Notes under the pieces: generated by a model
Database searches by the model: none
What the model saw: the letters and a program-made list of their open reading frames with translations, nothing else
What the model was told of the DNA's origin: nothing
Origin: Heterotrichella gracilis
Taxonomy: Eukaryota; Sar; Xanthophyceae; Tribonematales; Xanthonemataceae
DNA length: 64,000 bases
Reading direction: 5' to 3'
Assembly (NCBI GenBank): GCA_032358255.1
Contig: JAULBX010029488.1
Coordinates: forward strand, 1-64,000
Position numbers and translations under genes: made by a program
Part shown: in pieces, positions 1-64,000 of the stretch
Layout: every line of letters begins with the position of its first letter
Position numbering within the stretch: position 1 is the stretch's first letter

Positions 1-180
1 AAAGTGCGGTAAGCGGCACGACTGGTTGGCCACCATCTGCCACACTGGAAACAGTGTCAGTTAAGCCTTGGCTCTAGTACTGGGGTGAGGCATACCCAGA
101 CATGCTAACCTGGCTTCAAAGCTGGAAAGCAAATACTTACTTACTTAAGCCCTAGGATAGGGTGTGTAGGGTGTGCGTAC

Positions 181-1374
181 CGGGAGAGCACCAACAGTTG
201 TCGGGTCAAGTACGACCTGAGCGCGTGCGGCGATGGTTGACGCGTTGTTGGTTGCGTTGATGAGTGGGGTGAGGAGGTTGGTTGCCACAGTGGAAGGGGA
301 GGAAAGGAGGGCCCAAGAAAAGGAGGTCAGGGGGCGGTTGCCTGCATTGGGAGGAGCGCGGAGGGGTCCAAATCAGTGGTTGAAATCGTGCAATGCACTG
401 AGATTCAGAGACCCAATGGCACATATTAATTAAGCCAGCAGGCGCACTGCAGTGTATTTTCCCGCCCTAGAGCCTAGTCCAAAACCCTAAGGGACGGCCC
501 ACCAGCAGCCCTGTCGCATGCGTGTTTCTCACCTGAAGGGGGTGAGTTTGACCCATCGATGACAAAGGGGAGGGCAGCTGCGTTGGCGCATGGTGAGCCT
601 ATGGTGGGTGGTGCGTTGATGACCTCGGTAGGGGGCTGGGGGGAGGAGGGGGGCTGAAGGGGGCAGAGGGGGGTGAGGGAGGTGGGCAGGGACTGGAACA
701 GGCTGGTAATTGTTGGGAAAATGCTGATCCATCCATACATGTTCAATCCACACAGGTCCGTTTTTCCCTTTATATTACCCATGTGAAAAACATGCAGTGT
801 GATCTTAGGCATGTATACCATTCTCATGTAATATGCCAGATGGGGGATGAAACATCTGTTTGTACCCATCGCTGACTACCCACCACCGCTAGCACCATAC
901 CACCACCCACCTGCAGTGCAACGGTCCCATTCCCAAACGGCAGGCTGAACGCGTTGTCCATCAGCGCAGAATTGGGAACCACCGTCAGGTTGGCCCCCAC
1001 GCCAATGGTTGCGCCCATCCCCAGGCGCACGTGCAGCAGCTTGGAGTTGGTGCTGTCGATGTATGCGTAGGAGAAAAGGCCCAGGAGGGACGTGGTGGCG
1101 GGGTTGAAGATGGAGCTGCAGGGGTAGGGAGGGGATCGTGGGACAGGCGGGCTACATACTGCTTTTTGACACCCCTCCCAAAGGTTTTGACACCAAATGC
1201 AAAAGCTTGGGCGTTTATTCTTCAGGCTTTACGCCCTAACCATAGCGAGATGATTAGTTTTCCCCCTTACCTTGTGTCCCCCGATGTGAGGTATGCTGGC
1301 TGGTCCAGGGTGAGCTGAACCTCCAGAGCATCATTGGACAGACGGGCAGACTGCACACGTGCACCGCTGGAGGG
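181..1374 (-). other. REJ-like region of the giant glycoprotein
   Basis: Four exons (1374-1271, 1115-911, 635-533, 341-181), about residues 1978-2168 of the model, read as a receptor-for-egg-jelly-like segment. Visible pieces are VQSARLSNDALEVQLTL, then LGMGATIGVGANLTVVP, PPTIGSPC followed by a VIDGS motif, and PLTSFSWALLS with a Thr/Ser/Ala-rich tail. REJ segments of this style occur in polycystin-1 relatives and in large algal surface proteins. The part that would carry membrane helices lies outside the window. Confidence 0.5.
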
Positions 1375-4300
1375 CTGCAGGGGGGGAAGATGGGGGGTAA
1401 GGGTTTAATTAACGGCAGACAATGGGAAGGGTTTAGGGTTCAGGGATCAGGGTCTAGGAATATGCCCACCACTAAGGGGGCAGAATATAAAGACAGGTTG
1501 TTGCACGATTAGGGCAATGGCAGCAGCTTGAATTGGCTCAAACCACTGAGACTGTGTTACAATGACAGCCGCGCAGCACATCAACACCTCAATCCTGTAT
1601 GGAAGTTCCTCCCTTTGCACACACAATCCCACCCACCATCCTCTCACCTTGCAGAACCCTGCGCACTTCACTCAGCAGAACCCCAAATCCTAAAGCTCGC
1701 CTTGCAGAAAACCCTAAACCCTAAATCTCACCTTGCAGAACCCTGCGCAGGTCCCCGAGCTGATCACCCTGCAGAAGTCCAAACCATAAACCATAACCCT
1801 CGTCCTGCACAACCCTAAACCCTGGACCTCACCTTGCAGAACCCTGCGCAGGCCACCGAGCTGATCGCCCCAGTGGAGTTATCGCAGGCCAGCCTGAGGC
1901 AGCCCCCCTTGGATGCGCACACCTGCCCACCTGGGCAATCCCCCGCCACGTTGCAGGTGCCGGCACTGAAAGCGGTCATCCACACAGCCGCAGCCGCGCA
2001 CCTGCACACAAAATAATGCATCTGTTTGAAAAAAAGATTTAATTTTTAAACAAGGTTTTGATTTTCGGGAAATTTAAATTTCAATCCTCAATTACTTTGC
2101 AGGTGCCGGCATTGAGAGCAGTCATCCACACAGCCGCTGCTGCGAACTTAGACAATTATGACATAAAGGATGGTAAATGGAGTTGAATAGTAAAATGATA
2201 CAATTTTTGTTGGTAATCTACTGTGGAAACGCAGTGCCATGGCCAAACCTATGGTGGCTTCAAAAAGCCTTTAAGATGAGTGAACAAGGACGGTTATGTC
2301 CACTATGATTCCCATCATACCTTGACACGCACACCCCCCTGCATGACTTGACATCCTGTCCTGTGGCAGGGTCGCATGTTGTGGAGGTGATGGGGCAGGC
2401 TGACGCAGCATTGCATGTGGCGGAGCGGGGGCACTGGGTGTCTGAGGTGCAGGTGGCGTTCTGGGCCTGTGGAGTGGTGGGGAGTGGGCTGTGATAGAGA
2501 TGGGGAGGGGAGGTGTGGGGTGGTATGGGGTGGTGGGGTTGAGGGCACTGTGTGTTGGATGTGCAAACATAGGGTTTCTTTTTAAAATTGTAAAGCTTTT
2601 TTTTTTTTTAATTGGTAAAGCTTTGCGTTTCCCTGATGTTCATCGTTTGCAATCCCCAAATTCTTTTTTATAAGGCGTCCCTACACCCATCACCAACACT
2701 GCACCAGATGTGTGGTGCCCCCTTTCCAAACAAGCCGTAGCCTCCTACCCACTCAACCCGCCCCCGTCTCACCCTTCACCTCACCGCTGGATCCTGGTGG
2801 TACCATCCACACCGCCCACCACCACACCACCCACCACAACTCACCGCCGGCGCCGGCGCACTCCCATTTGCCCGCAGCCCAGTCGCTGAGCACAGGTCCA
2901 GACCCCCTCCCTTCACACAGTCTCCATGGCATTGCCCCAGCGCCATGCATAGGGCAGCAGGGCGGCCCGCTATCGGTGGTGAAAGCGCCACCGCCTGCCT
3001 AGCTTTGAGGCAGATGGTGGGGTCATCGGATGCGGTGAGGCAGAAAGAGTAGATAGCCTGCGGGGGAGGTGGGGTTTGCGAGAGTGTGAGGATTGTGTGG
3101 TGTTGGACAGATTATGTACATGTCCTATATTTAGGTGTACTTTTTAGCTAATTACACAGCTACACAATTAGTACAATAATTGTAATTGAACGTGGTGTGA
3201 TCAAAACAACCCATTCTCATCAGCCGAATTCCCCAAATATGCACAACCTCGCAAGCAACACGATGTAGTGTTTTATCGCACGGCAATTGTTTCCCCACCC
3301 CATCTGTCACCCCCCACACTCACATCAGCAGGATTGGTCCCATTCGCCAGCGCCCCCGGCAGCACCCCAGCCACAAACTGCCCCACCCCCTGCAAGCACC
3401 CCTTGCAGTCCCGGCACACATCCTGGCACTGCGTCTGGTATGCACACATGGGCACGCCCCGGCTGGTGGTGGTGGTGGAACACCCTAGAGGGTTTTGATC
3501 AAAGGCGTCGCAGGGAGAGGCGGTGGTGCGGCACACCCCAGGGTTGGTGGTGGCGGTGGTGGTGGTGGTGGAGGTGGGAGAGGGTGGGGACTGGGGGTTG
3601 GTGGGGGCGTCCCAAAAGCAGGCGCCGGTGCATTGGTCAACAATCCTGTGGAGGGTTTTGGGATGGGATTAAGGGTTTTAAATTGGACAATAGATGGTTA
3701 TTTTTGTCCGTAAAGAGATGTGCATTAGTCAACGGTCCTGTGATGGGTTTTAGGATGGGATTAAGGGTTTTGGGGTGGGATTAAGGGTTTTGGATTGGAC
3801 AGAAGGTGGTGGTTCAGATTGGGACGTCATGTGCACCTTTGCTTTGGTCTGGGAGTCAATTTGCTTGCATGCATCTTCACAAAATTCTTGCTTATCAAGA
3901 TATGATTCTTTCTATGCAAACTATAGCAGTACTGCCAGGGAAACACACCCAAACACAATGAGATTTTTTGCCCCCCAGTCACCCGCCTACACCACCCTAC
4001 TCAACCACCTCAACCCACCTGCTGTTGCACTCATCCACCACCGTGGAGCACCAGCCCCCCACGCCACACCCAGTCACGTTGCGACAGGCGTCCATCCCAC
4101 GAATGGGGCAGCACTTGTCATCTGAGGGGCACCCAGATTTGGAGCAGCGGGGCGCCACCTGGCAGCGCGGGTTGGCCGCGCATGCGTCTGGCTTGTTGGC
4201 ATTGTCGTTGCAAGGGTCGCGCACAGAGGAGCAGAAACCGCCATCCTGGCCTGCGGGGAAATGGAATAACAGCATTGGGCATGGGAGAAAGTGAATTATA

Positions 4301-7300
4301 TTCATAATTTGCCTCATCATGGAGACACCAAAACCCCCCCACTGATTGTGATTTCCATTGTAAATGCACAGAACTTTGTAAGAGCAACCTCAAATTTGAA
4401 ATAAATTTCTACTATCACTACAAAGGGCTTTGAGCACATTTCAGCAGAGGTGCCCATTTTCTGCCTGCAGGATGTATGCAGAAAACCTATGTAAATGTTC
4501 AAAATTCCACCAAAACTACTGCACCCCACCTGCATTTGCATCGGCCCGCCACACGCACGCGCTCGCCACCGACCCCTGGCAGGAAGCACCGCTGTAGAAG
4601 GTGTTGCAGGGGTCGGCCTTGGAGATGCACTGCTGGTCAAAGGCGCACCCCCCACCCCCCTGGGTTGACCTGGCTACGCATTGCTGTGTGGCGTTGGGGG
4701 CCAGGAGGGAGGCGGGGGGGAGGCAGCAGGGGTCGGAGGGGTCCCAGCACCGGAGGGTGTTGTCCACTTGGCACACCTGGGGGTGAGGTGCGTGTTGGTG
4801 TGTGTGTTTTTGGGGGCAAGGGAAGGGCAATGGGGAACATTGGCACTGCTTTCCACCAGTCCTGCCCTCTCAAAACCCCGGGCAAGGGTAGCGAAAGTTA
4901 GGCTTTTGCTACCCTAACCCCGGGCAAGCCTAACTTAAGGGCAGTGAAAAACCCTAGCAGTGGGCACCTTTTGGCTGCGCATCCAATTCCATTTCCAATC
5001 CGTCTCACAACCCTTCCAAAACCCCTCCCAAACTCACTTAAACCCTAGCCAAACGTGATGATAAAACCCTAGCCAAAACCGCACCTTTTGGCTAGCGCAC
5101 ATGGGCAGCCCAGTCCCCAAATCGGTAGCTGATGCACAGCCCGCGTAATTATACAGTGCCCCCAACCCCATTCCAAAACCCGTCCCAAAACTGTCACAAA
5201 ACCCCTCACAACCCCACCAAAACCCTAGCCAAAGGTGATGATAAAACCCTAGCCAAACCCACCTTCTGGCTGGCGCACATTGGCAACCCAGTCCCTGAGT
5301 CGGTAGCCGATGCACAGCCCGCATCACCATACAGCGCCCCCAGGATGCGGCAGGTGTCGTGGCCCGTGCGGTTGTAGCAAAACCCTCCAAAGGGTGCTCC
5401 AGGGTTGGACGGGGCTGGGGACCAGTAGCATCCCGGCAGCTGGAGGCATAAATCTGATCCACCGTAGTTGGTGGAGTTGGCGCATCGGTCGGAGGAGAGG
5501 TAGCAGTTGGTCTGCGAGTGAGGGGATGGAAGTACAATTTGTGGGATTTTTGCAAGTCCTGAACCCTACATCCTACAGAGAAGATGAGTTTTCCAGCGTT
5601 GCATTACATATGGATTGAAATTTTGCATTAATAAAAAGCACATAAGAAAAGACTGACGTAGCACAAACATGTGACGAAACATCACAGCCCAGCCCACTTC
5701 CAGAGTAAGCTACCTGCGGTGCGCATCCCGGAATTGCGCTGCACTGCTGTCCTGCGGGTGTGAGTCCCTTGAGGCCAAGCTGCTGGTGCAGGGGGGAGGA
5801 GGAGGGGAGGGGGGAGCAGCAGGGGGAGGTGGAGGGGTCACACCCGTAGCGCCAGGAGATCTGGGAGCTGCGATGGGGGATGGGGGGTGGTAAGGGAAGG
5901 TTAAGGTTAGGGTTTGGGGTTTGGGCCCATAGCGCCAGGCAATCTGGGAGCTGCGGTGGGGGGGAAGGGAGGGTGAGGGAAGGGTGAGGGTAGGTTTAAG
6001 GTTTACGCAGGAGCGTAAGGTGATCTGGGAGCTGCTGTTGGGGGTGAGGGAGGGTGAAAGGGGTGACGGTGTTAGGGTTTAGGGTTTAGCTTAAGGGTTT
6101 AAGTGGTGAGGGGGAATATCATGACTAAACACCCCCTCTGTTTGTTGTGGATGTGAATGTGGAATATACACAAGCAGGGTCATTAGCATCACTCAGAACA
6201 AGCAGCCCCATCTACTACTTCTGCTACCCACTTACCCATTGTCGTTCCCTGGCCCGCCATTCACGGTCGTGCAGAAATCAAACAGGCTGTCCTGTGTGGG
6301 TGCCTGTGCCCCCACCCTCACCAGCTGCTGGTACAGGTAGAGGGCTAAGCCACAGGTGGAACAGTCAGGGGGGGTGCCGGAGGGGGTGCCGGAGGGTGGG
6401 GAGTCGCACAGGGGGGTGGCGGCGGAGTTGCGGGCCTGGCAGAAGGCTGCGGGGTTGGGGGGTGGGGGAGCGGTGAGATATAGATGAGGGATTCGGATGA
6501 ATGTCTCAAGGTTGAAACATCCAATTGTTCAAAAGCAAATGCAAAAACGGGGTATAAAGGTCCTCATACTTTACAGGATGATAATGATACTCAGTAGTAA
6601 ATAAAAGCAGTGGCAGACAAATCACCATTGCAAACCCCAATATGCGAACAAAATGGGCTGCTGCTGACCTAATTGCATTATACACCCAACAATTGTCCAC
6701 CTAAAACAGACACACAGCACGCACGCCTATCCCCCACACGCCCTATTCCCACCATCCACACACCCACCACCCACCACCCACCTGTCGTGTTGGCCGCCGC
6801 AAGCACCTGTGTGGCATTGAGCCCCTGTCCGATGGCTGTGCATGTGGTGGCGGTGTTGGTCAGGGACTGGAGGAGAGGGGTGCACGAGGAAACGCTGCTG
6901 GCGCTGGCGCCACCTGTGGGGAGGTGGGATTCCAAGGTTTAGGGCTCTGGGTTTGGGGTTTTAGGGTGTAAGGTTTAGGCCGCACGAGGAAACACTGCTG
7001 GCGCTGGCGTCACCTGAGGTGGTGTTCGGGGTGGGGGGTCAGGGTGGGGTCAGGAGTGGGTACTGCCTGTGGTTCATTGGGGGTTGTATTCGTGCACAGG
7101 CGCATACCCACAATCTTCTCATGCGTGCTGTAACAAACACCCACCACCACCACCACCCACTTCTAGTGTCATAGGACCTCAGGTAAGAAATGACACTCTT
7201 GCAGTACCCACACATCCTACCCATTGTGCTGTCCTTATCAACCAAAGTCCTACCACCACCAATCCCCCACCAACCCCCACCACACCCACCACCACCCACC

Positions 7301-10300
7301 TCTAGTATCATAGGACCTCAGGTAGTCAGACATGACCCTCTGGCAGTACCCACACACCCGCCCCACATCCGCTGGGCCGCTGCACATGCCCATCACATCG
7401 CGGCAGGCAGACAGGGGTAGGGTTTTGAGGACGCCCCCAGACCCTATTAGGGTAAGCAGGGTGCGGCACTTGCTGCGCGCGGCGAGGGTTTGCTGGCAGT
7501 AGGTGTCGTTGGGGGAGCACTGGATTTTCTGCAGGGGTGGGAGCGATGGGGTCGGGGTGTGAGAGGAGGTGTTGACGATGTGAAAAAGGGGCCAATTCCA
7601 GTTAGGTGCTACCAGCTTAAGGGATAGTGAACACAATGCTTTTGGATCCAGATCGAGCTTTTGAAGCGGGCAAGGACCTAGTTAAAGATGTACAATAGCA
7701 TACTTGCAAGGTATTAAAGGTGGCATTCCCTTCTCCAGAACCCTAGCACTTAAAGGCGGCCTTGCCACCCCTCACCCCATCCACACACCACACACACATC
7801 CAGCACCCACCCCGCCCTTGCCCCCCTCCCCACCACCAGCACCACCACCACCGCCACCCACCCCTGTGTTGCAGCTGACTCCCCAGTTGCAGTATCCCCT
7901 GCCCCTACATGTAGTCGAGCTGTTCCACAGATTGTAACACTCCTGGTAGGCGCGGTGGGAGCAGTAGCCAGGGCCAGGGGAGGAGGGGGGGTACATTCCC
8001 ATGCCATTTGATGCCGGGGACACATTTCCTGGGGGCCCTGACATGTTGCCTTGCATGGGGGTGTAATTGTTTCCAGGGGCGGGGGGTCCGGAGAAATTGA
8101 AGTATTGGGATTGGGATGGCGGTCCCCAGAAGATGCTCCATCCCGGGGAGAGGTTGGAGATGGAGGGGATGTAGAAACTTCCGGTGGAGTTTCCGGTGGA
8201 GTTGCCGTTGTTGGGGTTGTTATTGCTTTGGGAGCTCACATATGCGCAGGCGTTGTATGCCTCAAGGGGGGTGGTGGCGTTGGCCAGGATGGCTACAGAA
8301 GGGGGTGGCAAGGGGGTTAAAAGGGTTGGTAAAGAGACCACGCAGGGGAGAAATTGAAATGGCTTAGTTAGTAACATGCATTCCAGCAACACAGCTAGAT
8401 CAGCCAGATTAGGGTTCATAATCTAGGATTTACTTGTATGCTGACCCCTGTAAGCGGTCCTTGCACTCAGTGGGCATTCAGCCGGCCAGGGTTTAGGGTT
8501 TAGGGTTTAGGATTTAGGGTTTACTTACTTGCCGCCCCCTGCATGCAGTCCCAGCACCCAGTGGCGTTCAGCTGGCCGGGGGAGCACAGGCAAACCACCT
8601 CGCACACCCTGCGCCAGGAAATGAAAAATTGTGAGCAAGTAAGTGAAATAATGGCTGAGGCGCCAGGAGGACTTCATACATCACAAGCAAATATTAGTAA
8701 GTGACATATTGTAGTCCTCCTGGGGGCGCATCCTTAAGGTTTGCACAAGGAGACAGCAAGAGCCAATTTCCATGGCCCTTCTACAATACAATTCTAACCA
8801 ATGAACCGTTTTATTAGCATTAATTTTCACCTGGTTGCGTTATTTTTTGTGAGCAGCTTGGGCTGTGCGGTGACCAGGCCTTGCACTCGCATGCACCTGA
8901 TGCCCCCTTCAGGCACAGCTCATACCCCCCGGGTATCCACGTACTATAAATACGAAATTGTTATTGCATTGACCACTTTATTCAAATTTGCGCACCTTGT
9001 TGCGTACTTGTTAGTCAGCAGCTGGGACTGTGCGGTGACCAGATCCTGCACTTGCAGGCACCTGGTGCTTCCCCTCAGGCACAGCTCAAACACCTCCCGG
9101 CACAGGCCAAACCCTTCCATGGGCCTCCCAAAATACACACTCAACTCGAATTCCCAATTTACACATTTATTTTCGCACCTTGTTGCGTTCTTGTTAGTCA
9201 GCAGCTGGGGCTGTGCGGTGACCAAGTCTTGCACTTGCAGGCACCTGATATTACCCCTCAGGCACAGCTCGTATACCTCCCTGGGAGCTGTTGCGTTGCG
9301 CAGCACCTGGCCCGCCCCATCCATGCAGTTGGCGCAGGCGGTGGTGTTGGTGGGGGGGTAGGGGCACAGGCTGAGGGCGGCGCACAGCCTGCGGGTGGTG
9401 GTGGTGGTGGTGGTGGTTGGGATGGTGGGTGGAGAAGGAGAGAATGAATCTCACCCATGTTGGTGTGAGCATGCTGTGGTTGTGCATATCCCAGGCATAT
9501 TGCATCTTTCCCGAGTGATATGCATGTAGAGCATCAAATCAACCCTTGTTAGGGTTTCTCCTACCTGCAGCTGTTCCTGACTGGTAGGGTTGGGTGGCTG
9601 ACAGAAAAACATAGGCTAGGCAACACGTAATTACACAACTCATGTAGCATTGACATACAGCTGTTTCCCTTTCCGTGTGTCCTTTTCTGTCTCCAGCTTG
9701 GATAATTAATATCATGTCCTTTGTCATATCCACAACCATGGACCTGCATGCAATATTCATCCCCCCCTCACCTTGCGCTGTCCTTGGCCTGCAGTATGGT
9801 GGCGTTGGCGGCAACGGTTGCATTAGCCAGTGCACACAGCTTCTTCTGATCCAGGTAGGTGGCGCCACCCAGCGGGGGCACGCGCTGTTCCACGCATGCC
9901 TGGACCAGGGACTGAGCGCTGCCATTTGCCAGGCGGAGGGCGTCTGCAGTGGGAGGAGGGGTGATTTAAAGGTTCTAGGTTTTGAATTTTAGGTTTTTTG
10001 GGTTTTTGCTTTATGACGGCGAAGTGCGTCTGTGGACAGGGGTAGGAAAATCACTCCTCAACAACTGCTCCTGTAGGCCACAAGTGCATGGTCTATGCAT
10101 TTGCCATTGTTGGATGCTTCTTGTCTGGGGCATCGAATGGATGTACCTGCATCAGGGTTGTTAGGGCTATGCTAGGGTTTTGACAGTTTCTTTGGGGCTC
10201 GTACCGTTGGCTCCCCTGATGCAGTCGTCGCATTCGGGGGGGTGCCAATCGCTGCTCCTCCACACCCACGCTGGGTCCCCCACCGAAACGCCGCCGTAGA

Positions 10301-13300
10301 TGGTGGTGCCATTTAGGCCCCCGGTTGCGCGCAGGGCCACATTCCCCACAATGCTGCTGCTCCCGGCAAGGGTGGCGCTGACGGATTTGGCCCCGTTGGT
10401 GGGCAGGAATACTGTACCCCCCAGAGTGACATTTCCCCAGCGGGATGTGTTCCCCGCAAGGGTGATGCTTAGGGTGCGGTTAGGGTTTATGCTGACCCTG
10501 CCGGTGGCGGAAATGTTGCCCCAGGGAGTGGCATTGCCCCACACTGACACATTCGCCACCAGGGCCCCATTTGCCAGGCTGACATTTCCGGCCAATTTGA
10601 CCCCTCCCCAGGAGGTGTTGTTCCCGGAAATGTTAAAATCCCCAGCCAGCACCACCCCGACTACGGAAATATTGCCCCTGAGGGTCACATTTCCTATGAA
10701 GGTCGAGTTTCCAAACATTACACCCCCTGCAAGGGTGATGGACCCCCGCAATGCGGTGGGGCCCGTCACATTGCCGCTGCCAAAGAATGTGCCCTCCCCG
10801 CGCAGGGTGGGAGGAGCGGTGGAATTTGCGGGTGGCGAGGGGGGCCGGGCCAGCCACGCAGCTTGGCACACCCCTGCTGCCAGGCACAGCCTGCACCAGG
10901 GATGGGGAGTGGGTTGAGGAATTATAAATTATGCTGTAGGGTTTGGATGTGGTTACACCAATTGTGAGTGGTCCCAAAGGAGTACATGATTAGGGCCGTG
11001 CCTTCCTTGGTATCATTCATTCCATAAAGACAGGCTGCAAAGTCCTCTGCACCCTAAACACAGGACAGGCTGCACAGTCTTGAAAATTTCCAACATTTAC
11101 ATTTAGGCAGTTTCTTCGTACCCCCAAGCCCGCCACTTACGCTGCCCCATCTTTTGTGCTCACTATCCAAGGCGCCGCCACAATACTTGCGTTCACCACC
11201 CCACACACAGTCTGGTTCCAGTCGCCCCTCCCCCCCTGTGATGGGTCCATGTAGGGGGTGTAAGGGGTGGTGGGCAGGCGGGGGGCGCCTGTGCCGGCGC
11301 TGAGGCACCACCACAGGAAATCATCGGGGGTGATGATGGTGGGGCTGAGCAGGGCATCTGGAGAGTGGGGAGGAGGGGGAAAGGGTTCAAGGTGAGGGTT
11401 CAAGGTGAGGAAGGCATCTCAGGGTGCGAAATAGGTCCAGGTCAGTGCCATGGCCACAGTTGGTAGGTGGGGAGATGAGGGGTGAGAGAGGTACCTTTCT
11501 TCATCTCATTCTTATTAATTACAATTCATAGCATTCATCATGTGCCCCACCTTTGGCGCCAGCAGTGCATCGAGTGCACGTGGCGTTGCCTGATGCAGCG
11601 TTGGCGGAGGAGTTGGTGGTGGGGCACAGGGACATGTTGAAGCACAGCCTGGGAGAGAAGGGGAGCGGGAGGCTGGTCGGGCACAGCAAGGAACCCACGG
11701 GTGCCGCAAGGGCAATCACAAAAGATAAGAACAGATCATTCGCTTTAAAAATAGCTGTGTGAGATAGGGGTGGGGGAGAAGGAGGCAAGCGTAGGTGGCA
11801 ACACGTATGCCTACGTGTTGCCCCCGGGAAGGTGGGAGTACAATAGGGGTACTATTACCCCCATAACCCCTACATCGTAAACCTAGTTAAGTCCACAGGA
11901 ATTGTTGTAAAACCATTGTCAGGGCAAACCTGAGACCCCTATAACCTGGCAATGACCCTACCTCCCATACATCCTGGTATAAACCTTTGGTGCAAGTTCT
12001 GGTATCAACCCTGGTATGCATCAACAATTTTGTAAAAGCATTGTAGGTTACTGCCCAAGCTGCCCTGCCCTCACCTATCCGGAGTGTCTGCCGCAGTCCG
12101 GCTAGAGTTAGTCCACAGGGACCCATTGTTGACCAAAAGCATGCCGTAGGCCCGGTAGCAAAGGCCGCTGGCATTGTAGTTGGGGTAAAACCCTGCGTTA
12201 GGGTCCACATACCCCCAGGATGGGCCAGGGGTGTAGTAGGATTGGGAGATGGCGGGGTAGGCTGTGCCGTAGAAGACGCTGTAGCCCGGGGTGGGCCATG
12301 AGGAGGGGGGGGAGGGGGGGGCGGATGCGATGCAGCCGCTGTATGCTGCTGCGGGGGTGGTGGCGTTGGCCAGGAAGCCTGCAATGGGGGAATTTTACAT
12401 CGGCTAGTGGAGCGTAATGTAAAACGGGCTGATTCAGTGTCAAGGCTTGCAACTGGAGTGGGTGGTATGGAAGGGGGGGTGTGGCGTGTGACCAATACTT
12501 TTGGCACAGCACCAATGACAATTGTTTTTACATTTTATGGGAATGCAGGCAGGGGGGGATTATACTACATCTCAGGTATTTGAAAGTCCCTCTGGCGCGG
12601 GGATGCAGTAACATCAACAGTACAAAAGGATTCCAAGTCTGTCCAGCACTCTCACCTGTCGCAGCTGAAATGCATGTCTGGCACTGGCTGCTGCTGGTGG
12701 AGTTGCATGCGCCAATGCCCTGGCACAGCCTGCAGGAGGTGATGGAAGAGGGGGGATAAGCACCTGAGTTAATGGCAGGGGGCTGCCCAAGCTTAGGGTG
12801 CGGTAGCTTGATGTAAACCCTGAACCCTAAGGGTGATGTGGCACAGCCTGTAGGAGGGGGTGAGCACTGGTGAGTGGACGGCAGGGAGCTGCGTCATTAG
12901 GTCTAGGGTTTAGGATAAGAGCAAGGGTAATGTGGCTGTACCTCTGTACGCGCAACTGGCAACACATGTGTATATTATATGTGCGTATATTATATGTGTG
13001 TATACCGCACAGGCGCAGCCAGGTGTCCATCCCAAGTGCAGCCACCCCAGTGCTTGCAAGACTGGTCTGGTTGCAGAGCACGAGCAACTTGCACGGAGCA
13101 ACAATAACACCACCACACCACCATCACCACCACCACCACCACCACGCACCGTGTAGCGTTCTTTGACACCAGGGTTGAGTTATCCCTGATCAGCAGCGCA
13201 TAGGTCTGATTGCACAGATTGGACCAGGCAGGGTCGAAACCCACTCCTGGCCCAGGGGGGGCAGGTGGGGTGGCGCCGGTGGGGGCTGGTGGGGTGGGAG

Positions 13301-16172
13301 CTGGTGCGCCGGTGGACAGGCATGCGTAGGTGAAGTCGTCCAAGGTGCGGCTGCGGTTGACGATACCTGTGGAGGACGGGGCATGGGGTAGGACGGTTGA
13401 GTATATCTGTGTGGGGGTGATAGATGCTCTACAATGGCAACGGTGCCACCTGTGATAAGATAGTATATTCCCATTATCTGATTCACCGTTGACAATGTGG
13501 ATGGAATTTGTTGAGGTCAGGTATCCTTCCTGCCACTCCTTATACGCAGGTGCTGCTGGTGTGGATCTAAGGTGTGAATATGGTCGTGCTAGGGTCATTT
13601 GCAACGGATGGGTTTATCATGTTGATTACCTGCCACGCCCTGCATACAAATTCCGCAGAACTGGGTGAGGCTGGTTCCATTGCTGGAGGGGACGCCGGCG
13701 GTGCCATTGCCTGTGTTGCTGGTGGGAGGCCCAGGGGGTGCGCCGGCAGTGGTGTTTGAGGTGGCGTTGGTGGGGATTGAGCACAGGCCCATGAACATGC
13801 ACAGCCTGCATTTGGGGACCAGGGGTGGAGTGGGGACAAGCGAGTACAAGAACCTGGGATGCATAATGGCATCCGCGTGACAATAGCATCTACTAGCATG
13901 ATGCGCCGTGGCAATCTTTGCATGCTGCCGCATTGTACCTTTATTTTACAACAAGCATTAGTCAACCCAATTCCATACATGTGGCGCAGTGTAAGCCCTA
14001 GGGTGTAGGGTGTAGGGTGTAGGGTTCACCTGCCGGCAATGACACGATGGAGCTGCCTGCCGCCATCATCCCCATGCCAACCAGCACATCGTAACCCTAG
14101 GGTCTACAATGTTCAAGGGTTTTATAGGGTTTAGGATATTCACCTGCCGGCATCCTGGCGAGAGAGAATAGAGCTGTCTGCCGCCATCGCACCCCTGGCC
14201 CTCCAGCACTCCCCCGTTGCATTCACCGGCGGCCACCCCCCTGACCCAGCCGGGGTGGTACCCCCCATGCTGTTGCTGGGACTGGAGGGGGCAGGGGATG
14301 TGGCCCACCCGCACCCGTTGGCTGTCACGCAGCTGGATTGGTTGGAGAATTGCCAGCATGCCGCCGCCTGGGTGGCCGCGGCGTTGGGCTGGCAGGTTTG
14401 GCTCCAGCTGTGGGTGGGGGGTGGGGGGTGGGGGGTGGGGGTTGAGGATGTGGGGTGGGGTTGGATGCGTGGATACGACGGTCACACAATGCAACACTTT
14501 GGGCCCCTCCCTTTAACGGAGCATGTCACCTTGTCCAAAGACGAGTAATTCTACATAATTAGGGAGCTACAAGCCCTAGGTTTCATCTTGTGCCATACAC
14601 ATGCATGTAGATCGAAGGACCTTATGGTGTAGTATGCAGGACTCACAAGCAGTAGGTGTCATCCATCCCCGTGTCTGCCTCGCAAACCGGCTGGCTGCTG
14701 ATGCGGCGGCAGCAGGGGTCTGCGGCGGCGCATACTGGCGGCGGGGAGGGAGTGGCGGCGCTGCCGGTGGCGCTGGCTGCGGGTTGGGGTGGGAAGCTGG
14801 GGGTTGAGGGCGAGGTGGCGTTGGGGCTGGGGCTGAAGGTGGTGTTTGTTCCATTGCCACCGAGCTTTGGTGGTGATGGCGGTGGGTTTGGGACGGGACC
14901 ACCTGTTATCACTTGTGCTGCAGCCAGGGTAGAAGGTTGTTTGGATTCGGCATCGTATCCTGTGTTGTGATATCCAAGCAGCACACCATAGGAATGTGTG
15001 AACACGTGCACCGCATGCACAACCTGGCCCATCAGTGGCATGACAAACACCAAGCTGGGAATAGCGTCTCAACTGTCGAATCACACAGATGGACACTCAA
15101 TTATGGTGCACAAAGTGCTAATAGATGACGCTGTTGCGTGGATGGTGCCAAGGTATATAGCAAGATGGGGCGCACTGATGAATATTCGGCAGACGCTTGG
15201 CATGCCCCGTACATGCCGCCGAGCCCGCGCTCTAAACCGTTAATTACAACGTCCGACGGACGATGGGAGTGTGGTGGTATGAATTCATTACCTGGTGGGG
15301 ACTGTGTTGCTTGACCGTGACCGTTGGGCACCAAAAACACCACCACCTGCAGCACAACACAAAACCGCCTCCTGGTAATTCGTCCAATTGATCGTTGGCG
15401 ATGCGGGGCGGCCAAGCATAGCTAGAGGCGTAATAGCCCGATTATCATGCGCGTAGTGAAACCTCAGACAGTTTGAAAACGCACCAGTAGGCAGCTCGCT
15501 GCTCTGGTGGCTAACCGAGCCGCCATGCTCGCGGGATCGTGCATGCGGGGCTTCCCCCGTTTGCACCTCTTCATCATCGAAAATTGACGCAACTCAAGGC
15601 GAACACACGGCTATTATATCATGCCGTGGTAAGTATGCAGGTTTGAATCACTTTACGGGCGTTGTTGTTGTAGAACTTTGAGTCATCTGGTACCATTGCT
15701 TCTAAGGTCATGTAGCCCCATTCCAGGGTGGATGGACATAGAAGGGGGGGAAACCAATACAAAGTGGAGGGTGAAACAGCATCACTGAAAGAGTTGACTG
15801 GAATTGAGAGGGATCACTGTCAACAATAAGGCTATTAATAGGCTTGTCCATCAAAGGATATTGCACTGTTGCAAGCTGTGCACATGCGGTGTTGAAGCAG
15901 GGGTTCATGTCTGTGTGTCTGTGATGGGGCAAACCTCGGCTACCCAACAACATAGTTGAAGGACAGCGGCACACAGGCAAGGCAAAGCAGTTGGAAGCAC
16001 GACCAGCAGCAATCGTAGCAACTTGTGTTCTGTTACAGCGACTGCCCATAGCAAAGGGCAATGACTCCTGAGAGAGAGCTGAAGCCGTGCGCCGCTGGCT
16101 GTGGAACGTCACTAACAATACCAGTAGCTGGCCCAAAGCACAGGACGCAACTTCTTGGAACACTATGACCAT
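181..16172 (-). CDS. Giant secreted cysteine-rich glycoprotein with REJ-like C-terminal region (3' end beyond window)
   Basis: I built a 30-exon minus-strand model whose intron phases all agree: 16172-15786, 15346-15292, 14902-14647, 14407-14144, 13805-13630, 13366-13150, 12729-12656, 12378-12075, 11648-11551, 11357-11141, 10890-10205, 9943-9772, 9388-9179, 8608-8529, 8292-7862, 7528-7300, 6913-6782, 6446-6236, 5867-5714, 5511-5263, 4776-4530, 4250-4019, 3645-3324, 3057-2845, 2466-2321, 2001-1833, 1374-1271, 1115-911, 635-533, 341-181. It gives about 2,168 residues. The start has a hydrophobic segment (LGQLLVLLVTF) suited to a signal peptide. Then come a proline-rich linker, dozens of cysteines in LCx5C and CxxC spacing, many NxS/T sequons and an REJ-like region. 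It is probably a cell-surface or wall protein. The first two exons are the weakest part; the other 28 are well supported by frame. The last donor at 180 points to further exons to the left. Function is not known. Confidence 0.7.
1630..1832 (-). repeat. Duplicated tail of exon 2001-1833 with CCCTAAA repeats
   Basis: Three to four degenerate copies of the exon end (CCTTGCAGAACCCTGCGCAG on the plus strand) sit in the downstream intron at about 1649, 1701, 1731 and 1771, separated by CCCTAAA units. The best copy (1731-1775) also keeps the following GAGCTGATC segment of the exon. Confidence 0.7.
2096..2146 (-). repeat. Duplicated 5' edge of exon 2001-1833 with acceptor region
   Basis: The stretch TTGCAGGTGCCGGCATTGAG and the following 30 bases repeat the exon segment at 1951-2001 with a few changes. 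The copy lies upstream of the real exon in its intron and probably has no coding role. Confidence 0.65.
3660..3800 (-). repeat. Duplicated 5' edge of exon 3645-3324 in telomere-like repeat
   Basis: At 3719-3755 the plus strand repeats the real exon edge (TTGGTCAACAATCCTGTG at 3634) as TAGTCAACGGTCCTGTGATG, followed by GGGATTAAGGGTTTT units. The CACAG acceptor is present in both copies. Confidence 0.65.
4955..5170 (-). repeat. Two partial copies of the tail of exon 5511-5263
   Basis: Plus-strand CACCTTTTGGCTAGCGCACA at 5086 and the following 75 bases (including TCGGTAGCTGATGCACAGCC) repeat the exon end at 5261-5335; a shorter copy begins near 4967. CCCTAGCC units separate them. Each copy retains a donor-like junction. 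Confidence 0.7.
5925..6035 (-). repeat. Two copies of the 5' edge and acceptor of exon 5867-5714
   Basis: The exon start (plus strand GCCAGGAGATCTGGGAGCTG, 5851) recurs at about 5934 and 6015 as GCCAGGCAATCTGGGAGCTG and GTGATCTGGGAGCTG. Both are followed by the G-rich polypyrimidine complement and TTTAGGG repeats. Confidence 0.7.
6978..7226 (-). repeat. Copies of the start of exon 6913-6782 and of the tail of exon 7528-7300
   Basis: At 6980-7020 CGCACGAGGAAACACTGCTG and following bases duplicate the exon start at 6880-6914. At 7143-7226 the stretch beginning CACCCACTTCTAGTGTCATA duplicates the end of exon 7528-7300, including its GTGGGTGG donor. Both lie in the same intron. Confidence 0.65.
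8434..8485 (-). repeat. Partial copy of exon 8608-8529
   Basis: Plus-strand TGCTGACCCCTGTAAGCGG through GCATTCAGCCGGCCAGGG parallels the exon body at 8530-8580 (cysteine cluster and CAGCTGGCCGGG). It is degenerate and flanked directly by GGGTTTAGGG units. Confidence 0.55.
8833..9115 (-). repeat. Two copies of the tail of exon 9388-9179
   Basis: 8993-9112 repeats the exon end with high identity and still encodes REVFELCLRG ... LLTNKYATR before a GTGCG donor. 8833-8930 is a more diverged copy. I see no good acceptor ahead of either, so I treat them as pseudo-exons. They could be alternative exons if an acceptor is used. Confidence 0.7.
10205..10890 (-). other. Large exon of short glycine/asparagine repeats, beta-helix-like, saturated with N-glycosylation sequons
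   Basis: At 686 nt this is the longest exon of the gene. After the usual LCx5C start it encodes a run of roughly 8-20-residue repeats built on GNxT/S or LAGNxS (for example GNVTLRGNIS, LAGNTSRWGNVTLGG). I count at least fourteen NxS/T sequons. The alternation of small, hydrophobic and Gly-Asn turns resembles beta-helix or beta-solenoid adhesins. The exon ends with a CDDC pair, then splices in phase 1. Fold and glycosylation are inferred. Confidence 0.65.
14025..14096 (-). repeat. Copy of the tail of exon 14407-14144 with donor
   Basis: CACCTGCCGGCAATGACACG and the following bases (GGAGCTGCCTGCCGCCATCA) mirror the exon end at 14141-14190, including the GTGAA donor. TGTAGGG and TTTAGGG-like repeats lie beside it. 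Confidence 0.7.
14647..14902 (-). other. Proline/serine-rich linker exon of the giant glycoprotein gene
   Basis: This 256-nt exon starts in phase 1 and encodes a PPPSPP-rich, NxT-rich linker followed by a cysteine cluster (CAAADPCC ... C ... C). Proline-serine linkers of this kind are typical of hydroxyproline-rich glycoproteins of green algal walls. The cysteine cluster continues into the next exon (14407-14144), which has six further cysteines among asparagine-rich sequence. Confidence 0.6.
15292..16172 (-). other. Putative signal-peptide exon and short linker exon of the giant glycoprotein gene
   Basis: From the ATG at 16172 the frame is open for 154 codons to a stop at 15708. It shows a hydrophobic core (ALGQLLVLLVTF), then a cysteine-bearing stretch with CRCPSTM and paired cysteines. 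I link it to the main gene through a phase-0 donor (GTGATG at 15785) and a 55-nt exon at 15346-15292 that feeds phase 1 into the proline-rich exon. The donor is not a strong consensus. The alternative is that 15708-16172 is a separate small secreted protein and the giant gene starts elsewhere. Confidence 0.4.
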
Positions 16173-17017
16173 ATGGTATATAAATTTACCCCACTGGTAG
16201 CTCACTGAAAAGTTGGACACTGCATACACGTCATCCTGTCAGTGTCAGTCTAAAAACAACAACTCTCGAAAACGCACCGCACAGGTTCCGCACCCCTACA
16301 AGTGTCTACAAGTACAACCAGTTTCAGCCTACCAAGAGGGCCCAAAACAAGTACACCCAAAAAATGAAGTACAGTAGAATGCAGGGGACCACAATTCTAA
16401 ATGATGGAAAAAGAAACGCAGTGCTGCAGGCAGGAGGTCAAATTGACCCAGCAAGAAACCCTAAACCCTCAACCCAGCAAAGTAGGCAACAGCCCTGTCA
16501 GTGGGGATATCTGCAACTGCGAGGCCGAGGATACAAGGAGCTACAAAAGTACGTAGTGGGTTGTCTGCAGCTTCACCCAGCTTCTATGCTACACGCGTAT
16601 GGCACAGTTTGTACACTCTACAGTGGCACCATGGGATCCGCCTGGTACTGCCCCACAAAATCCTCGGTGCTAACATACAAGTACCAGCAGGCAACCAGTA
16701 ATTCCAGTGCATATTGCTACAAAGAGTTGGTTGCCTTTATCAAATGGAAAAGAAAATTTAATACTGTGGCTTGAGTGCCACAGCCCCGGTCTCAAAAAAT
16801 CGGAAGGGATGCGTGTACTCGAGCAAATGCATGCAACAGTGCGAACAAAAGCCGGGTAGTTCATCTACAAACGCGCAACATGCGCTGATTGATTACTGCG
16901 CATAACCAATTGAAAGGGTTGGCGCTACAGCTACCCCGCCACCTGGACCCCAAGACAACGCTCTCCTGGCTACATGCGTCCCTTCCTGTCCTACATCTAC
17001 GCCCACTCAGGCGCACT
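16173..17017. other. Intergenic stretch with no supported gene
   Basis: AT-balanced sequence between the giant glycoprotein gene and the DUF4864-like gene. It contains one CCCTAAACCCT unit near 16460. I see no family similarity in the short open frames and no RNA gene. Confidence 0.5.
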
Positions 17018-17440
17018 CCAGCGCTGGTTCACACCACCAGTGTCAGCTTGTCGCAATTGTCTCCCACCAGGATCTCTGTGAACCAGTAGCGACCATAATG
17101 CCCCCCAGCTGCTGCACTGACTGACTACCGCTGTGTGGTCCAGCTGTGCGCAGTCAGCTGCATGCCCTGGCGCCGCAGCTATCGCCTGCCCTCTCCCACT
17201 CGGCATTCTATCCATGACCCAGGGTGCTGCCTCCAGCATTGGTTCACACCACCAGTGTCAGCTTGTCGCACTTGTCTGCCACCAGGCTTTGTGTGAACCA
17301 GTAGCCGTCGTAGTGGCCCCCCAGCTGCTGCACTGACTGACTACCAAAGCTGTACAAAGTCAGTTGCACGCCCTGGCGCCGCTGCTACCGCCTGCTCCTC
17401 TCCCACTCAGCACTCTGTCCATGACCTAGGGTGCTGCCCT
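17018..17440 (-). repeat. Two degenerate copies of the last exon of the DUF4864-like gene
   Basis: TTCACACCACCAGTGTCAGC, the 3' end of the coding region at 17451, recurs at 17028 and 17243, giving spacings of 215 and 208 bp. Each copy continues into the GAACCAGTAGC and CCCCCAGCTGCTGCA part of the exon and then decays. The copies follow the real stop codon and are probably untranslated. Confidence 0.75.
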
Positions 17441-17451
17441 CCAGCGCTGGT

Positions 17452-18740
17452 TCACACCACCAGTGTCAGCTTGTCGCAGTTGTCTGCCACCAGGGTCTCT
17501 GTGAACCAGTAGCCGTCGTAGTGCCCCCCCAGGCGCTGCACCATTGTGAACTCAAACACGCCCTCGCCGCCCGCCTTGCTGCCCACGAGCACCCGCTGCT
17601 TCCACACAAAGTCAGACACCTGCACCGCAGCTGTGGGGTCAGACAGGATGCAATGATGTAGTGCGTAGTTTACCCTCAGAGGCGACCCCTGTCTCCAGTC
17701 CATTGCGTGCTAGTGCCTTTATGAGACATGATACTTTTGGACAATGATCTAACCTTCTTGCGTCATACGGAGATAGAGTAGCGAATCAAAGTACTCCCAT
17801 ATGTGGTGACGCAAGGTATGGAAACCCTAAACCCTACACCCCGGTCGTCAGCCGAGGGCAACGTCTAGTTGGCAAGTCCGTGTCCCCACAAGCTGCTTGG
17901 CAAAGCCAAACTAAAGGCATGATGCGCTAGGTAAGGGAAGAGGCCTCCAAGACCGCTGTTGAGGTATTTCTGTGCATGAGCCATGGGCAAGTGACCCCCT
18001 CAGTGGTGTTACATGCCTCTTTACGTGAGCAAAGTGAGTGTAACTGGTGGTGAACACGTACCTCTAGGGAACTCAGGTATTCGTATTCGGTGTGGCTGAG
18101 CAGTGGGCGGTAGCAGGGAGTGTGCAAGACTCGCCGAAACCGTTCAAACTGGCCCAAGTCAAAACTTCGCCTGCAAATAAGCAAAAAAGACAATTGGTAT
18201 TCCACTCATTCTACGAGTCCGCTTAGGAAGATATGATTGTATAAATATGGGGAACTGACCCTCCAGGTCCGAGGGAATCACCAAGAGAGCTGGAGCAAAA
18301 ACTGATATGCATGCATTGTGCCCCTACCCAAAGTAAAACGACCTCTTGAAGGGGTCGAGGTTTGCGAATCGGTAGAGCACCTCGATGCCGTGGTCGTAAT
18401 ATGGTCTGTCGTTCTGGTGGACGGCCTGCACAACCGAAGGCGTGTAAAGTTGCTGTTCTATTAATGAGCCCTTATTTCAAAATGGCATGCACACTGTCGT
18501 GTTCACCTGCAGCTGCATGCGGACTGCGTCCTCCTTGGACAGGTTGAAACAGGGTCCCAACGTCCAATCCTGTCGCTGCTTGGGTTGCGGGAGGGGGATG
18601 AACTCGCTGCCTTCACTGTACGAAGCAATGACAGGTCTTCGCCCAATCCTAACATGGCCGCGCCGCGTCAAAGTTTGCGGTATGTGTAACAGGCCACTGG
18701 GACCGCAGCGACCAGAGCAGCTGCGCATAGCCAGGTCCAT
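17452..18740 (-). CDS. DUF4864-like (NTF2-fold-like) protein
   Basis: Four exons in consistent phase, 18740-18507, 18425-18328, 18170-18062 and 17619-17452, give 202 residues. Family features, read by eye, are EDAVRMQLQAVHQNDRP, then YRFANLDPF, FERFRRVLHTPCYRPLL, and SLEVSDFVWKQRVLVG followed by VFEFTMVQRLGGHYDGYWF. This order matches the DUF4864 family of plants, algae and bacteria, which has an NTF2-like fold and no known reaction. The N-terminus up to about residue 36 is basic and could be an organelle-targeting peptide. A second frame at 18886-18668 encodes a hydrophobic stretch (WLCAAALVAAVPVACY) that could be a membrane segment if an upstream exon or a frameshift joins it; I chose the ATG at 18740 as the simplest start. 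Confidence 0.6.
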
Positions 18741-19508
18741 ATGGAGGCCAGCCTTGTATCAGGGTGCAACCAATTGAGGTTGTTGGCTGTTGGCGATGGC
18801 CCTGCCCAGATGCCTCGATGGGCGACAGAGTGCTGGAGTTTGGATTCAAGAGAGTTTACGGACACGGCGCGGCGTGGGCTGCACACCTGGGTGCATATGG
18901 CTATGGCTCACTGTAACCTTGGCGATATGTACCCTTGACAAGCAGGTTCATGTCAACTGCCTTTCAAACCTCTGGCCCCAAACCCTTATTTGAGCCCTCC
19001 CCACTTTTCACCAAAAATCCAGGTGATATATCAGCAGGCTAACAGCAGAACACCAGATAATCAGCAGCATACCAAAGGCCAAGCTTGGCACGCCCCACAG
19101 AACACGCCAAAACTGTGGTTGTTTGAACCATCGCACCATAAACTGCCGAGGAAACGGCGTACACGATTGATGTGGCAAGCATAGGGGATGTCATGGTCAT
19201 CTCCGCCGTGGTGCAACCCTAAGGAATTCAAATAGCGGGGCCAGGCAGGTGGTACCTTGTGAAGGCGTGCAGCATGGAGGGGGAAGGTTCGCGGCAAAAG
19301 TGGGACAAAACGAAGGTAGCACCACAGTGAACGCATGTCGTTGCCACCATGCAATGCAATGATGGGTGCAAGGAAGATGTGGCATCTGTTCCCAATGCCA
19401 TGCTTTGCCATGCATAACTAGCTTAAACCCTGATGTTCAACCCAAAGAGATGTTCTACAGGCGCCACAGGCCCTGGGTTTTGCTAAGGGGGCGGCTTTCC
19501 GGTCGCAG
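18741..19508. other. Divergent intergenic region, probably holding the TTM start exon
   Basis: This lies between the minus-strand DUF4864-like gene and the plus-strand TTM gene and should contain both promoters. The first recognisable TTM exon is preceded by a CGCAG acceptor at 19504-19508 and has no in-frame ATG, so a short 5' exon must lie here. I could not place it. Confidence 0.4.
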
Positions 19509-22500
19509 GGCCTGTTGAAAGATCAGCTGGAGTGTACGAAGGTTACACAGCAGGATGGGTCAGCTCGATACACCATAAAGCCGCTTGGGGGCGAGCTGTC
19601 CTTCGACAAGGTGGGTAGCAGCCGTCTGGTACTGTCTACCACCCGCCGATTGCGTGGTCCATCTTGATCAATGGCATGCGGGCTTCCGCTCGCTGTCTGG
19701 ACACCAGGCTGGCAAAGCAGCTCATTTGGAAACTGTACCGGCAGCTACGCAATGCCCAACACAGGGCAAAGCACTTCAGTTAGACTGCAGCCGTTTTGGT
19801 GTGGTCACGTACTGCCGGCTGGAGCGATTTCGGGACTTACCTGCCTTGTCATGCCACGTACTGCCGGCTCATGCCCTGCCATGCCTCCACCACGCACCTC
19901 CACCTTGCGGGAGCTCAATTCAGTATCCAACCAACTTCACCCACCTACAGGGACTGTTCGTCTTCATACGGGCCATCCAACTGCTCGTCAGCAGAAACAC
20001 GGGGGTGGTTATGGTAAGCCTGCATCCTACTCACCTCACCACCCAGGCCCAAATGCCATAACAGTTTGAAAACAACTGGAGCTTTGGTCCATGCCCTTGC
20101 TATTTTCCAGCTGAAATGGCACTCTGGCAGTGGCTTGTTGGTCCCTTGTGCCGGCATGACCACCACACTTGCGATATCTGTGCAGGTGGGTATTGCGGGC
20201 GCCTCAGGGTCTGGAAAGACCGCTTTCTGCGAAAAGGTGCAGTCTTTCCTGCCAGGTACGCCGCAAGACACACACACACACACGCTGTGCCCACTGCGGC
20301 CATCAATGCACACAATGCGTGCATGGCATGCTGGTTGCCTAGCCGGTCCCCATCATGGCTGCAAGCCAGGTGCCCTCCAATAGGGTTTTCCAAGCTTTGC
20401 TTCTAGACGAGGGCCTTCCTGTCCACCATTACTCCCTGCTGTGAGCTGATCCACCAAGCTTGGAATCCCTACACCCCGTGGCTTGTGAATGCGCCGCAGC
20501 ATGCTCGGACCCTAAACTAGGGTTTGGCCGCCCTTGCCTTTGTCGCCCTCCAGTTGAGCTGCCCCCCTATCGTGCGCAGGATGCGCCGTGCTGTCCATGG
20601 ATAACTACAACGACGCCAGCAAGGTCATTGACAGCAACTTTGACGGTGCGCACCGAAAACCCTAAACCCCCGACCCTAATGCCTCGCCTGGTGGGCCCTT
20701 GTTGGGGATTGCGTTCTGAAACTTTAAACCTCTGGCCTGTTCCTCCAAAGTGCAATTACGCATCCTCCCCATCACATGGGCAAGTCCCCCTTGAAAGCCT
20801 CTCTACAGACCCTAGCTAAGGGTGGCGGGCACGCCCTGCGCAGACCCTCGCCGGGCTGGCGCCTACCCCACATCGTAAGGGTTTCATTCCCGTTAACCCT
20901 AGGGTTTTGCCCTGCAGACCCTCGCCTGACTGACTACGACCTGTTGCTGCAAAACATCCGTGACCTGAAGGAGGGCAAGGATATAGAGGTGCGCACACCG
21001 CGCCCACACAATGCCCTACAGGTTTTTCACAGGGGGTGTCACCTTATGTCAGAATGCAATTCAGAAGAATAATTGAAAGTCTGCTGCAACGCCATGGGCA
21101 GCTTGGGGCGAAGCAGTTCCCGATCTTGGGAGGCAAGGAAAGAAGGGGACAGCGCTGCATGCAAAGGGATACAGGAGTTGTCCTACCGCAATTTAGGGCA
21201 CCTCAAAATCCTACCAACGGGATGTCAACCAATCCAATTGTGGCAGGGGGGGGCAGCAATTTGTAGTGTTTGCGCCACTCCTCATTGAGGTCAACTAGCC
21301 AGCATGCCAAGGAAGGGGCACGCCCCTGGGTCACATCCACATTACCCACCCAGCAGTGATTCACCACTCAAAATCCAGCACCATATTTCACCATTCACCA
21401 CAACCACCATCCACCACCTGCCCTCCACTACCCAGTGCACCCCCAACCACCCCCCACAATGCACCCACCCACCCCTCCCCCTCCCTCCCAGGCACCTGTG
21501 TCTGACTACAAGGCCAGCGCTAAACCCTGATTTCTAACCCTAAATTCAGTGCATCCTCCCTCCCAGGCACCCGTGTATGACTACAAGGCCAGCGCCCGCA
21601 CAGGGTACCGGCCAGTGCCCATTCCGGGCAACAGGGTGGTGCTGCTGGAGGGGATATACGCCCTGTCAAGCAGGATACGGTGAGACCCTAATCCCCAGTT
21701 CACAAAACCCTAAACCCTGCCCAGCGCCCATCCCGGGCAACAGGGTGGTGCTGCTGGAGGGGATATACGCCCTGTCAAGCAGGATACGGTGAGACCCTAA
21801 ACCCCAAACCTTAAAACCCTAAACCCTGCCCAGCGCCCATCCCCGGCAACAGGGTGGTGCTGCTGGAGGGGATATACGGGCTGTCAAGCAGGATACGGTG
21901 AGACCCTAAACCCCAGATCACAAAACCCTAAACCCTGCCCAGCGCGCATCCCCGGCAACAGGGTAGTGCTGCTGGAGGGGATATACGCGCTGTCAAGCAG
22001 GATACGGTGAGATCCTACATCCCAAAACCCTGCCCTACACCGTAGCCATTTGATGAGACCCTGAAACCCTAAACTGCAAAGCCTACGTTATAGCCATATA
22101 ATGAGACCCTAAAAACCTAAATTCCAAATTCTGCATAATTAATACCTGCCAGCAGGATGCTATTTTGGCAGGGGATATTTGCGCTGGCAACGAGGATACA
22201 ATGCGACCCCGTAAAACCTGCGGCGATCCTCGACAACGTCTAGGGATTGTTTTTGTCCTTTTTCTTGCCACCACACCCCACCTAACTCTTACCTCGCTCA
22301 TCCCATTGCACTCACTCTAACACACCATCCCCCATTCCCCAGGCCGCTCCTTGACCTGCGTGTGAGCATCACGGGTGGTGTCCACTTTGACCTTGTCAAG
22401 CGCGTGCTGCGGGACATCAACAGGTCGGGGCAGCAGCCGCAGGACATCATCAGCCAGGTAGGGGATGGGTGGTGGGGGTGGTGTGTGGGTTGGTGGTTGG

Positions 22501-25500
22501 AGATAGCAGCAGCAGGACATCCTCTAGGTGGGTGGGTAGGGGAGGTGGAGGAGTGGGTGGTGAGGGTGGGAGGCATCAGCCGGGAAAGCAGTGGTGGGTA
22601 GTGGATGGTGGGGCGGTGTTCAAGGCCCGCATTGAGCCTTTAAACCGCCATCACACAACACTCATACCACCACCACCACCACATCAACAGGCACAAGGCC
22701 TTGCCTTTATGCTAGTTTACATCTACAAATCAGGGAGACTAGAATTTGGACAAGTCACTGTTCCCTCCCCTAACCATTCCACCCCCCCTCCTCCCCAGAT
22801 CTCGGACACCGTGTACCCCATGTACAAGGCATTCATCGAGCCCGACCTCACCGCCGCACAGATCCGCATCTACAACACATTCAACCCATTCTCGGGCTTC
22901 ATGAACGCAACCTACATACTCAAGTCGGCCAAGACGGTCACGCGAGAGGCGGTCAAGGCGGTTATGGAGGTGTGTGCATAGGGTTTAGTAGGGTTTTGGT
23001 ATGTGGGGTTTCACTAGGAGGTTACGAGGCAGGCGGTGATGGAAGTGGGGTGCATATGCTTTCTGTGGGGTTTGGAGGGTTTTCTCCAGGTGTTGATGTA
23101 GGGTTATGGTGTATTCAAGTCGGGCAAGGAGGTCGCACTGGAGGCGGTCAAGGCGGTGATGGAGGTGGGTGGGTAGGGTTTGGTAGGGTTGTGGGGTGTG
23201 GGTTTCCACTACGAAGTTGGCTAGGACGCGTCGAGGGATGTTGTCAAGGCAGTGATGGAGGTGGCTCCTAGCTGCAGCAGGCGGCGTATCTTGGATTGGC
23301 ATCCTACACATCCGCATCTCACAGTGTACCTAGGATGTACAGAGCCGGATTTAAGATGGAATGTGAAAGATGAAGAAATGCAGCAGCAACAGCCCATGCG
23401 CCCCCGTGTGCCCTCCGGGCCGTGCCCTTGACCCCCTTGTGTGTGTGCAGGGGGACCACGTCATCTCCAAGGAAACCGAGTCATACGACATCTACCTACT
23501 GCCGCCAAATGAGGTGCGGACAGGGTTTGGGTGGTGTAGGGTCTAGAACTTGGATGATGGAATTACATTTGGAATTTTGATTCCATGTTTTCCCAGGCTT
23601 GGCTGCTGCCTGCAATGTAATAGTGGCTGCGAACCTTACAGCAAACCCTGGAGCATACCCTACAGCCTCATGCTGCCGTATCCATAGCGCCGACACAAAT
23701 GAATTAGTAAGCTTCCCTGCCCACACACCATGCACCTCACCACACACCCCCACAGACCCACAACTTATCTCTACTACCCCGCCCCCCCCCCCCCAGGACC
23801 CCGAGACCTGCCAGTCCTGGCTGCGAATGCGCAACCGCGACGGGCGCTACAACCTCATGTTTGAGGAGTGGGTTGTGGAGGGGGACTTCATCATCACGCC
23901 AAGGATACAGTTCGAGGTGGGTGGGTGGGTGTTGGTGGGTGTGGAGTGAGGCAAGGGGAAGAGGGGCGGCAGGGAGGTGGGGAATGGGATGGCAGCGCTG
24001 TTCAAGGTGGTGTGACGGGATCATGGAAGACACACGTGGTTGGCATCGTGGTGCGTGGCATGGCGGTGTGTTGGTGCACCCACTAGCAGCAGCGGCAGCA
24101 ACCCTACCCTCGCTCTCCTCCCCACTTCCCTGGGAAGGTGCTTGGCGGGCTGATGCCCCTCGTCCACATCACATCTAGACACCACCACCACCGCCACCAC
24201 CTCCCCCTTTTCATGTAGGTGAATGTGAAGGTGCTGGGCGGTCTGATGGCCCTTGGCTACACCATTGGGTCCATCATGCAGCGCACCACGGAGCAGTACT
24301 GCGACGCAAACCTGACCATTAAGTTTGACCAGATAGAGGCAATGGACAGGACCTTCATCCAGGTGGGGCGCCTATTGGCACGGGGAATCCGATGGGCTAG
24401 GGTGGAGGGTGCACCTATAGACACGGGGAATCCTGGGCTAGGGTGGATGGTGTTCCTGTGGATGAATGGTGTGAAAAGTGCAGACCTCATCCTGTCGGAT
24501 TGCCTTTGGTTAGTAAGTTACATGCATTCATTCCAGCCAGAGATGAGCAGTGCCCTTCACGCCGTGTGCCAGCTCTTTCTCTGCCTTTTGCTGACCCACG
24601 CTTTTTGCTGACCCCAACACCTGTCTTCTCCCCATGTCCAGCGCATGAAACGCGACAAGTGTGAAAACCCTAATCCTAAACACCCTTCCCCCTCAGGTCC
24701 AGGGCAATCACCGCAACAAGTGTGGGATATTTAAACCATGACCCTACCCTCCTCCTCCCCCAGGTCCAGGGCAAGAGCCGCGACCAGGTAGCTGAGGCGG
24801 CGCGCAAGCTGGGGCTGGATGGGAGCTACATACCGCACTCGTACATAGAGCTGGTGGGTGGCGGTGGTGGGTTTTGGGTTTAAGATTGAATGGGAGCTTT
24901 GTACCGCACTCGTACATTAGCTCGTGAATGGGTGGGTGGTGGCGTTATGGGGGGTATGCATGTCTTTAACCTGCTCTCTTGCATTGAGCGGGGGATGATG
25001 GCGTGGCTGGCCATGTACCTTGTGGGTGTGGGTGTGGGTGTGGTGTCGGCACTGATTGCATGCGAAATTGCTGGTCATTGCATCATGGGTCGTATGCGCG
25101 AATATAAAAAGGATGGGGAAGGTGTGGCAGGCATGCAAGACCCCCTCCCAAGCACACGCATCTGGTGATGGGCAAACGGGGGCAATACAACACTCTGTGC
25201 GTGGGAGGATGCAAACTCCCGCACCGAGCATATACAGCGGTGATGGGCAAAGGAGGTGCACCTTCAAAGTGCAGTGGTACCACTCCATCTACACTGTCAC
25301 CCGCCACAAATTGGCCTACATCCTGACCACCCACATGCCTCCACTCCCCGCAGGTCCAGCTTGAGAAGCTGACCTCCTCCTTCCAGCAGCTATCGGACGA
25401 CGTGGTGCGCAGGTTCACTGTGGGGGGGGAGGCAATCATTCACGAGGGGTCGCTGGCGCGCAGCCCCGCGTGGGGGGGGGTTGCGGGGGACGGGGCGGGC

Positions 25501-27790
25501 TTCACCGCCCCCCACCGCCAGACAGGGTTTGAGCTGGGGGATCGGCCCAGCATGGCCAGCTCAGGTGGGTTTAGGGTTTTAGGGTTTAGGCTTTGAGCTG
25601 GGGGATCGGCCCAGCATGACCAGCTCATTTGGGTGGGTTGGGGGTGGAGGGTGGGGTTGGTGTGGTGGGGTGGGTGTGATGCGGGAGATGAGCGCATGCA
25701 CAAGTTGGGTGCCTGTTGTGACTCGTGACTTGAGGGCAAATGGATTTCAACAAGCTATTGCCTGCCTTCTTAGAAAAGAAAAGAAAATAAACGCCAAAGG
25801 TGTGCGTCCATCTAAATCAGATTTTGGCCTTGTAGCAACACGTGTTCCCTTGCCTTCTTTCCATATTTCTTGCGACATTAGTACAGACCCCTAAAGGCGG
25901 GTCCATGCTGCGACCCTGGAAACCCCTGCCCCACCCTTACCCACTCCCCCCCCCCACCTGTAGCCCCCACCCGCACCCCCTCCGTCCCCAGCAGCAGCGG
26001 GCGCAACGGGCTGCTGTCAAGGCAGATGTCAGCCACATCGCTGTCCGGCAACAACCAACCCCCCCTCCTCCCCCCACCACCACCCACCACCTCCGCCCCC
26101 GCCAGTGGTTCCTTCCCCGGCGTGGGGTGGGATCGCACGCTGGCTGCCACCCACTCGGGGGTGACTAAGGTAGGGTTTGGAATAGGGTTTCGTGTTGTCC
26201 TCCTTTGTGCTACATCAGCCTCCCCACCCAGCGAGCATGGTAGTTGTCAACTTGCAGCAGATAGCAAGTTACTACGTACAGCACTGGCAGGTGCCGTGGT
26301 GGGGTGGCGATGACTTGCTGCATGTGCCTGCATGCCAAAAGTCTGTATGTTTAGGTTCTTCTATTCAACAGGAATTTTGATTTGAGATTGTGCATGCCTT
26401 ACCCTGTGAGCCGTGGCAATGCCCCTTTCTTGCATTTAGCAACCCAGACAGCCCAGAAACATCCGACCTTGCCTTTTTCCCAAATCCCCAATCCCCACAC
26501 ATAGCTAGTCCCCAACTAAGCAAAACAACCTTTTCCCACTCCCAGGTGAACGAGGCTGTGGGGCGCATGGGCGAGCAGCTGGATGCGCTGGTGGCCCAAG
26601 GGGCCCAAGGGGGGGAGCAGCGAGGGGGTCAAGGGGAGGGGATGGCGGCCACGCTGGCGGCACTGGCTCTGGGCCAACGGGGGCTGCAGGAGGGGCTGGC
26701 CAGGCTGGCGGAGCAGGTGGGTGGTGGCAGTGTGTGCGTGGTGGTGGGTGGGTGGGTGTGGAGGGGGGTGGCTGGTGTTCATGCGAGGGCTGGTCCAAGA
26801 CCCTAGGCAAGGGTTGGTAAAAGAACCCCTGTGATTTTGAACAGGGGGCAGTTATGTTGAAATTCATGACACCCCTGCCAGGTATCCACAGCCACGCATC
26901 CACCCCCCCCAGATGGTCCGGTTTCGTAACACCCCCCTTGTCTCCTACCAGGTCTCCACCTCCGCCCCCTCCGCCGCCCCCTCCGCCACCCCCCTGGACC
27001 GCGAACTCACCGAGAAGCTGCCTGCCCTCCTGGCGCAGCTAAGGGTGGCCACCGGCACCCTCAACACCCTGCCCGCCAGGCCCTACCCGGCGTCAGCGGC
27101 GGTGGCGCAACAACTCCAAAGGCTGAATGTAGAAGGTGTGTGTGGGGATGGGGGTGGGGGTGGGGGAATCCCGGGTGGCGCTTCATGGCACTGCATCAGG
27201 GCATGTGCATGGGTAGCACGAAAGGGCTGTATGGGTATGTATATGGGTACGTGCATGGGTAGCACGGAAGTGTGGTGTGGGGCGCGTTTGATTGGCCACC
27301 AAGTGCCACACTGGATACAGTGACAGGCGAGCATTGGGTGTTGGACTGGGGTGCGCCATACCCAGGCGGGCTCATCTGGCATCAAGCTGCAATGCACATC
27401 ATGTATGTGCGTGCATGGCATGGCGCGCGAGTGCGCCGTGCATCTATCGTTGGTTCAAACCTTTTGATTTGAGCAACTGCAGCCCCCACCACACACACTA
27501 TGCAGACACAACCGCCCACGCACCTTGCCCACACCCACCCACACCCATGCACCCGCCACACGTGCCACCCACCCACCACACTTGCTCATTCGCCCCCACA
27601 CACCCACGCCCCACCTACCTCCGCCCTCACCGCCCGCCCCCCCTGCCTGTGCGCAGTGTCTGAGCTGAGGCGAGAGGTGGCGGACGTGTGCGCGGCTGCT
27701 GGCGGGGGGGTGCGGGACTGGTGGCTGGTGGCGGCGGCGGCCAGCGGGATGGTGCTGGGTGCGGTGCTGGCCAGGTGGGCCTCCAGGTGA
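19509..27790 (+). CDS. TTM1/TTM2-type protein: P-loop uridine-kinase-like domain, CYTH domain, C-terminal tail anchor
   Basis: Seventeen phase-consistent exons: 19509-19610, 19951-20013, 20186-20255, 20580-20645, 20918-20988, 21567-21679, 22343-22457, 22799-22969, 23451-23513, 23797-23916, 24219-24362, 24764-24853, 25354-25564, 25964-26169, 26546-26716, 26952-27135, 27657-27790. They encode 697 residues after the missing start. Seen: GLLKDQ near the start, Walker A GASGSGKT (60-67), SMDNYND, DDPRLTDYD, VVLLEGIYAL, GGVHFDLVKRVLRDI, then the CYTH part TYILKS, YDIYLLP, WLRMRN and GGLMALGYTI, a long disordered and helical spacer, and a final hydrophobic helix (WWLVAAAASGMVLGAVLARW). This is the full architecture of Arabidopsis TTM1 and TTM2, which are tail-anchored (mitochondrial outer membrane for TTM1/2) and hydrolyse pyrophosphate in vitro. 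Residue TYILK stands where other TTMs have ExExK, as in the plant proteins. Confidence 0.93.
21486..22010 (+). repeat. 109-bp tandem array of the TTM exon 6 tail plus donor
   Basis: The 3' half of exon 6 (from GCCCATTCCGGG at 21617) with its GGTGAGA donor and an ACCCTAAACCC tail recurs at 21726, 21835 and 21944, a period of 109 bp. The copies are nearly identical over the coding part. A shorter copy of the exon start (GGCACCTGTGTCTGACTACA) lies upstream at 21490. More decayed donor-side fragments continue to about 22200. Confidence 0.9.
22985..23268 (+). repeat. Copies of the tail of TTM exon 8 in the following intron
   Basis: The exon end GGTCAAGGCGGTTATGGAGG (22951) recurs in variant form at 23026-23047, 23137-23169 and 23238-23264 (TTGTCAAGGCAGTGATGGAG). 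The copies keep the GAG/GTG junction and are followed by the TAGGGTTTGGTAGGG type of intron sequence seen after the real exon. Confidence 0.75.
24635..24930 (+). repeat. Copies of the start and the tail of TTM exon 12
   Basis: The exon start CAGGTCCAGGGCAAGAGCCG (24761) has two degraded upstream copies near 24640 and 24696. The exon tail (GGGAGCTACATACCGCACTC, 24820) has a downstream copy at 24891-24920 (GGGAGCTTTGTACCGCACTC). One exon therefore has duplicated edges on both sides. Confidence 0.75.
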
Positions 27791-29579
27791 CTGACCACCA
27801 CCACCACCGCCACCACCACCTGCCAGTGACAACAGCCACAGCATGCAGTAGCTGCAGCTGGCATCACCAGCACTGGCCTCTTGCCAACAGCAGCGGCCGG
27901 AGAGCGACCACATAACTATCAGAACCAACTGCCAGTGGCGACAGCAGCAGCGACAAGACAGCATTACCTCCACTAGCACCCACACATAAGCAGCTGGTGG
28001 GAGCACCAGGGGCTGCTATTTAGTAGTACCCCCTGTAGCACCAGTAGCATGTGCACGCAGCAAGGGGAGCGGACCAGGACAGTACCAGTAGCGGCAGCAC
28101 ACTACAAGCGTGACACCACCATAGTGGCAGCGCATAGCAGCCAGTGACGACAGCAGCAACAGCGGCAGCGCACAGCAAGCGGTAAAAACAGAAACACCAC
28201 AGATCAGCCAGGCAATCAACGGCGGATCGCGGCCGGTGACACCCCAATAAGAGCCACTGCACGTGCCACAGCAGTGCTGTTGTGACACCGCAAGCAGAGC
28301 CACAGCACTTAGCAGCAGGGCTGTTTGAAAGTACGTCTTGCTTGTTATTGTTAGTGCAGCAGAGCCATGACCTCGCGGAGCTCGCTTTCCTTTTAAATAC
28401 TGATCCAGACACAGAGGGGATGGCAATAAATGCGCGCGGTTGAACGTGGCAGGGCTCAACATCGTGGTTTCAGGGTGTTGGCCTGCTGTTTAGGGTGTCG
28501 GCAGGCTTGTGCGGGAATAGAGGCCCATCCCAGTTGCAGATTTTTATTGGTGGTTTAAGTTGATGGCAGTATTGTGGAAGTGGGTGGGAACAGTGCCAAC
28601 TGGAACTGGCAGGAGGTTGTGCACTTCATGACAGGCAAAGGCGGGGGGGGACTACAGCGTCTTCTCTGATGTTATTCACCCCACCAGACTGGCGACACCG
28701 AGTGGTTGAAATTGTGGCGTGAATGGAATACCCAGTCCAGCACATGCCGGGCTCCCCCTTGCTACCCATGCTCACTTAAGAGGAAGAGGTTTGTAAGTGA
28801 GGGTGGTTTGGTGGGGTCAACTGGCTGGTGGTGGGGCATGCTGCAGGAATGGGGGTGGGAGCGGCGGTGGCCCACCACATGTGCGGTGCCCCAGCCACTG
28901 AGGGGTCACAATTTGGTACACAAATATCTTGTCGACCGCTTCACATCCGAGAGATCCCAGGGGGGTGTAATATGAAATATCCGCACAATTCTCTGAATCT
29001 ACACCCGATTCCGTCGGTCGCCAACAAATCAATCCGGTGTCGGCCTGAATCAGATATTTATTGTCCGGGGCAGCCCGATCTTTCGTCCGAGCAATAGCAA
29101 GGTCGACCGGCAAGATCCAAGATACGCCAAATCAGGGAGTTTGGCCCCAGGGGCACTCGACCGCAAATCTGGTCCCAAATACAGGCCCGAATATGACACC
29201 AAGCAGGGTGCCCGCCACCGGATTTCGGCTGAAAACTAGCGGAATTGGAGGCCTGGGGGTCAGGATATCGTTGCACATTTGTGTCACCCCCCTGCGTAGG
29301 AGCTTTTGCAGGCACCAAAAAGTGTTGTGGTGGCAGAAAAGTCCCAAAAAGACGGGCGTTGTGTTGCAGTCGTTTGTCTCTTTTTGCAGCTCAGTTTCGA
29401 CACAAGCGTTCGTTCACTCTTCAAGCGAAACGCCGTGACTTCCATCAACGACTGTGCAGCTACCGAATTGCTATCCACACGCCTGTAGCCAGTCCAATGG
29501 CACGAATAGGACGTGGGTTATCCACGAGACGTCGCACTTGAGGCCACCACTTGAGCTTTACCTTCGTCAGCAATCCACG
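27791..29579. other. Intergenic, CAG/CAC-rich low-complexity sequence
   Basis: Between the TTM stop and the next gene. 27790-28320 is rich in CAC, CAGCAG and GCCAGTGGCG-like motifs; later sequence is ordinary. No frame resembles a known family. The region should hold the 3' end of the TTM transcript and the promoter of the ELF3-like gene. Confidence 0.5.
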
Positions 29580-32500
29580 ATGCAAGGCCAAATGCAGCAC
29601 GCAGCCCTGCCCTTCCCCATGTGGGGCCCTCCCCAGGTACGCTTCCGTTGCTCTGCTCGCTGGTGTGGTTTTGCCCTTAATGCAGCGTTATGTGGGTGCT
29701 TACGTGTACCCCTGCCTCTGCAGAACGCCGGCCCATACCTACCACAGGGCTACGGCTCCTTTGCCCCAACACAGCAGCAGGGATTCGGAACGTGGCAGCC
29801 CACGCCCGGTCCCCAGAAAACTAGCTTCCTCCAGAGTGGCGAGGATCAGGCGGCCATGGGGCGCTACCAGTCCAGTACACCTCAGCAGCAGGACATTCCT
29901 GAGGCCTACGCGAAATTCCTGAGGGAGCAGCAACACCAGCAGCAGCAGCAACAGCAGCAGAGCCAGATGTTCAGCCAGCAGTCCACGCAGCTGTCTGATG
30001 CCTTCGCAAAGCACGCCCCGGAGGCCTCCACGATGCACCTGTCGATGTCCAACGGCTCAGCCTCGCAGACGCAGGCCTACGATGCAGGCTTCATGTCGGT
30101 GTTCAACAACCCCGAGGTGTCGGCGAACTCGCTGGGGTCCTGGTCCAACATCCTCCAGTCGGGGCTGTCCAGCATGTTCAGCCGGGGCAGCAAGGGCGAT
30201 GCAGCGTTCGGCAGGGACGAGTACCTGATGAGGCTCCTGGGCAGTGGCAGGCCACCCCTACCGCCAAGCAAGCCAGCGCCACTCACCCCCACCCCACAGC
30301 GACTGGCACCGCCCTCCCACCAGCCAACCGCCTCCACCGCAACCTTCCAAGACCCCACCCAGGACGCAGCCAAGCCCTCCAGCCAGCACCCTCAGGCCAG
30401 CCAAAAGTCCTGCCAGGTCGCGCCCCTGACCCTCAGCCAGGCCGATTCCCAGGCGAAGCCGTCCGAAATCGGTGGCCCCACCGCCAACGACAGCAGCAGG
30501 AAGGACGGGGCCGCCGTGACCTCACCGGGGTCGATGCGCAACGTGCTGGGGGAGTCGTCCTTCACGCGCGTGCGCTCCGTGATCCTCAGCCAGCAGGAGA
30601 CCTTCATGGGCCAGATCTACGAGCTGCACCGCCTGGCGGGCCTCCAGCGCCACCTGGCCGCCGTGTGCGACCGCCCAGACGTGCTCCGCAAGGAGGTGGC
30701 CAGGCAGGAGTTTGAGGCCCAGCAGCAGACCCTGCTCAAGCAGCAGCACAAGATCGCAGCTGAGCAGCAGTTTGCCTGGGAGATGTACTGCAAGGGGCTG
30801 CAGGCTTCCCAGACCAGGCCGGCCTTCACCCCCCTGGCCGCCCAGGCCTCGCCGCCGCCCTTCCCTAACGCCACCAAGGCGCTCCCAAGCGCATCCCAAG
30901 CCACCCTCTCCCAGGGCCCCCACCTCCCGGGGCCGCCCTTCCGCACCGCCCGCACCCAGGCGCCACCCCAGCAGCCCTCCACCTCGGGGCGGGCGGTGGA
31001 GCTGCCCGCGCCAGCGGCAATGATGGCGCACGCCCAGGCGCCCGCCATGCCATTGGCGCCGGCGGGGCCCCAGGCGCTGCCCTTCATGTTCCCTGGGCTG
31101 CCGCCCTACCCGCCCGTGCTGGCGCCACCCGCGGGGCCCCGGCCCACACTCCAGCAGCAGCTCCAGGTGGGTGGCTGGGTAGCATGGGCTTGGGTTTGAG
31201 CGGTGCAGCTGGCCTGGCGGCTCATGTAGTGCATTCATGGTCGTTAGCTTACATATGTAGGTAGTATGCTGCTTTACCAACACACGCACCACGCGATGAG
31301 GTTCAACGCATTCCCTAGCTGCTTTGGATGCGGGTTCCATCCAACTCTTTGTTCCACTGGAACTCTTTGTTCAACTGGAACGCCACACCACACTGTAAAC
31401 ACTGTGCAGTGCCGCAAGTAATAACAACCCTCCCTTGTTTTGCAGGCTGGGTTTGACCCCCTGACAGCCTGGTACGCACAATACTATGGGCGCACCCAGG
31501 CGGGAGGCCCCGGCGGCCCCCCACCACCCATGCCGCAGCCTCCATCTGGTGCTGCCACCTCTACCGCCCCCTCCCAGTCGCAGCCGGCAGAGGAGGAGCC
31601 ACGCAGGTGAGGAGTGGGGGTGGGTGGTGCCGGTGGTGTGTGTTTCGTGGGGGGTCCCACCATGGGGTGTGGTGCTGCACTTGCCGGGAAACTGTTGAAA
31701 CCCAACTGGCGTGCAATCTCCATCGTCATCCCCGGGGGAAGGAGAGGGAGTATTATTCCTTTTGCAGCGCATTCCTGCTGCTCTGCCACCCACGCACGCG
31801 CTTTCTTTCCAGTTAGTGTCCCCAAATTGCGGCCACATCCCAGTTCATTTTCCATCATTATGGCATCATCGACATCGTTGTCCACCTCACCCCTCTGCAC
31901 CCACCTAACCCCGTCTTTCTCTCCCTCCAGGTGGTGGCAGGACCCCGAGCAGGTGTTTGGCCCCGCCTGTGTGCCCGACATGGTGGCGGTGCAGGCCGAG
32001 GCCGCAAGGCAGGCGCTGGCGGCAGCTGCAGGGGAGGTCGGCTCCAAGCAGGCACAGGTGCAGCAGCCAGACAGGTGAGGGGTCTAGGGTTAGGAGTCGA
32101 AGGGCTTAAAGTTAGGTTTAGGGTTCAGCTGCAAGCAGGTGCTGGTGCGGCTGTTGGATGGGTGCGTGTAGGTGTAAGAATGGGTGCATGTGGGTGGGTG
32201 CGCGTATGGGTGGGCGCGCGAGTGGTGGAGTTTTAGAAATGACGGCGGCTGTGGGCATCTGCATGCTTCACATTCGCGTTTTGAAGCGCGAGCAGGCACC
32301 GCTTTAGCTGAAGCTGCACCCACCGTGTGTGCGGCACTCCGCAATTTTCCCTGCTGCTGCTCATGCCAGGGCGTTTTGCCGCTGAAGCTGTTTGGACCGC
32401 TTCCTTTGCACCACACCATACCAGCCTGCCGCCCTCAGCATCTGCAACTCCCTCCCTTGCCCTTCCCTGCTCTCCCCCATACTCACCCCCCCCTTTTCCC

Positions 32501-33361
32501 AATCCCAGGCTGGCCCCGGCCCCTGTCCAACGCACTCTGAGCCACGCTGAAATGCCCATTAAGAAGCGGCGCCTGCCCCAGACCTTCTCCACCTCACCCG
32601 CCCCACAGCCCAGCACCCACCGCGCCGCACCCCTGCCCCAGCAGCCCATGCTGCACCTGGATGGGGCCGCCAAGGTGGTGGTCAAGGGGGGCGGCAGGGG
32701 GGTGAAGGAGGGGGGGTTGAAGCGCAAGGCGTCGACTACCTCCAAGGGGGTGGCGGCTGTGGAGGCCAGCCCAAACCTGTCAAGGGTGCCCAGCAGCAAG
32801 GTGAGAGAAGGATGGGTTTATCGTTGTACCACATCATTTGGAAGATGAAAAGGGGAAATTGCATTCTTGATTTAATAGCATTCTTTGGTGGAAGTAGGTG
32901 GGGTAGCTTGGTGGTGATAGAAGGTTGTGGTGGCCTGGCGCTGCCCTGCCATCAGGGTGGGTTGGCGAATGCTATGCATACTGCCTGTGGCCTGTGTGTT
33001 ACACATCAATATGGATGCTACCAGGGATTCCCCCTTGTTATATGTCCTGTTGCTGCCTCTGCATTGCCTGGATGATGGCATTCACAACGCATTGCAATTA
33101 CCCCTCTTCCTCCCCCTTCCACCAACCCCCCCTCCCCCCCTGCCCCAGCCCGCCAAGGCCCGCAAGCCCCGCCCCCCCTCCTCCCCACACGCTGAGTCAG
33201 TGGGCAGCGAGAACACCAAGAGCACCCTCCTTAAGGAGGTGACGTCAGGCACTCAGGCGCCACCACAGCGACAGCCACCCACCCAGGCACAGCCACAGCA
33301 CCCTCCGGAAGAAAAGGCTGCGGGTATTCTGCTCACATTGTTGGGTCACCAGGGCAGCTGA
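29580..33361 (+). CDS. Disordered ELF3-like protein with polyQ tract and nuclear localisation motif
   Basis: Six phase-consistent exons, 29580-29636, 29724-31166, 31446-31606, 31931-32074, 32509-32800 and 33149-33361, encode 769 residues. Most is low-complexity Pro/Gln/Ser/Ala sequence with a Q/H tract near residue 88. A structured block near residues 305-335 contains QIYELHRLAGLQRHL, which resembles the conserved 'ELHRL-KVQ' block of EARLY FLOWERING 3 and its relatives, evening-complex scaffold proteins of the plant clock. Exon 4 carries RWWQDPEQVFGP and exon 5 a basic PIKKRRLP motif suited to nuclear import. The protein ends with an AAGILLTLLGH helix. The ATG at 29580 is chosen because it opens the glutamine-rich N-terminus; an in-frame ATG at 29454 is possible. 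The assignment rests on one short block, so an unrelated disordered nuclear regulator remains possible. Confidence 0.6.
29925..29962 (+). repeat. CAG/CAA repeat coding a polyglutamine tract
   Basis: About eleven consecutive Gln/His codons (CAG, CAA and one CAC) lie in exon 2 of the ELF3-like gene. Mixed codons limit slippage. In plant ELF3 a polyQ tract sits in the prion-like, temperature-responsive region; the parallel here is inference. Confidence 0.85.
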
Positions 33362-35160
33362 AGTGGTGGTTTTTGGGGGCGAAGGTGTCAACGGAGGGTA
33401 ATGAGCAGGAGTTGGCTGTAGAGAATTCCCACCCTGGCGGCATGTCAGGGGGTTGATGGGTGGATGGGTTTTGAGGGGAGGGGAGGGGAGGGGTCTTGCC
33501 CCAATTTGGGTGTGGGTGCCCCATGTGGCGGGGGTGCGCAGGCAGCAACCCTACATGTGCACGGCGCTACCACCACCGCCACAACCCTCCCCATACCCAC
33601 ATTGAGGAGGGCGCAGGGCGCGCTGCAGCCCATGACATGAAGCAAATGCATGCAATCGTATTAGGCAAGGTGCCGCCGGCGCCCACTAGGCGCCGCTGCC
33701 CTTGCCGACTTTGTCAGTTCCGCTCTTCTTGCAATGTGTTGATATGGAGCGGGTGTGTACTTTTTGGAATTCTCGTTTTGGGTCGTGGAATCTGAAGGGG
33801 GTTTTATGCGAATGGGGCAATTTGGCACTTTTTGGAAATCTTTTTTGGACTTGTGGTGTGCCCCAAGGGGGTTTGATGTGAGGGGGCAACCTTGCCTATC
33901 GCCGCATGTGTACCCTACCGTATTGATTGAGTATTGGAATGTAGATCATTATGTATGCGCATTCGGTTACTCAGGGTCTTGACATTGGGCTTTTCTGGAA
34001 TTTGTTTTGTGGGGTGGTGCGGGGGGAAGGCGCTGCCTCAGCAAGCGCGCGTTGTTTTTCACCACACCCCGCCGCCCCAACGCATGCTTAACAGTTTGTT
34101 TGTTTGCGCTCCATCACGTGCCCACACCCGCAATTGGACCTACATAAGGGGGTGCAGGGCAGCTATACGTATGTCACTTGTTGTCGGTCCGAGCGTAGAT
34201 CGGTGCCTCCCAGGGGGACGGCACGCAGCTTTTCCCAATGAATGAAGTTTTTTGGCCTTCGTTGTTAACAATTTGTTTGTCCAAATTGGGGGAATGGCAA
34301 TCCCTGCAGCACAGGTGGGGGCGGCACATACCGTATGCTGCATTTCATCCATCTGGGGGAACTTAGGAGTAACCTTGGTGCCTTTCACCAAGCGCCACAA
34401 TGGTTACCCTGTCCCACCGGAGGCATTTCCACCCGCCTGTGCTCTCTTTTTGCCCATTCTCTTTTTTGTGCGCAACGACGTAGTGCCTTGCTTTTCCCAC
34501 TTGCTTTGCTTCAAATGTGGCACCCTCCTGGTGCACGCATATGTTCACTTTTGGACACACACTGCCCTCGCTGCACTTTAATACTATGGTATCCATTTGT
34601 GTGTGGGGGGGGGCGCATGTTCCTAGTTCGCCAATTGTTAGTGTCATCAGTGGCGAACCTCTGGGCGGTTCTGTTGGCTGCCAGTTTGCCTTGCTTTGCG
34701 TAGTTCTTTCTTGGTAGTGAGCCCCTTTTGGGCCAGGCCTCATGTCACACTTTGTTGCTGTGAGGCGTCCAGAGTAATATACATATCCTCGACAATGTGC
34801 AGAGCTGCACATCGCAAGTAAACAGCCAAATTACATCAACAACTGTGCATTGCCGAGACTGGTCTTGGACTAGCGCCGCGCAGCTAGGCTAACACTGCAT
34901 TTGTCATGCAGACCCTATGATTTATAAAGTAAGAAAACCTTTGGTCCATCGCCAAGAGTATTCCCATGAGGGGCCGCCCTGAGGAGCATCGCTGACAGCC
35001 AAGAGCCTGAGTAGCTACAAGAACCTGAACTCCAGAATTATTATAGCATTATAAACACCTGCATACAGCTGTTATTAATCATTGTCAGTGTTATAAACAA
35101 CGGGTCACGAAAATATCAAGTTAAATGACCCCATCCCATCATTGATCCCATTTCATGAGT
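33362..35160. other. Intergenic, no supported gene
   Basis: Sequence 3' of the ELF3-like gene turns gradually AT-richer. Several short frames are open but show no family pattern or splice continuity. It marks the left border of the island that carries the SAP-family relics. Confidence 0.5.
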
Positions 35161-37090
35161 ATTGAGCACGTTGAGCACCCCTAGTCCTCATGGACACACA
35201 TCTCCCAAGCCATGTTATGTGCTATCGAGCAATGCTGTCATTTGGCCATGTACTCCCTGTGAGTGCACAGCCACATGCACTGATGTTGTGACATGTTGTA
35301 GACAGTCTACCAAAACAAAAACCACTGTAACTTAAAATTTAATATAACTACCGCGCATTCAAGTAAAATTGCAGTGCATTATGCACATTTGCCTTGTTGA
35401 TGCACTCACTGAGCTGATGGCGAGCATCATGCATCAGCAGGCCAGTGCTAAGCCACATAGGAAAGGTACTTGAAGCAAGGAAATGTTGTAGTATGCGTGA
35501 ATTGGTCTCTATCTCTGAGCGATGTATGGCTGATTTGCACATGTCCCGTTCACTTCATAGGTGGACCACTAGCAAGCTCACACCATTGTGCCCCGCCAGG
35601 AGTGCCCTGTGGCCTGGCGCTATCCTCCATATGCCACCCAGCCGCTGCCAATTTGAAGGTGCAAGCTGGCACATGCCCTTAGACCCACTGGGATAGTATC
35701 AGCCCCGCATCACCAACCCTCTGAGTCAAGATCCCACAGCTGGGCACCTGAGTTGCGCCGCCCAGCAGGCAGCCTCGTGCGCAGGCTGGCAGGCAGCTCA
35801 GGCCTCAGCAGCGCCTTCTTCTTGAACCCATACCCCTTCACCCACACCTCCAGCGCCACCAACCTGGCCAGCTCCTCCTGGGACCCATGCCCATGGAAAC
35901 GCTGCTTGAAGTCCTCGTACCGCGTGTGCTGCTGGAAAAAATCCATCTCAAACACCTTGCTTGCAATGCTGGCTGGGGTACCGGGTCCTCCACACACAAC
36001 GTACCGGATGCAAGCCTTGTACAAAAGCGCAATGCTGGCAGCTGACCTGGGTGGAGCCAAAATTTCTCTCAGCAAGCCATCTGTCAGCTGCGCAACGCAA
36101 TTGTCTACATGCTCAAGATTTGCATGCATGCGCGTGTGCTCCAGATCGTGACAGAATGCTTTACTGCCAGGAATGCTGTCTGTGTGCAGTGCTTTGCCCT
36201 GGCAATACGCCTGACCTCAACGGCTCTGTAGAGGCGGCAGAGTGGGAGTTGGTTGCAGAGCGGGAAGGTGACATCGCAAGAGGTCAGCTCCTGAAGGTCC
36301 TCATCACTCAGGTCATAGGTGTCTCTGGCAATGGATGCATGCACCCTGCGGCTCATTCTGGTGCCCAAAACCAACTCGCGCTGCTTGGGGTGCACAGTGC
36401 GAGGGTAGAAGTCCTGCTGCATCTTCACCAGGTGGGCTCTGAGCCTGGCTGTTAGCTCTGCCTTCTTGCCCTGCCTGACCACTCCAAGGCTGGCAGCAAC
36501 TGCTTTCAGCTGTGGCACTGTCATGGCATCAGAGATGTGCACGTCTGGTGGTACTGGGTGCTCTGGCAGTGGCGGTAGTGAGGATCGAAGCCGCTGCCAT
36601 ATCTCCTTGGAAAGCTCCTTACAGAGGTGGTGGGATGGGCTAGCCAGTGCCACAGATGCTGCCTGCTGGGCAATGTCCTGAAGTGTCCAGAAGGCATCTG
36701 TGTGGCTGGTCAGTGTGGCAGCAATGAGCTCTATCGCAGGTCCAGGGAGTGCACTCCAGTCTACATCTTTTGTTCTTGCCATGGCTGGGGTTCTTTTGGG
36801 GTGTTCACAGTTTGAAACCACAGTCAGATATCTGCAGCGCAAGCACAATTGCAACTCAGCCACTGGCAGTGATTAGAAACTACTCGGTTTGATATTTGGT
36901 CAGCAATGAAGTGGTTCAACAAGTCACTGAGTTGTTAGCAGGTCCTAGTGTATTTTTAGGGCCCCGAAAGTTTGGCATGCATGCATGTCCTGGTTGGGAT
37001 AAGGACGGGCCAACCGTATACAACTGACTCCATATCGTCACGATTAAAGTTAATAATGAAGATTACAACATAACCCATGTTTCCATGTTC
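35160..37090 (-). repeat. Left unit of a 3-kb-spaced segmental duplication
   Basis: This segment (SAP-family copy 1 with about 0.5 kb of 3' flank and 0.3 kb of 5' flank) is homologous to 38270-40150. Matching landmarks are GCTGTCATTTGGCCA (35236 and 38335), GGTACTTGAAGCAAG (35465 and 38551), the gene starts (36782 and 39827) and CAACCGTATACAACTGAC (37010 and 40096). Offsets are about 3.05-3.1 kb. Identity in the flanks is moderate, so the duplication is not recent. Confidence 0.75.
35710..36782 (-). pseudogene. SAP-family copy 1: F-box-like/SAP/XPA-C-like protein, frameshifted
   Basis: From the ATG at 36782 the frame runs through an F-box-like helical N-terminus (LPGPAIELIA ... SKEIWQRL), a SAP motif (MTVPQLKAVAASLGV ... 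GKKAELTARLRAHL) and a region with YDLSDEDLQEL and LYRAVEVRRIARAKH that faintly recalls XPA C-terminal domains. It stops at 36105. The remaining C-terminal part is intact in another frame from 36129 to the stop at 35710 (GGPGTPASI, FFQQHTRYEDF, LLRPELPASLRTRLP). The break lies at a GCATGCATGC run near 36120-36130; its length differs from the frame-keeping state by one four-base unit. There are no introns. DNA binding is suggested by SAP only. Confidence 0.75.
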
Positions 37091-38269
37091 CCCAAAACAT
37101 CTTTTCCAGTCACTTTAGAGCAGTGACTTAGCTCTAGTGACTTAGTTCAGCTGAGAACTGACAGTCCGGCTCTATAGCTGCAACGTTAGCCGTGGCGTTA
37201 CAGCGTTACAGTTGGTTTTAGAAAACAATATGAGCGTAGTGGTGTGGGGTTTGTATCCATACATCAAAGCAACTTGCTGTTGCCCGGCCAATTGAAGGTA
37301 GCAGACACAGTTGGAGGGGAATCCTGGGGACCCAGTAGGGCTGGCGATCAAAACCCTTCAGGGTCGCTTGACTCAGGCAGTCAAGAGCTGCTCTGAGCTG
37401 CTGCAGTTAAGAGCTTGGTTGTTCCTGTGTAATGTTGAAGATTCACATCAGGTTTCCTGAAGCTGATGAATCTAGCCACTACGTTTATCTTGCACAGCCA
37501 CACCTTGCGTGGATACATTCATGAAATCGTTGTTGCTTTAAACCACCATGGTTCATGTGATCTACCCTTACAGTACAGTATTGACGCAAAGGAGACTGTT
37601 AAAGCAGTTATTTGTAAAACACATTTATTCTGGTTGCTGTTCAACCTCCGTATCTCGTGGTTCTGCTTGTACTCATCAACATTGCAACAGCAGAGTGCGG
37701 ATGAGCAACTTGGTGACCAGTGATTGAATGCCCACAGGGCCTGGCAGCAAATGCACCATCCGTCTGCAAAGTCATTTTGCGTTTGATATTGTCTTCATAT
37801 TGCATGCTAAGCTGTCTCAAGAGGGCCCCGGGGGTGAGTCTCATTGCCAGCGTCCCTACTAGGGACATTGAAAATCCATTGCAATGCATGCATGCCATAT
37901 TGAAGCGATTGCATCATGTAAAGGTTGCCATGGTCTGCGCTACAACAAAAGGGGGCCGCTGGGCCCCTTTTGAAACGGGTTACTCAAACCAGAATGCTTC
38001 TAAATTGAAACAATTAACGATCATGTGCATTGTAATAAGCAAATTTGATCAATTCTAGTAATATGCGCATGGCGACAGCAGGCTGTTCATATATATGGCC
38101 AGTGCCCCACTGACATGTCTGTGGCATATAAATCATTAATCACCAGATTTTCCAAGTCTATTATAGGCTATGTACATGAACTCTTGAGATAGCCAGCTGC
38201 ATACAATTGTTCCGAACTGTTCAATAACTGCCATATATGATGGATCACATATCTCAAACACTTGTCAAA
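36783..38269. other. Spacer between SAP-family copies 1 and 2
   Basis: The first 300 bases are the duplicated 5' flank of copy 1, with a GCATGCATGC run at 36977. The remainder is AT-rich and shows no gene, RNA or repeat that I can support. Confidence 0.5.
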
Positions 38270-40150
38270 GCAATTTTAAGCACACGTAGTCCCCAAAGAG
38301 ATACACCACAGCCATGTCATATGCTGTCGTGAAACGCTGTCATTTGGCCACATATGCGCTCACTGTCAATGCAGAGCCACATTGACAATGCACTGATCAT
38401 GTCTGCCCCACTAAAAAGCACTCTATTTTAAATGGAACTATCGCGCACAAAAGTGAAACTGCAGCGCATTGTGCACACGCCTATTTGATGGTCTCATGCT
38501 TGCCCGGCATGGCGGGCATTGGCAGGCCAGTACTGAGCCACATTGAACAGGTACTTGAAGCAAGAAAATTCTGTAGTATGCGTGAAGGGTTGTACGGCAA
38601 TTACGCACCGGCCCCGTGGCTAAAAATGACCCTCATAGGTGGACTCACTCGCTATACCACTGCACCTCAAGAGTGCCCTATCGCCCATCCCAGGCATTTC
38701 CTTCGTTGTGTCAGCCAGACACTACCAAAGGCTTCCAAGTTGGCTCATGCCGCCAATCACACAAACTCCGAGTCCATGTCCCACAGCATGCCATTACCAA
38801 AACTGCGATGACCAGTAGGCAGCCTCGTGCGCAGGCTGGCAGGCAGCTCAGGCCTCAGCAGCGCCTTCTTCTTGAACCCACACCCCTTCACCCACGCATT
38901 CAGAGCCATCCTCCTGGCCAGCCCCTCCTGACAAACATGCCCTTGGAAACGCTGCCTGAAGTCCTCGTACCGCGTGTGGTGCTGATAGAACTCCATCTCA
39001 TGCAGCTGGGTGGCGATGCTGTCTGGGGTGCCGGGTCCTCCATACGCAATGTACCTTGTGCAGGGCTTGGAAAACAGTGCAACGCTGATGGGTTGAGCCA
39101 AGTTCTTTGCCTGCAGGGCTGCGGTCAGCTCCTCTATGCGTTGCTCGGCATCCTCAAGGTCTACATCGAGATTCTGCCAGAATGGTTCGTTGGCCAGCTG
39201 TGCTGCCAGGACCGCTTCCTGTGTGCCATGCAGTTCCCTGGCAAGGCGCCTCACCTCGACAGCCTTGTAGAGGCGCAGTTGCGGGCGATCATCGCAGAAT
39301 GGAAGGTTGACATCCTGGAAGGTCAGGGCCTCAAGGTCTTCACCACTCAGCCCATACGTTTCCCTGGCAATGGCGGCGTGTACCCTGCGACTCACTTTGT
39401 GGCCCAAAACCAACTCACGCTGCTGTGGGTGCATCGTGCGGGGGTGCAGGTCCTCATGCATCTTCACCAGGTGGGCTCTGAGCCTGGCTGCCAGCTCTGC
39501 CTTCTTGCCCTGCTTGGAAACTTGAAGGCTGGCTGCTATTGCTTTCAGCTGTGACACTGTCATGGCGTCAGAGATCTGTTCGTCTGGTGGCACAGGAAAC
39601 TCTGGCAGTGGTGGCAGCAAGGACCGGAGCTGTTGCCAGATCTCTTGAGAAAGCTCCTGGCATAGCTGGCTGGTGGGTCCGGCCAGCGCCACATATGCTG
39701 CCTGCTGAGCAATGCCCTGAAGCGTCCAGAAGGCATCTTAATATGTTGGGCTGGTCAGTGCGGTGGCAACAAGCTCTATTGCTGGTCCAGGAAGGGCACT
39801 CCAGTCTGTTTTCCTTGCCCTTGCCATGGCTGGATTTGTCTCCTGGGCATTCAGAGGTTGTCAAGGCATGCCATGAACCACAATTGTTGCAACTGGGGTT
39901 GAATTACAGTCAGGGACCTGCAACGGACGTGACCACTCAGCCACTGGCGGCGAAAGGTAAAATGAAACGGTATGATATTTTGTCAGCAAAAGAGCTGGTT
40001 CTTTGTAACAGGCCACCTCAAAAGCATACACCGCAGGACAGTACCAAAGTTTGGCATGCATGCATGTGTAACAGCTAAGGGACGAGGGATGGCCCAACCG
40101 TATACAACTGACGTCCATCTCGTCACGAATAGAGTAATAGTGAATCTTAA
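38270..40150 (-). repeat. Right unit of the 3-kb-spaced segmental duplication
   Basis: Homologous to 35160-37090 along its length, including both flanks of the gene. It carries SAP-family copy 2 in the same orientation, so the two units form a direct repeat with about 1.2 kb of non-shared spacer. Confidence 0.75.
38757..39827 (-). pseudogene. SAP-family copy 2: nearly intact, premature TAA
   Basis: The start context at 39827 (MARARKTDWSALPGPAIEL) matches copy 1. A six-base insertion creates an in-frame TAA at 39740-39738, before the DAFWTLQ segment. After it the same frame stays open to 38757 and keeps the SAP motif (MTVSQLKAIAASLQVSKQGK), LYKAVEVRRLARELHGTQ, CTRYIAYGGPGTPDSIATQL, FYQHHTRYEDFRQRF and LLRPELPASLRTRLP. 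A downstream ATG (for example in ISDAMTVSQ, or earlier) could still give a shortened product. No introns. Confidence 0.75.
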
Positions 40151-41699
40151 ATCAGAAACCATGCTTCATATTTCCACGCACCTTTTCCAACCTCGTCCAG
40201 ACCGAGTGGCATGCATGCCCAGCTTAAAACTGGCTAGCCGAAAGCACCAGGCTCTATCTGTAACTTACCAGTGATCCTGAAATAAGAAAGTAAATAGTGG
40301 CTTGGGTTTGGATTTTTAAAACGTTGTTGCTGTTGCCGGAAAGTTTTGAGCTGGCAGAGGGCTGGTGAGTCAGTGGTGACACTGTGCAAGCAGGCAAAAT
40401 AATTATCGATACAATATTATAAAGAGTGCTGCACATGCCCCACCAGGCCACACATGCACTACATAGAAAGCAGTAGATTTTCTTCGTAAGCCCGGGCCCG
40501 TAGCCTTGGTGCCCACTGCAGTGATGTCAGTAGCTGATTCATGAACCATGGTTGTCACAAGCACCCAGCTGGCCCCCAGGCATGGATGGGGAAGATACAA
40601 ACAACAAACAAAAGGCTTTCAAAGCCGTCATGGGGAAGATACTTACCAACTTACCATGATGATCACAGTGACACACTGCACAGTATTGCACCCTCAGTCA
40701 CACAGGCTGTCCATTAAAAGCGGGGCAAGGTGCCAATCGAAAATTTACCGCAGTCTCCCAGCTCACGGTCTACCTCTAGTGTTGTTTCTGCTATTTCAAA
40801 TGCTGCATTCGGGAGCTCACGGGGCAGGCATTGTGGTAGACTAACATATTATATCACTTGTCTTTCCTTCCTTTTCTAAAGCTAGTGACCTCAGAGTGGC
40901 AATGGATATCCGGCCAGCAGCTGGCACATTACCCTTGCCTCATGAATATGGGTGCCCACTATTGTAGCGCAATGCAATTGTTTTGTTGAAGAGACCTTTA
41001 ATTTCACAAAATGCTTGAAATATACAAATTCCTGTACTAAATGTAATATATGATGTATGCCATCAAATGCATATTTGATGAAAGCTGAAGTTCAATCGAA
41101 TTGTCCCTTACTCTGGCTTGCAAAGTTGGCCCATATATCGACCAAAAGTAAGTCACTCAATTTGTATGGAATAGATTAGGGTCCAGGAACTTGTATTTGT
41201 ACTCGTCGAGCAACGAGCATTGTGCTGACTGACACTGTCATGATGTCAAGGAAAATTAAGGGGTATGCATAATACGGCAAGATAATAAAATGTAAGCACA
41301 TGCATCCAGCGCCACATTATGAACACCACATGCGCTGCAGCCAGTCTTGCCAGCGCCACCCCTAGGATGTACTATTCCTCCACACTCTGAATCCTGACTA
41401 ATTTTGTCCATTCCTATCTGTTTCGAGGGCACCTCGCGCGCTGGTCCACAGCCTGCCTGCAGTCGCCAAATTGTGTGTTCCGCTTATCGTCTTGTGTGCT
41501 GCTGAGCTCCATTTCCCACCATGCACTGCGATGCTGTCTCATTTGCCAGGTCTTTTCATCTTGCGTTGGGATAAAAGAACAGGGAAAGGGTGCCAGGATG
41601 AGCCAGAATGTCTCTGTAGAACTGGTGTGCTCAACCCCTCTGTGTGTTGCTAGCGCTGTTCATGCCCTGCATCATGGCCCTGCCAGCAGGGGTCACGCC
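40151..41699. other. AT-rich spacer, no supported gene
   Basis: Sequence between copies 2 and 3 with A/T-rich low-information stretches. No conserved frame, RNA gene or clear repeat was seen. Confidence 0.5.
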
Positions 41700-42089
41700 C
41701 CATGGGCCCATGGCACGCCTGGCCTGCTGCAATGCAACCATCTCTGCCTGCGTGCCATGCACTGCCCTGGCCATGCGCCTCAAGTCAACAGCTTGGTAGA
41801 TGCGATATGGAAAATTTTGGCTCGCCGGAATGTGAGTCAGTAGCCTATCCACCTGAAAGGGCAGCTGCCGGAGGTCTCTGTCACTTAAATTGAATGGCGC
41901 ACGGTTTGCAATGTAGGCACACACGCTGCGCCTGTTCATGTTGCCCAGAACCAGTGCACGCTGCTTGGGGTGCACGGTGCGAGGGTAGAAGTCCTCATGC
42001 ATCTTCACCAGATGGGCTCTGAGCCTGGCTGCCAGCTCTGCCTTCTTGCCCTGCCTGGAGATCTTGACGCTGGCAGCAATGGCTTTCAG
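41700..42089 (-). pseudogene. SAP-family copy 3: internal fragment
   Basis: Only the middle of the family survives: LKAIAASVKISRQGKKAEL (SAP), then FYPRTVHPKQRALVLG, FNLSDRDLRQLPFQ and YQAVDLRRMARAVHGTQAE. The N-terminal helical part and the whole C-terminal half are missing, and the open frame continues into unrelated sequence at both ends (42146 and 41631). It lies just downstream of the UROD stop codon, on the same strand. Confidence 0.75.
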
Positions 42090-42146
42090 CAACACTAAGT
42101 GCAGCAAAATCAGTGCCCGACTGGCCAACAAGCTTAATGCGCTCAT

Positions 42147-42813
42147 ATTCTTCTCACTCCCTGACTGTGAAGCAAAGTAGATTCCCTCAACTTACGATAT
42201 TGAAGCAAGCAGTTTAATTGACCGTCACGGTAAGTACACTAGTTCAGAGTGCTGGGCCCACATCCGGATACCCTGTGTTCCGGTTCAAGGGAAAATGGCT
42301 ACCCCTGCTGCCCTCCGTACCCTTGACCAACCCCAAGCAAGGGTTTTGCACCCCACAACACGCCAATAGGGCCTCCTGCAGCTAAAACAAAGCTCAATAT
42401 GCCAAACCCTGCACAAGGTTTGAACTTTCCAACCAACCCCATCAAACACCTGCAGCGGTGGCCACCTCCGCACACACCATGCCCTCCATATCGCTGAATA
42501 TATTACCCCTTGAGACAATGGACCATAGACTGTAGGTGGTTGCTGCATTCCCCAGGCTACGCCTCCCCAGAAACCCTAGGGTAGCACTGCTTAAAAGACA
42601 ACCCCCTTGACTGGGTGCAACTCAGCACCATTGTGCCACCCCGCATCAATGCGCCACATCCACGGTGGTGGCGGGCAGCCCACCATGGCCCAGGTATATG
42701 GCGCCCCCGGCCCCCCCCCCAACGCCCATGCCAGGGCCATCTCCCGCACCAGAAATTGACCTCCTGCAAGCTGCGCTCAGCTCCAGAGGCCCTTGCGCCA
42801 TATGCCGCACGCT
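42147..42813. other. Spacer downstream of UROD
   Basis: Contains CCCTAGGG and AAACCCTTGA-like units and the presumed UROD 3' UTR. No further gene seen. Confidence 0.5.
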
Positions 42814-45800
42814 CTACATCCGTTCGTGCACTGTGCGCGCCACCTCAAAGTAGTGCGCCACGTTCTCCTCTGCGGTTGTGGGCAGCACCCCGTGGCCCAG
42901 GTTGAGTATGTGGCGGGTGCCCTGCGCGGCCTTGACGGTGTCGATGATGCGCTGCTCGATAAAGTCCTTGGACCCAAACAGGACGCCGGGGTCCAGGTTG
43001 CCCTGCGAGTGTGGGGTTTTGGTTGGTTAAAAAACCCTTCGGTAGGTTAAGAGCAGGTTGCCCTGCCCCAAGGGTGTGGGAATAGGGTTGGCGTTGGTAT
43101 TGTGGAGCCAAAAGGAGGGTGCTAGGGTAGCAATGTGGGCTTGCAGAATATAGACCCTCAGCCGCTAAGTCCGCCTGTAGCACATTAGTTGTGGGTGCAA
43201 CCCCCGTCTTCAGGAAGCACCCGCAGGGATTGTGATGCCAAAAAGTATCCCCAGTCACAGCCCTCGGTATCTACCTCAGGTACATGCCATCCATCTCCCA
43301 CTCCACCACTCTGTGTTGAGGCACAGCCAGCCCTTATGGCAACCATCCCCCGTCCAAAGTCCGCACCACCCCACCTTGCCAAACCCCCTTTGCATACCAC
43401 GCCACCCCCCACCTATTGCCCAGGGCCCCGCAAACCTTTACCTGCAACCCCTTCTCCACCCAAATGCTACCCCCCACCCCTGCCCAACTCCCCACCCTTG
43501 CCGACCACCGCCACGCACCTGGATTGCGAACTCAGGCCCCACGCGCTTGATGGCATCCACCAGCGACACACTCCCGTCCACCGATACAATGTCGGGCCCG
43601 CATGCCGCCATGCGCTCCATGAGGCCCCCGCTGCCGGAAATGTACAGGATGATGGGCACCTGGGGGTGAGATGTTTTGAGCATTCAGTTTAAGAATTCAG
43701 TATGAATGCATACTCGGCCGATCGTATGCATTCATCTCAGGCTGCAATTGTTTTCAGACAAATGTGGTGTATTTTGCTTTTATTGCTGCCCTAACTTGAT
43801 GGTCAATGATAGTATGCTTGATGCAATGACACCCTCATCAGGAGTATCCACGCTAGGATTCCACACTGACACGAGATTCACCAGTGTGAGTAGTCGCCCT
43901 GAATTGCTGACCATTGCTGATCTGCTCCATGCAATGGTACCCTAATCAGCAGTAATTATGCCAGGATTCCCCACTGACCTGTGGGTGCGTCGCCCTGAAT
44001 GAATCGATGATCTGCTTGATGTAGGGACCAGCAAAGATGTCAAAGTCCTCGGGGGCAAGGTTGGCTGCCCAGGAATCAAAGATCTGGATGCACTGGGCGC
44101 CGGCGTCGGCCTGGGGAGGGAGTGGGGAGGGCTTTTTAAGGAGGGGTGTGGGGCTGTGGGTGGCGTGTGTGCCTTGATGTGTGTGCGGTGGTGGTAGTGG
44201 TGGTTGGTCAGTGGGCAAGGCAGGGTTGGCCTGCTTCATGCTGGAGTGTGTGTGTATGTGCAAGTCCTCAAGAGGCCAAATTAGCTGCCCAGGAGTCAAA
44301 AATTGGATGCACTGGGCGCCGACATCAGCCTGGGGGTGGAATGGGGGAGGACGTTTAAGTGGGGGCGGCGTGCGTGGCTTGGGGTGTGTGCGGTGGGGGT
44401 GATGATGGTGGATGGTGTGCAAGGGGGGGTCCGCATGCATGTTGTGGGGGGTGTGCATGTGCAACATGGGCTGCACGCCTGCGTCAAATTTGGGGGTTGG
44501 TAGGAAGGTGGGGTCTTCCAGTGTGCACATTGCAGGCCCGGGGGTGTTTTTTATAGTTTGCATGAGTGAGCGGCAGGGAGGAAAATCGAGGTGCACATAT
44601 TGGAGCGTGTGTATCTGAAGGGGCCTCCTGCAAGGACCCCACCTGGTAGCGGCAGTAGTTAGCGATGTCCACCGCCAGCTTGGACAGCAGCGCATGCAGG
44701 ATCTTGGGCTGAGTGAATGCCATGGTCTTGATGACGCTGAAGGTCTTGGAGGACCCGCCCTCAACAATGTAGCAGGCTGCGGTGGGGGGGGTAGAATTTA
44801 GGGTTCAGAGTTTAGGGGTTTAGCCACCCTTGACAATGTAGCAGGCTGCAGCGGGAAGGATTTAGGGTTTGGGGTTCGGGGTTTAAGTTTTCAGGTTAAG
44901 CCGCCCTCAACGATATAGCAGGCTGCATTGTGGGGTAAGGTTTAGGGTTTGAGTTTTAGAGCTTATACGCCCTCGACGATGTCGCAGGCTGCGGCGGGGG
45001 TAGGGTGGTTGATTTCCTCATCGCTTCGGTCGCGAGGCAAAGTACTGTTGCCAAAAACCACCCTTTCACCCCAGAACTCACTAAAAGTGAGCATGGTGCC
45101 TCTAGCTAGGGTGCACAGGCCAAGCCCTTACCTAGGGTGAATGGCGCGCCCACAAAGCCCAGGGTCGCCGCCTCATTGCCCACCTCCTCCCTCAGTGTGC
45201 GCAGCGCCTCGCCCACAAAGGGGACGCACTCCTCGGGCACAAGGGGGGTGAGCTTCTCCACTTGCTGCAAAGGGGGGGGAAGGGGAGCGGTGAGGTGGTT
45301 CAGGGTGTAGGGTTTAAAGTTTGCTACAAGGGAGGGAAAGGGGAGCGGTATGGTAAGTACACATTGTGCTCATCTTGTTTTACTTCTATTGCAAGGCGGA
45401 ATGGGCCATTGTGGCGACCTTCCTTATTCTTTGCAAATGTTTGTTTCTTCCACCACATGCTGTCTCTTTGCGTAGCCATCCCCATGCAATCACACCACGC
45501 AGCAACCGCATCCCCATTCCCATGCAGTCACACCATGCAGCAGCCGCATGCGCCGCCACGTATTTTGCCATGTGACATGTAGGCTTGGCTATACGTTGCG
45601 CCGTTGAGCACTGACCCGCCAGCCCACCAAACCCTAAGGAGCTAAAGCCCCGCCCCACTACACCCTCCGTAAGCGCATTCGCACCTCCATCGTGCGGATT
45701 GGCTCATGGATGATTGGCCCCTTGCCTGTCACGATGTCGAATGGGATGTTCATCCCGGGGAGGGGTGTCAGGATATCTGAGAACAGGATCACCCCATCAG

Positions 45801-47428
45801 GCTTGAAGGCCCTCCACGGCTGCAGGGAAACCTCAACCTGTGCAAGGGGGGGGTTCAGGTGGTGAGGAAGGGGGGATTGCAGGAGAGAGGGTGAGAAAGA
45901 GGGCACAGGGGTGAGCAGGGGGCAAAAAGGGGGGTTGTACATTGGATCAAGGTGCGTTGGAATTTTGAGGCGAGCTGCGCTGCCGCACAATGGTATGTGC
46001 TCCCTTCTTTTTGGAAGTCCCAGTGCATATTCCACAACAGATAAATAGAATGAAGTGAAGCATTTCACGAAGCGGCAGGGGTTGTTGCAACCACTTCTAT
46101 ATGTGCCACCTCCGGAGGGCAGTCTTCCAAGGAGGGTACTGACGTGGGATGGTTAGGGTTCCCCACACCTATCACCACTTCCAACCCATTTAGGCCCTCC
46201 CTGAGAACAGTTGATGGCATAGGGTGTAGATATGTCGCACCGCCAGGCCCACATTCTCTGGCCACTCCCTGAACGTGGTTTAGGGTTTTGGGGTGCAAGG
46301 TTTAGGGTAATAGGGTTTTCGCACCGCCAGGTCCACGTTCTCTGACCGCTCCCTGAAGGTGGTGTGCTTCTTGCACATCTCCTGGTACACCTGGGGAGGG
46401 GGGAATACCCTTAGCTAGGATGCACGGAGATTGCAGACCCGCGTGGGCAGCGTGCGGGACGTGCATGTTGCACAGACGAGGCAGTGACAACGCACATGCA
46501 GCCGCGCATTGGAGGAGAGAAGCTTTGCTCAGCCAGCAATGGTACAGTCAGGGTGGCTGGCAGCTAATACTGTAAAGGTTTGTTAGCACCATCAAACGCC
46601 CCAGTGGCGAAACAAAGGGGCGTTTTCAATTGCTAGTTAAAACACGCTTGAAAAAATTCTACTGTGCAGTCGGATGGTATGTGTCAGGGAAGGGCACTGC
46701 TTTTGAGTAGTAAGACCAGGAGGGTCTGGGTTGGTGCCTGGGTAGGGTGGGTGGGTGGTGGGGTGGTACCTTCATGTACCGTCCAGCTTGCCTCATCATC
46801 CACACGGGGGGCCTCTCCACGGCATCCCCACGCACAGCACGCAGCAGCAGGGGGACCTCCTCGGCCTGTGGGGTGCCAGATGCTGTTCAGGGTTTAGGGT
46901 AGACACCCCCAACGGGGCAAAGTGCTACAACTGAGGTCCCGGACGACATTGGGGCCAAGGGATGTCTGCGCAGGGGGTGAGCGAAATGCGACGCATTGCC
47001 TGTTTTAACAACCACCAAAAGGATTGTGAAGTTTGTGATACGGCTTGGTGCAGAAGGAGGTGGATGGCGCACGACCCACGTTATACAACAGAGTGCCGTG
47101 GTAGGCGTTGTCGCCATTGCCGTTGAAAGTTTACTGCATTCTCTGCAGTATTTAAATTGGACTTACTGTGCCTGTTGTTGCAGAAGCTGGGACCTCGGTT
47201 GCGGCCACCGATCGCACGCACAGGCGGGCCCGAGCATGCCTGGTGGCTGCCCTGGTGGGTGCCCGGGTCGTGCATGGTGTGCCCACCTGCAGTGGGGAAA
47301 GACGTCGCAGGTCAGTCTAGTGCTAGCTGGTACTAGGCTGCAAATAGTATTGTTTGCATAAACTATATGCAAACCAGCATTGTAGAGCACTGTACTGGAC
47401 GTACCTTGGCGGACATGGTGGAGTGCAT
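42814..47428 (-). CDS. Uroporphyrinogen decarboxylase, plastid-type
   Basis: Ten phase-consistent exons, 47428-47405, 47286-47167, 46865-46770, 46390-46325, 45837-45685, 45264-45132, 44776-44643, 44110-43979, 43659-43519 and 43002-42814, encode 395 residues. The enzyme decarboxylates uroporphyrinogen III to coproporphyrinogen III in the haem and chlorophyll pathway. Residues 1-48 are Arg/Ala/Thr-rich without acids until late, as in chloroplast transit peptides. Mature signatures are [12 protein letters not shown] (67-78), [11 protein letters not shown] (substrate aspartate D123), [31 protein letters not shown] and LNLGHGVLP with the conserved histidine. Length and order match plant HEME proteins, and I see no lesion. 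It is the only intact gene inside the SAP-relic island. Confidence 0.95.
44250..44340 (-). repeat. Partial copy of UROD exon 44110-43979 upstream in its intron
   Basis: Plus-strand 44262-44334 (AAGTCCTCAAGAGGCCAAAT ... GGATGCACTGGGCGCCGACA) repeats 44041-44112. On the coding strand it still reads [10 protein letters not shown] but then shifts frame. A CAG acceptor is retained. Confidence 0.8.
44757..45000 (-). repeat. Four-fold repeat of the 5' edge of UROD exon 44776-44643
   Basis: The exon start with its acceptor (plus-strand ACAATGTAGCAGGCTGCGGT at 44765) recurs at about 44834, 44910 and 44975 as TGTAGCAGGCTGCAGCGGG, ATATAGCAGGCTGCATTG and TGTCGCAGGCTGCGGCGG. TTTAGGGTTTGGGG-type sequence separates the copies. 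Spacing is about 65-75 bp. Each copy offers a possible acceptor. Confidence 0.85.
46228..46292 (-). repeat. Copy of the tail of UROD exon 46390-46325
   Basis: GCACCGCCAGGCCCACATTC at 46236 and the following 25 bases repeat the real exon end at 46321-46365 with few changes and keep the GCGGTGCGA donor. It is followed by TTTAGGGTTTTGGGG. Confidence 0.8.
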
Positions 47429-48323
47429 TGTGGAGGATAAGGCGACGATGCCGACGAAGAATTATGCAACCACAGAGCGACCACTTTCAAGGCGCGGTAA
47501 ACAAAGACGCCGACGCAAAGCGTTGGTCTAACTATACGCAAGTTGCAAGGGTGCAACAACTTTGTATCGAACGACGAAGTGCCGTGGTTTGCATATGCAT
47601 GCATTGTCGCTTTATCCGGTTTATTTGCTGACGTGGCAATTCCGGATGAGGCCAGGATATCAGCAGGGGTGCACAACAATTGCTACGGGGGGGTTATTCA
47701 GGGGAAAAAACGTAATCAATCAGAGGGCTAGCAAAAAACGGGAACCAGTGCATGCAGAGGTGGTGAGAACTGCCGTGCAAACAGCAACAGCAACATGCGT
47801 GTGGTTCAGTGACCCAACGACTTCATTGCCTGTATGTGTGATTAGCAGCATCGACTGAACGCGCTGCAGGTGACCCGACGATTTTCGGCAGCGGCGCATG
47901 TGGGGCATGCCACTGCTTCCAAGTGCTCCTCCACCCAGCTCAGGAAGTCACTAGAAAAAAAGGTATGCAACCATTTGGGCACTTGAGTTATATTTATATC
48001 TAAAAATGTCCCTTACTGGGACGACATGGAAGTCGGTTGTGTACGGCAAGCCCATCCTTCCTTAGCCTCGCATACACATGGTTCCCCCCACCCTTGATTG
48101 ATGTGCTCCTGTGGAGGTTTCGGAGGGCCCCTTCTAGCATATAACTGCACTTCATGATAGAAGTTTAAATCAAGTATCTATAGTTGGGTGCCCACATCAG
48201 TGCACGTTGACGACCATGTGTGCTTCACTGCAGATCCTTGGTGGCTGTAGTCACCCGCCACTAATGTGGGCAACCAAATTGGCGATGTGGTTTTTCAGCA
48301 CTAAGAAGCCCAGATCCACAGCC
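47429..48323. other. Intergenic region between UROD and SAP-family copy 4
   Basis: Divergent promoter region. Near 48221 the sequence GTGTGCTTCACTGCAG resembles the region ahead of copy 6 (54726, GTGTGCTTCACCGCAG), so the copies share some 5' flank that may include an acceptor of a leader intron. Nothing else supported. Confidence 0.45.
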
Positions 48324-49461
48324 ATGACATCGGCTTCTACAGCACAAACTGGAGGAGACCTTAGCTCATTGCCAGCACCTGCAATAGAGCTCATTGCCAC
48401 CGCCCTGGCCAGCAACCCAGACGCGTTCTGGACGCTTCATGACATTGCCCAGCAGGCAGCATCCGTGGCGCTGGCCGGCCCAACCCACCAGCAGTGCCAG
48501 GCAATTTCTCAGGAGATCTGGAGGCAGCTTCGCTCCATGCTGCCCCTCCCAGCGTGCCTAGCGGCACCAGACTTTGACGCCATGTCATCGGCACAGCTGC
48601 GAGCTTTTGCTGCCGCCAATGGGGTTTCCAAAGGGGGCAAGAAAGCAGAGCTGGCAGCAAGGCTCAAAGCCCACCTGGAAGATGCAAAAGGACCTGTACT
48701 CTGCTACAACCGTGCACCCCAAGCAGCGGGGGTCGGTGATGCGCACCCAGACGAGCCGCAGTGTCTATGCCTCAGTTGCTAGGAACATCTATGGCCTGAG
48801 TAACGACGACCTCCAGCAGCTGCCATTTCAGGAGGTTACATTCCCAGTCTATGACGAACCCCCTCCATGCCGCCTCTACAAGTCTGTGGATGTGAAACGC
48901 ATAGCCAGGGCAAAGCACGGTACGCAGGCAGCATACCTGGCAGCACAGCGGGAGCGTGACCCATTCTGGCAGGGGCGGAAGACAGAGCACAAGGAGCAGC
49001 GCACACAGCAGCTGACCGCAGCCCTGCAGGCACAGAACCTGGCACAACCTGTCGCCATCGCGCTGTTCTCCAAGCCCTGCACCAGGTACATTGCGTATGG
49101 CGGACCCGGCACCCCAGACAGCATCGCCACCCAGCTGCATGAAATGGAGTTTTTCCAGCAGCACACGCGATTTGAGGATTTCCGGCAGGCAGCGGAGCAG
49201 CGCGCAAGGCGCCCGGGGACCCAGTGGGACATGCTGACAGGCATGCCAGACAGGTGGTCTCTGGAGGAGTGGTACACGCGCTATGACCAATCCCAGGATG
49301 AAAAGGATGCCCAGGCGAGGGTGTGGGCGCTGGATGCGTGGGTGGAGGGGTGTGGGTCCAGGGCCAAGGCGATGCGCAGGCCTGAGCTGCCTGCCAGCAT
49401 GCGGGAGAGGCTGCCTGATGGTCAAGGTGAATCGATTGCATTGCTGTGGGATGTGGAGTGA
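48324..49461 (+). pseudogene. SAP-family copy 4: frameshift after the SAP motif
   Basis: The ATG at 48324 opens MTSASTAQTGG, then LPAPAIELIATALAS, DAFWTLHDIAQQAASVALAG and the SAP motif (SSAQLRAFAAANGVSKGGKK). At about 48677 two bases are missing relative to the other copies (CTGGAAGATG against CTGGTGAAGATG) and the first frame ends at 48782. The second frame then continues to the stop at 49461, with NIYGLSNDDLQQLPFQEV, DVKRIARAKHGTQAAYLAAQ, CTRYIAYGGPGTPDSIATQL, a longer acidic insert and CGSRAKAMRRPELPASM. No introns. Confidence 0.75.
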
Positions 49462-51105
49462 GCGGGTGGGTGTTGCGCCCCGGCAGTAAGGGTTGTTTTG
49501 CAAAGTGCAGCGGCATTGCAAGGCATTTGCCTAGCTGGCAATTGTAGGCTTCAGGGTCAGAGGCTGCTCGCCAAGCACTATGGGGCTGACCAGTCTAGAT
49601 ATTGTTTAGGAGCCTTGATTTATTGCTGTGCCACTACACATTGTGCACGATTTGTTTGTTTTTCGTTTCCTCGGTCTCTCCAGTGTGGTTTTGTCAAGGG
49701 TTTTGTGCGCCATGCGCTACAAGTGCTTCTTTAGAATGTTGCAGACAACAATATGCGTGTAGTTATGCACCCAGATATTTTGAGCGGCTGTCTAGGAAGC
49801 AGGTATGTAGACAGATAGGCTGAGACCCCTTTTTCACCTGCCAACAGCTAGCCCTTAACAGTTTGCAATTGCCCAGTGCGCAAAGCGCAGCGCGCTAAGA
49901 CGTCCCCGTTCAGGGTCCGACCCTGTGTGCAATAGAACCCTGAACAAACATCAGAGTATCGGATAGCCTCCAGAGGGAACATGACTGCCAGATTTCAAGC
50001 GTGTGAGAGTGGAAAGTCATTGTGTGGTGGCAACCTCCTAACCCATATGCATGCGGCTGCCATACTGTAACCAGGTCTACCATAAAGCTGCAAAAGTCGA
50101 GTAAGAACAGGAACAAATATGCCGAGGTATATAAATTGCCTTGTGTAGTACGAGGGCGGACACTGCGCCCGCTTTATGCTTGCATGCATTCCTGCGCATG
50201 CATGCATGCCACACCGTTGCACGAACAGCAGCAGTAGGAGTAAACAGCACAGAAGGGGACTGTTACACAGCTGTTACACGCCCGATTTGTACGTGAACGC
50301 GTTTGAGGGCTTTTACGAGTTGAATCGCTGATAATATAGTAAAAATAAAACAAAGTCGACTCAACCTTCAAAGGCATTGGCAAGCTGAGAACATCAACAT
50401 CGTGAGACTCGCTGCGACCCAAAAGCTTGAAATGCGCTCTCTGTCTTTATCTGAGTCGACAACACGCTTTGCAGTTGACCTGTTTGTTAGCTGGCTGCCA
50501 TTCGGCATGCTCTGCAGGACAGCTTCACACATGCACCAGAACAGGTATTTGACAAATGGGCACATGGGTAATAGTTTATGGAGTATAAAGATCCGTATAC
50601 ATCACTATTTAGTGTTAACGCCGGACAATCACAGCAGGACCACCTAGCTCATACCATATGCATGCACCAAGGCATGGTGCACCCGCAAGCTTGGACCCAC
50701 CTGGGTTTGGTCTGTTGTTTGCCTTCAAAAAGGACCTGCTGTCATGCCAACCATCTTAAAGAGCTGCAAATATGGGTTATCCTTTGTAATGCCCCCCTAG
50801 AATTCTTAGCCCAGTTGCAGTGCATGTCCCATCGTATCAAACCTGGTATGTCTTGAACCCATATGATTGGTTCCAGTTGAAGTTATTTCGGGACACAAGG
50901 ATGCCGTCCTCTATTTTATCACCATGCAAATCACGCAAATCCTCCTGTCAGTGGGTAGATACGAGTATATTTCGCACTGCATAGAACAGTTCATGAATTC
51001 GTGAGTTGATCACCCGCCTTGAATGCTCCACTGCAGGTCCGTTTAGTAAGTTGGTTTGCCCACCACAACAAGACTCCCAACACCCGGAAGCGTCACTACG
51101 TAGTC
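49462..51105. other. Spacer between SAP-family copies 4 and 5
   Basis: AT-rich sequence with GCATGCATGC runs near 50185. No gene or RNA is supported. The final 100 bases (GAATGCTCCACTGCAGGTCC) resemble the 5' flank of copies 4 and 6. Confidence 0.5.
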
Positions 51106-52254
51106 ATGAAAACTGCAACTTCAGTAGACTGGAGTGCCCTGCCTTCATCTGCAATAGAGCTCATCGCTGCCGCCCTGACCAGCCACACAGATGCCTTCTG
51201 GACGCTTCAGGACATCGCGCAGCAGGCGGCGTCTGTGGCGCTGGCCGGCCCATCCCACCAGCTGTGCCAGGAGCTTTCTCAAGAGATCTGGAGACAGCTC
51301 CGGTCCTTGCTGCCGCCACTGCCAGAGTGCCGTGAAATACCTTAATTTGACGACATGACAGTGAAACAGCTGAGAGCCTTTGCTGCCAGCCTTCCAGGAA
51401 TGATTTCCAAGCGGGGCAAGAAAGCAGACCTGGCACCCAGGCTCAGGGCCCACCTGCAGGTGCAGCATGACCTGTGCCCTCGCACCGTGCACCCCACACA
51501 GGGCGAATTGGCTGTGGGGGACAAAGTGAGCCGCAGGGTGCATTGCCCTGATGCCAAGGACGGATTCGGCCTCAGCAAAAAGGATTGCAGCAAGCTGGCG
51601 CCTCGCAAGGTCATCACCCGCCTTGACAGCACGTGCATTCTGCTTCGCAAACCCCGCCACTACAAGGCTGTGGAGGTTAGGCGCATTGCCAGGGCAAAGC
51701 ACGGCACACAGGCAGCATTCCTGGCAGCAGCACGGGCCAGGAATGTACTCTGGAACGACCCCTCCAATGAGCATCTTGAGCAGCGCACAGAGGAGTTGGC
51801 CACAGCCCTGAAGCGCCTGAACTACACTCGGCCTGTCACCATTGCACTGCTGTACAGAAACTCCATGCGGTACATTGCCTATGGAGTCGGGGAGCCTGAG
51901 GACATCGCAACCAAGATGCGCGAATTGGAGTTTTTCCAGCAGCACACACTGTACGACGACATCAGGGAGGGTTTGGAAAAGACTGAGAAGCGGCAGACAA
52001 CGTTGGAGTACGCTCCAGATGAATATTATGAGGAATATTCTGATGACCCCAACGATGATGGAGTTCTTGATTGGTATCCTGCTGACGAGGAGCTGGATTT
52101 GGATGATTTGCGTGAGAGGTACTTTGACATCCCAGACAGGTTGGATAATGAGGCTGGGTTGATGGCACTGGATGAGTGGGTGGAGGCGTGTGGGTCCAGA
52201 GCCAAGGCGCTGCTCAGGCCTGAGCTGCCTGCCAGCCTGCGCGAGATGATATGA
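51106..52254 (+). pseudogene. SAP-family copy 5: single in-frame stop
   Basis: From the ATG at 51106 the protein reads MKTATSVDWSALPSSAIEL and the full helical N-terminus. A TAA at 51343-51345 stands where the others have an acidic residue. The same frame then continues uninterrupted to 52254 with the SAP motif (MTVKQLRAFAASLPG), YKAVEVRRIARAKHGTQ, MRYIAYG, LEFFQQHTLYDDI, a long acidic region (EEYSDDPNDDG) and CGSRAKALLRPELPASL. An ATG at 51355 could start a 299-residue product lacking the N-terminal module. No introns. Confidence 0.75.
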
Positions 52255-54828
52255 AGGGTTTTTGAGTCCATCATGAGGCCTACGCTGCTTGGTGGCAGGA
52301 GCACTTTCAATCCCTTGCTGTGGAATTGGGTTTAGGGTTTAGGGTTTAGGGTTTGGGAGGGTGGCAGATGCAGTTCGGGAGGCATGTGCTGGTTTGCGGA
52401 TCATCCGCTGGGTAGCACTGAGTAGTATTAGCTTCCAGTAAAGCCACTTCAATCTGCGCTTTGGGATGTGCTGCTGCACTGGTAAACGGGGAATCCACAA
52501 TAATGGTTTGTCCGGCATGCCATGACCTATCCTGCTGCTGATACAATTGTTGCGCATTCCAGTAGGCACCATACTTGTACGGCAGTACATACATATACAA
52601 GAATGATTGTTAAGGGTGGCACAAAGCGCTGACTCAGGGCGTACGCTGTAATGATTTATTAAAAAGGAATAAAATAAACTACTCGTACTAATTAAACTCT
52701 TTTGGCATGGGATGTCAGTGACATCATGTCACAGCTACACAGATGGGCTCTTGACAGGGCAATGTTACTTCACGCCAATATCTCCTGCACACCTTGTCAC
52801 TACAATGAATGTCAGGCAGTACCGACACAGTGTAATATACTGCCTCGCAGTAAATGGCTCACATGTTCAACAACTTCCGCATAACCTCTGGAGGTAAAAC
52901 GCACTGCGGCATGCATGCCGTGTAGTAGAAAGGCAGGCGCACCAGGCGCACATCTCCGCTGCGGCGCACCATCCCCAAGGGATGCTGCATCACCCAATTG
53001 AGGGTTTTGAGCACGGGGCGTACTCGTGCGCCCCCACCCTAGGCGTGTGTGATTTCCCCCATGCGCATATACCCCCCTGTCTGCGTAGTCGCCCTGGCAG
53101 AATTTTATCATCCAAATTCCACCCCTATCCCCACCATTCCCAGGAACCCGCACCCTCTTCCCATCCCAAGGTGCTACAGGTGCTGTCCCAGGTCCACCAC
53201 TGTCACCACCCGCCCCATCCCCGACCTCCCTTCCTGGAACCCGCGCCAGCACATCCACTAGCCAGCCAACGCAGGTAAGGCCAAGCGCCAGTGCGCCATG
53301 CGCTCCTCCAGCTCAACAGGCGGGCCGCCAGGCATGGCCCCGGCAGCGCCACCGCGGGAGGCGCCATTTGGGTGCGCCGGATGGCGTGATGTGGGCGGGG
53401 GCACATGGCGGCTGCGGGATCATGCGGCAACAGCGCTGGCCCGGGCAGCAACTCCCAAATGAGCAACAATGCATGAGGACTATGAACCTTTGCAGCTTTA
53501 GCAAGTGGTTGCTATGTATAATGCCATGGGACGGTACACAAGCCTATAGCTAGCGGCCAGCACCTGCCCAGACAAGGCCGAAGGAAGTGATGTACATTAC
53601 CTACCGATGCATGAACCTGGGGAGGCTGGGAGGCTATGGTTAGGGCTTCAGCTTGTAGCTGCCTCAGACATTTATTGCCAACTTGAGGATGTGCTTGACG
53701 CTTGACATGTCTGTACACAGGCATGCCCTGCATGCCACTGCATGCCACAGGTGCAATGCTGTGGCAGGCTTTACACTGTGGGTCAGACCAATAAACAATC
53801 AGGGTTTGTAATAACTGGTAGTGACAATACCTGCCGGCCGTCTCAAGAAAACTGTTTCATGTTCATTTGGCATGCAATCGGCCAGTTGAAGCGCGTTGCA
53901 CGATTGCTAGTGTTACAGGGACGCCGCGATGTCCGTAACTATTACTTACTCTACATATGCTCTGCACCCAGTAAAGAGTGCACAATGGGACCTGCCAAGC
54001 CACTGATAATGCATGCATGCATACACGACTGTAGCTAGTATTGCACTGGAGTTTATAATGCATGCCTCAAGGGGGAACCTGCCTGTACAATTTTCCACTT
54101 GAAGCACTCTAGAATAAAGTCGCTGCATAGGATGCCGCTCCCAAGGCAGTGCCCCTGACAAACCCCGTATTACCTAATTTCCGGTTCCCGGTCAACTCTT
54201 GAGATCAAGAGCACCCCAGAAACAGCAACAAGCGTGTGACGTTATTGAGACTTTCAGCGCTAGCCTATTTAGCCTATTCTCTTGTTTTTTATTGCCACCG
54301 GACTGGACACGTTGCATATAGGCTATGCCGTCCGTTGTACTGCTGCTAGCCGTTAATATGTTGGCATGCTAGTGATGCTTGGTGAAGGACAAGAAGTCAC
54401 AAACATAAGGAAAAGGTATGTGGGACACATGTCTTCAATGAATGTTTATAAGCCTCGTAGTCTTCACTGGCATGTCTCGGTGTATAGTTTAAAACATACC
54501 GTTTCCCAGCATGCATGCATGCAGGTGCCATCGTGGACTACCTACTTGCTCGTACTATTGTTTTCGAAAGTGTCCTGCAAGCCACTTGATATTGAAATAC
54601 ACTTTGACACTGTGATGCTTGACCATTTTGCACTACCTGCCGCTGCATCCAACTTTCCAGTAGTATTTTTCAGCCCTGGTGCTGCACTTCATGCATGGTT
54701 CACAACCATAGGGTTCACAACAGTGTGTGCTTCACCGCAGACCCCTGGCTTCACTTCAGCTTTGTGTCCGCCCACCACAGTAAAACTCACACCGCTCTGA
54801 AGCAATAGCCCCGCAGCCACGGCAAGGA
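52255..54828. other. Spacer between SAP-family copies 5 and 6
   Basis: Starts with an interstitial telomere-motif run. 52900-53460 is a GC-rich patch (CCACC- and GGCGGCC-type sequence) that looks like decayed gene sequence but shows no recognisable family. The rest is AT-rich. No RNA gene seen. Confidence 0.45.
52327..52360 (+). repeat. Interstitial TTTAGGG array
   Basis: About four perfect to near-perfect TTTAGGG units lie 70 bases after the stop of SAP-family copy 5, outside any intron that I can model. Confidence 0.85.
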
Positions 54829-55988
54829 CAGAGCCAACAGACTAGTCCTTCTGGAGTGCTGGAGTGCGCTTCCTTCACCTGCAATAGAGCTCACTGCTGC
54901 TGCCCTGACCATTCACACAGAACTAGGTGCCTTCTGGACGCTTCAGGACATCGCTCAGCAGGCAGCGTCTGTGGCGCTGGCCGGCCCATCCCACCAGCTG
55001 TGCCAGGAGCTTTCCCAGGAGATCTGGAGACAGCTTCGTTCCTGGCTGCCACCACCGCCAAAGTGCCCTGCACCACCAGACTTTGACACCATGACACTGG
55101 CACAGCTGAAAGCCTCTGCAGCCATCGTCCAAATCTCCAAGGGGGGAGCAAAGGCAGAGCTGATAGCCAGACACAGGGACCATCTGGTGCAGATGCAGCC
55201 TGACCAGAACCCTCGCACCGTGCACCACAAGCAGCGCGAGTTGGTTTTGGGTGACGAGAGGAGCCGCAGGGTGCGGCGCAGGGTTCTAGACTCAATTGCC
55301 AGGGAAACCTATGGCCTGAGCTATGAGGATTTCGAGCAGCTCAAGTGCCAGACAGTTGAGTTCCCTCTTGAAAACCCAGCCTTTCCGTATCGGGTCCGCC
55401 TCTATCGAGCTGCTGAGGTGAGGCGCATTGCCAGGGAAAAGCACGGCACGCAGGCAGCATTCCTGGCAGCACAGCGGGACAGCGACCCAATCTGGCAGGG
55501 GCGCAAGACAGCGCACAAGCAGCAACGCACACAGGAGCTGACCACAGCCCTGCAGGCAAAAAACCTGGCTCAACCTGCAATCAAGAACCTGTCGCCATTG
55601 CACTGTTCTCCAAGCCCTGCACCAGGTACATTGCGTATGGAGCACGCGGCCGCCGGGTGACCCCAGACGGCATCGCCATGAAATGGAGTTTTACCAGCAG
55701 CACACACGATACGAGGATTTCAGGGTCCTTGTGAGAGAGCGGCAGAACTATGGAGAGCAGGCTGTGTACAAGGATGCAGCTGAACATGACAATAATTAGG
55801 ACCGGCTGGATGTTATGGCATTGTGGATGGCACTGGATGCGTGGGTGAAGGGGTGTGGGTCCAGGGAAATGGCGCTGCGCAGGCCTGAGCTGCCTGCCAG
55901 TATGCGCAACTGGGAGAGCTTGCCTTGGGCAGCGGGTCAGGGAAAGAGTGGTGCCCTCCTGTGGGACCTTGACTTGGAGGATGTGTGA
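54829..55988 (+). pseudogene. SAP-family copy 6: lost start, stops and insertion
   Basis: The start codon is ACG at 54829 in an otherwise conserved CCAxGGCAAG context, and a TAG follows eight codons later with a small local duplication. The frame from about 54850 then keeps PAIELTAAALT, DIAQQAASVALAG, the SAP motif (TLAQLKASAAIVQISKGG), ETYGLSYEDFEQL and AAEVRRIAREKHGTQAAFLA. A 14-base insertion near 55578-55591 shifts the frame, and the GGPGTPDSI part is rearranged around a GCGGCCGC site at 55647. The C-terminus (GCGSREMALRRPELPASM ... LLWDLDLEDV) ends at 55988. This is the most decayed full-length copy. Confidence 0.75.
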
Positions 55989-56195
55989 TGCAATATGGGG
56001 CTTTATTTGTGGGACCTAGACTTGGAGGATGTGTGATGCAATATGGGGGCTTTATTTGTGGGACCTTGACTTGGAGGATGTGTGATGCAATATGGGGGCT
56101 TTATTTGTGGGACCTTGACTTGGAGAATGTGTGATGCAATATGGGGGCTTTATTGTGGGACCTCAACTTGGGAGGATGTGTGATGCAAAATGCGT
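55961..56195 (+). repeat. 49-bp minisatellite made from the 3' end of SAP-family copy 6
   Basis: Units begin with GTGGGACCTTGACTTGGAGG at 55961, 56009, 56058, 56107 and 56155 (period 48-49 bp). Each contains the last codons, the TGA stop and the ATGCAATATGGGGGCTTTAT sequence after it. The first unit is the real 3' end of the pseudogene; the rest follow in tandem. Confidence 0.9.
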
Positions 56196-57201
56196 GTGGT
56201 CAATGATGAGCATGTGCCGCCTTGCAGGACGCTGCAGCATTGTCTGGCTGGCACATAGCGGAAGGGGATAGGTTGGAGGACATGTATTGGACCGTGGTCG
56301 CCTGGCACATAATTACTAGATGATTTTACTCAGGGGCCGTGCATCAACTGTATGCTGCTTTTGTGCTTTTCCATGGACAATGAGCGAGCCACTCTTCTTG
56401 GTATCACCTTTCTGGCATGCCACACGCCAATAGCCCACTTGCTGCCAGTGCACCGCAGCTGGCTGCGCGCATCCACCAACCAAGGTGGTGCACCAGTGCG
56501 TCACTAGGTTGTACGGCTGTAGGTATTGAGCACCCATTTCGCAGCATGCGTACCATGCACAGCAATGCGTGCGCCATGTGAAGCATATGATATGATATGT
56601 GGGCCATATGAAACCCTAAATCATATGATATGATATGTGGGCCAGTTGCGCACTACTAGCTGAGCTTTGCACCCCGGATTTACCAGTCTGCAAGCGTGCA
56701 GAAAAGGTATGCATGCATGCAATGCATGCTGTTGCATACAGCGTATGCTTTGTGGGAAGGAGCTGGATTTGTAAAACAGCTGTCATTGTTGAACAGCTTG
56801 CCAGGGCTCTCCATGATTTCCATCCCAACCCACACCACGGGGCACAACAGCTGTTGTCCTAGGATTTGGAATGATCACTTTATTGTAACTGTCATCAGCA
56901 AAGTAACAATGAACATACTATTTCATTGCTATACCCATAAACTGTGCGCATAACTATGTATACACCCATATGCACATACAAATTATTTTGCATAATGAAT
57001 CCTTATACGATCATCGACCATTATGAATTGAATTGGTAATTGCATGGCCTGTGATGGCAGAGCTCCATGCCATCAGTGGACCTGGTCCAAGCACTGCGCC
57101 ACAGGGCAGGAATCAGCCTTAACTAAGTACTGCAGAGAAAGATCGTCTTGATGTGCCTAGGGCGGCAGTACACAAACCATTGTGTCTCGAGTGCATGCGT
57201 G

Positions 57202-57262
57202 GTGACTCACGGCTCACGGCTCATGACTCATGGCTCATGACTCATGGCGTCATGACTCATGG
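57202..57262. repeat. Minisatellite of (TGACTCATGGC)-like units
   Basis: GGTGACTCACGGCTCACGGC followed by repeated CTCATGACTCATGG. It contains several TGACTCA heptamers, the bZIP/AP-1-like half-site pair. No gene is adjacent, so a regulatory role is not supported. Confidence 0.8.
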
Positions 57263-57809
57263 CATTGGGCGCTTCACCACGCCGAGCGGCACAGTGTTTG
57301 AAGATTCAAAGCAGTACTACCTGGTAGCACTGTTTGCAAGCTGTGTGCTGCACCACATGGCAGCGCACTGGTGGTCACCAACTTGTTGAGGTATTATTGA
57401 TTACACGACACATGCTCATGGAGCCTCCTGAGGAACGCTGCACCACACTGTCAGGGGTGCGCACATGCGTGGTCAAGTGACAAGCTATGGCGTGGCAGCC
57501 ATGCCGGTAGTATACTTAAAGACATCTGGTAAAACAAGCCTAGGGTGAAACGTAGTGTTTTTTTCTCTTCTCCTAAATCGGTGTGTGATTGTGTTGTGCA
57601 TGCCCCCCCTCCCCACTGCCCATGGCAGGACCTAGTGTGTCTAAATCGTAAACAGTGATGCAGCCACATGCAACCCCAAACTGCCTCCATCATTGCTGCA
57701 ACCCCAGGGAAAACCAATAAATGCTAGTGTTTAGAGTCAGCTGCTACACCTGCCCCAAAGCTTTTGCCCTAGACAAAGGATGCCTTCAGTGAAAATCCAA
57801 ACACAGCGG

Positions 57810-57980
57810 CAACAGGAAAAGGCCAGATGCATGCGGAGCGGAGAGCATCATGAATGCGGCAAACCCTAAATCTGCAGGGCTTCGCCAACGCAACAGGACA
57901 GGAAAAGGCCAAATGCATGCGGAGCGGATACCATCATGAATGCGGCAAACCCTAAACCTGCAGGGCTTTGCCAACGAACC
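57810..57980. repeat. Two tandem copies of an 86-bp unit
   Basis: GGAAAAGGCCAGATGCATGC at 57815 recurs at 57901 (GGAAAAGGCCAAATGCATGC). Both units continue with GGAGCGGA, ATCATGAATGCGGC, AAACCCTAAA and CTGCAGGGCTT. Confidence 0.85.
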
Positions 57981-58750
57981 GTAGTATGTTGATGCACTGG
58001 AAAGCCCTCCCGTGCAATGGGGGCGCAATTACCCAGCCAAAAATATCCTGTGTGTTGTGCAACCCACCTTAATAAGCGGGGCCAATGAATGCAAAACTAG
58101 CGTGGGCGGCGTTTGGTGCATTCCTATTCGCCAGGTATTCCCTATTGTTCCTTCATACAAACCACCCCACGTTGCACAACAGGTGCAATGTTAAAAAGCA
58201 GAAACCCCAGGGGTTGGCAACAATCAAGCAGGGGAGGGAAAAGTGGGGGGAAAACCTAAGGGCATGCTCTCTAACTAGAGCCGCCCTCACACCTCCCGTT
58301 TTTACTTGACGTCGTTCCAAAACCACGAAGGTGTGACTGATGTGCAGTGATGGGTGGCGATCCATGCAGGCTCAGCCGGCACAGCAGCATCCCACTCCCA
58401 AACCCTAATAAAAGCCCTAGGATATGGTACATGCTCCCCCACCAAAGGGGAGCCCAACACGGATACTCCCTGCCACAAGGCAAGTGGCATTCCGGGCTAA
58501 TCAATGGCAGCCCCTCAGCGTGTGATGACCCCCCCTTGCCGCCCCCATCACACGCCGCCTTCCTCCCCCTCCTCCATCCCATCATGCTGCTGCCCTGCTG
58601 CCCCGGTGAACCCCACCCTAAGGAAAACTGCCTAGCCTGGTGTGTAGAAACCAGCTGACGCCGCTCCAGCACCAAACCCTAGCTAGGGTAGCGGAGGGTT
58701 AGCCGGCAGTGGCAAAACCCCCGCTGTAGATGTTCCAGGGCCAGGGGCAG

Positions 58751-61518
58751 CTATGCAAACCTGTCTATCCGCACAGTAACCACCCTGCCGGCCACCTCTT
58801 TGTCGTTCATCTTGTCAACAGCAGCGATGGCGTCCTCCTTGCTGGCAAAGCGCACCACGCCAAAGCCCCTGGGAAAAGGGAATGAAAAACGTTGTAAAAT
58901 ACATTTCAAAACAGCACAAATGTAATTTAGGTGGGGATTGGTCGAGGACTAGCAGGGTGGCACGTGGTATTGGCATAGTGTGGGGGTTACTGAAGGGTCT
59001 GGTTGGATTGCTGGCACCCAAGTTGGCCCAACTGGCAGCATGCAGGGACAGGTGAGAATGCTGTTAAGGAGTGGGATCTGAGTGTGGCTAGGGACAGAAT
59101 CGGGAGGCGGCTTGTGTGCAAGCGCTGTGCAGGTTGGAGGTGTGTGTTTGATGTCAACGTGACAGGGGGATGGGGGAGGGACCCTGCCACAGGGCAGCAT
59201 CTAGGTGTTTAGGGTTTAGGTGTGGGTGAGGTGGCCCTGGTGCGAGGGACTTAGCACAAGCAAGGAGTGCATCCAACACCCTGTGATCACTCAAAGAAGT
59301 AGAGGCGAATGGCAGGGTCTTGGGGAGAACGGTGCGTGGGGCAGGTGTGCATTGATGTGCGCATGCATATGGCGCCCTGCGAGGGTAGCATGCATTTCAC
59401 AGTCCACAGTATGCGATTTGTGTGACATGGGTGTCCTTGAAATGTGCTGGGCATTGCGGCGATGGGATGGAACCCTCCATGATGGTTATCGATAACCTGC
59501 CGAAAGCATTTTGAGGTAGGGTGTATATTAGGGTTCCCATCTTGACCTACCGCAGTCACCGTCCGCCCACTTCCTGCTATATATATTTCATTATTTAAAA
59601 GCAGGGCATTTTATTAGGGTTCAGGGTAGGGTTTCTCCTAAGGATTTTCCTCACCTTGACCTGCCGTAGCTGTCGTAGACCACGTCCGCCCGCTCCACGT
59701 TTGCACAGTCGCGGAAGGCGTCCTTCAGTTGCTGCCACGTGCAGTCATAGGGCAGGTTGTGCACGACGACCTGCAAGGGGGAGGGGGACGGGGCGCGTGA
59801 GCACGGCTGGGTTTAGGGTTTAGGGTTTTTGAACGGGTGGGTGCGCTGCTTATGGCCCTGCGGTGGGCACTTCCCCCCAATCTGCTGTCTGTTTTCTATG
59901 CAGCTAGTATGCTGAGGGTGGTGAAGGGGGTGTGTGGTACTGGTGTGAAGGGTATGCCATGGTCAGCAAAAGAGAGGATGGTGAAGTACTGGTGTCAATG
60001 GTGTGGCATGCAAAAGAGAGGGGACGTGGGGATGAAGGATGGCGCCTGCCTGCATGCAACTGGCTCTGCAAGAATATGCACACAGATTGCCAGAACAGTA
60101 TGACATGACACACGCCAGGACCGCATGTGGGGCATTGACAAGGTGGCAGTGGTGGTGGCGGTGGGCGGAGGCACTCACTTGCAGGCCGCTGGACACCCCC
60201 GGCACGCCTGGTGGCGGTCGCCGCTCAGCAATGCCCCGCCCCCCCCTCCCTCGCGCGCCCCCTCGCGCCCCGCCCCGGAAGAAAAACACCCCCTCGGGTG
60301 CGTACGTCGGCATGGCAGCCGGCATGGCGCCGGGAATGAAGCCCCCCGGGGCCCCTCGCCCTCGGCCCCTGCCCCGCGGCGATGGGTAGCTATACCCGTA
60401 CCCCCCTCGCCCGGGTGGTGCCTCGTAGTATGCGTAGCCATACCCTCCTCGGCCGCCCTGGTAGGCAGCGTACTCATAGTCGTACTGCGGTTGTTGTTGG
60501 TAGGGCCGGCGGACGGCGCCCTGCAAGCACCACACCCCCCACGTGTCAATGTTCAATGTTTCCACTGATGCAAGTGAGATGAGCGCCGATGGGCTGCTCC
60601 CAAACTCGTTGGGAGTCGAACTCAATACGGGGACATATATACTGGGCGATTCCACGGTCGATACGAACGGTATGAATCAGCCGCTTGGGAATGAGTGCAT
60701 GGGGCCCCATGACCAGGCCAGTAGACTATTCAAAGCCATGCGATACGAAAGGTCCTCCTTTATTATCCGGCTAAGAAGCACAGGCTGCCAGGGTTGTACG
60801 CAACATGTTGCAGCGAAACAAGCACTCGTCCTGGCAAACAGCCTCGCCCTGAACATCCAAAGTGCAGTTTCTATCTCCTCCCGCCGACTGTGTTCCCAAC
60901 CTTCGAATGCCCAAGTGTTCTATGCAACTTTCCTGGCGTTTTCAAAACACGGTAAACGCCCCCACCACCCCAGCCCCAGTTGCGACCTCCTTGCATATAC
61001 AGCTGTGCCGGCGCTACCAGTGTATGTATATGTATGCACGCACCTGTGGAGGGGCGCCCTCTGGTCCCGAGACATGCACAGCTTTTTTCTTCCCGTCCTC
61101 CCCTTCCTCCACCACAAACTCCACCACCTCGCCCTCCCGTAGACTGCGGAAGCCGGGCGCCTCGATGCTACTCTGCGGGACCAATACAGCGCAGGTTGGG
61201 CGCCATGGGCCACGACCAATAGAAACGGGTCTGCAAGATAAGGTGACATGCCGATCACAACCCATAGTTTGCGTCCCACCCCCAGAACAAGCTGGTTACC
61301 CAACCCTCTGTCTTCCACCACGAAAGGTGTAGGTGGGTGCTGCCCACTTGTCGTACCTGGTGTACGAACAGGTCCTCACCCCCGTCGTCAGGAGCAACGA
61401 ACCCATATCCCTTGTAGGCATTGAACCACCGCACGGATCCCCTTGCTTTGCCGCTGGGTTCCCCATGCTCCACTACCTGTTCCACCTGCTCTGCCTGCGG
61501 CTCTCCATGCTCGCTCAT
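58751..61518 (-). CDS. NAB1: NAB1-type cold-shock/RRM RNA-binding protein
   Basis: Five phase-consistent exons, 61518-61357, 61172-61044, 60520-60179, 59770-59655 and 58868-58751, encode 288 residues. Residues 24-95 are a cold-shock domain ([36 protein letters not shown]). Residues 98-211 are Gly/Tyr/Arg-rich with RGRGRGR and [12 protein letters not shown] boxes. Residues 212-288 are an RRM ([25 protein letters not shown]). This is the order and wording of Chlamydomonas NAB1, a cytosolic repressor of light-harvesting (LHCBM) mRNA translation that is controlled by arginine methylation and cysteine redox state. The linker is longer than in the 247-residue Chlamydomonas protein. Cys221 aligns with Chlamydomonas Cys181, but Val267 occupies the Cys226 position. 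The ATG at 61518 is the only one ahead of the cold-shock domain in frame. Confidence 0.93.
59528..59580 (-). repeat. Partial copy of the tail of NAB1 exon 59770-59655
   Basis: CCATCTTGACCTACCGCAGT and the following CACCGTCCGCCCACTTCC resemble the exon end at 59651-59698. TTTAGGG-like repeats flank both. The copy lies in the intron after the real exon. Confidence 0.6.
59800..60178. other. NAB1 intron 3 with TTTAGGG repeats
   Basis: Intronic sequence between exons 60520-60179 and 59770-59655. GGGTTTAGGGTTTAGGG lies at 59811. Nothing else recognisable. Confidence 0.5.
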
Positions 61519-61674
61519 AGCTGCGGGTAACGGACTCAATAAGATACAGTCTTGCTACCATGCGTTAGGAAACGAAGCCTGGTCCTCCCTGCGCCCCTGC
61601 GCCTCACACAGCCCCAGCCATAGCACCCACCCAGCAGCACAGCAAGTGATACCGCACAACGACAGCCCAGGCTC

Positions 61675-62523
61675 CTATGGTAACGCGACGTCACACACGC
61701 ATGCCCTTAGCCCCCATTCTTGCCTCACGACGACTGAAGACTCCCTGCTCTCTCCCTGCAACTGCACTCGAGAGCTTGCCGCTTGGCGGGTTGGCCAACC
61801 GGGAGTGGGGACCGGATCTTGGGCGGGCGAGGCAAAGCGCGGTCGCATGGGAGAGGATTTGCGATTGCTTCCATATCCTGCCCTGTGCTGACGTGGCCGA
61901 CACGTGGCAAGCCCACAACTCTTTCGGGGGCTCTGCTCGACCCTGCCGAGGGGTTTCAGACTGCTCTTCAAGGAGCTTCTTTTGGCTGGTTGGCAGCTTA
62001 CCACTGGCCAGTCACAGTGCTTGGGCCAACACCTATCACAGCCAACAGTGCGGTACAACTCAACGTTGGAGGACCACTTCTCGGCAGGCCAGCGGGTTGC
62101 TGACTCAGACTGGGTCCCACAAGCCGGGCACACACCACCTTCCACAGGAACTGGCCGCCATCCCATGGCATGCATTGCATGTTTGATGCACAATCCCCCC
62201 AATAAGCGGTCGAATGGTAGGTTGAGGTTTCCTGACCGCCCCAGCGATGTCTTAATTATGCCCCATCCAAGGTACACCCACCGCCAATTGCCACGCAGCA
62301 CGCGTGGCGCAACCATGATGGCATGTCGCAACGACCATGGTCTCAGTTCACAACTTGAGGCTGCACGCACGCAGGCATTGGTATGCGCGCCCAAGGATAC
62401 AACCGGCACAGCACCCCTAACAAACATGTCACGAAGCCACCAACACCTAACAGGGTCCCAAATGCCGCCCATACAGGGGGCCATAGCAGTGGCGCCTGCC
62501 AAAATAACTCCACAGCACATCAC
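61675..62523 (-). CDS. Hypothetical 282-residue open frame
   Basis: A long uninterrupted frame in GC-rich DNA upstream of NAB1, same strand. It contains CPACGT followed 31 residues later by CDRCWPKHC, which could be a zinc-binding cluster, and several tryptophans. I recognise no family. The opposite strand is also open for over 200 codons (61904-62545), so the length may simply reflect the GC-rich composition. It may be noncoding or a remnant of a mobile element. Confidence 0.2.
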   Translation of the reverse strand: MMCCGVILAGATAMAPCMGGIWDPVRCWWLRDMFVRGAVPVVSLGAHTNACVRAASSCELRPWSLRHAIMVAPRVLRGNWRWVYLGWGIIKTSLGRSGNLNLPFDRLLGGLCIKHAMHAMGWRPVPVEGGVCPACGTQSESATRWPAEKWSSNVELYRTVGCDRCWPKHCDWPVVSCQPAKRSSLKSSLKPLGRVEQSPRKSCGLATCRPRQHRAGYGSNRKSSPMRPRFASPAQDPVPTPGWPTRQAASSRVQLQGESRESSVVVRQEWGLRACVCDVALP

Positions 62524-63280
62524 ACGATATTGTAGTGACCTGTGACCTGCTAGTGCGTGTTTTCAGGCGCAATGCATTGAGATGGCTATCCCTAAAACCC
62601 GTGAGGCAGGGTTGCCATACGGGCCGCCACCCCAACCCTGGAAAACCCTAAAAAACTGCTGTGCAAGCACGCGTGTGCGTGGTCTGACCCCCGCCCCCCC
62701 AACCCTGGATCAGGCCGCCTTCTTTTGAGAGAGGAGCAAAGCAACGAAAAGACAGGGAAAACGTTGTTTCTGCGTGTCAAAAAATGCCGGGGCCCGCGCT
62801 GCGGGTTAGCCCCAATGTCAGTGGCGGGGTCAACACACCACCAGCCATGCATCGCCAGCACCCCCCCCCCTCTCCCCCCCCCTCTGCCTGCTGCGCTACT
62901 GACTTCACCCCTCCCCCCACCAGCCACAGCAAGTGCGCCACTCCAGTGTACCCTTCCCGTCTCCCCACTGGAGCCACACCACCAGCCATTGCCATTGCCC
63001 CGCCTGCTGCCGCCCTGACTGGCCGCGACTGTCTCCTTCCCTTTCCAGCTGCCGCATGTGGCGGCTACGCCTCCCCTGGCCTCCCCCAGCCACCCACCCT
63101 CTCAGCTCCCTGCGCGAGCGGCTGCCCTCGCCCTGGTCGCCATAGCAGCTTCCCCCTCCAGCCCCTACCCATGGCCATCCAGTGCCATGGGCCTCAGCAC
63201 AAGTCACTACCACTCTCCTCCCTCCCTCTTCCACACCACACCTCGCCTGGAAGCCCCCCCCCCGGTCCCCTTCAATCCCC
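62524..63280. other. C/T-rich low-complexity stretch downstream of the TPS-like gene
   Basis: 62860-63280 is dominated by CCCCTCC, CCACC and CTCCC motifs. Open frames here are compositional. It should include the 3' UTR of the TPS-like gene. Confidence 0.5.
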
Positions 63281-64000
63281 CTACCCATCCATGTCCTGAG
63301 GCCCTTGCCCAAGCTCCTGCACCTGCGCCCGCCCTGGCCCCGCCCTGGCCCCCGCCCCCACCCCCGCCAGCTTGTGCAGCAGCAGCGCCACCTCATCGGT
63401 GTCCTTCACGTAGTAGGGCGCCTTGGAGGGCTTCTGGCCAACCGTGCAGGCAAACACCTGCGGGGGAGGGTGTAGGGTTTAGGATTAAGGGTTTAGGGTT
63501 TGAGATTAGTATCCTTGACTAGGAGGGCGCCTTGGAGGGCTTCTGGCCAACCGTGCAGGCAAACACCTGCGGGGGAGGGTGTAGGGTTTAGGATTAAAGG
63601 TTAAGGGATTGTGTCCTTACATAGTAGGTCGCCTTGAGGGAGCCTTGGCCCACAATGCAGGCAAACATAGGCAGGGAGTGCGGGGCTGGGGGGTGTACAA
63701 GGGTGGGGGTTGGCAACCGGGCGGCATGCGCACCACAGCTGAAGAGGGTGAGCATGCGGGCACAGGCGTGGTTGAAAAAGGCGGCTATCACATGTGTGCA
63801 ATGGGGAGGGGAAGGGGGGAGGCACCCATATTGCTACAAGGAAACTGGTGCCTCACCCATCTTCTCACCATGCACCCACCACCACTCCCTCATCCACCAC
63901 CCCCTCAACCCCCCCACGCGTACCTCTGCCGGCATGTGTGGCGAGAAGGTGACATGCTCAATGGCGTCAAACATGTCCTCATCGCTCCGGTCATCTCCCA
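63281..64000 (-). CDS. Class II trehalose-6-phosphate synthase/phosphatase-like protein, C-terminal end (5' part beyond window)
   Basis: Two exons are visible: 64000-63924 (partial) and 63457-63281. The first reads GDDRSDEDMFDAI, the aspartate-rich HAD-phosphatase motif of the trehalose-phosphate phosphatase domain, then FSPHMPAE. The second continues in phase 0 as VFACTVGQKPSKAPYYV, DTDEVALLLHKLAG, and a short Gly/Ala tail with stop TAG at 63283-63281. This is the characteristic end of plant TPS proteins with fused synthase and phosphatase-like domains (class II), which mostly act in sugar signalling. Catalytic competence cannot be judged from this piece. Confidence 0.88.
63515..63690 (-). 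repeat. Two copies of the 5' edge of the last TPS exon
   Basis: GGCGCCTTGGAGGGCTTCTG at 63526 with CCAACCGTGCAGGCAAACAC and the CCGCAG acceptor repeats 63418-63463 almost perfectly. A degraded copy lies at 63622-63672. GGGTTTAGGATTAA units separate them. A transcript using the copied acceptor would meet a stop soon after. Confidence 0.85.

What the first reader, a model, noticed from the sequence alone, without database searches (positions are those of the whole stretch)
1630..63690. Exon edges with their splice sites are tandemly duplicated into adjacent introns in six different genes
I see at least seventeen cases in which the last or first 20-120 bases of an exon, plus its donor or acceptor, are copied once to four times in the neighbouring intron. 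Examples are TTM 21617-22010, UROD 44757-45000, TPS 63515-63690, DUF4864-like 17018-17440, NAB1 59528-59580, and about ten intron edges of the giant glycoprotein gene. Most copies sit beside CCCTAAA/TTTAGGG units. A common process is implied, such as break repair at splice junctions with telomerase-like or template-switch addition. It would enlarge introns, create decoy splice sites and offer raw material for new exons.
Basis: partly seen in the sequence, partly recalled or inferred. Interest (0 to 1): 0.85.

Follow-up and report, generated by a model that had tools for sequence, protein, structure and literature searches.

The report
Telomere-stitched exon-edge duplications at introns
In this alga-like genome many introns carry short duplicated pieces of their neighbouring exon, splice site included, often joined on by bits of telomere repeat; this looks like scars of DNA-break repair that sit at exon-intron borders far more often than random repair would place them.

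Summary
In 264 kb (window plus 200 kb of another contig) I found 52 local direct duplications, 0 inverted and 0 in shuffled sequence. Of 51 events classified, 37 contain a donor or acceptor and 5 are intron-only; random placement gives 11 and 24. Of 344 introns, 54 carry a copy of their own exon edge; both controls give 0. Copies usually stop 0-13 nt past the splice site (16 of 21; 15-17% in simulations). Of 21 short spacers 16 hold telomeric heptamers. Conversely, 56 of 153 telomeric tracts are flanked by a direct repeat, against 3 of 912 shuffled flanks. CCCTAAA arrays begin contigs and a telomerase domain is encoded. Best reading: double-strand breaks near exon borders, repaired with telomeric filler and duplication of the flanks; the outermost splice site keeps working and the copy becomes intron. 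The parts are known; I did not find their concentration at splice junctions described. Why breaks cluster there is open. Gene models are ab initio, one genome, no RNA data.

The parts
1642..1870 (-). large minus-strand gene: copies on both sides of the 37-bp exon 1732-1768; donor side with TTTAGGG (sense) filler, real donor gtgaga|tttaggg..., copy gtgaga|ggatgg...
1948..2147 (-). large minus-strand gene: acceptor-edge copy, 54 bp, 87%
3628..3810 (-). large minus-strand gene: acceptor-side duplication (52 and 47 bp)
4983..5342 (-). large minus-strand gene: 179-bp unit spanning a donor
5843..6088 (-). large minus-strand gene: acceptor-side duplication, telomeric unit at 5907-5915
6882..7019 (-). 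large minus-strand gene: acceptor-edge copy 38 bp, 92%, telomeric tracts in the 62-bp spacer
7133..7365 (-). large minus-strand gene: donor-edge copy
8409..8581 (-). large minus-strand gene: 91-bp unit at a donor, with telomeric tract 8488-8523
8818..9284 (-). large minus-strand gene: 165-bp unit spanning a donor
17013..17541 (-). 2.5 copies of a terminal coding end with its stop codon (gene-end type, not a splice site)
21480..21595 (+). TTM gene: acceptor + 29 bp of exon copied upstream, 95%, telomeric filler 21520-21544
21612..22026 (+). TTM gene: 3.8 units of 109 bp = exon end + donor + CCCTAAA-rich stretch
   Evidence: exon in a PRK/CYTH segment
22917..23218 (+). duplication spanning a predicted donor, 81%
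24816..24951 (+). duplication spanning a predicted donor, 79%
25525..25628 (+). donor-edge copy 40 bp, 95%, 23-nt spacer almost wholly telomeric
44037..44464 (-). UROD: weaker duplication (71%) that includes the start of the exon coding [10 protein letters not shown] (by eye)
44755..45000 (-). UROD: 3-4 copies of acceptor + about 25 bp of exon, with telomere-like sequence between them
46235..46363 (-). UROD: donor-edge copy, 89%, telomeric spacer 46277-46318
59528..59580 (-). NAB1-like gene: weak donor-edge copy (read by eye, below the search threshold)
63399..63667 (-). TPS: acceptor + about 50 bp of exon in a 110-bp unit with telomeric tract

Best explanation
These are scars of double-strand-break repair near exon-intron borders. 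A break with staggered ends falls close to a splice site. One end is extended with telomeric repeats (TTTAGGG on the left end or CCCTAAA from the right end), both overhangs are filled in, and the ends are joined, so that the 20-100 bp between the two nicks is duplicated on either side of a short telomeric filler. Because the duplicated stretch carries the splice site, the copy next to the exon is still spliced and the other copy is left inside the intron, which grows by the unit length. Repetition gives arrays such as TTM and UROD. Shown: direct local copies, a template that is not spliced mRNA, telomeric spacers, flank repeats at telomeric tracts, end points close to the splice site, a continuous protein when the outermost border is taken (LysA, UROD). 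Inferred: staggered 3' overhangs, telomerase as the filler enzyme, breaks being more frequent at these borders rather than merely kept there, and splicing at the outermost site in general.
For: 37 of 51 events contain a splice site and 5 are intron-only; a simulation of random tandem duplications passed through the same detector expects 48.9% splice among splice+intron, observed 37 of 42, p 1.1e-7. Homology runs from the exon through the splice site (own-intron match 0.75 at offsets 2-6 for donors against 0.42 for other introns) and, pooled, not into the next exon. It ends within 13 nt of the splice site in 16 of 21 copies of >=0.85 identity, against 15-17% in simulations (p about 6e-9). 16 of 21 spacers of 14-76 nt hold an exact telomeric 7-mer (my count of the rows); in a separate set 8 of 17 spacers of 10-70 nt did, 1.15 expected from duplication-free intron stretches. 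56 of 153 telomeric tracts have a flanking direct repeat, 3 of 912 shuffled, 50 of 997 random intron positions; 43 of 90 within 70 nt of a splice site against 2 of 22 deeper than 150 nt. CCCTAAA arrays lie at the first bases of six contigs and, in reverse sense, on five more, and a TERT RNA-binding domain is present. LysA, as the gene finder gave it, aligns with no gap at the junction beside its copy; UROD does too once the copies are left out. Published precedents: telomeric repeats inserted at break sites in mammals, some with target-site duplication (PMC2246262, PMC7215372, passages); small tandem duplications from breaks with 3' overhangs through CST and Pol alpha-primase (PMC8355091, abstract and passages).
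Against: Five of the 21 copies run 31-74 nt into the intron, so the end-point rule is not universal. Five of 21 short spacers and 8 of 13 spacers over 76 nt hold no telomeric unit. Gene ends are duplicated too (17013-17541; two cases in C2), so a splice site is not essential. Per intron the edge excess of telomeric units outside duplications is modest and absent in introns of 800 bp or more. On the unedited sequence my gene finder called some copies exons (three extra in TTM, others in UROD and the DUF819 gene), so their status as intron rests on protein homology, not on RNA. No related genome or second haplotype was available to polarise any event (TTM region only). The null models use rates I chose (exon sites at 0.3 of the neutral rate, indels at 0.12).
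Confidence: 0.55

Rival explanations
1. Random local tandem duplication everywhere plus selection: duplications inside exons are lost, those across a border are harmless and therefore seen.
For: Exon-only events are depleted (6 observed, 13.6 expected). Gene-end duplications are the same kind of harmless event. Full-unit duplications without a spacer exist (TTM, several C2 clusters).
Against: Intron-only duplications, equally harmless, should be about as common as border ones after correction for detection (51% expected, 5 of 42 observed), and end points should not sit at the splice site.
Confidence: 0.25
2. Selection on splicing: telomeric units near intron ends and the copies are kept because they help splicing (CTAAA as branch point near the acceptor, GGG runs near the donor).
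For: Within 60 nt telomeric runs are G-rich in sense 56 to 33 near donors and C-rich 53 to 17 near acceptors (bins summed; Fisher 1.3e-6). Words that could be branch points (CTCACC, CTAAAC) are enriched near acceptors.
Against: Both orientations occur at both ends; it does not by itself explain copies of exon sequence or flank repeats at tracts.
Confidence: 0.1
3. Slippage or unequal exchange in minisatellites that contain telomere-like words.
For: Arrays exist: TTM 3.8 units, 55960-56192 with 4.8 units of 49 bp.
Against: In 36 of 52 clusters the best pair of copies is separated by an unaligned spacer, which slippage alone does not make.
Confidence: 0.06
4. RNA-templated: exon pieces returned from mRNA by a reverse transcriptase.
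For: Copies begin at exon edges and telomerase is a reverse transcriptase.
Against: The copy continues into its own intron and not into the next exon: pooled match to the next exon 0.19-0.32 beyond offset 6, as for unrelated introns. Unspliced RNA as template is not excluded.
Confidence: 0.04

Closest known systems
Interstitial telomeric sequences inserted at double-strand breaks in mammals (PMC2246262, PMC7215372; passages read)
   Same: Short telomeric repeats inserted at break sites, sometimes with target-site duplication.
   Different: There duplication accompanies 4.6% (rodents) and 16% (primates) of the insertions studied and the intron share in human (31%) is compatible with random insertion; here 56 of 153 tracts have flank repeats and 90 of 131 intronic tracts lie within 70 nt of a splice site, 33% expected.
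Small tandem duplications from breaks with 3' overhangs, CST/Pol alpha-primase (PMC8355091; abstract and passages)
   Same: Unit sizes of tens of bp, direct orientation, made by fill-in of both ends; CST is also a telomere fill-in complex.
   Different: No telomeric filler and no splice-site preference in the passages I read; experimental breaks.
Tandem duplication across an intron-exon boundary in a potato gene (PMC4974935; [quoted passage not shown] passages)
   Same: A duplicated segment crossing a splice junction with inherited splicing signals.
   Different: There a new intron was gained; here existing introns are lengthened, with telomeric spacers, in many genes.
Repair-mediated duplication by capture of proximal DNA in vertebrates (PMC2671141; passages)
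   Same: Local copies, some with filler, at breaks.
   Different: Pairs within 50 bp of each other were excluded there; among donors 278 were intronic and 4 partial exon/intron, the opposite of the bias here.

Membership tests
Interstitial telomeric sequence inserted at a break | Insert made of the species' own telomeric unit | tested here: met
   eight-unit CCCTAAA arrays at the start of six contigs and in reverse sense on five more, whose ends I infer; same unit in spacers
Interstitial telomeric sequence inserted at a break | Empty orthologous site in a relative | not testable with these tools
   no relative held (text); no second haplotype of the TTM region
Interstitial telomeric sequence inserted at a break | Insertion sites random with respect to gene parts, as reported for human | tested here: not met
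   90 of 131 intronic tracts within 70 nt of a predicted splice site, 33% expected
Small tandem duplication by overhang fill-in | Direct, adjacent or nearly adjacent copies of tens of bp | tested here: met
   52 direct clusters, 0 inverted
Small tandem duplication by overhang fill-in | Dependence on CST, Pol alpha-primase and NHEJ | not testable with these tools
   needs mutants
Intron gain by tandem duplication (AGGT model) | Collapsing the duplication removes the intron | tested here: inconclusive
   6 of 51 events are exon-only after collapse. By eye two look like borders the gene finder missed (window 1948, C2 723), one is low-complexity coding (C2 15460), one is unclear (C2 1271), two were not examined

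The most novel reading that the evidence does not exclude
Exon-intron borders are themselves break hot spots in this lineage, perhaps through R-loops, G-quadruplex-forming telomeric units or bound splicing complexes, and telomerase plus fill-in repair at those breaks is a main engine of intron growth: introns grow from their ends, each event adding a telomeric tract and a copy of the exon border that reaches about +6 (donor) or up to 13 nt (acceptor) into the intron.
Probability: 0.25. Interest if true: 0.85.

Novelty: new variant of a known kind. Interest (0 to 1): 0.62.

Why it matters
How introns gain length and where decoy splice sites come from is mostly guessed from decayed sequence. Here the scars are fresh enough (exon parts up to 97% identical over 39-74 bp, with telomeric filler intact) to read single events, and they link telomere-type repair with splice junctions. 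About one intron in six in the sample carries a detectable border copy (54 of 344), so the genome could serve to test whether breaks are tied to splicing or transcription.

Tried and rejected
Spliced-mRNA template: rejected on pooled data. Chance similarity or low complexity: rejected by shuffles, reverse-complement and other-intron controls. Stop codons in telomeric units forcing the gene finder to end exons there: three other TAA-bearing heptamer families of the same composition show no clear edge excess, except TAACCCA near acceptors in one subset (9 hits, 2.1 against 0.7 per kb), and introns with strong coding flanks or strong splice scores keep the telomeric excess. Second haplotype as a time marker: only the window itself and three 30-43-bp telomere-like matches were found for the TTM region. 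A first density measure (12.0 and 11.4 per kb at edges against 3.2 in the middle) over-states the effect because tracts are clumped; the per-intron count is the fairer one.

Rows dropped and known flaws. In one search the main TTM array is not among the 51 first-round events because a neighbouring cluster was processed first. The collapse keeps whichever copy gives the better gene score, which may lean towards borders; the simulation classifies whole units, longer than aligned copies, which leans the other way. By eye, TPS and C2 399-643 (classed intron) and C2 723-930 (classed exon) look like borders; I left the automatic classes unchanged. One search used 344 exon pairs (flanking exons >=30 bp, introns 60-3000 bp) out of 410 predicted introns. 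Searches kept 29 copies that touch the exon edge (distance <=3), 21 of them at >=0.85 identity; one (C2 reverse coordinate 13944) has a probably misplaced donor, which would make it 15 of 20. Organism: a green alga is my inference from the telomere unit and plant-like proteins; no call names it. Novelty rests on paper searches only, several with capped lists (20 of 49, 15 of 152, 12 of 31, 12 of 23); most subscription papers are not in that library.
Full report
What was checked. The window is given as contig C695, positions 1-64000, of a 68.5-Mb, 903-contig genome. I added 200 kb of contig C2 (C2 sample coordinate plus 20000 is the contig coordinate) as an independent sample. No annotation was available, so I wrote a self-trained HMM gene finder; it settled on 434 exons and 406 introns with a donor consensus CAG|GTGRGT and an acceptor with a C/T-rich tract ending in TGCAG|G. 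Its models have visible errors: merged genes, wrong strand in places, and copies called exons (three extra in TTM, others in UROD and the DUF819 gene). As a check, protein segments around the duplications were compared with Pfam: URO-D, PRK and CYTH, CSD and RRM_1, Trehalose_PPase, PHD types, Ribonuclease_3, DUF819 and Sec23/24 domains matched, for 8 of 8 segments given. I had edited several of these segments by leaving out stretches that I took for intron or copy. LysA is unedited and aligns to diaminopimelate decarboxylase of known structure with no gap at the junction beside its copy (STITK|VNIFRD). UROD with its copies left out aligns with no gap across [11 protein letters not shown].

Observation. 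Local direct duplications (<=700 bp apart, >=28 bp, >=75% identity, >=46 bits) number 17 in the window and 35 in C2; inverted ones 0; three shuffles of each 0. After collapsing each one and predicting genes anew, the 51 first-round events fall on donors (20), acceptors (14), both (3), exon only (6), intron only (5), gene end (2) and intergenic DNA (1). Random placement of the same lengths gives 11.35 with a splice site (maximum 20 in 400 runs) and 24.1 intron only. A simulation with 1600 random tandem duplications, mutated and passed through the same detector, predicts 48.9% splice-containing among splice plus intron-only events; observed 37 of 42.

The same from the exon side. In 344 introns the terminal 60 bp of the flanking exons match their own intron (score >=30) at 36 donor and 21 acceptor edges, 54 introns in all; another intron cut or repeated to equal length gives 0, the reverse complement 0. 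For exons of 180 bp or more: edge 26 of 350, next 60 bp 7 of 350, next 60 bp 2 of 350.

What is copied. Among 29 border copies (15 donor, 14 acceptor), pooled, the homology goes through the splice site into the intron and the continuation matches the next exon no better than unrelated introns, so the template was DNA or unspliced RNA. In 16 of 21 copies of at least 0.85 identity it stops 0-13 nt into the intron (median 6 over the 21), whereas simulated random duplications measured the same way have a median of 37-38 and only 15-17% at 13 or less. The other five run 31-74 nt. An example, window minus strand near 1731: functional donor gtgaga|tttagggtttaggg, copy gtgaga|ggatggtgggtg.

What lies between. 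Of 35 border-copy rows, 21 have spacers of 14-76 nt and 16 of these hold an exact telomeric heptamer; of 13 longer spacers 5 do; one spacer is zero. In the cluster list, 8 of 17 spacers of 10-70 nt do, with 1.15 expected. Duplication-free introns of 200 bp or more hold such a heptamer in 16.9% of donor-side and 11.0% of acceptor-side 60-nt windows (40 and 26 of 237), and 7.6% of windows in the middle; introns of 800 bp or more show no edge excess. Starting from telomeric tracts instead of exons, 56 of 153 have a direct repeat in their two 110-nt flanks (score >=30), against 3 of 912 shuffled flank pairs and 50 of 997 random intron positions; by place 43 of 90 within 70 nt of a splice site, 5 of 19 at 71-150 nt, 2 of 22 deeper, 2 of 16 in predicted exons, 4 of 6 intergenic. 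The 56 of 153 and the shuffled control use no gene models; the split by place does.

Telomere and telomerase. Eight-unit CCCTAAA arrays (33 overlapping matches on 11 contigs) lie within the first 200 bases of six contigs in forward sense and on five others in reverse sense, as expected of right-hand ends (contig lengths were not shown, so those ends are inferred). Two pieces of a TERT RNA-binding domain are encoded on C626.

Mechanism. A break with staggered ends near a border, telomeric extension of one 3' end, fill-in and joining would give copy-filler-copy in one step. Small tandem duplications from breaks with 3' overhangs, dependent on CST and Pol alpha-primase, are reported in mouse and human cells (PMC8355091, abstract and passages). 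Telomeric insertion at breaks is reported in mammals (PMC2246262, PMC7215372, passages). Their combination here is inference. The orientation of telomeric runs differs between ends: near donors 33 C-rich and 56 G-rich in sense, near acceptors 53 and 17. I read this as selection at acceptors for a C-rich tract with a possible branch point; it is untested.

What stays open. Random duplication plus selection explains why border copies survive, but not the lack of intron-only copies or the end points at the splice site. Break hot spots at borders would. G-quadruplex motifs are reported about 3-fold enriched near splice junctions (PMC9065059, start of abstract in the listing only), which is a lead and no more. 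Limits: one genome, 264 kb, ab initio gene models, no RNA, no relatives, null models with rates of my choice.

Novelty. In ten paper searches none of the listed titles or abstract starts describes telomeric-filler duplications at splice junctions; several lists were capped and most hits were not opened. Opened: PMC2246262, PMC7215372, PMC2671141, PMC3443670, PMC8355091 (passages) and PMC4974935 (outline and abstract). Vaughn and Bennetzen 2014 (rice tandem duplications) was seen only as a reference entry; its content is recalled.

Noticed in passing
window 35171-42090 and 48285-56000: About six diverged paralogues (most pairs 69-78% identical DNA) with a segment like LKAIAASVKISRQGKKAELAARLRAHLVKM, in both orientations; a local gene family.
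   Followed up: no
window 55960-56192: 49-bp minisatellite, 4.8 copies, 94% matches, beside one of these paralogues.
   Followed up: no
window 17013-17541; C2 sample 8975-9349 and 198024-198416: Duplications of gene ends (stop codon and 3' side, by eye for the C2 cases) rather than splice junctions; the same process may act on any coding/non-coding border.
   Followed up: partly
window 20510-20525: Head-to-head telomeric motif ccctaaactagggttt inside a predicted intron.
   Followed up: no
C2 sample about 147117-151116 (protein 14): An intron-bearing predicted gene whose protein looks like a LysR-type regulator (by eye; no family search run).
   Followed up: no
window 57812-57976: 86-bp duplication with a CCCTAAA unit in apparently intergenic DNA, one of few not at a coding border.
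   Followed up: no
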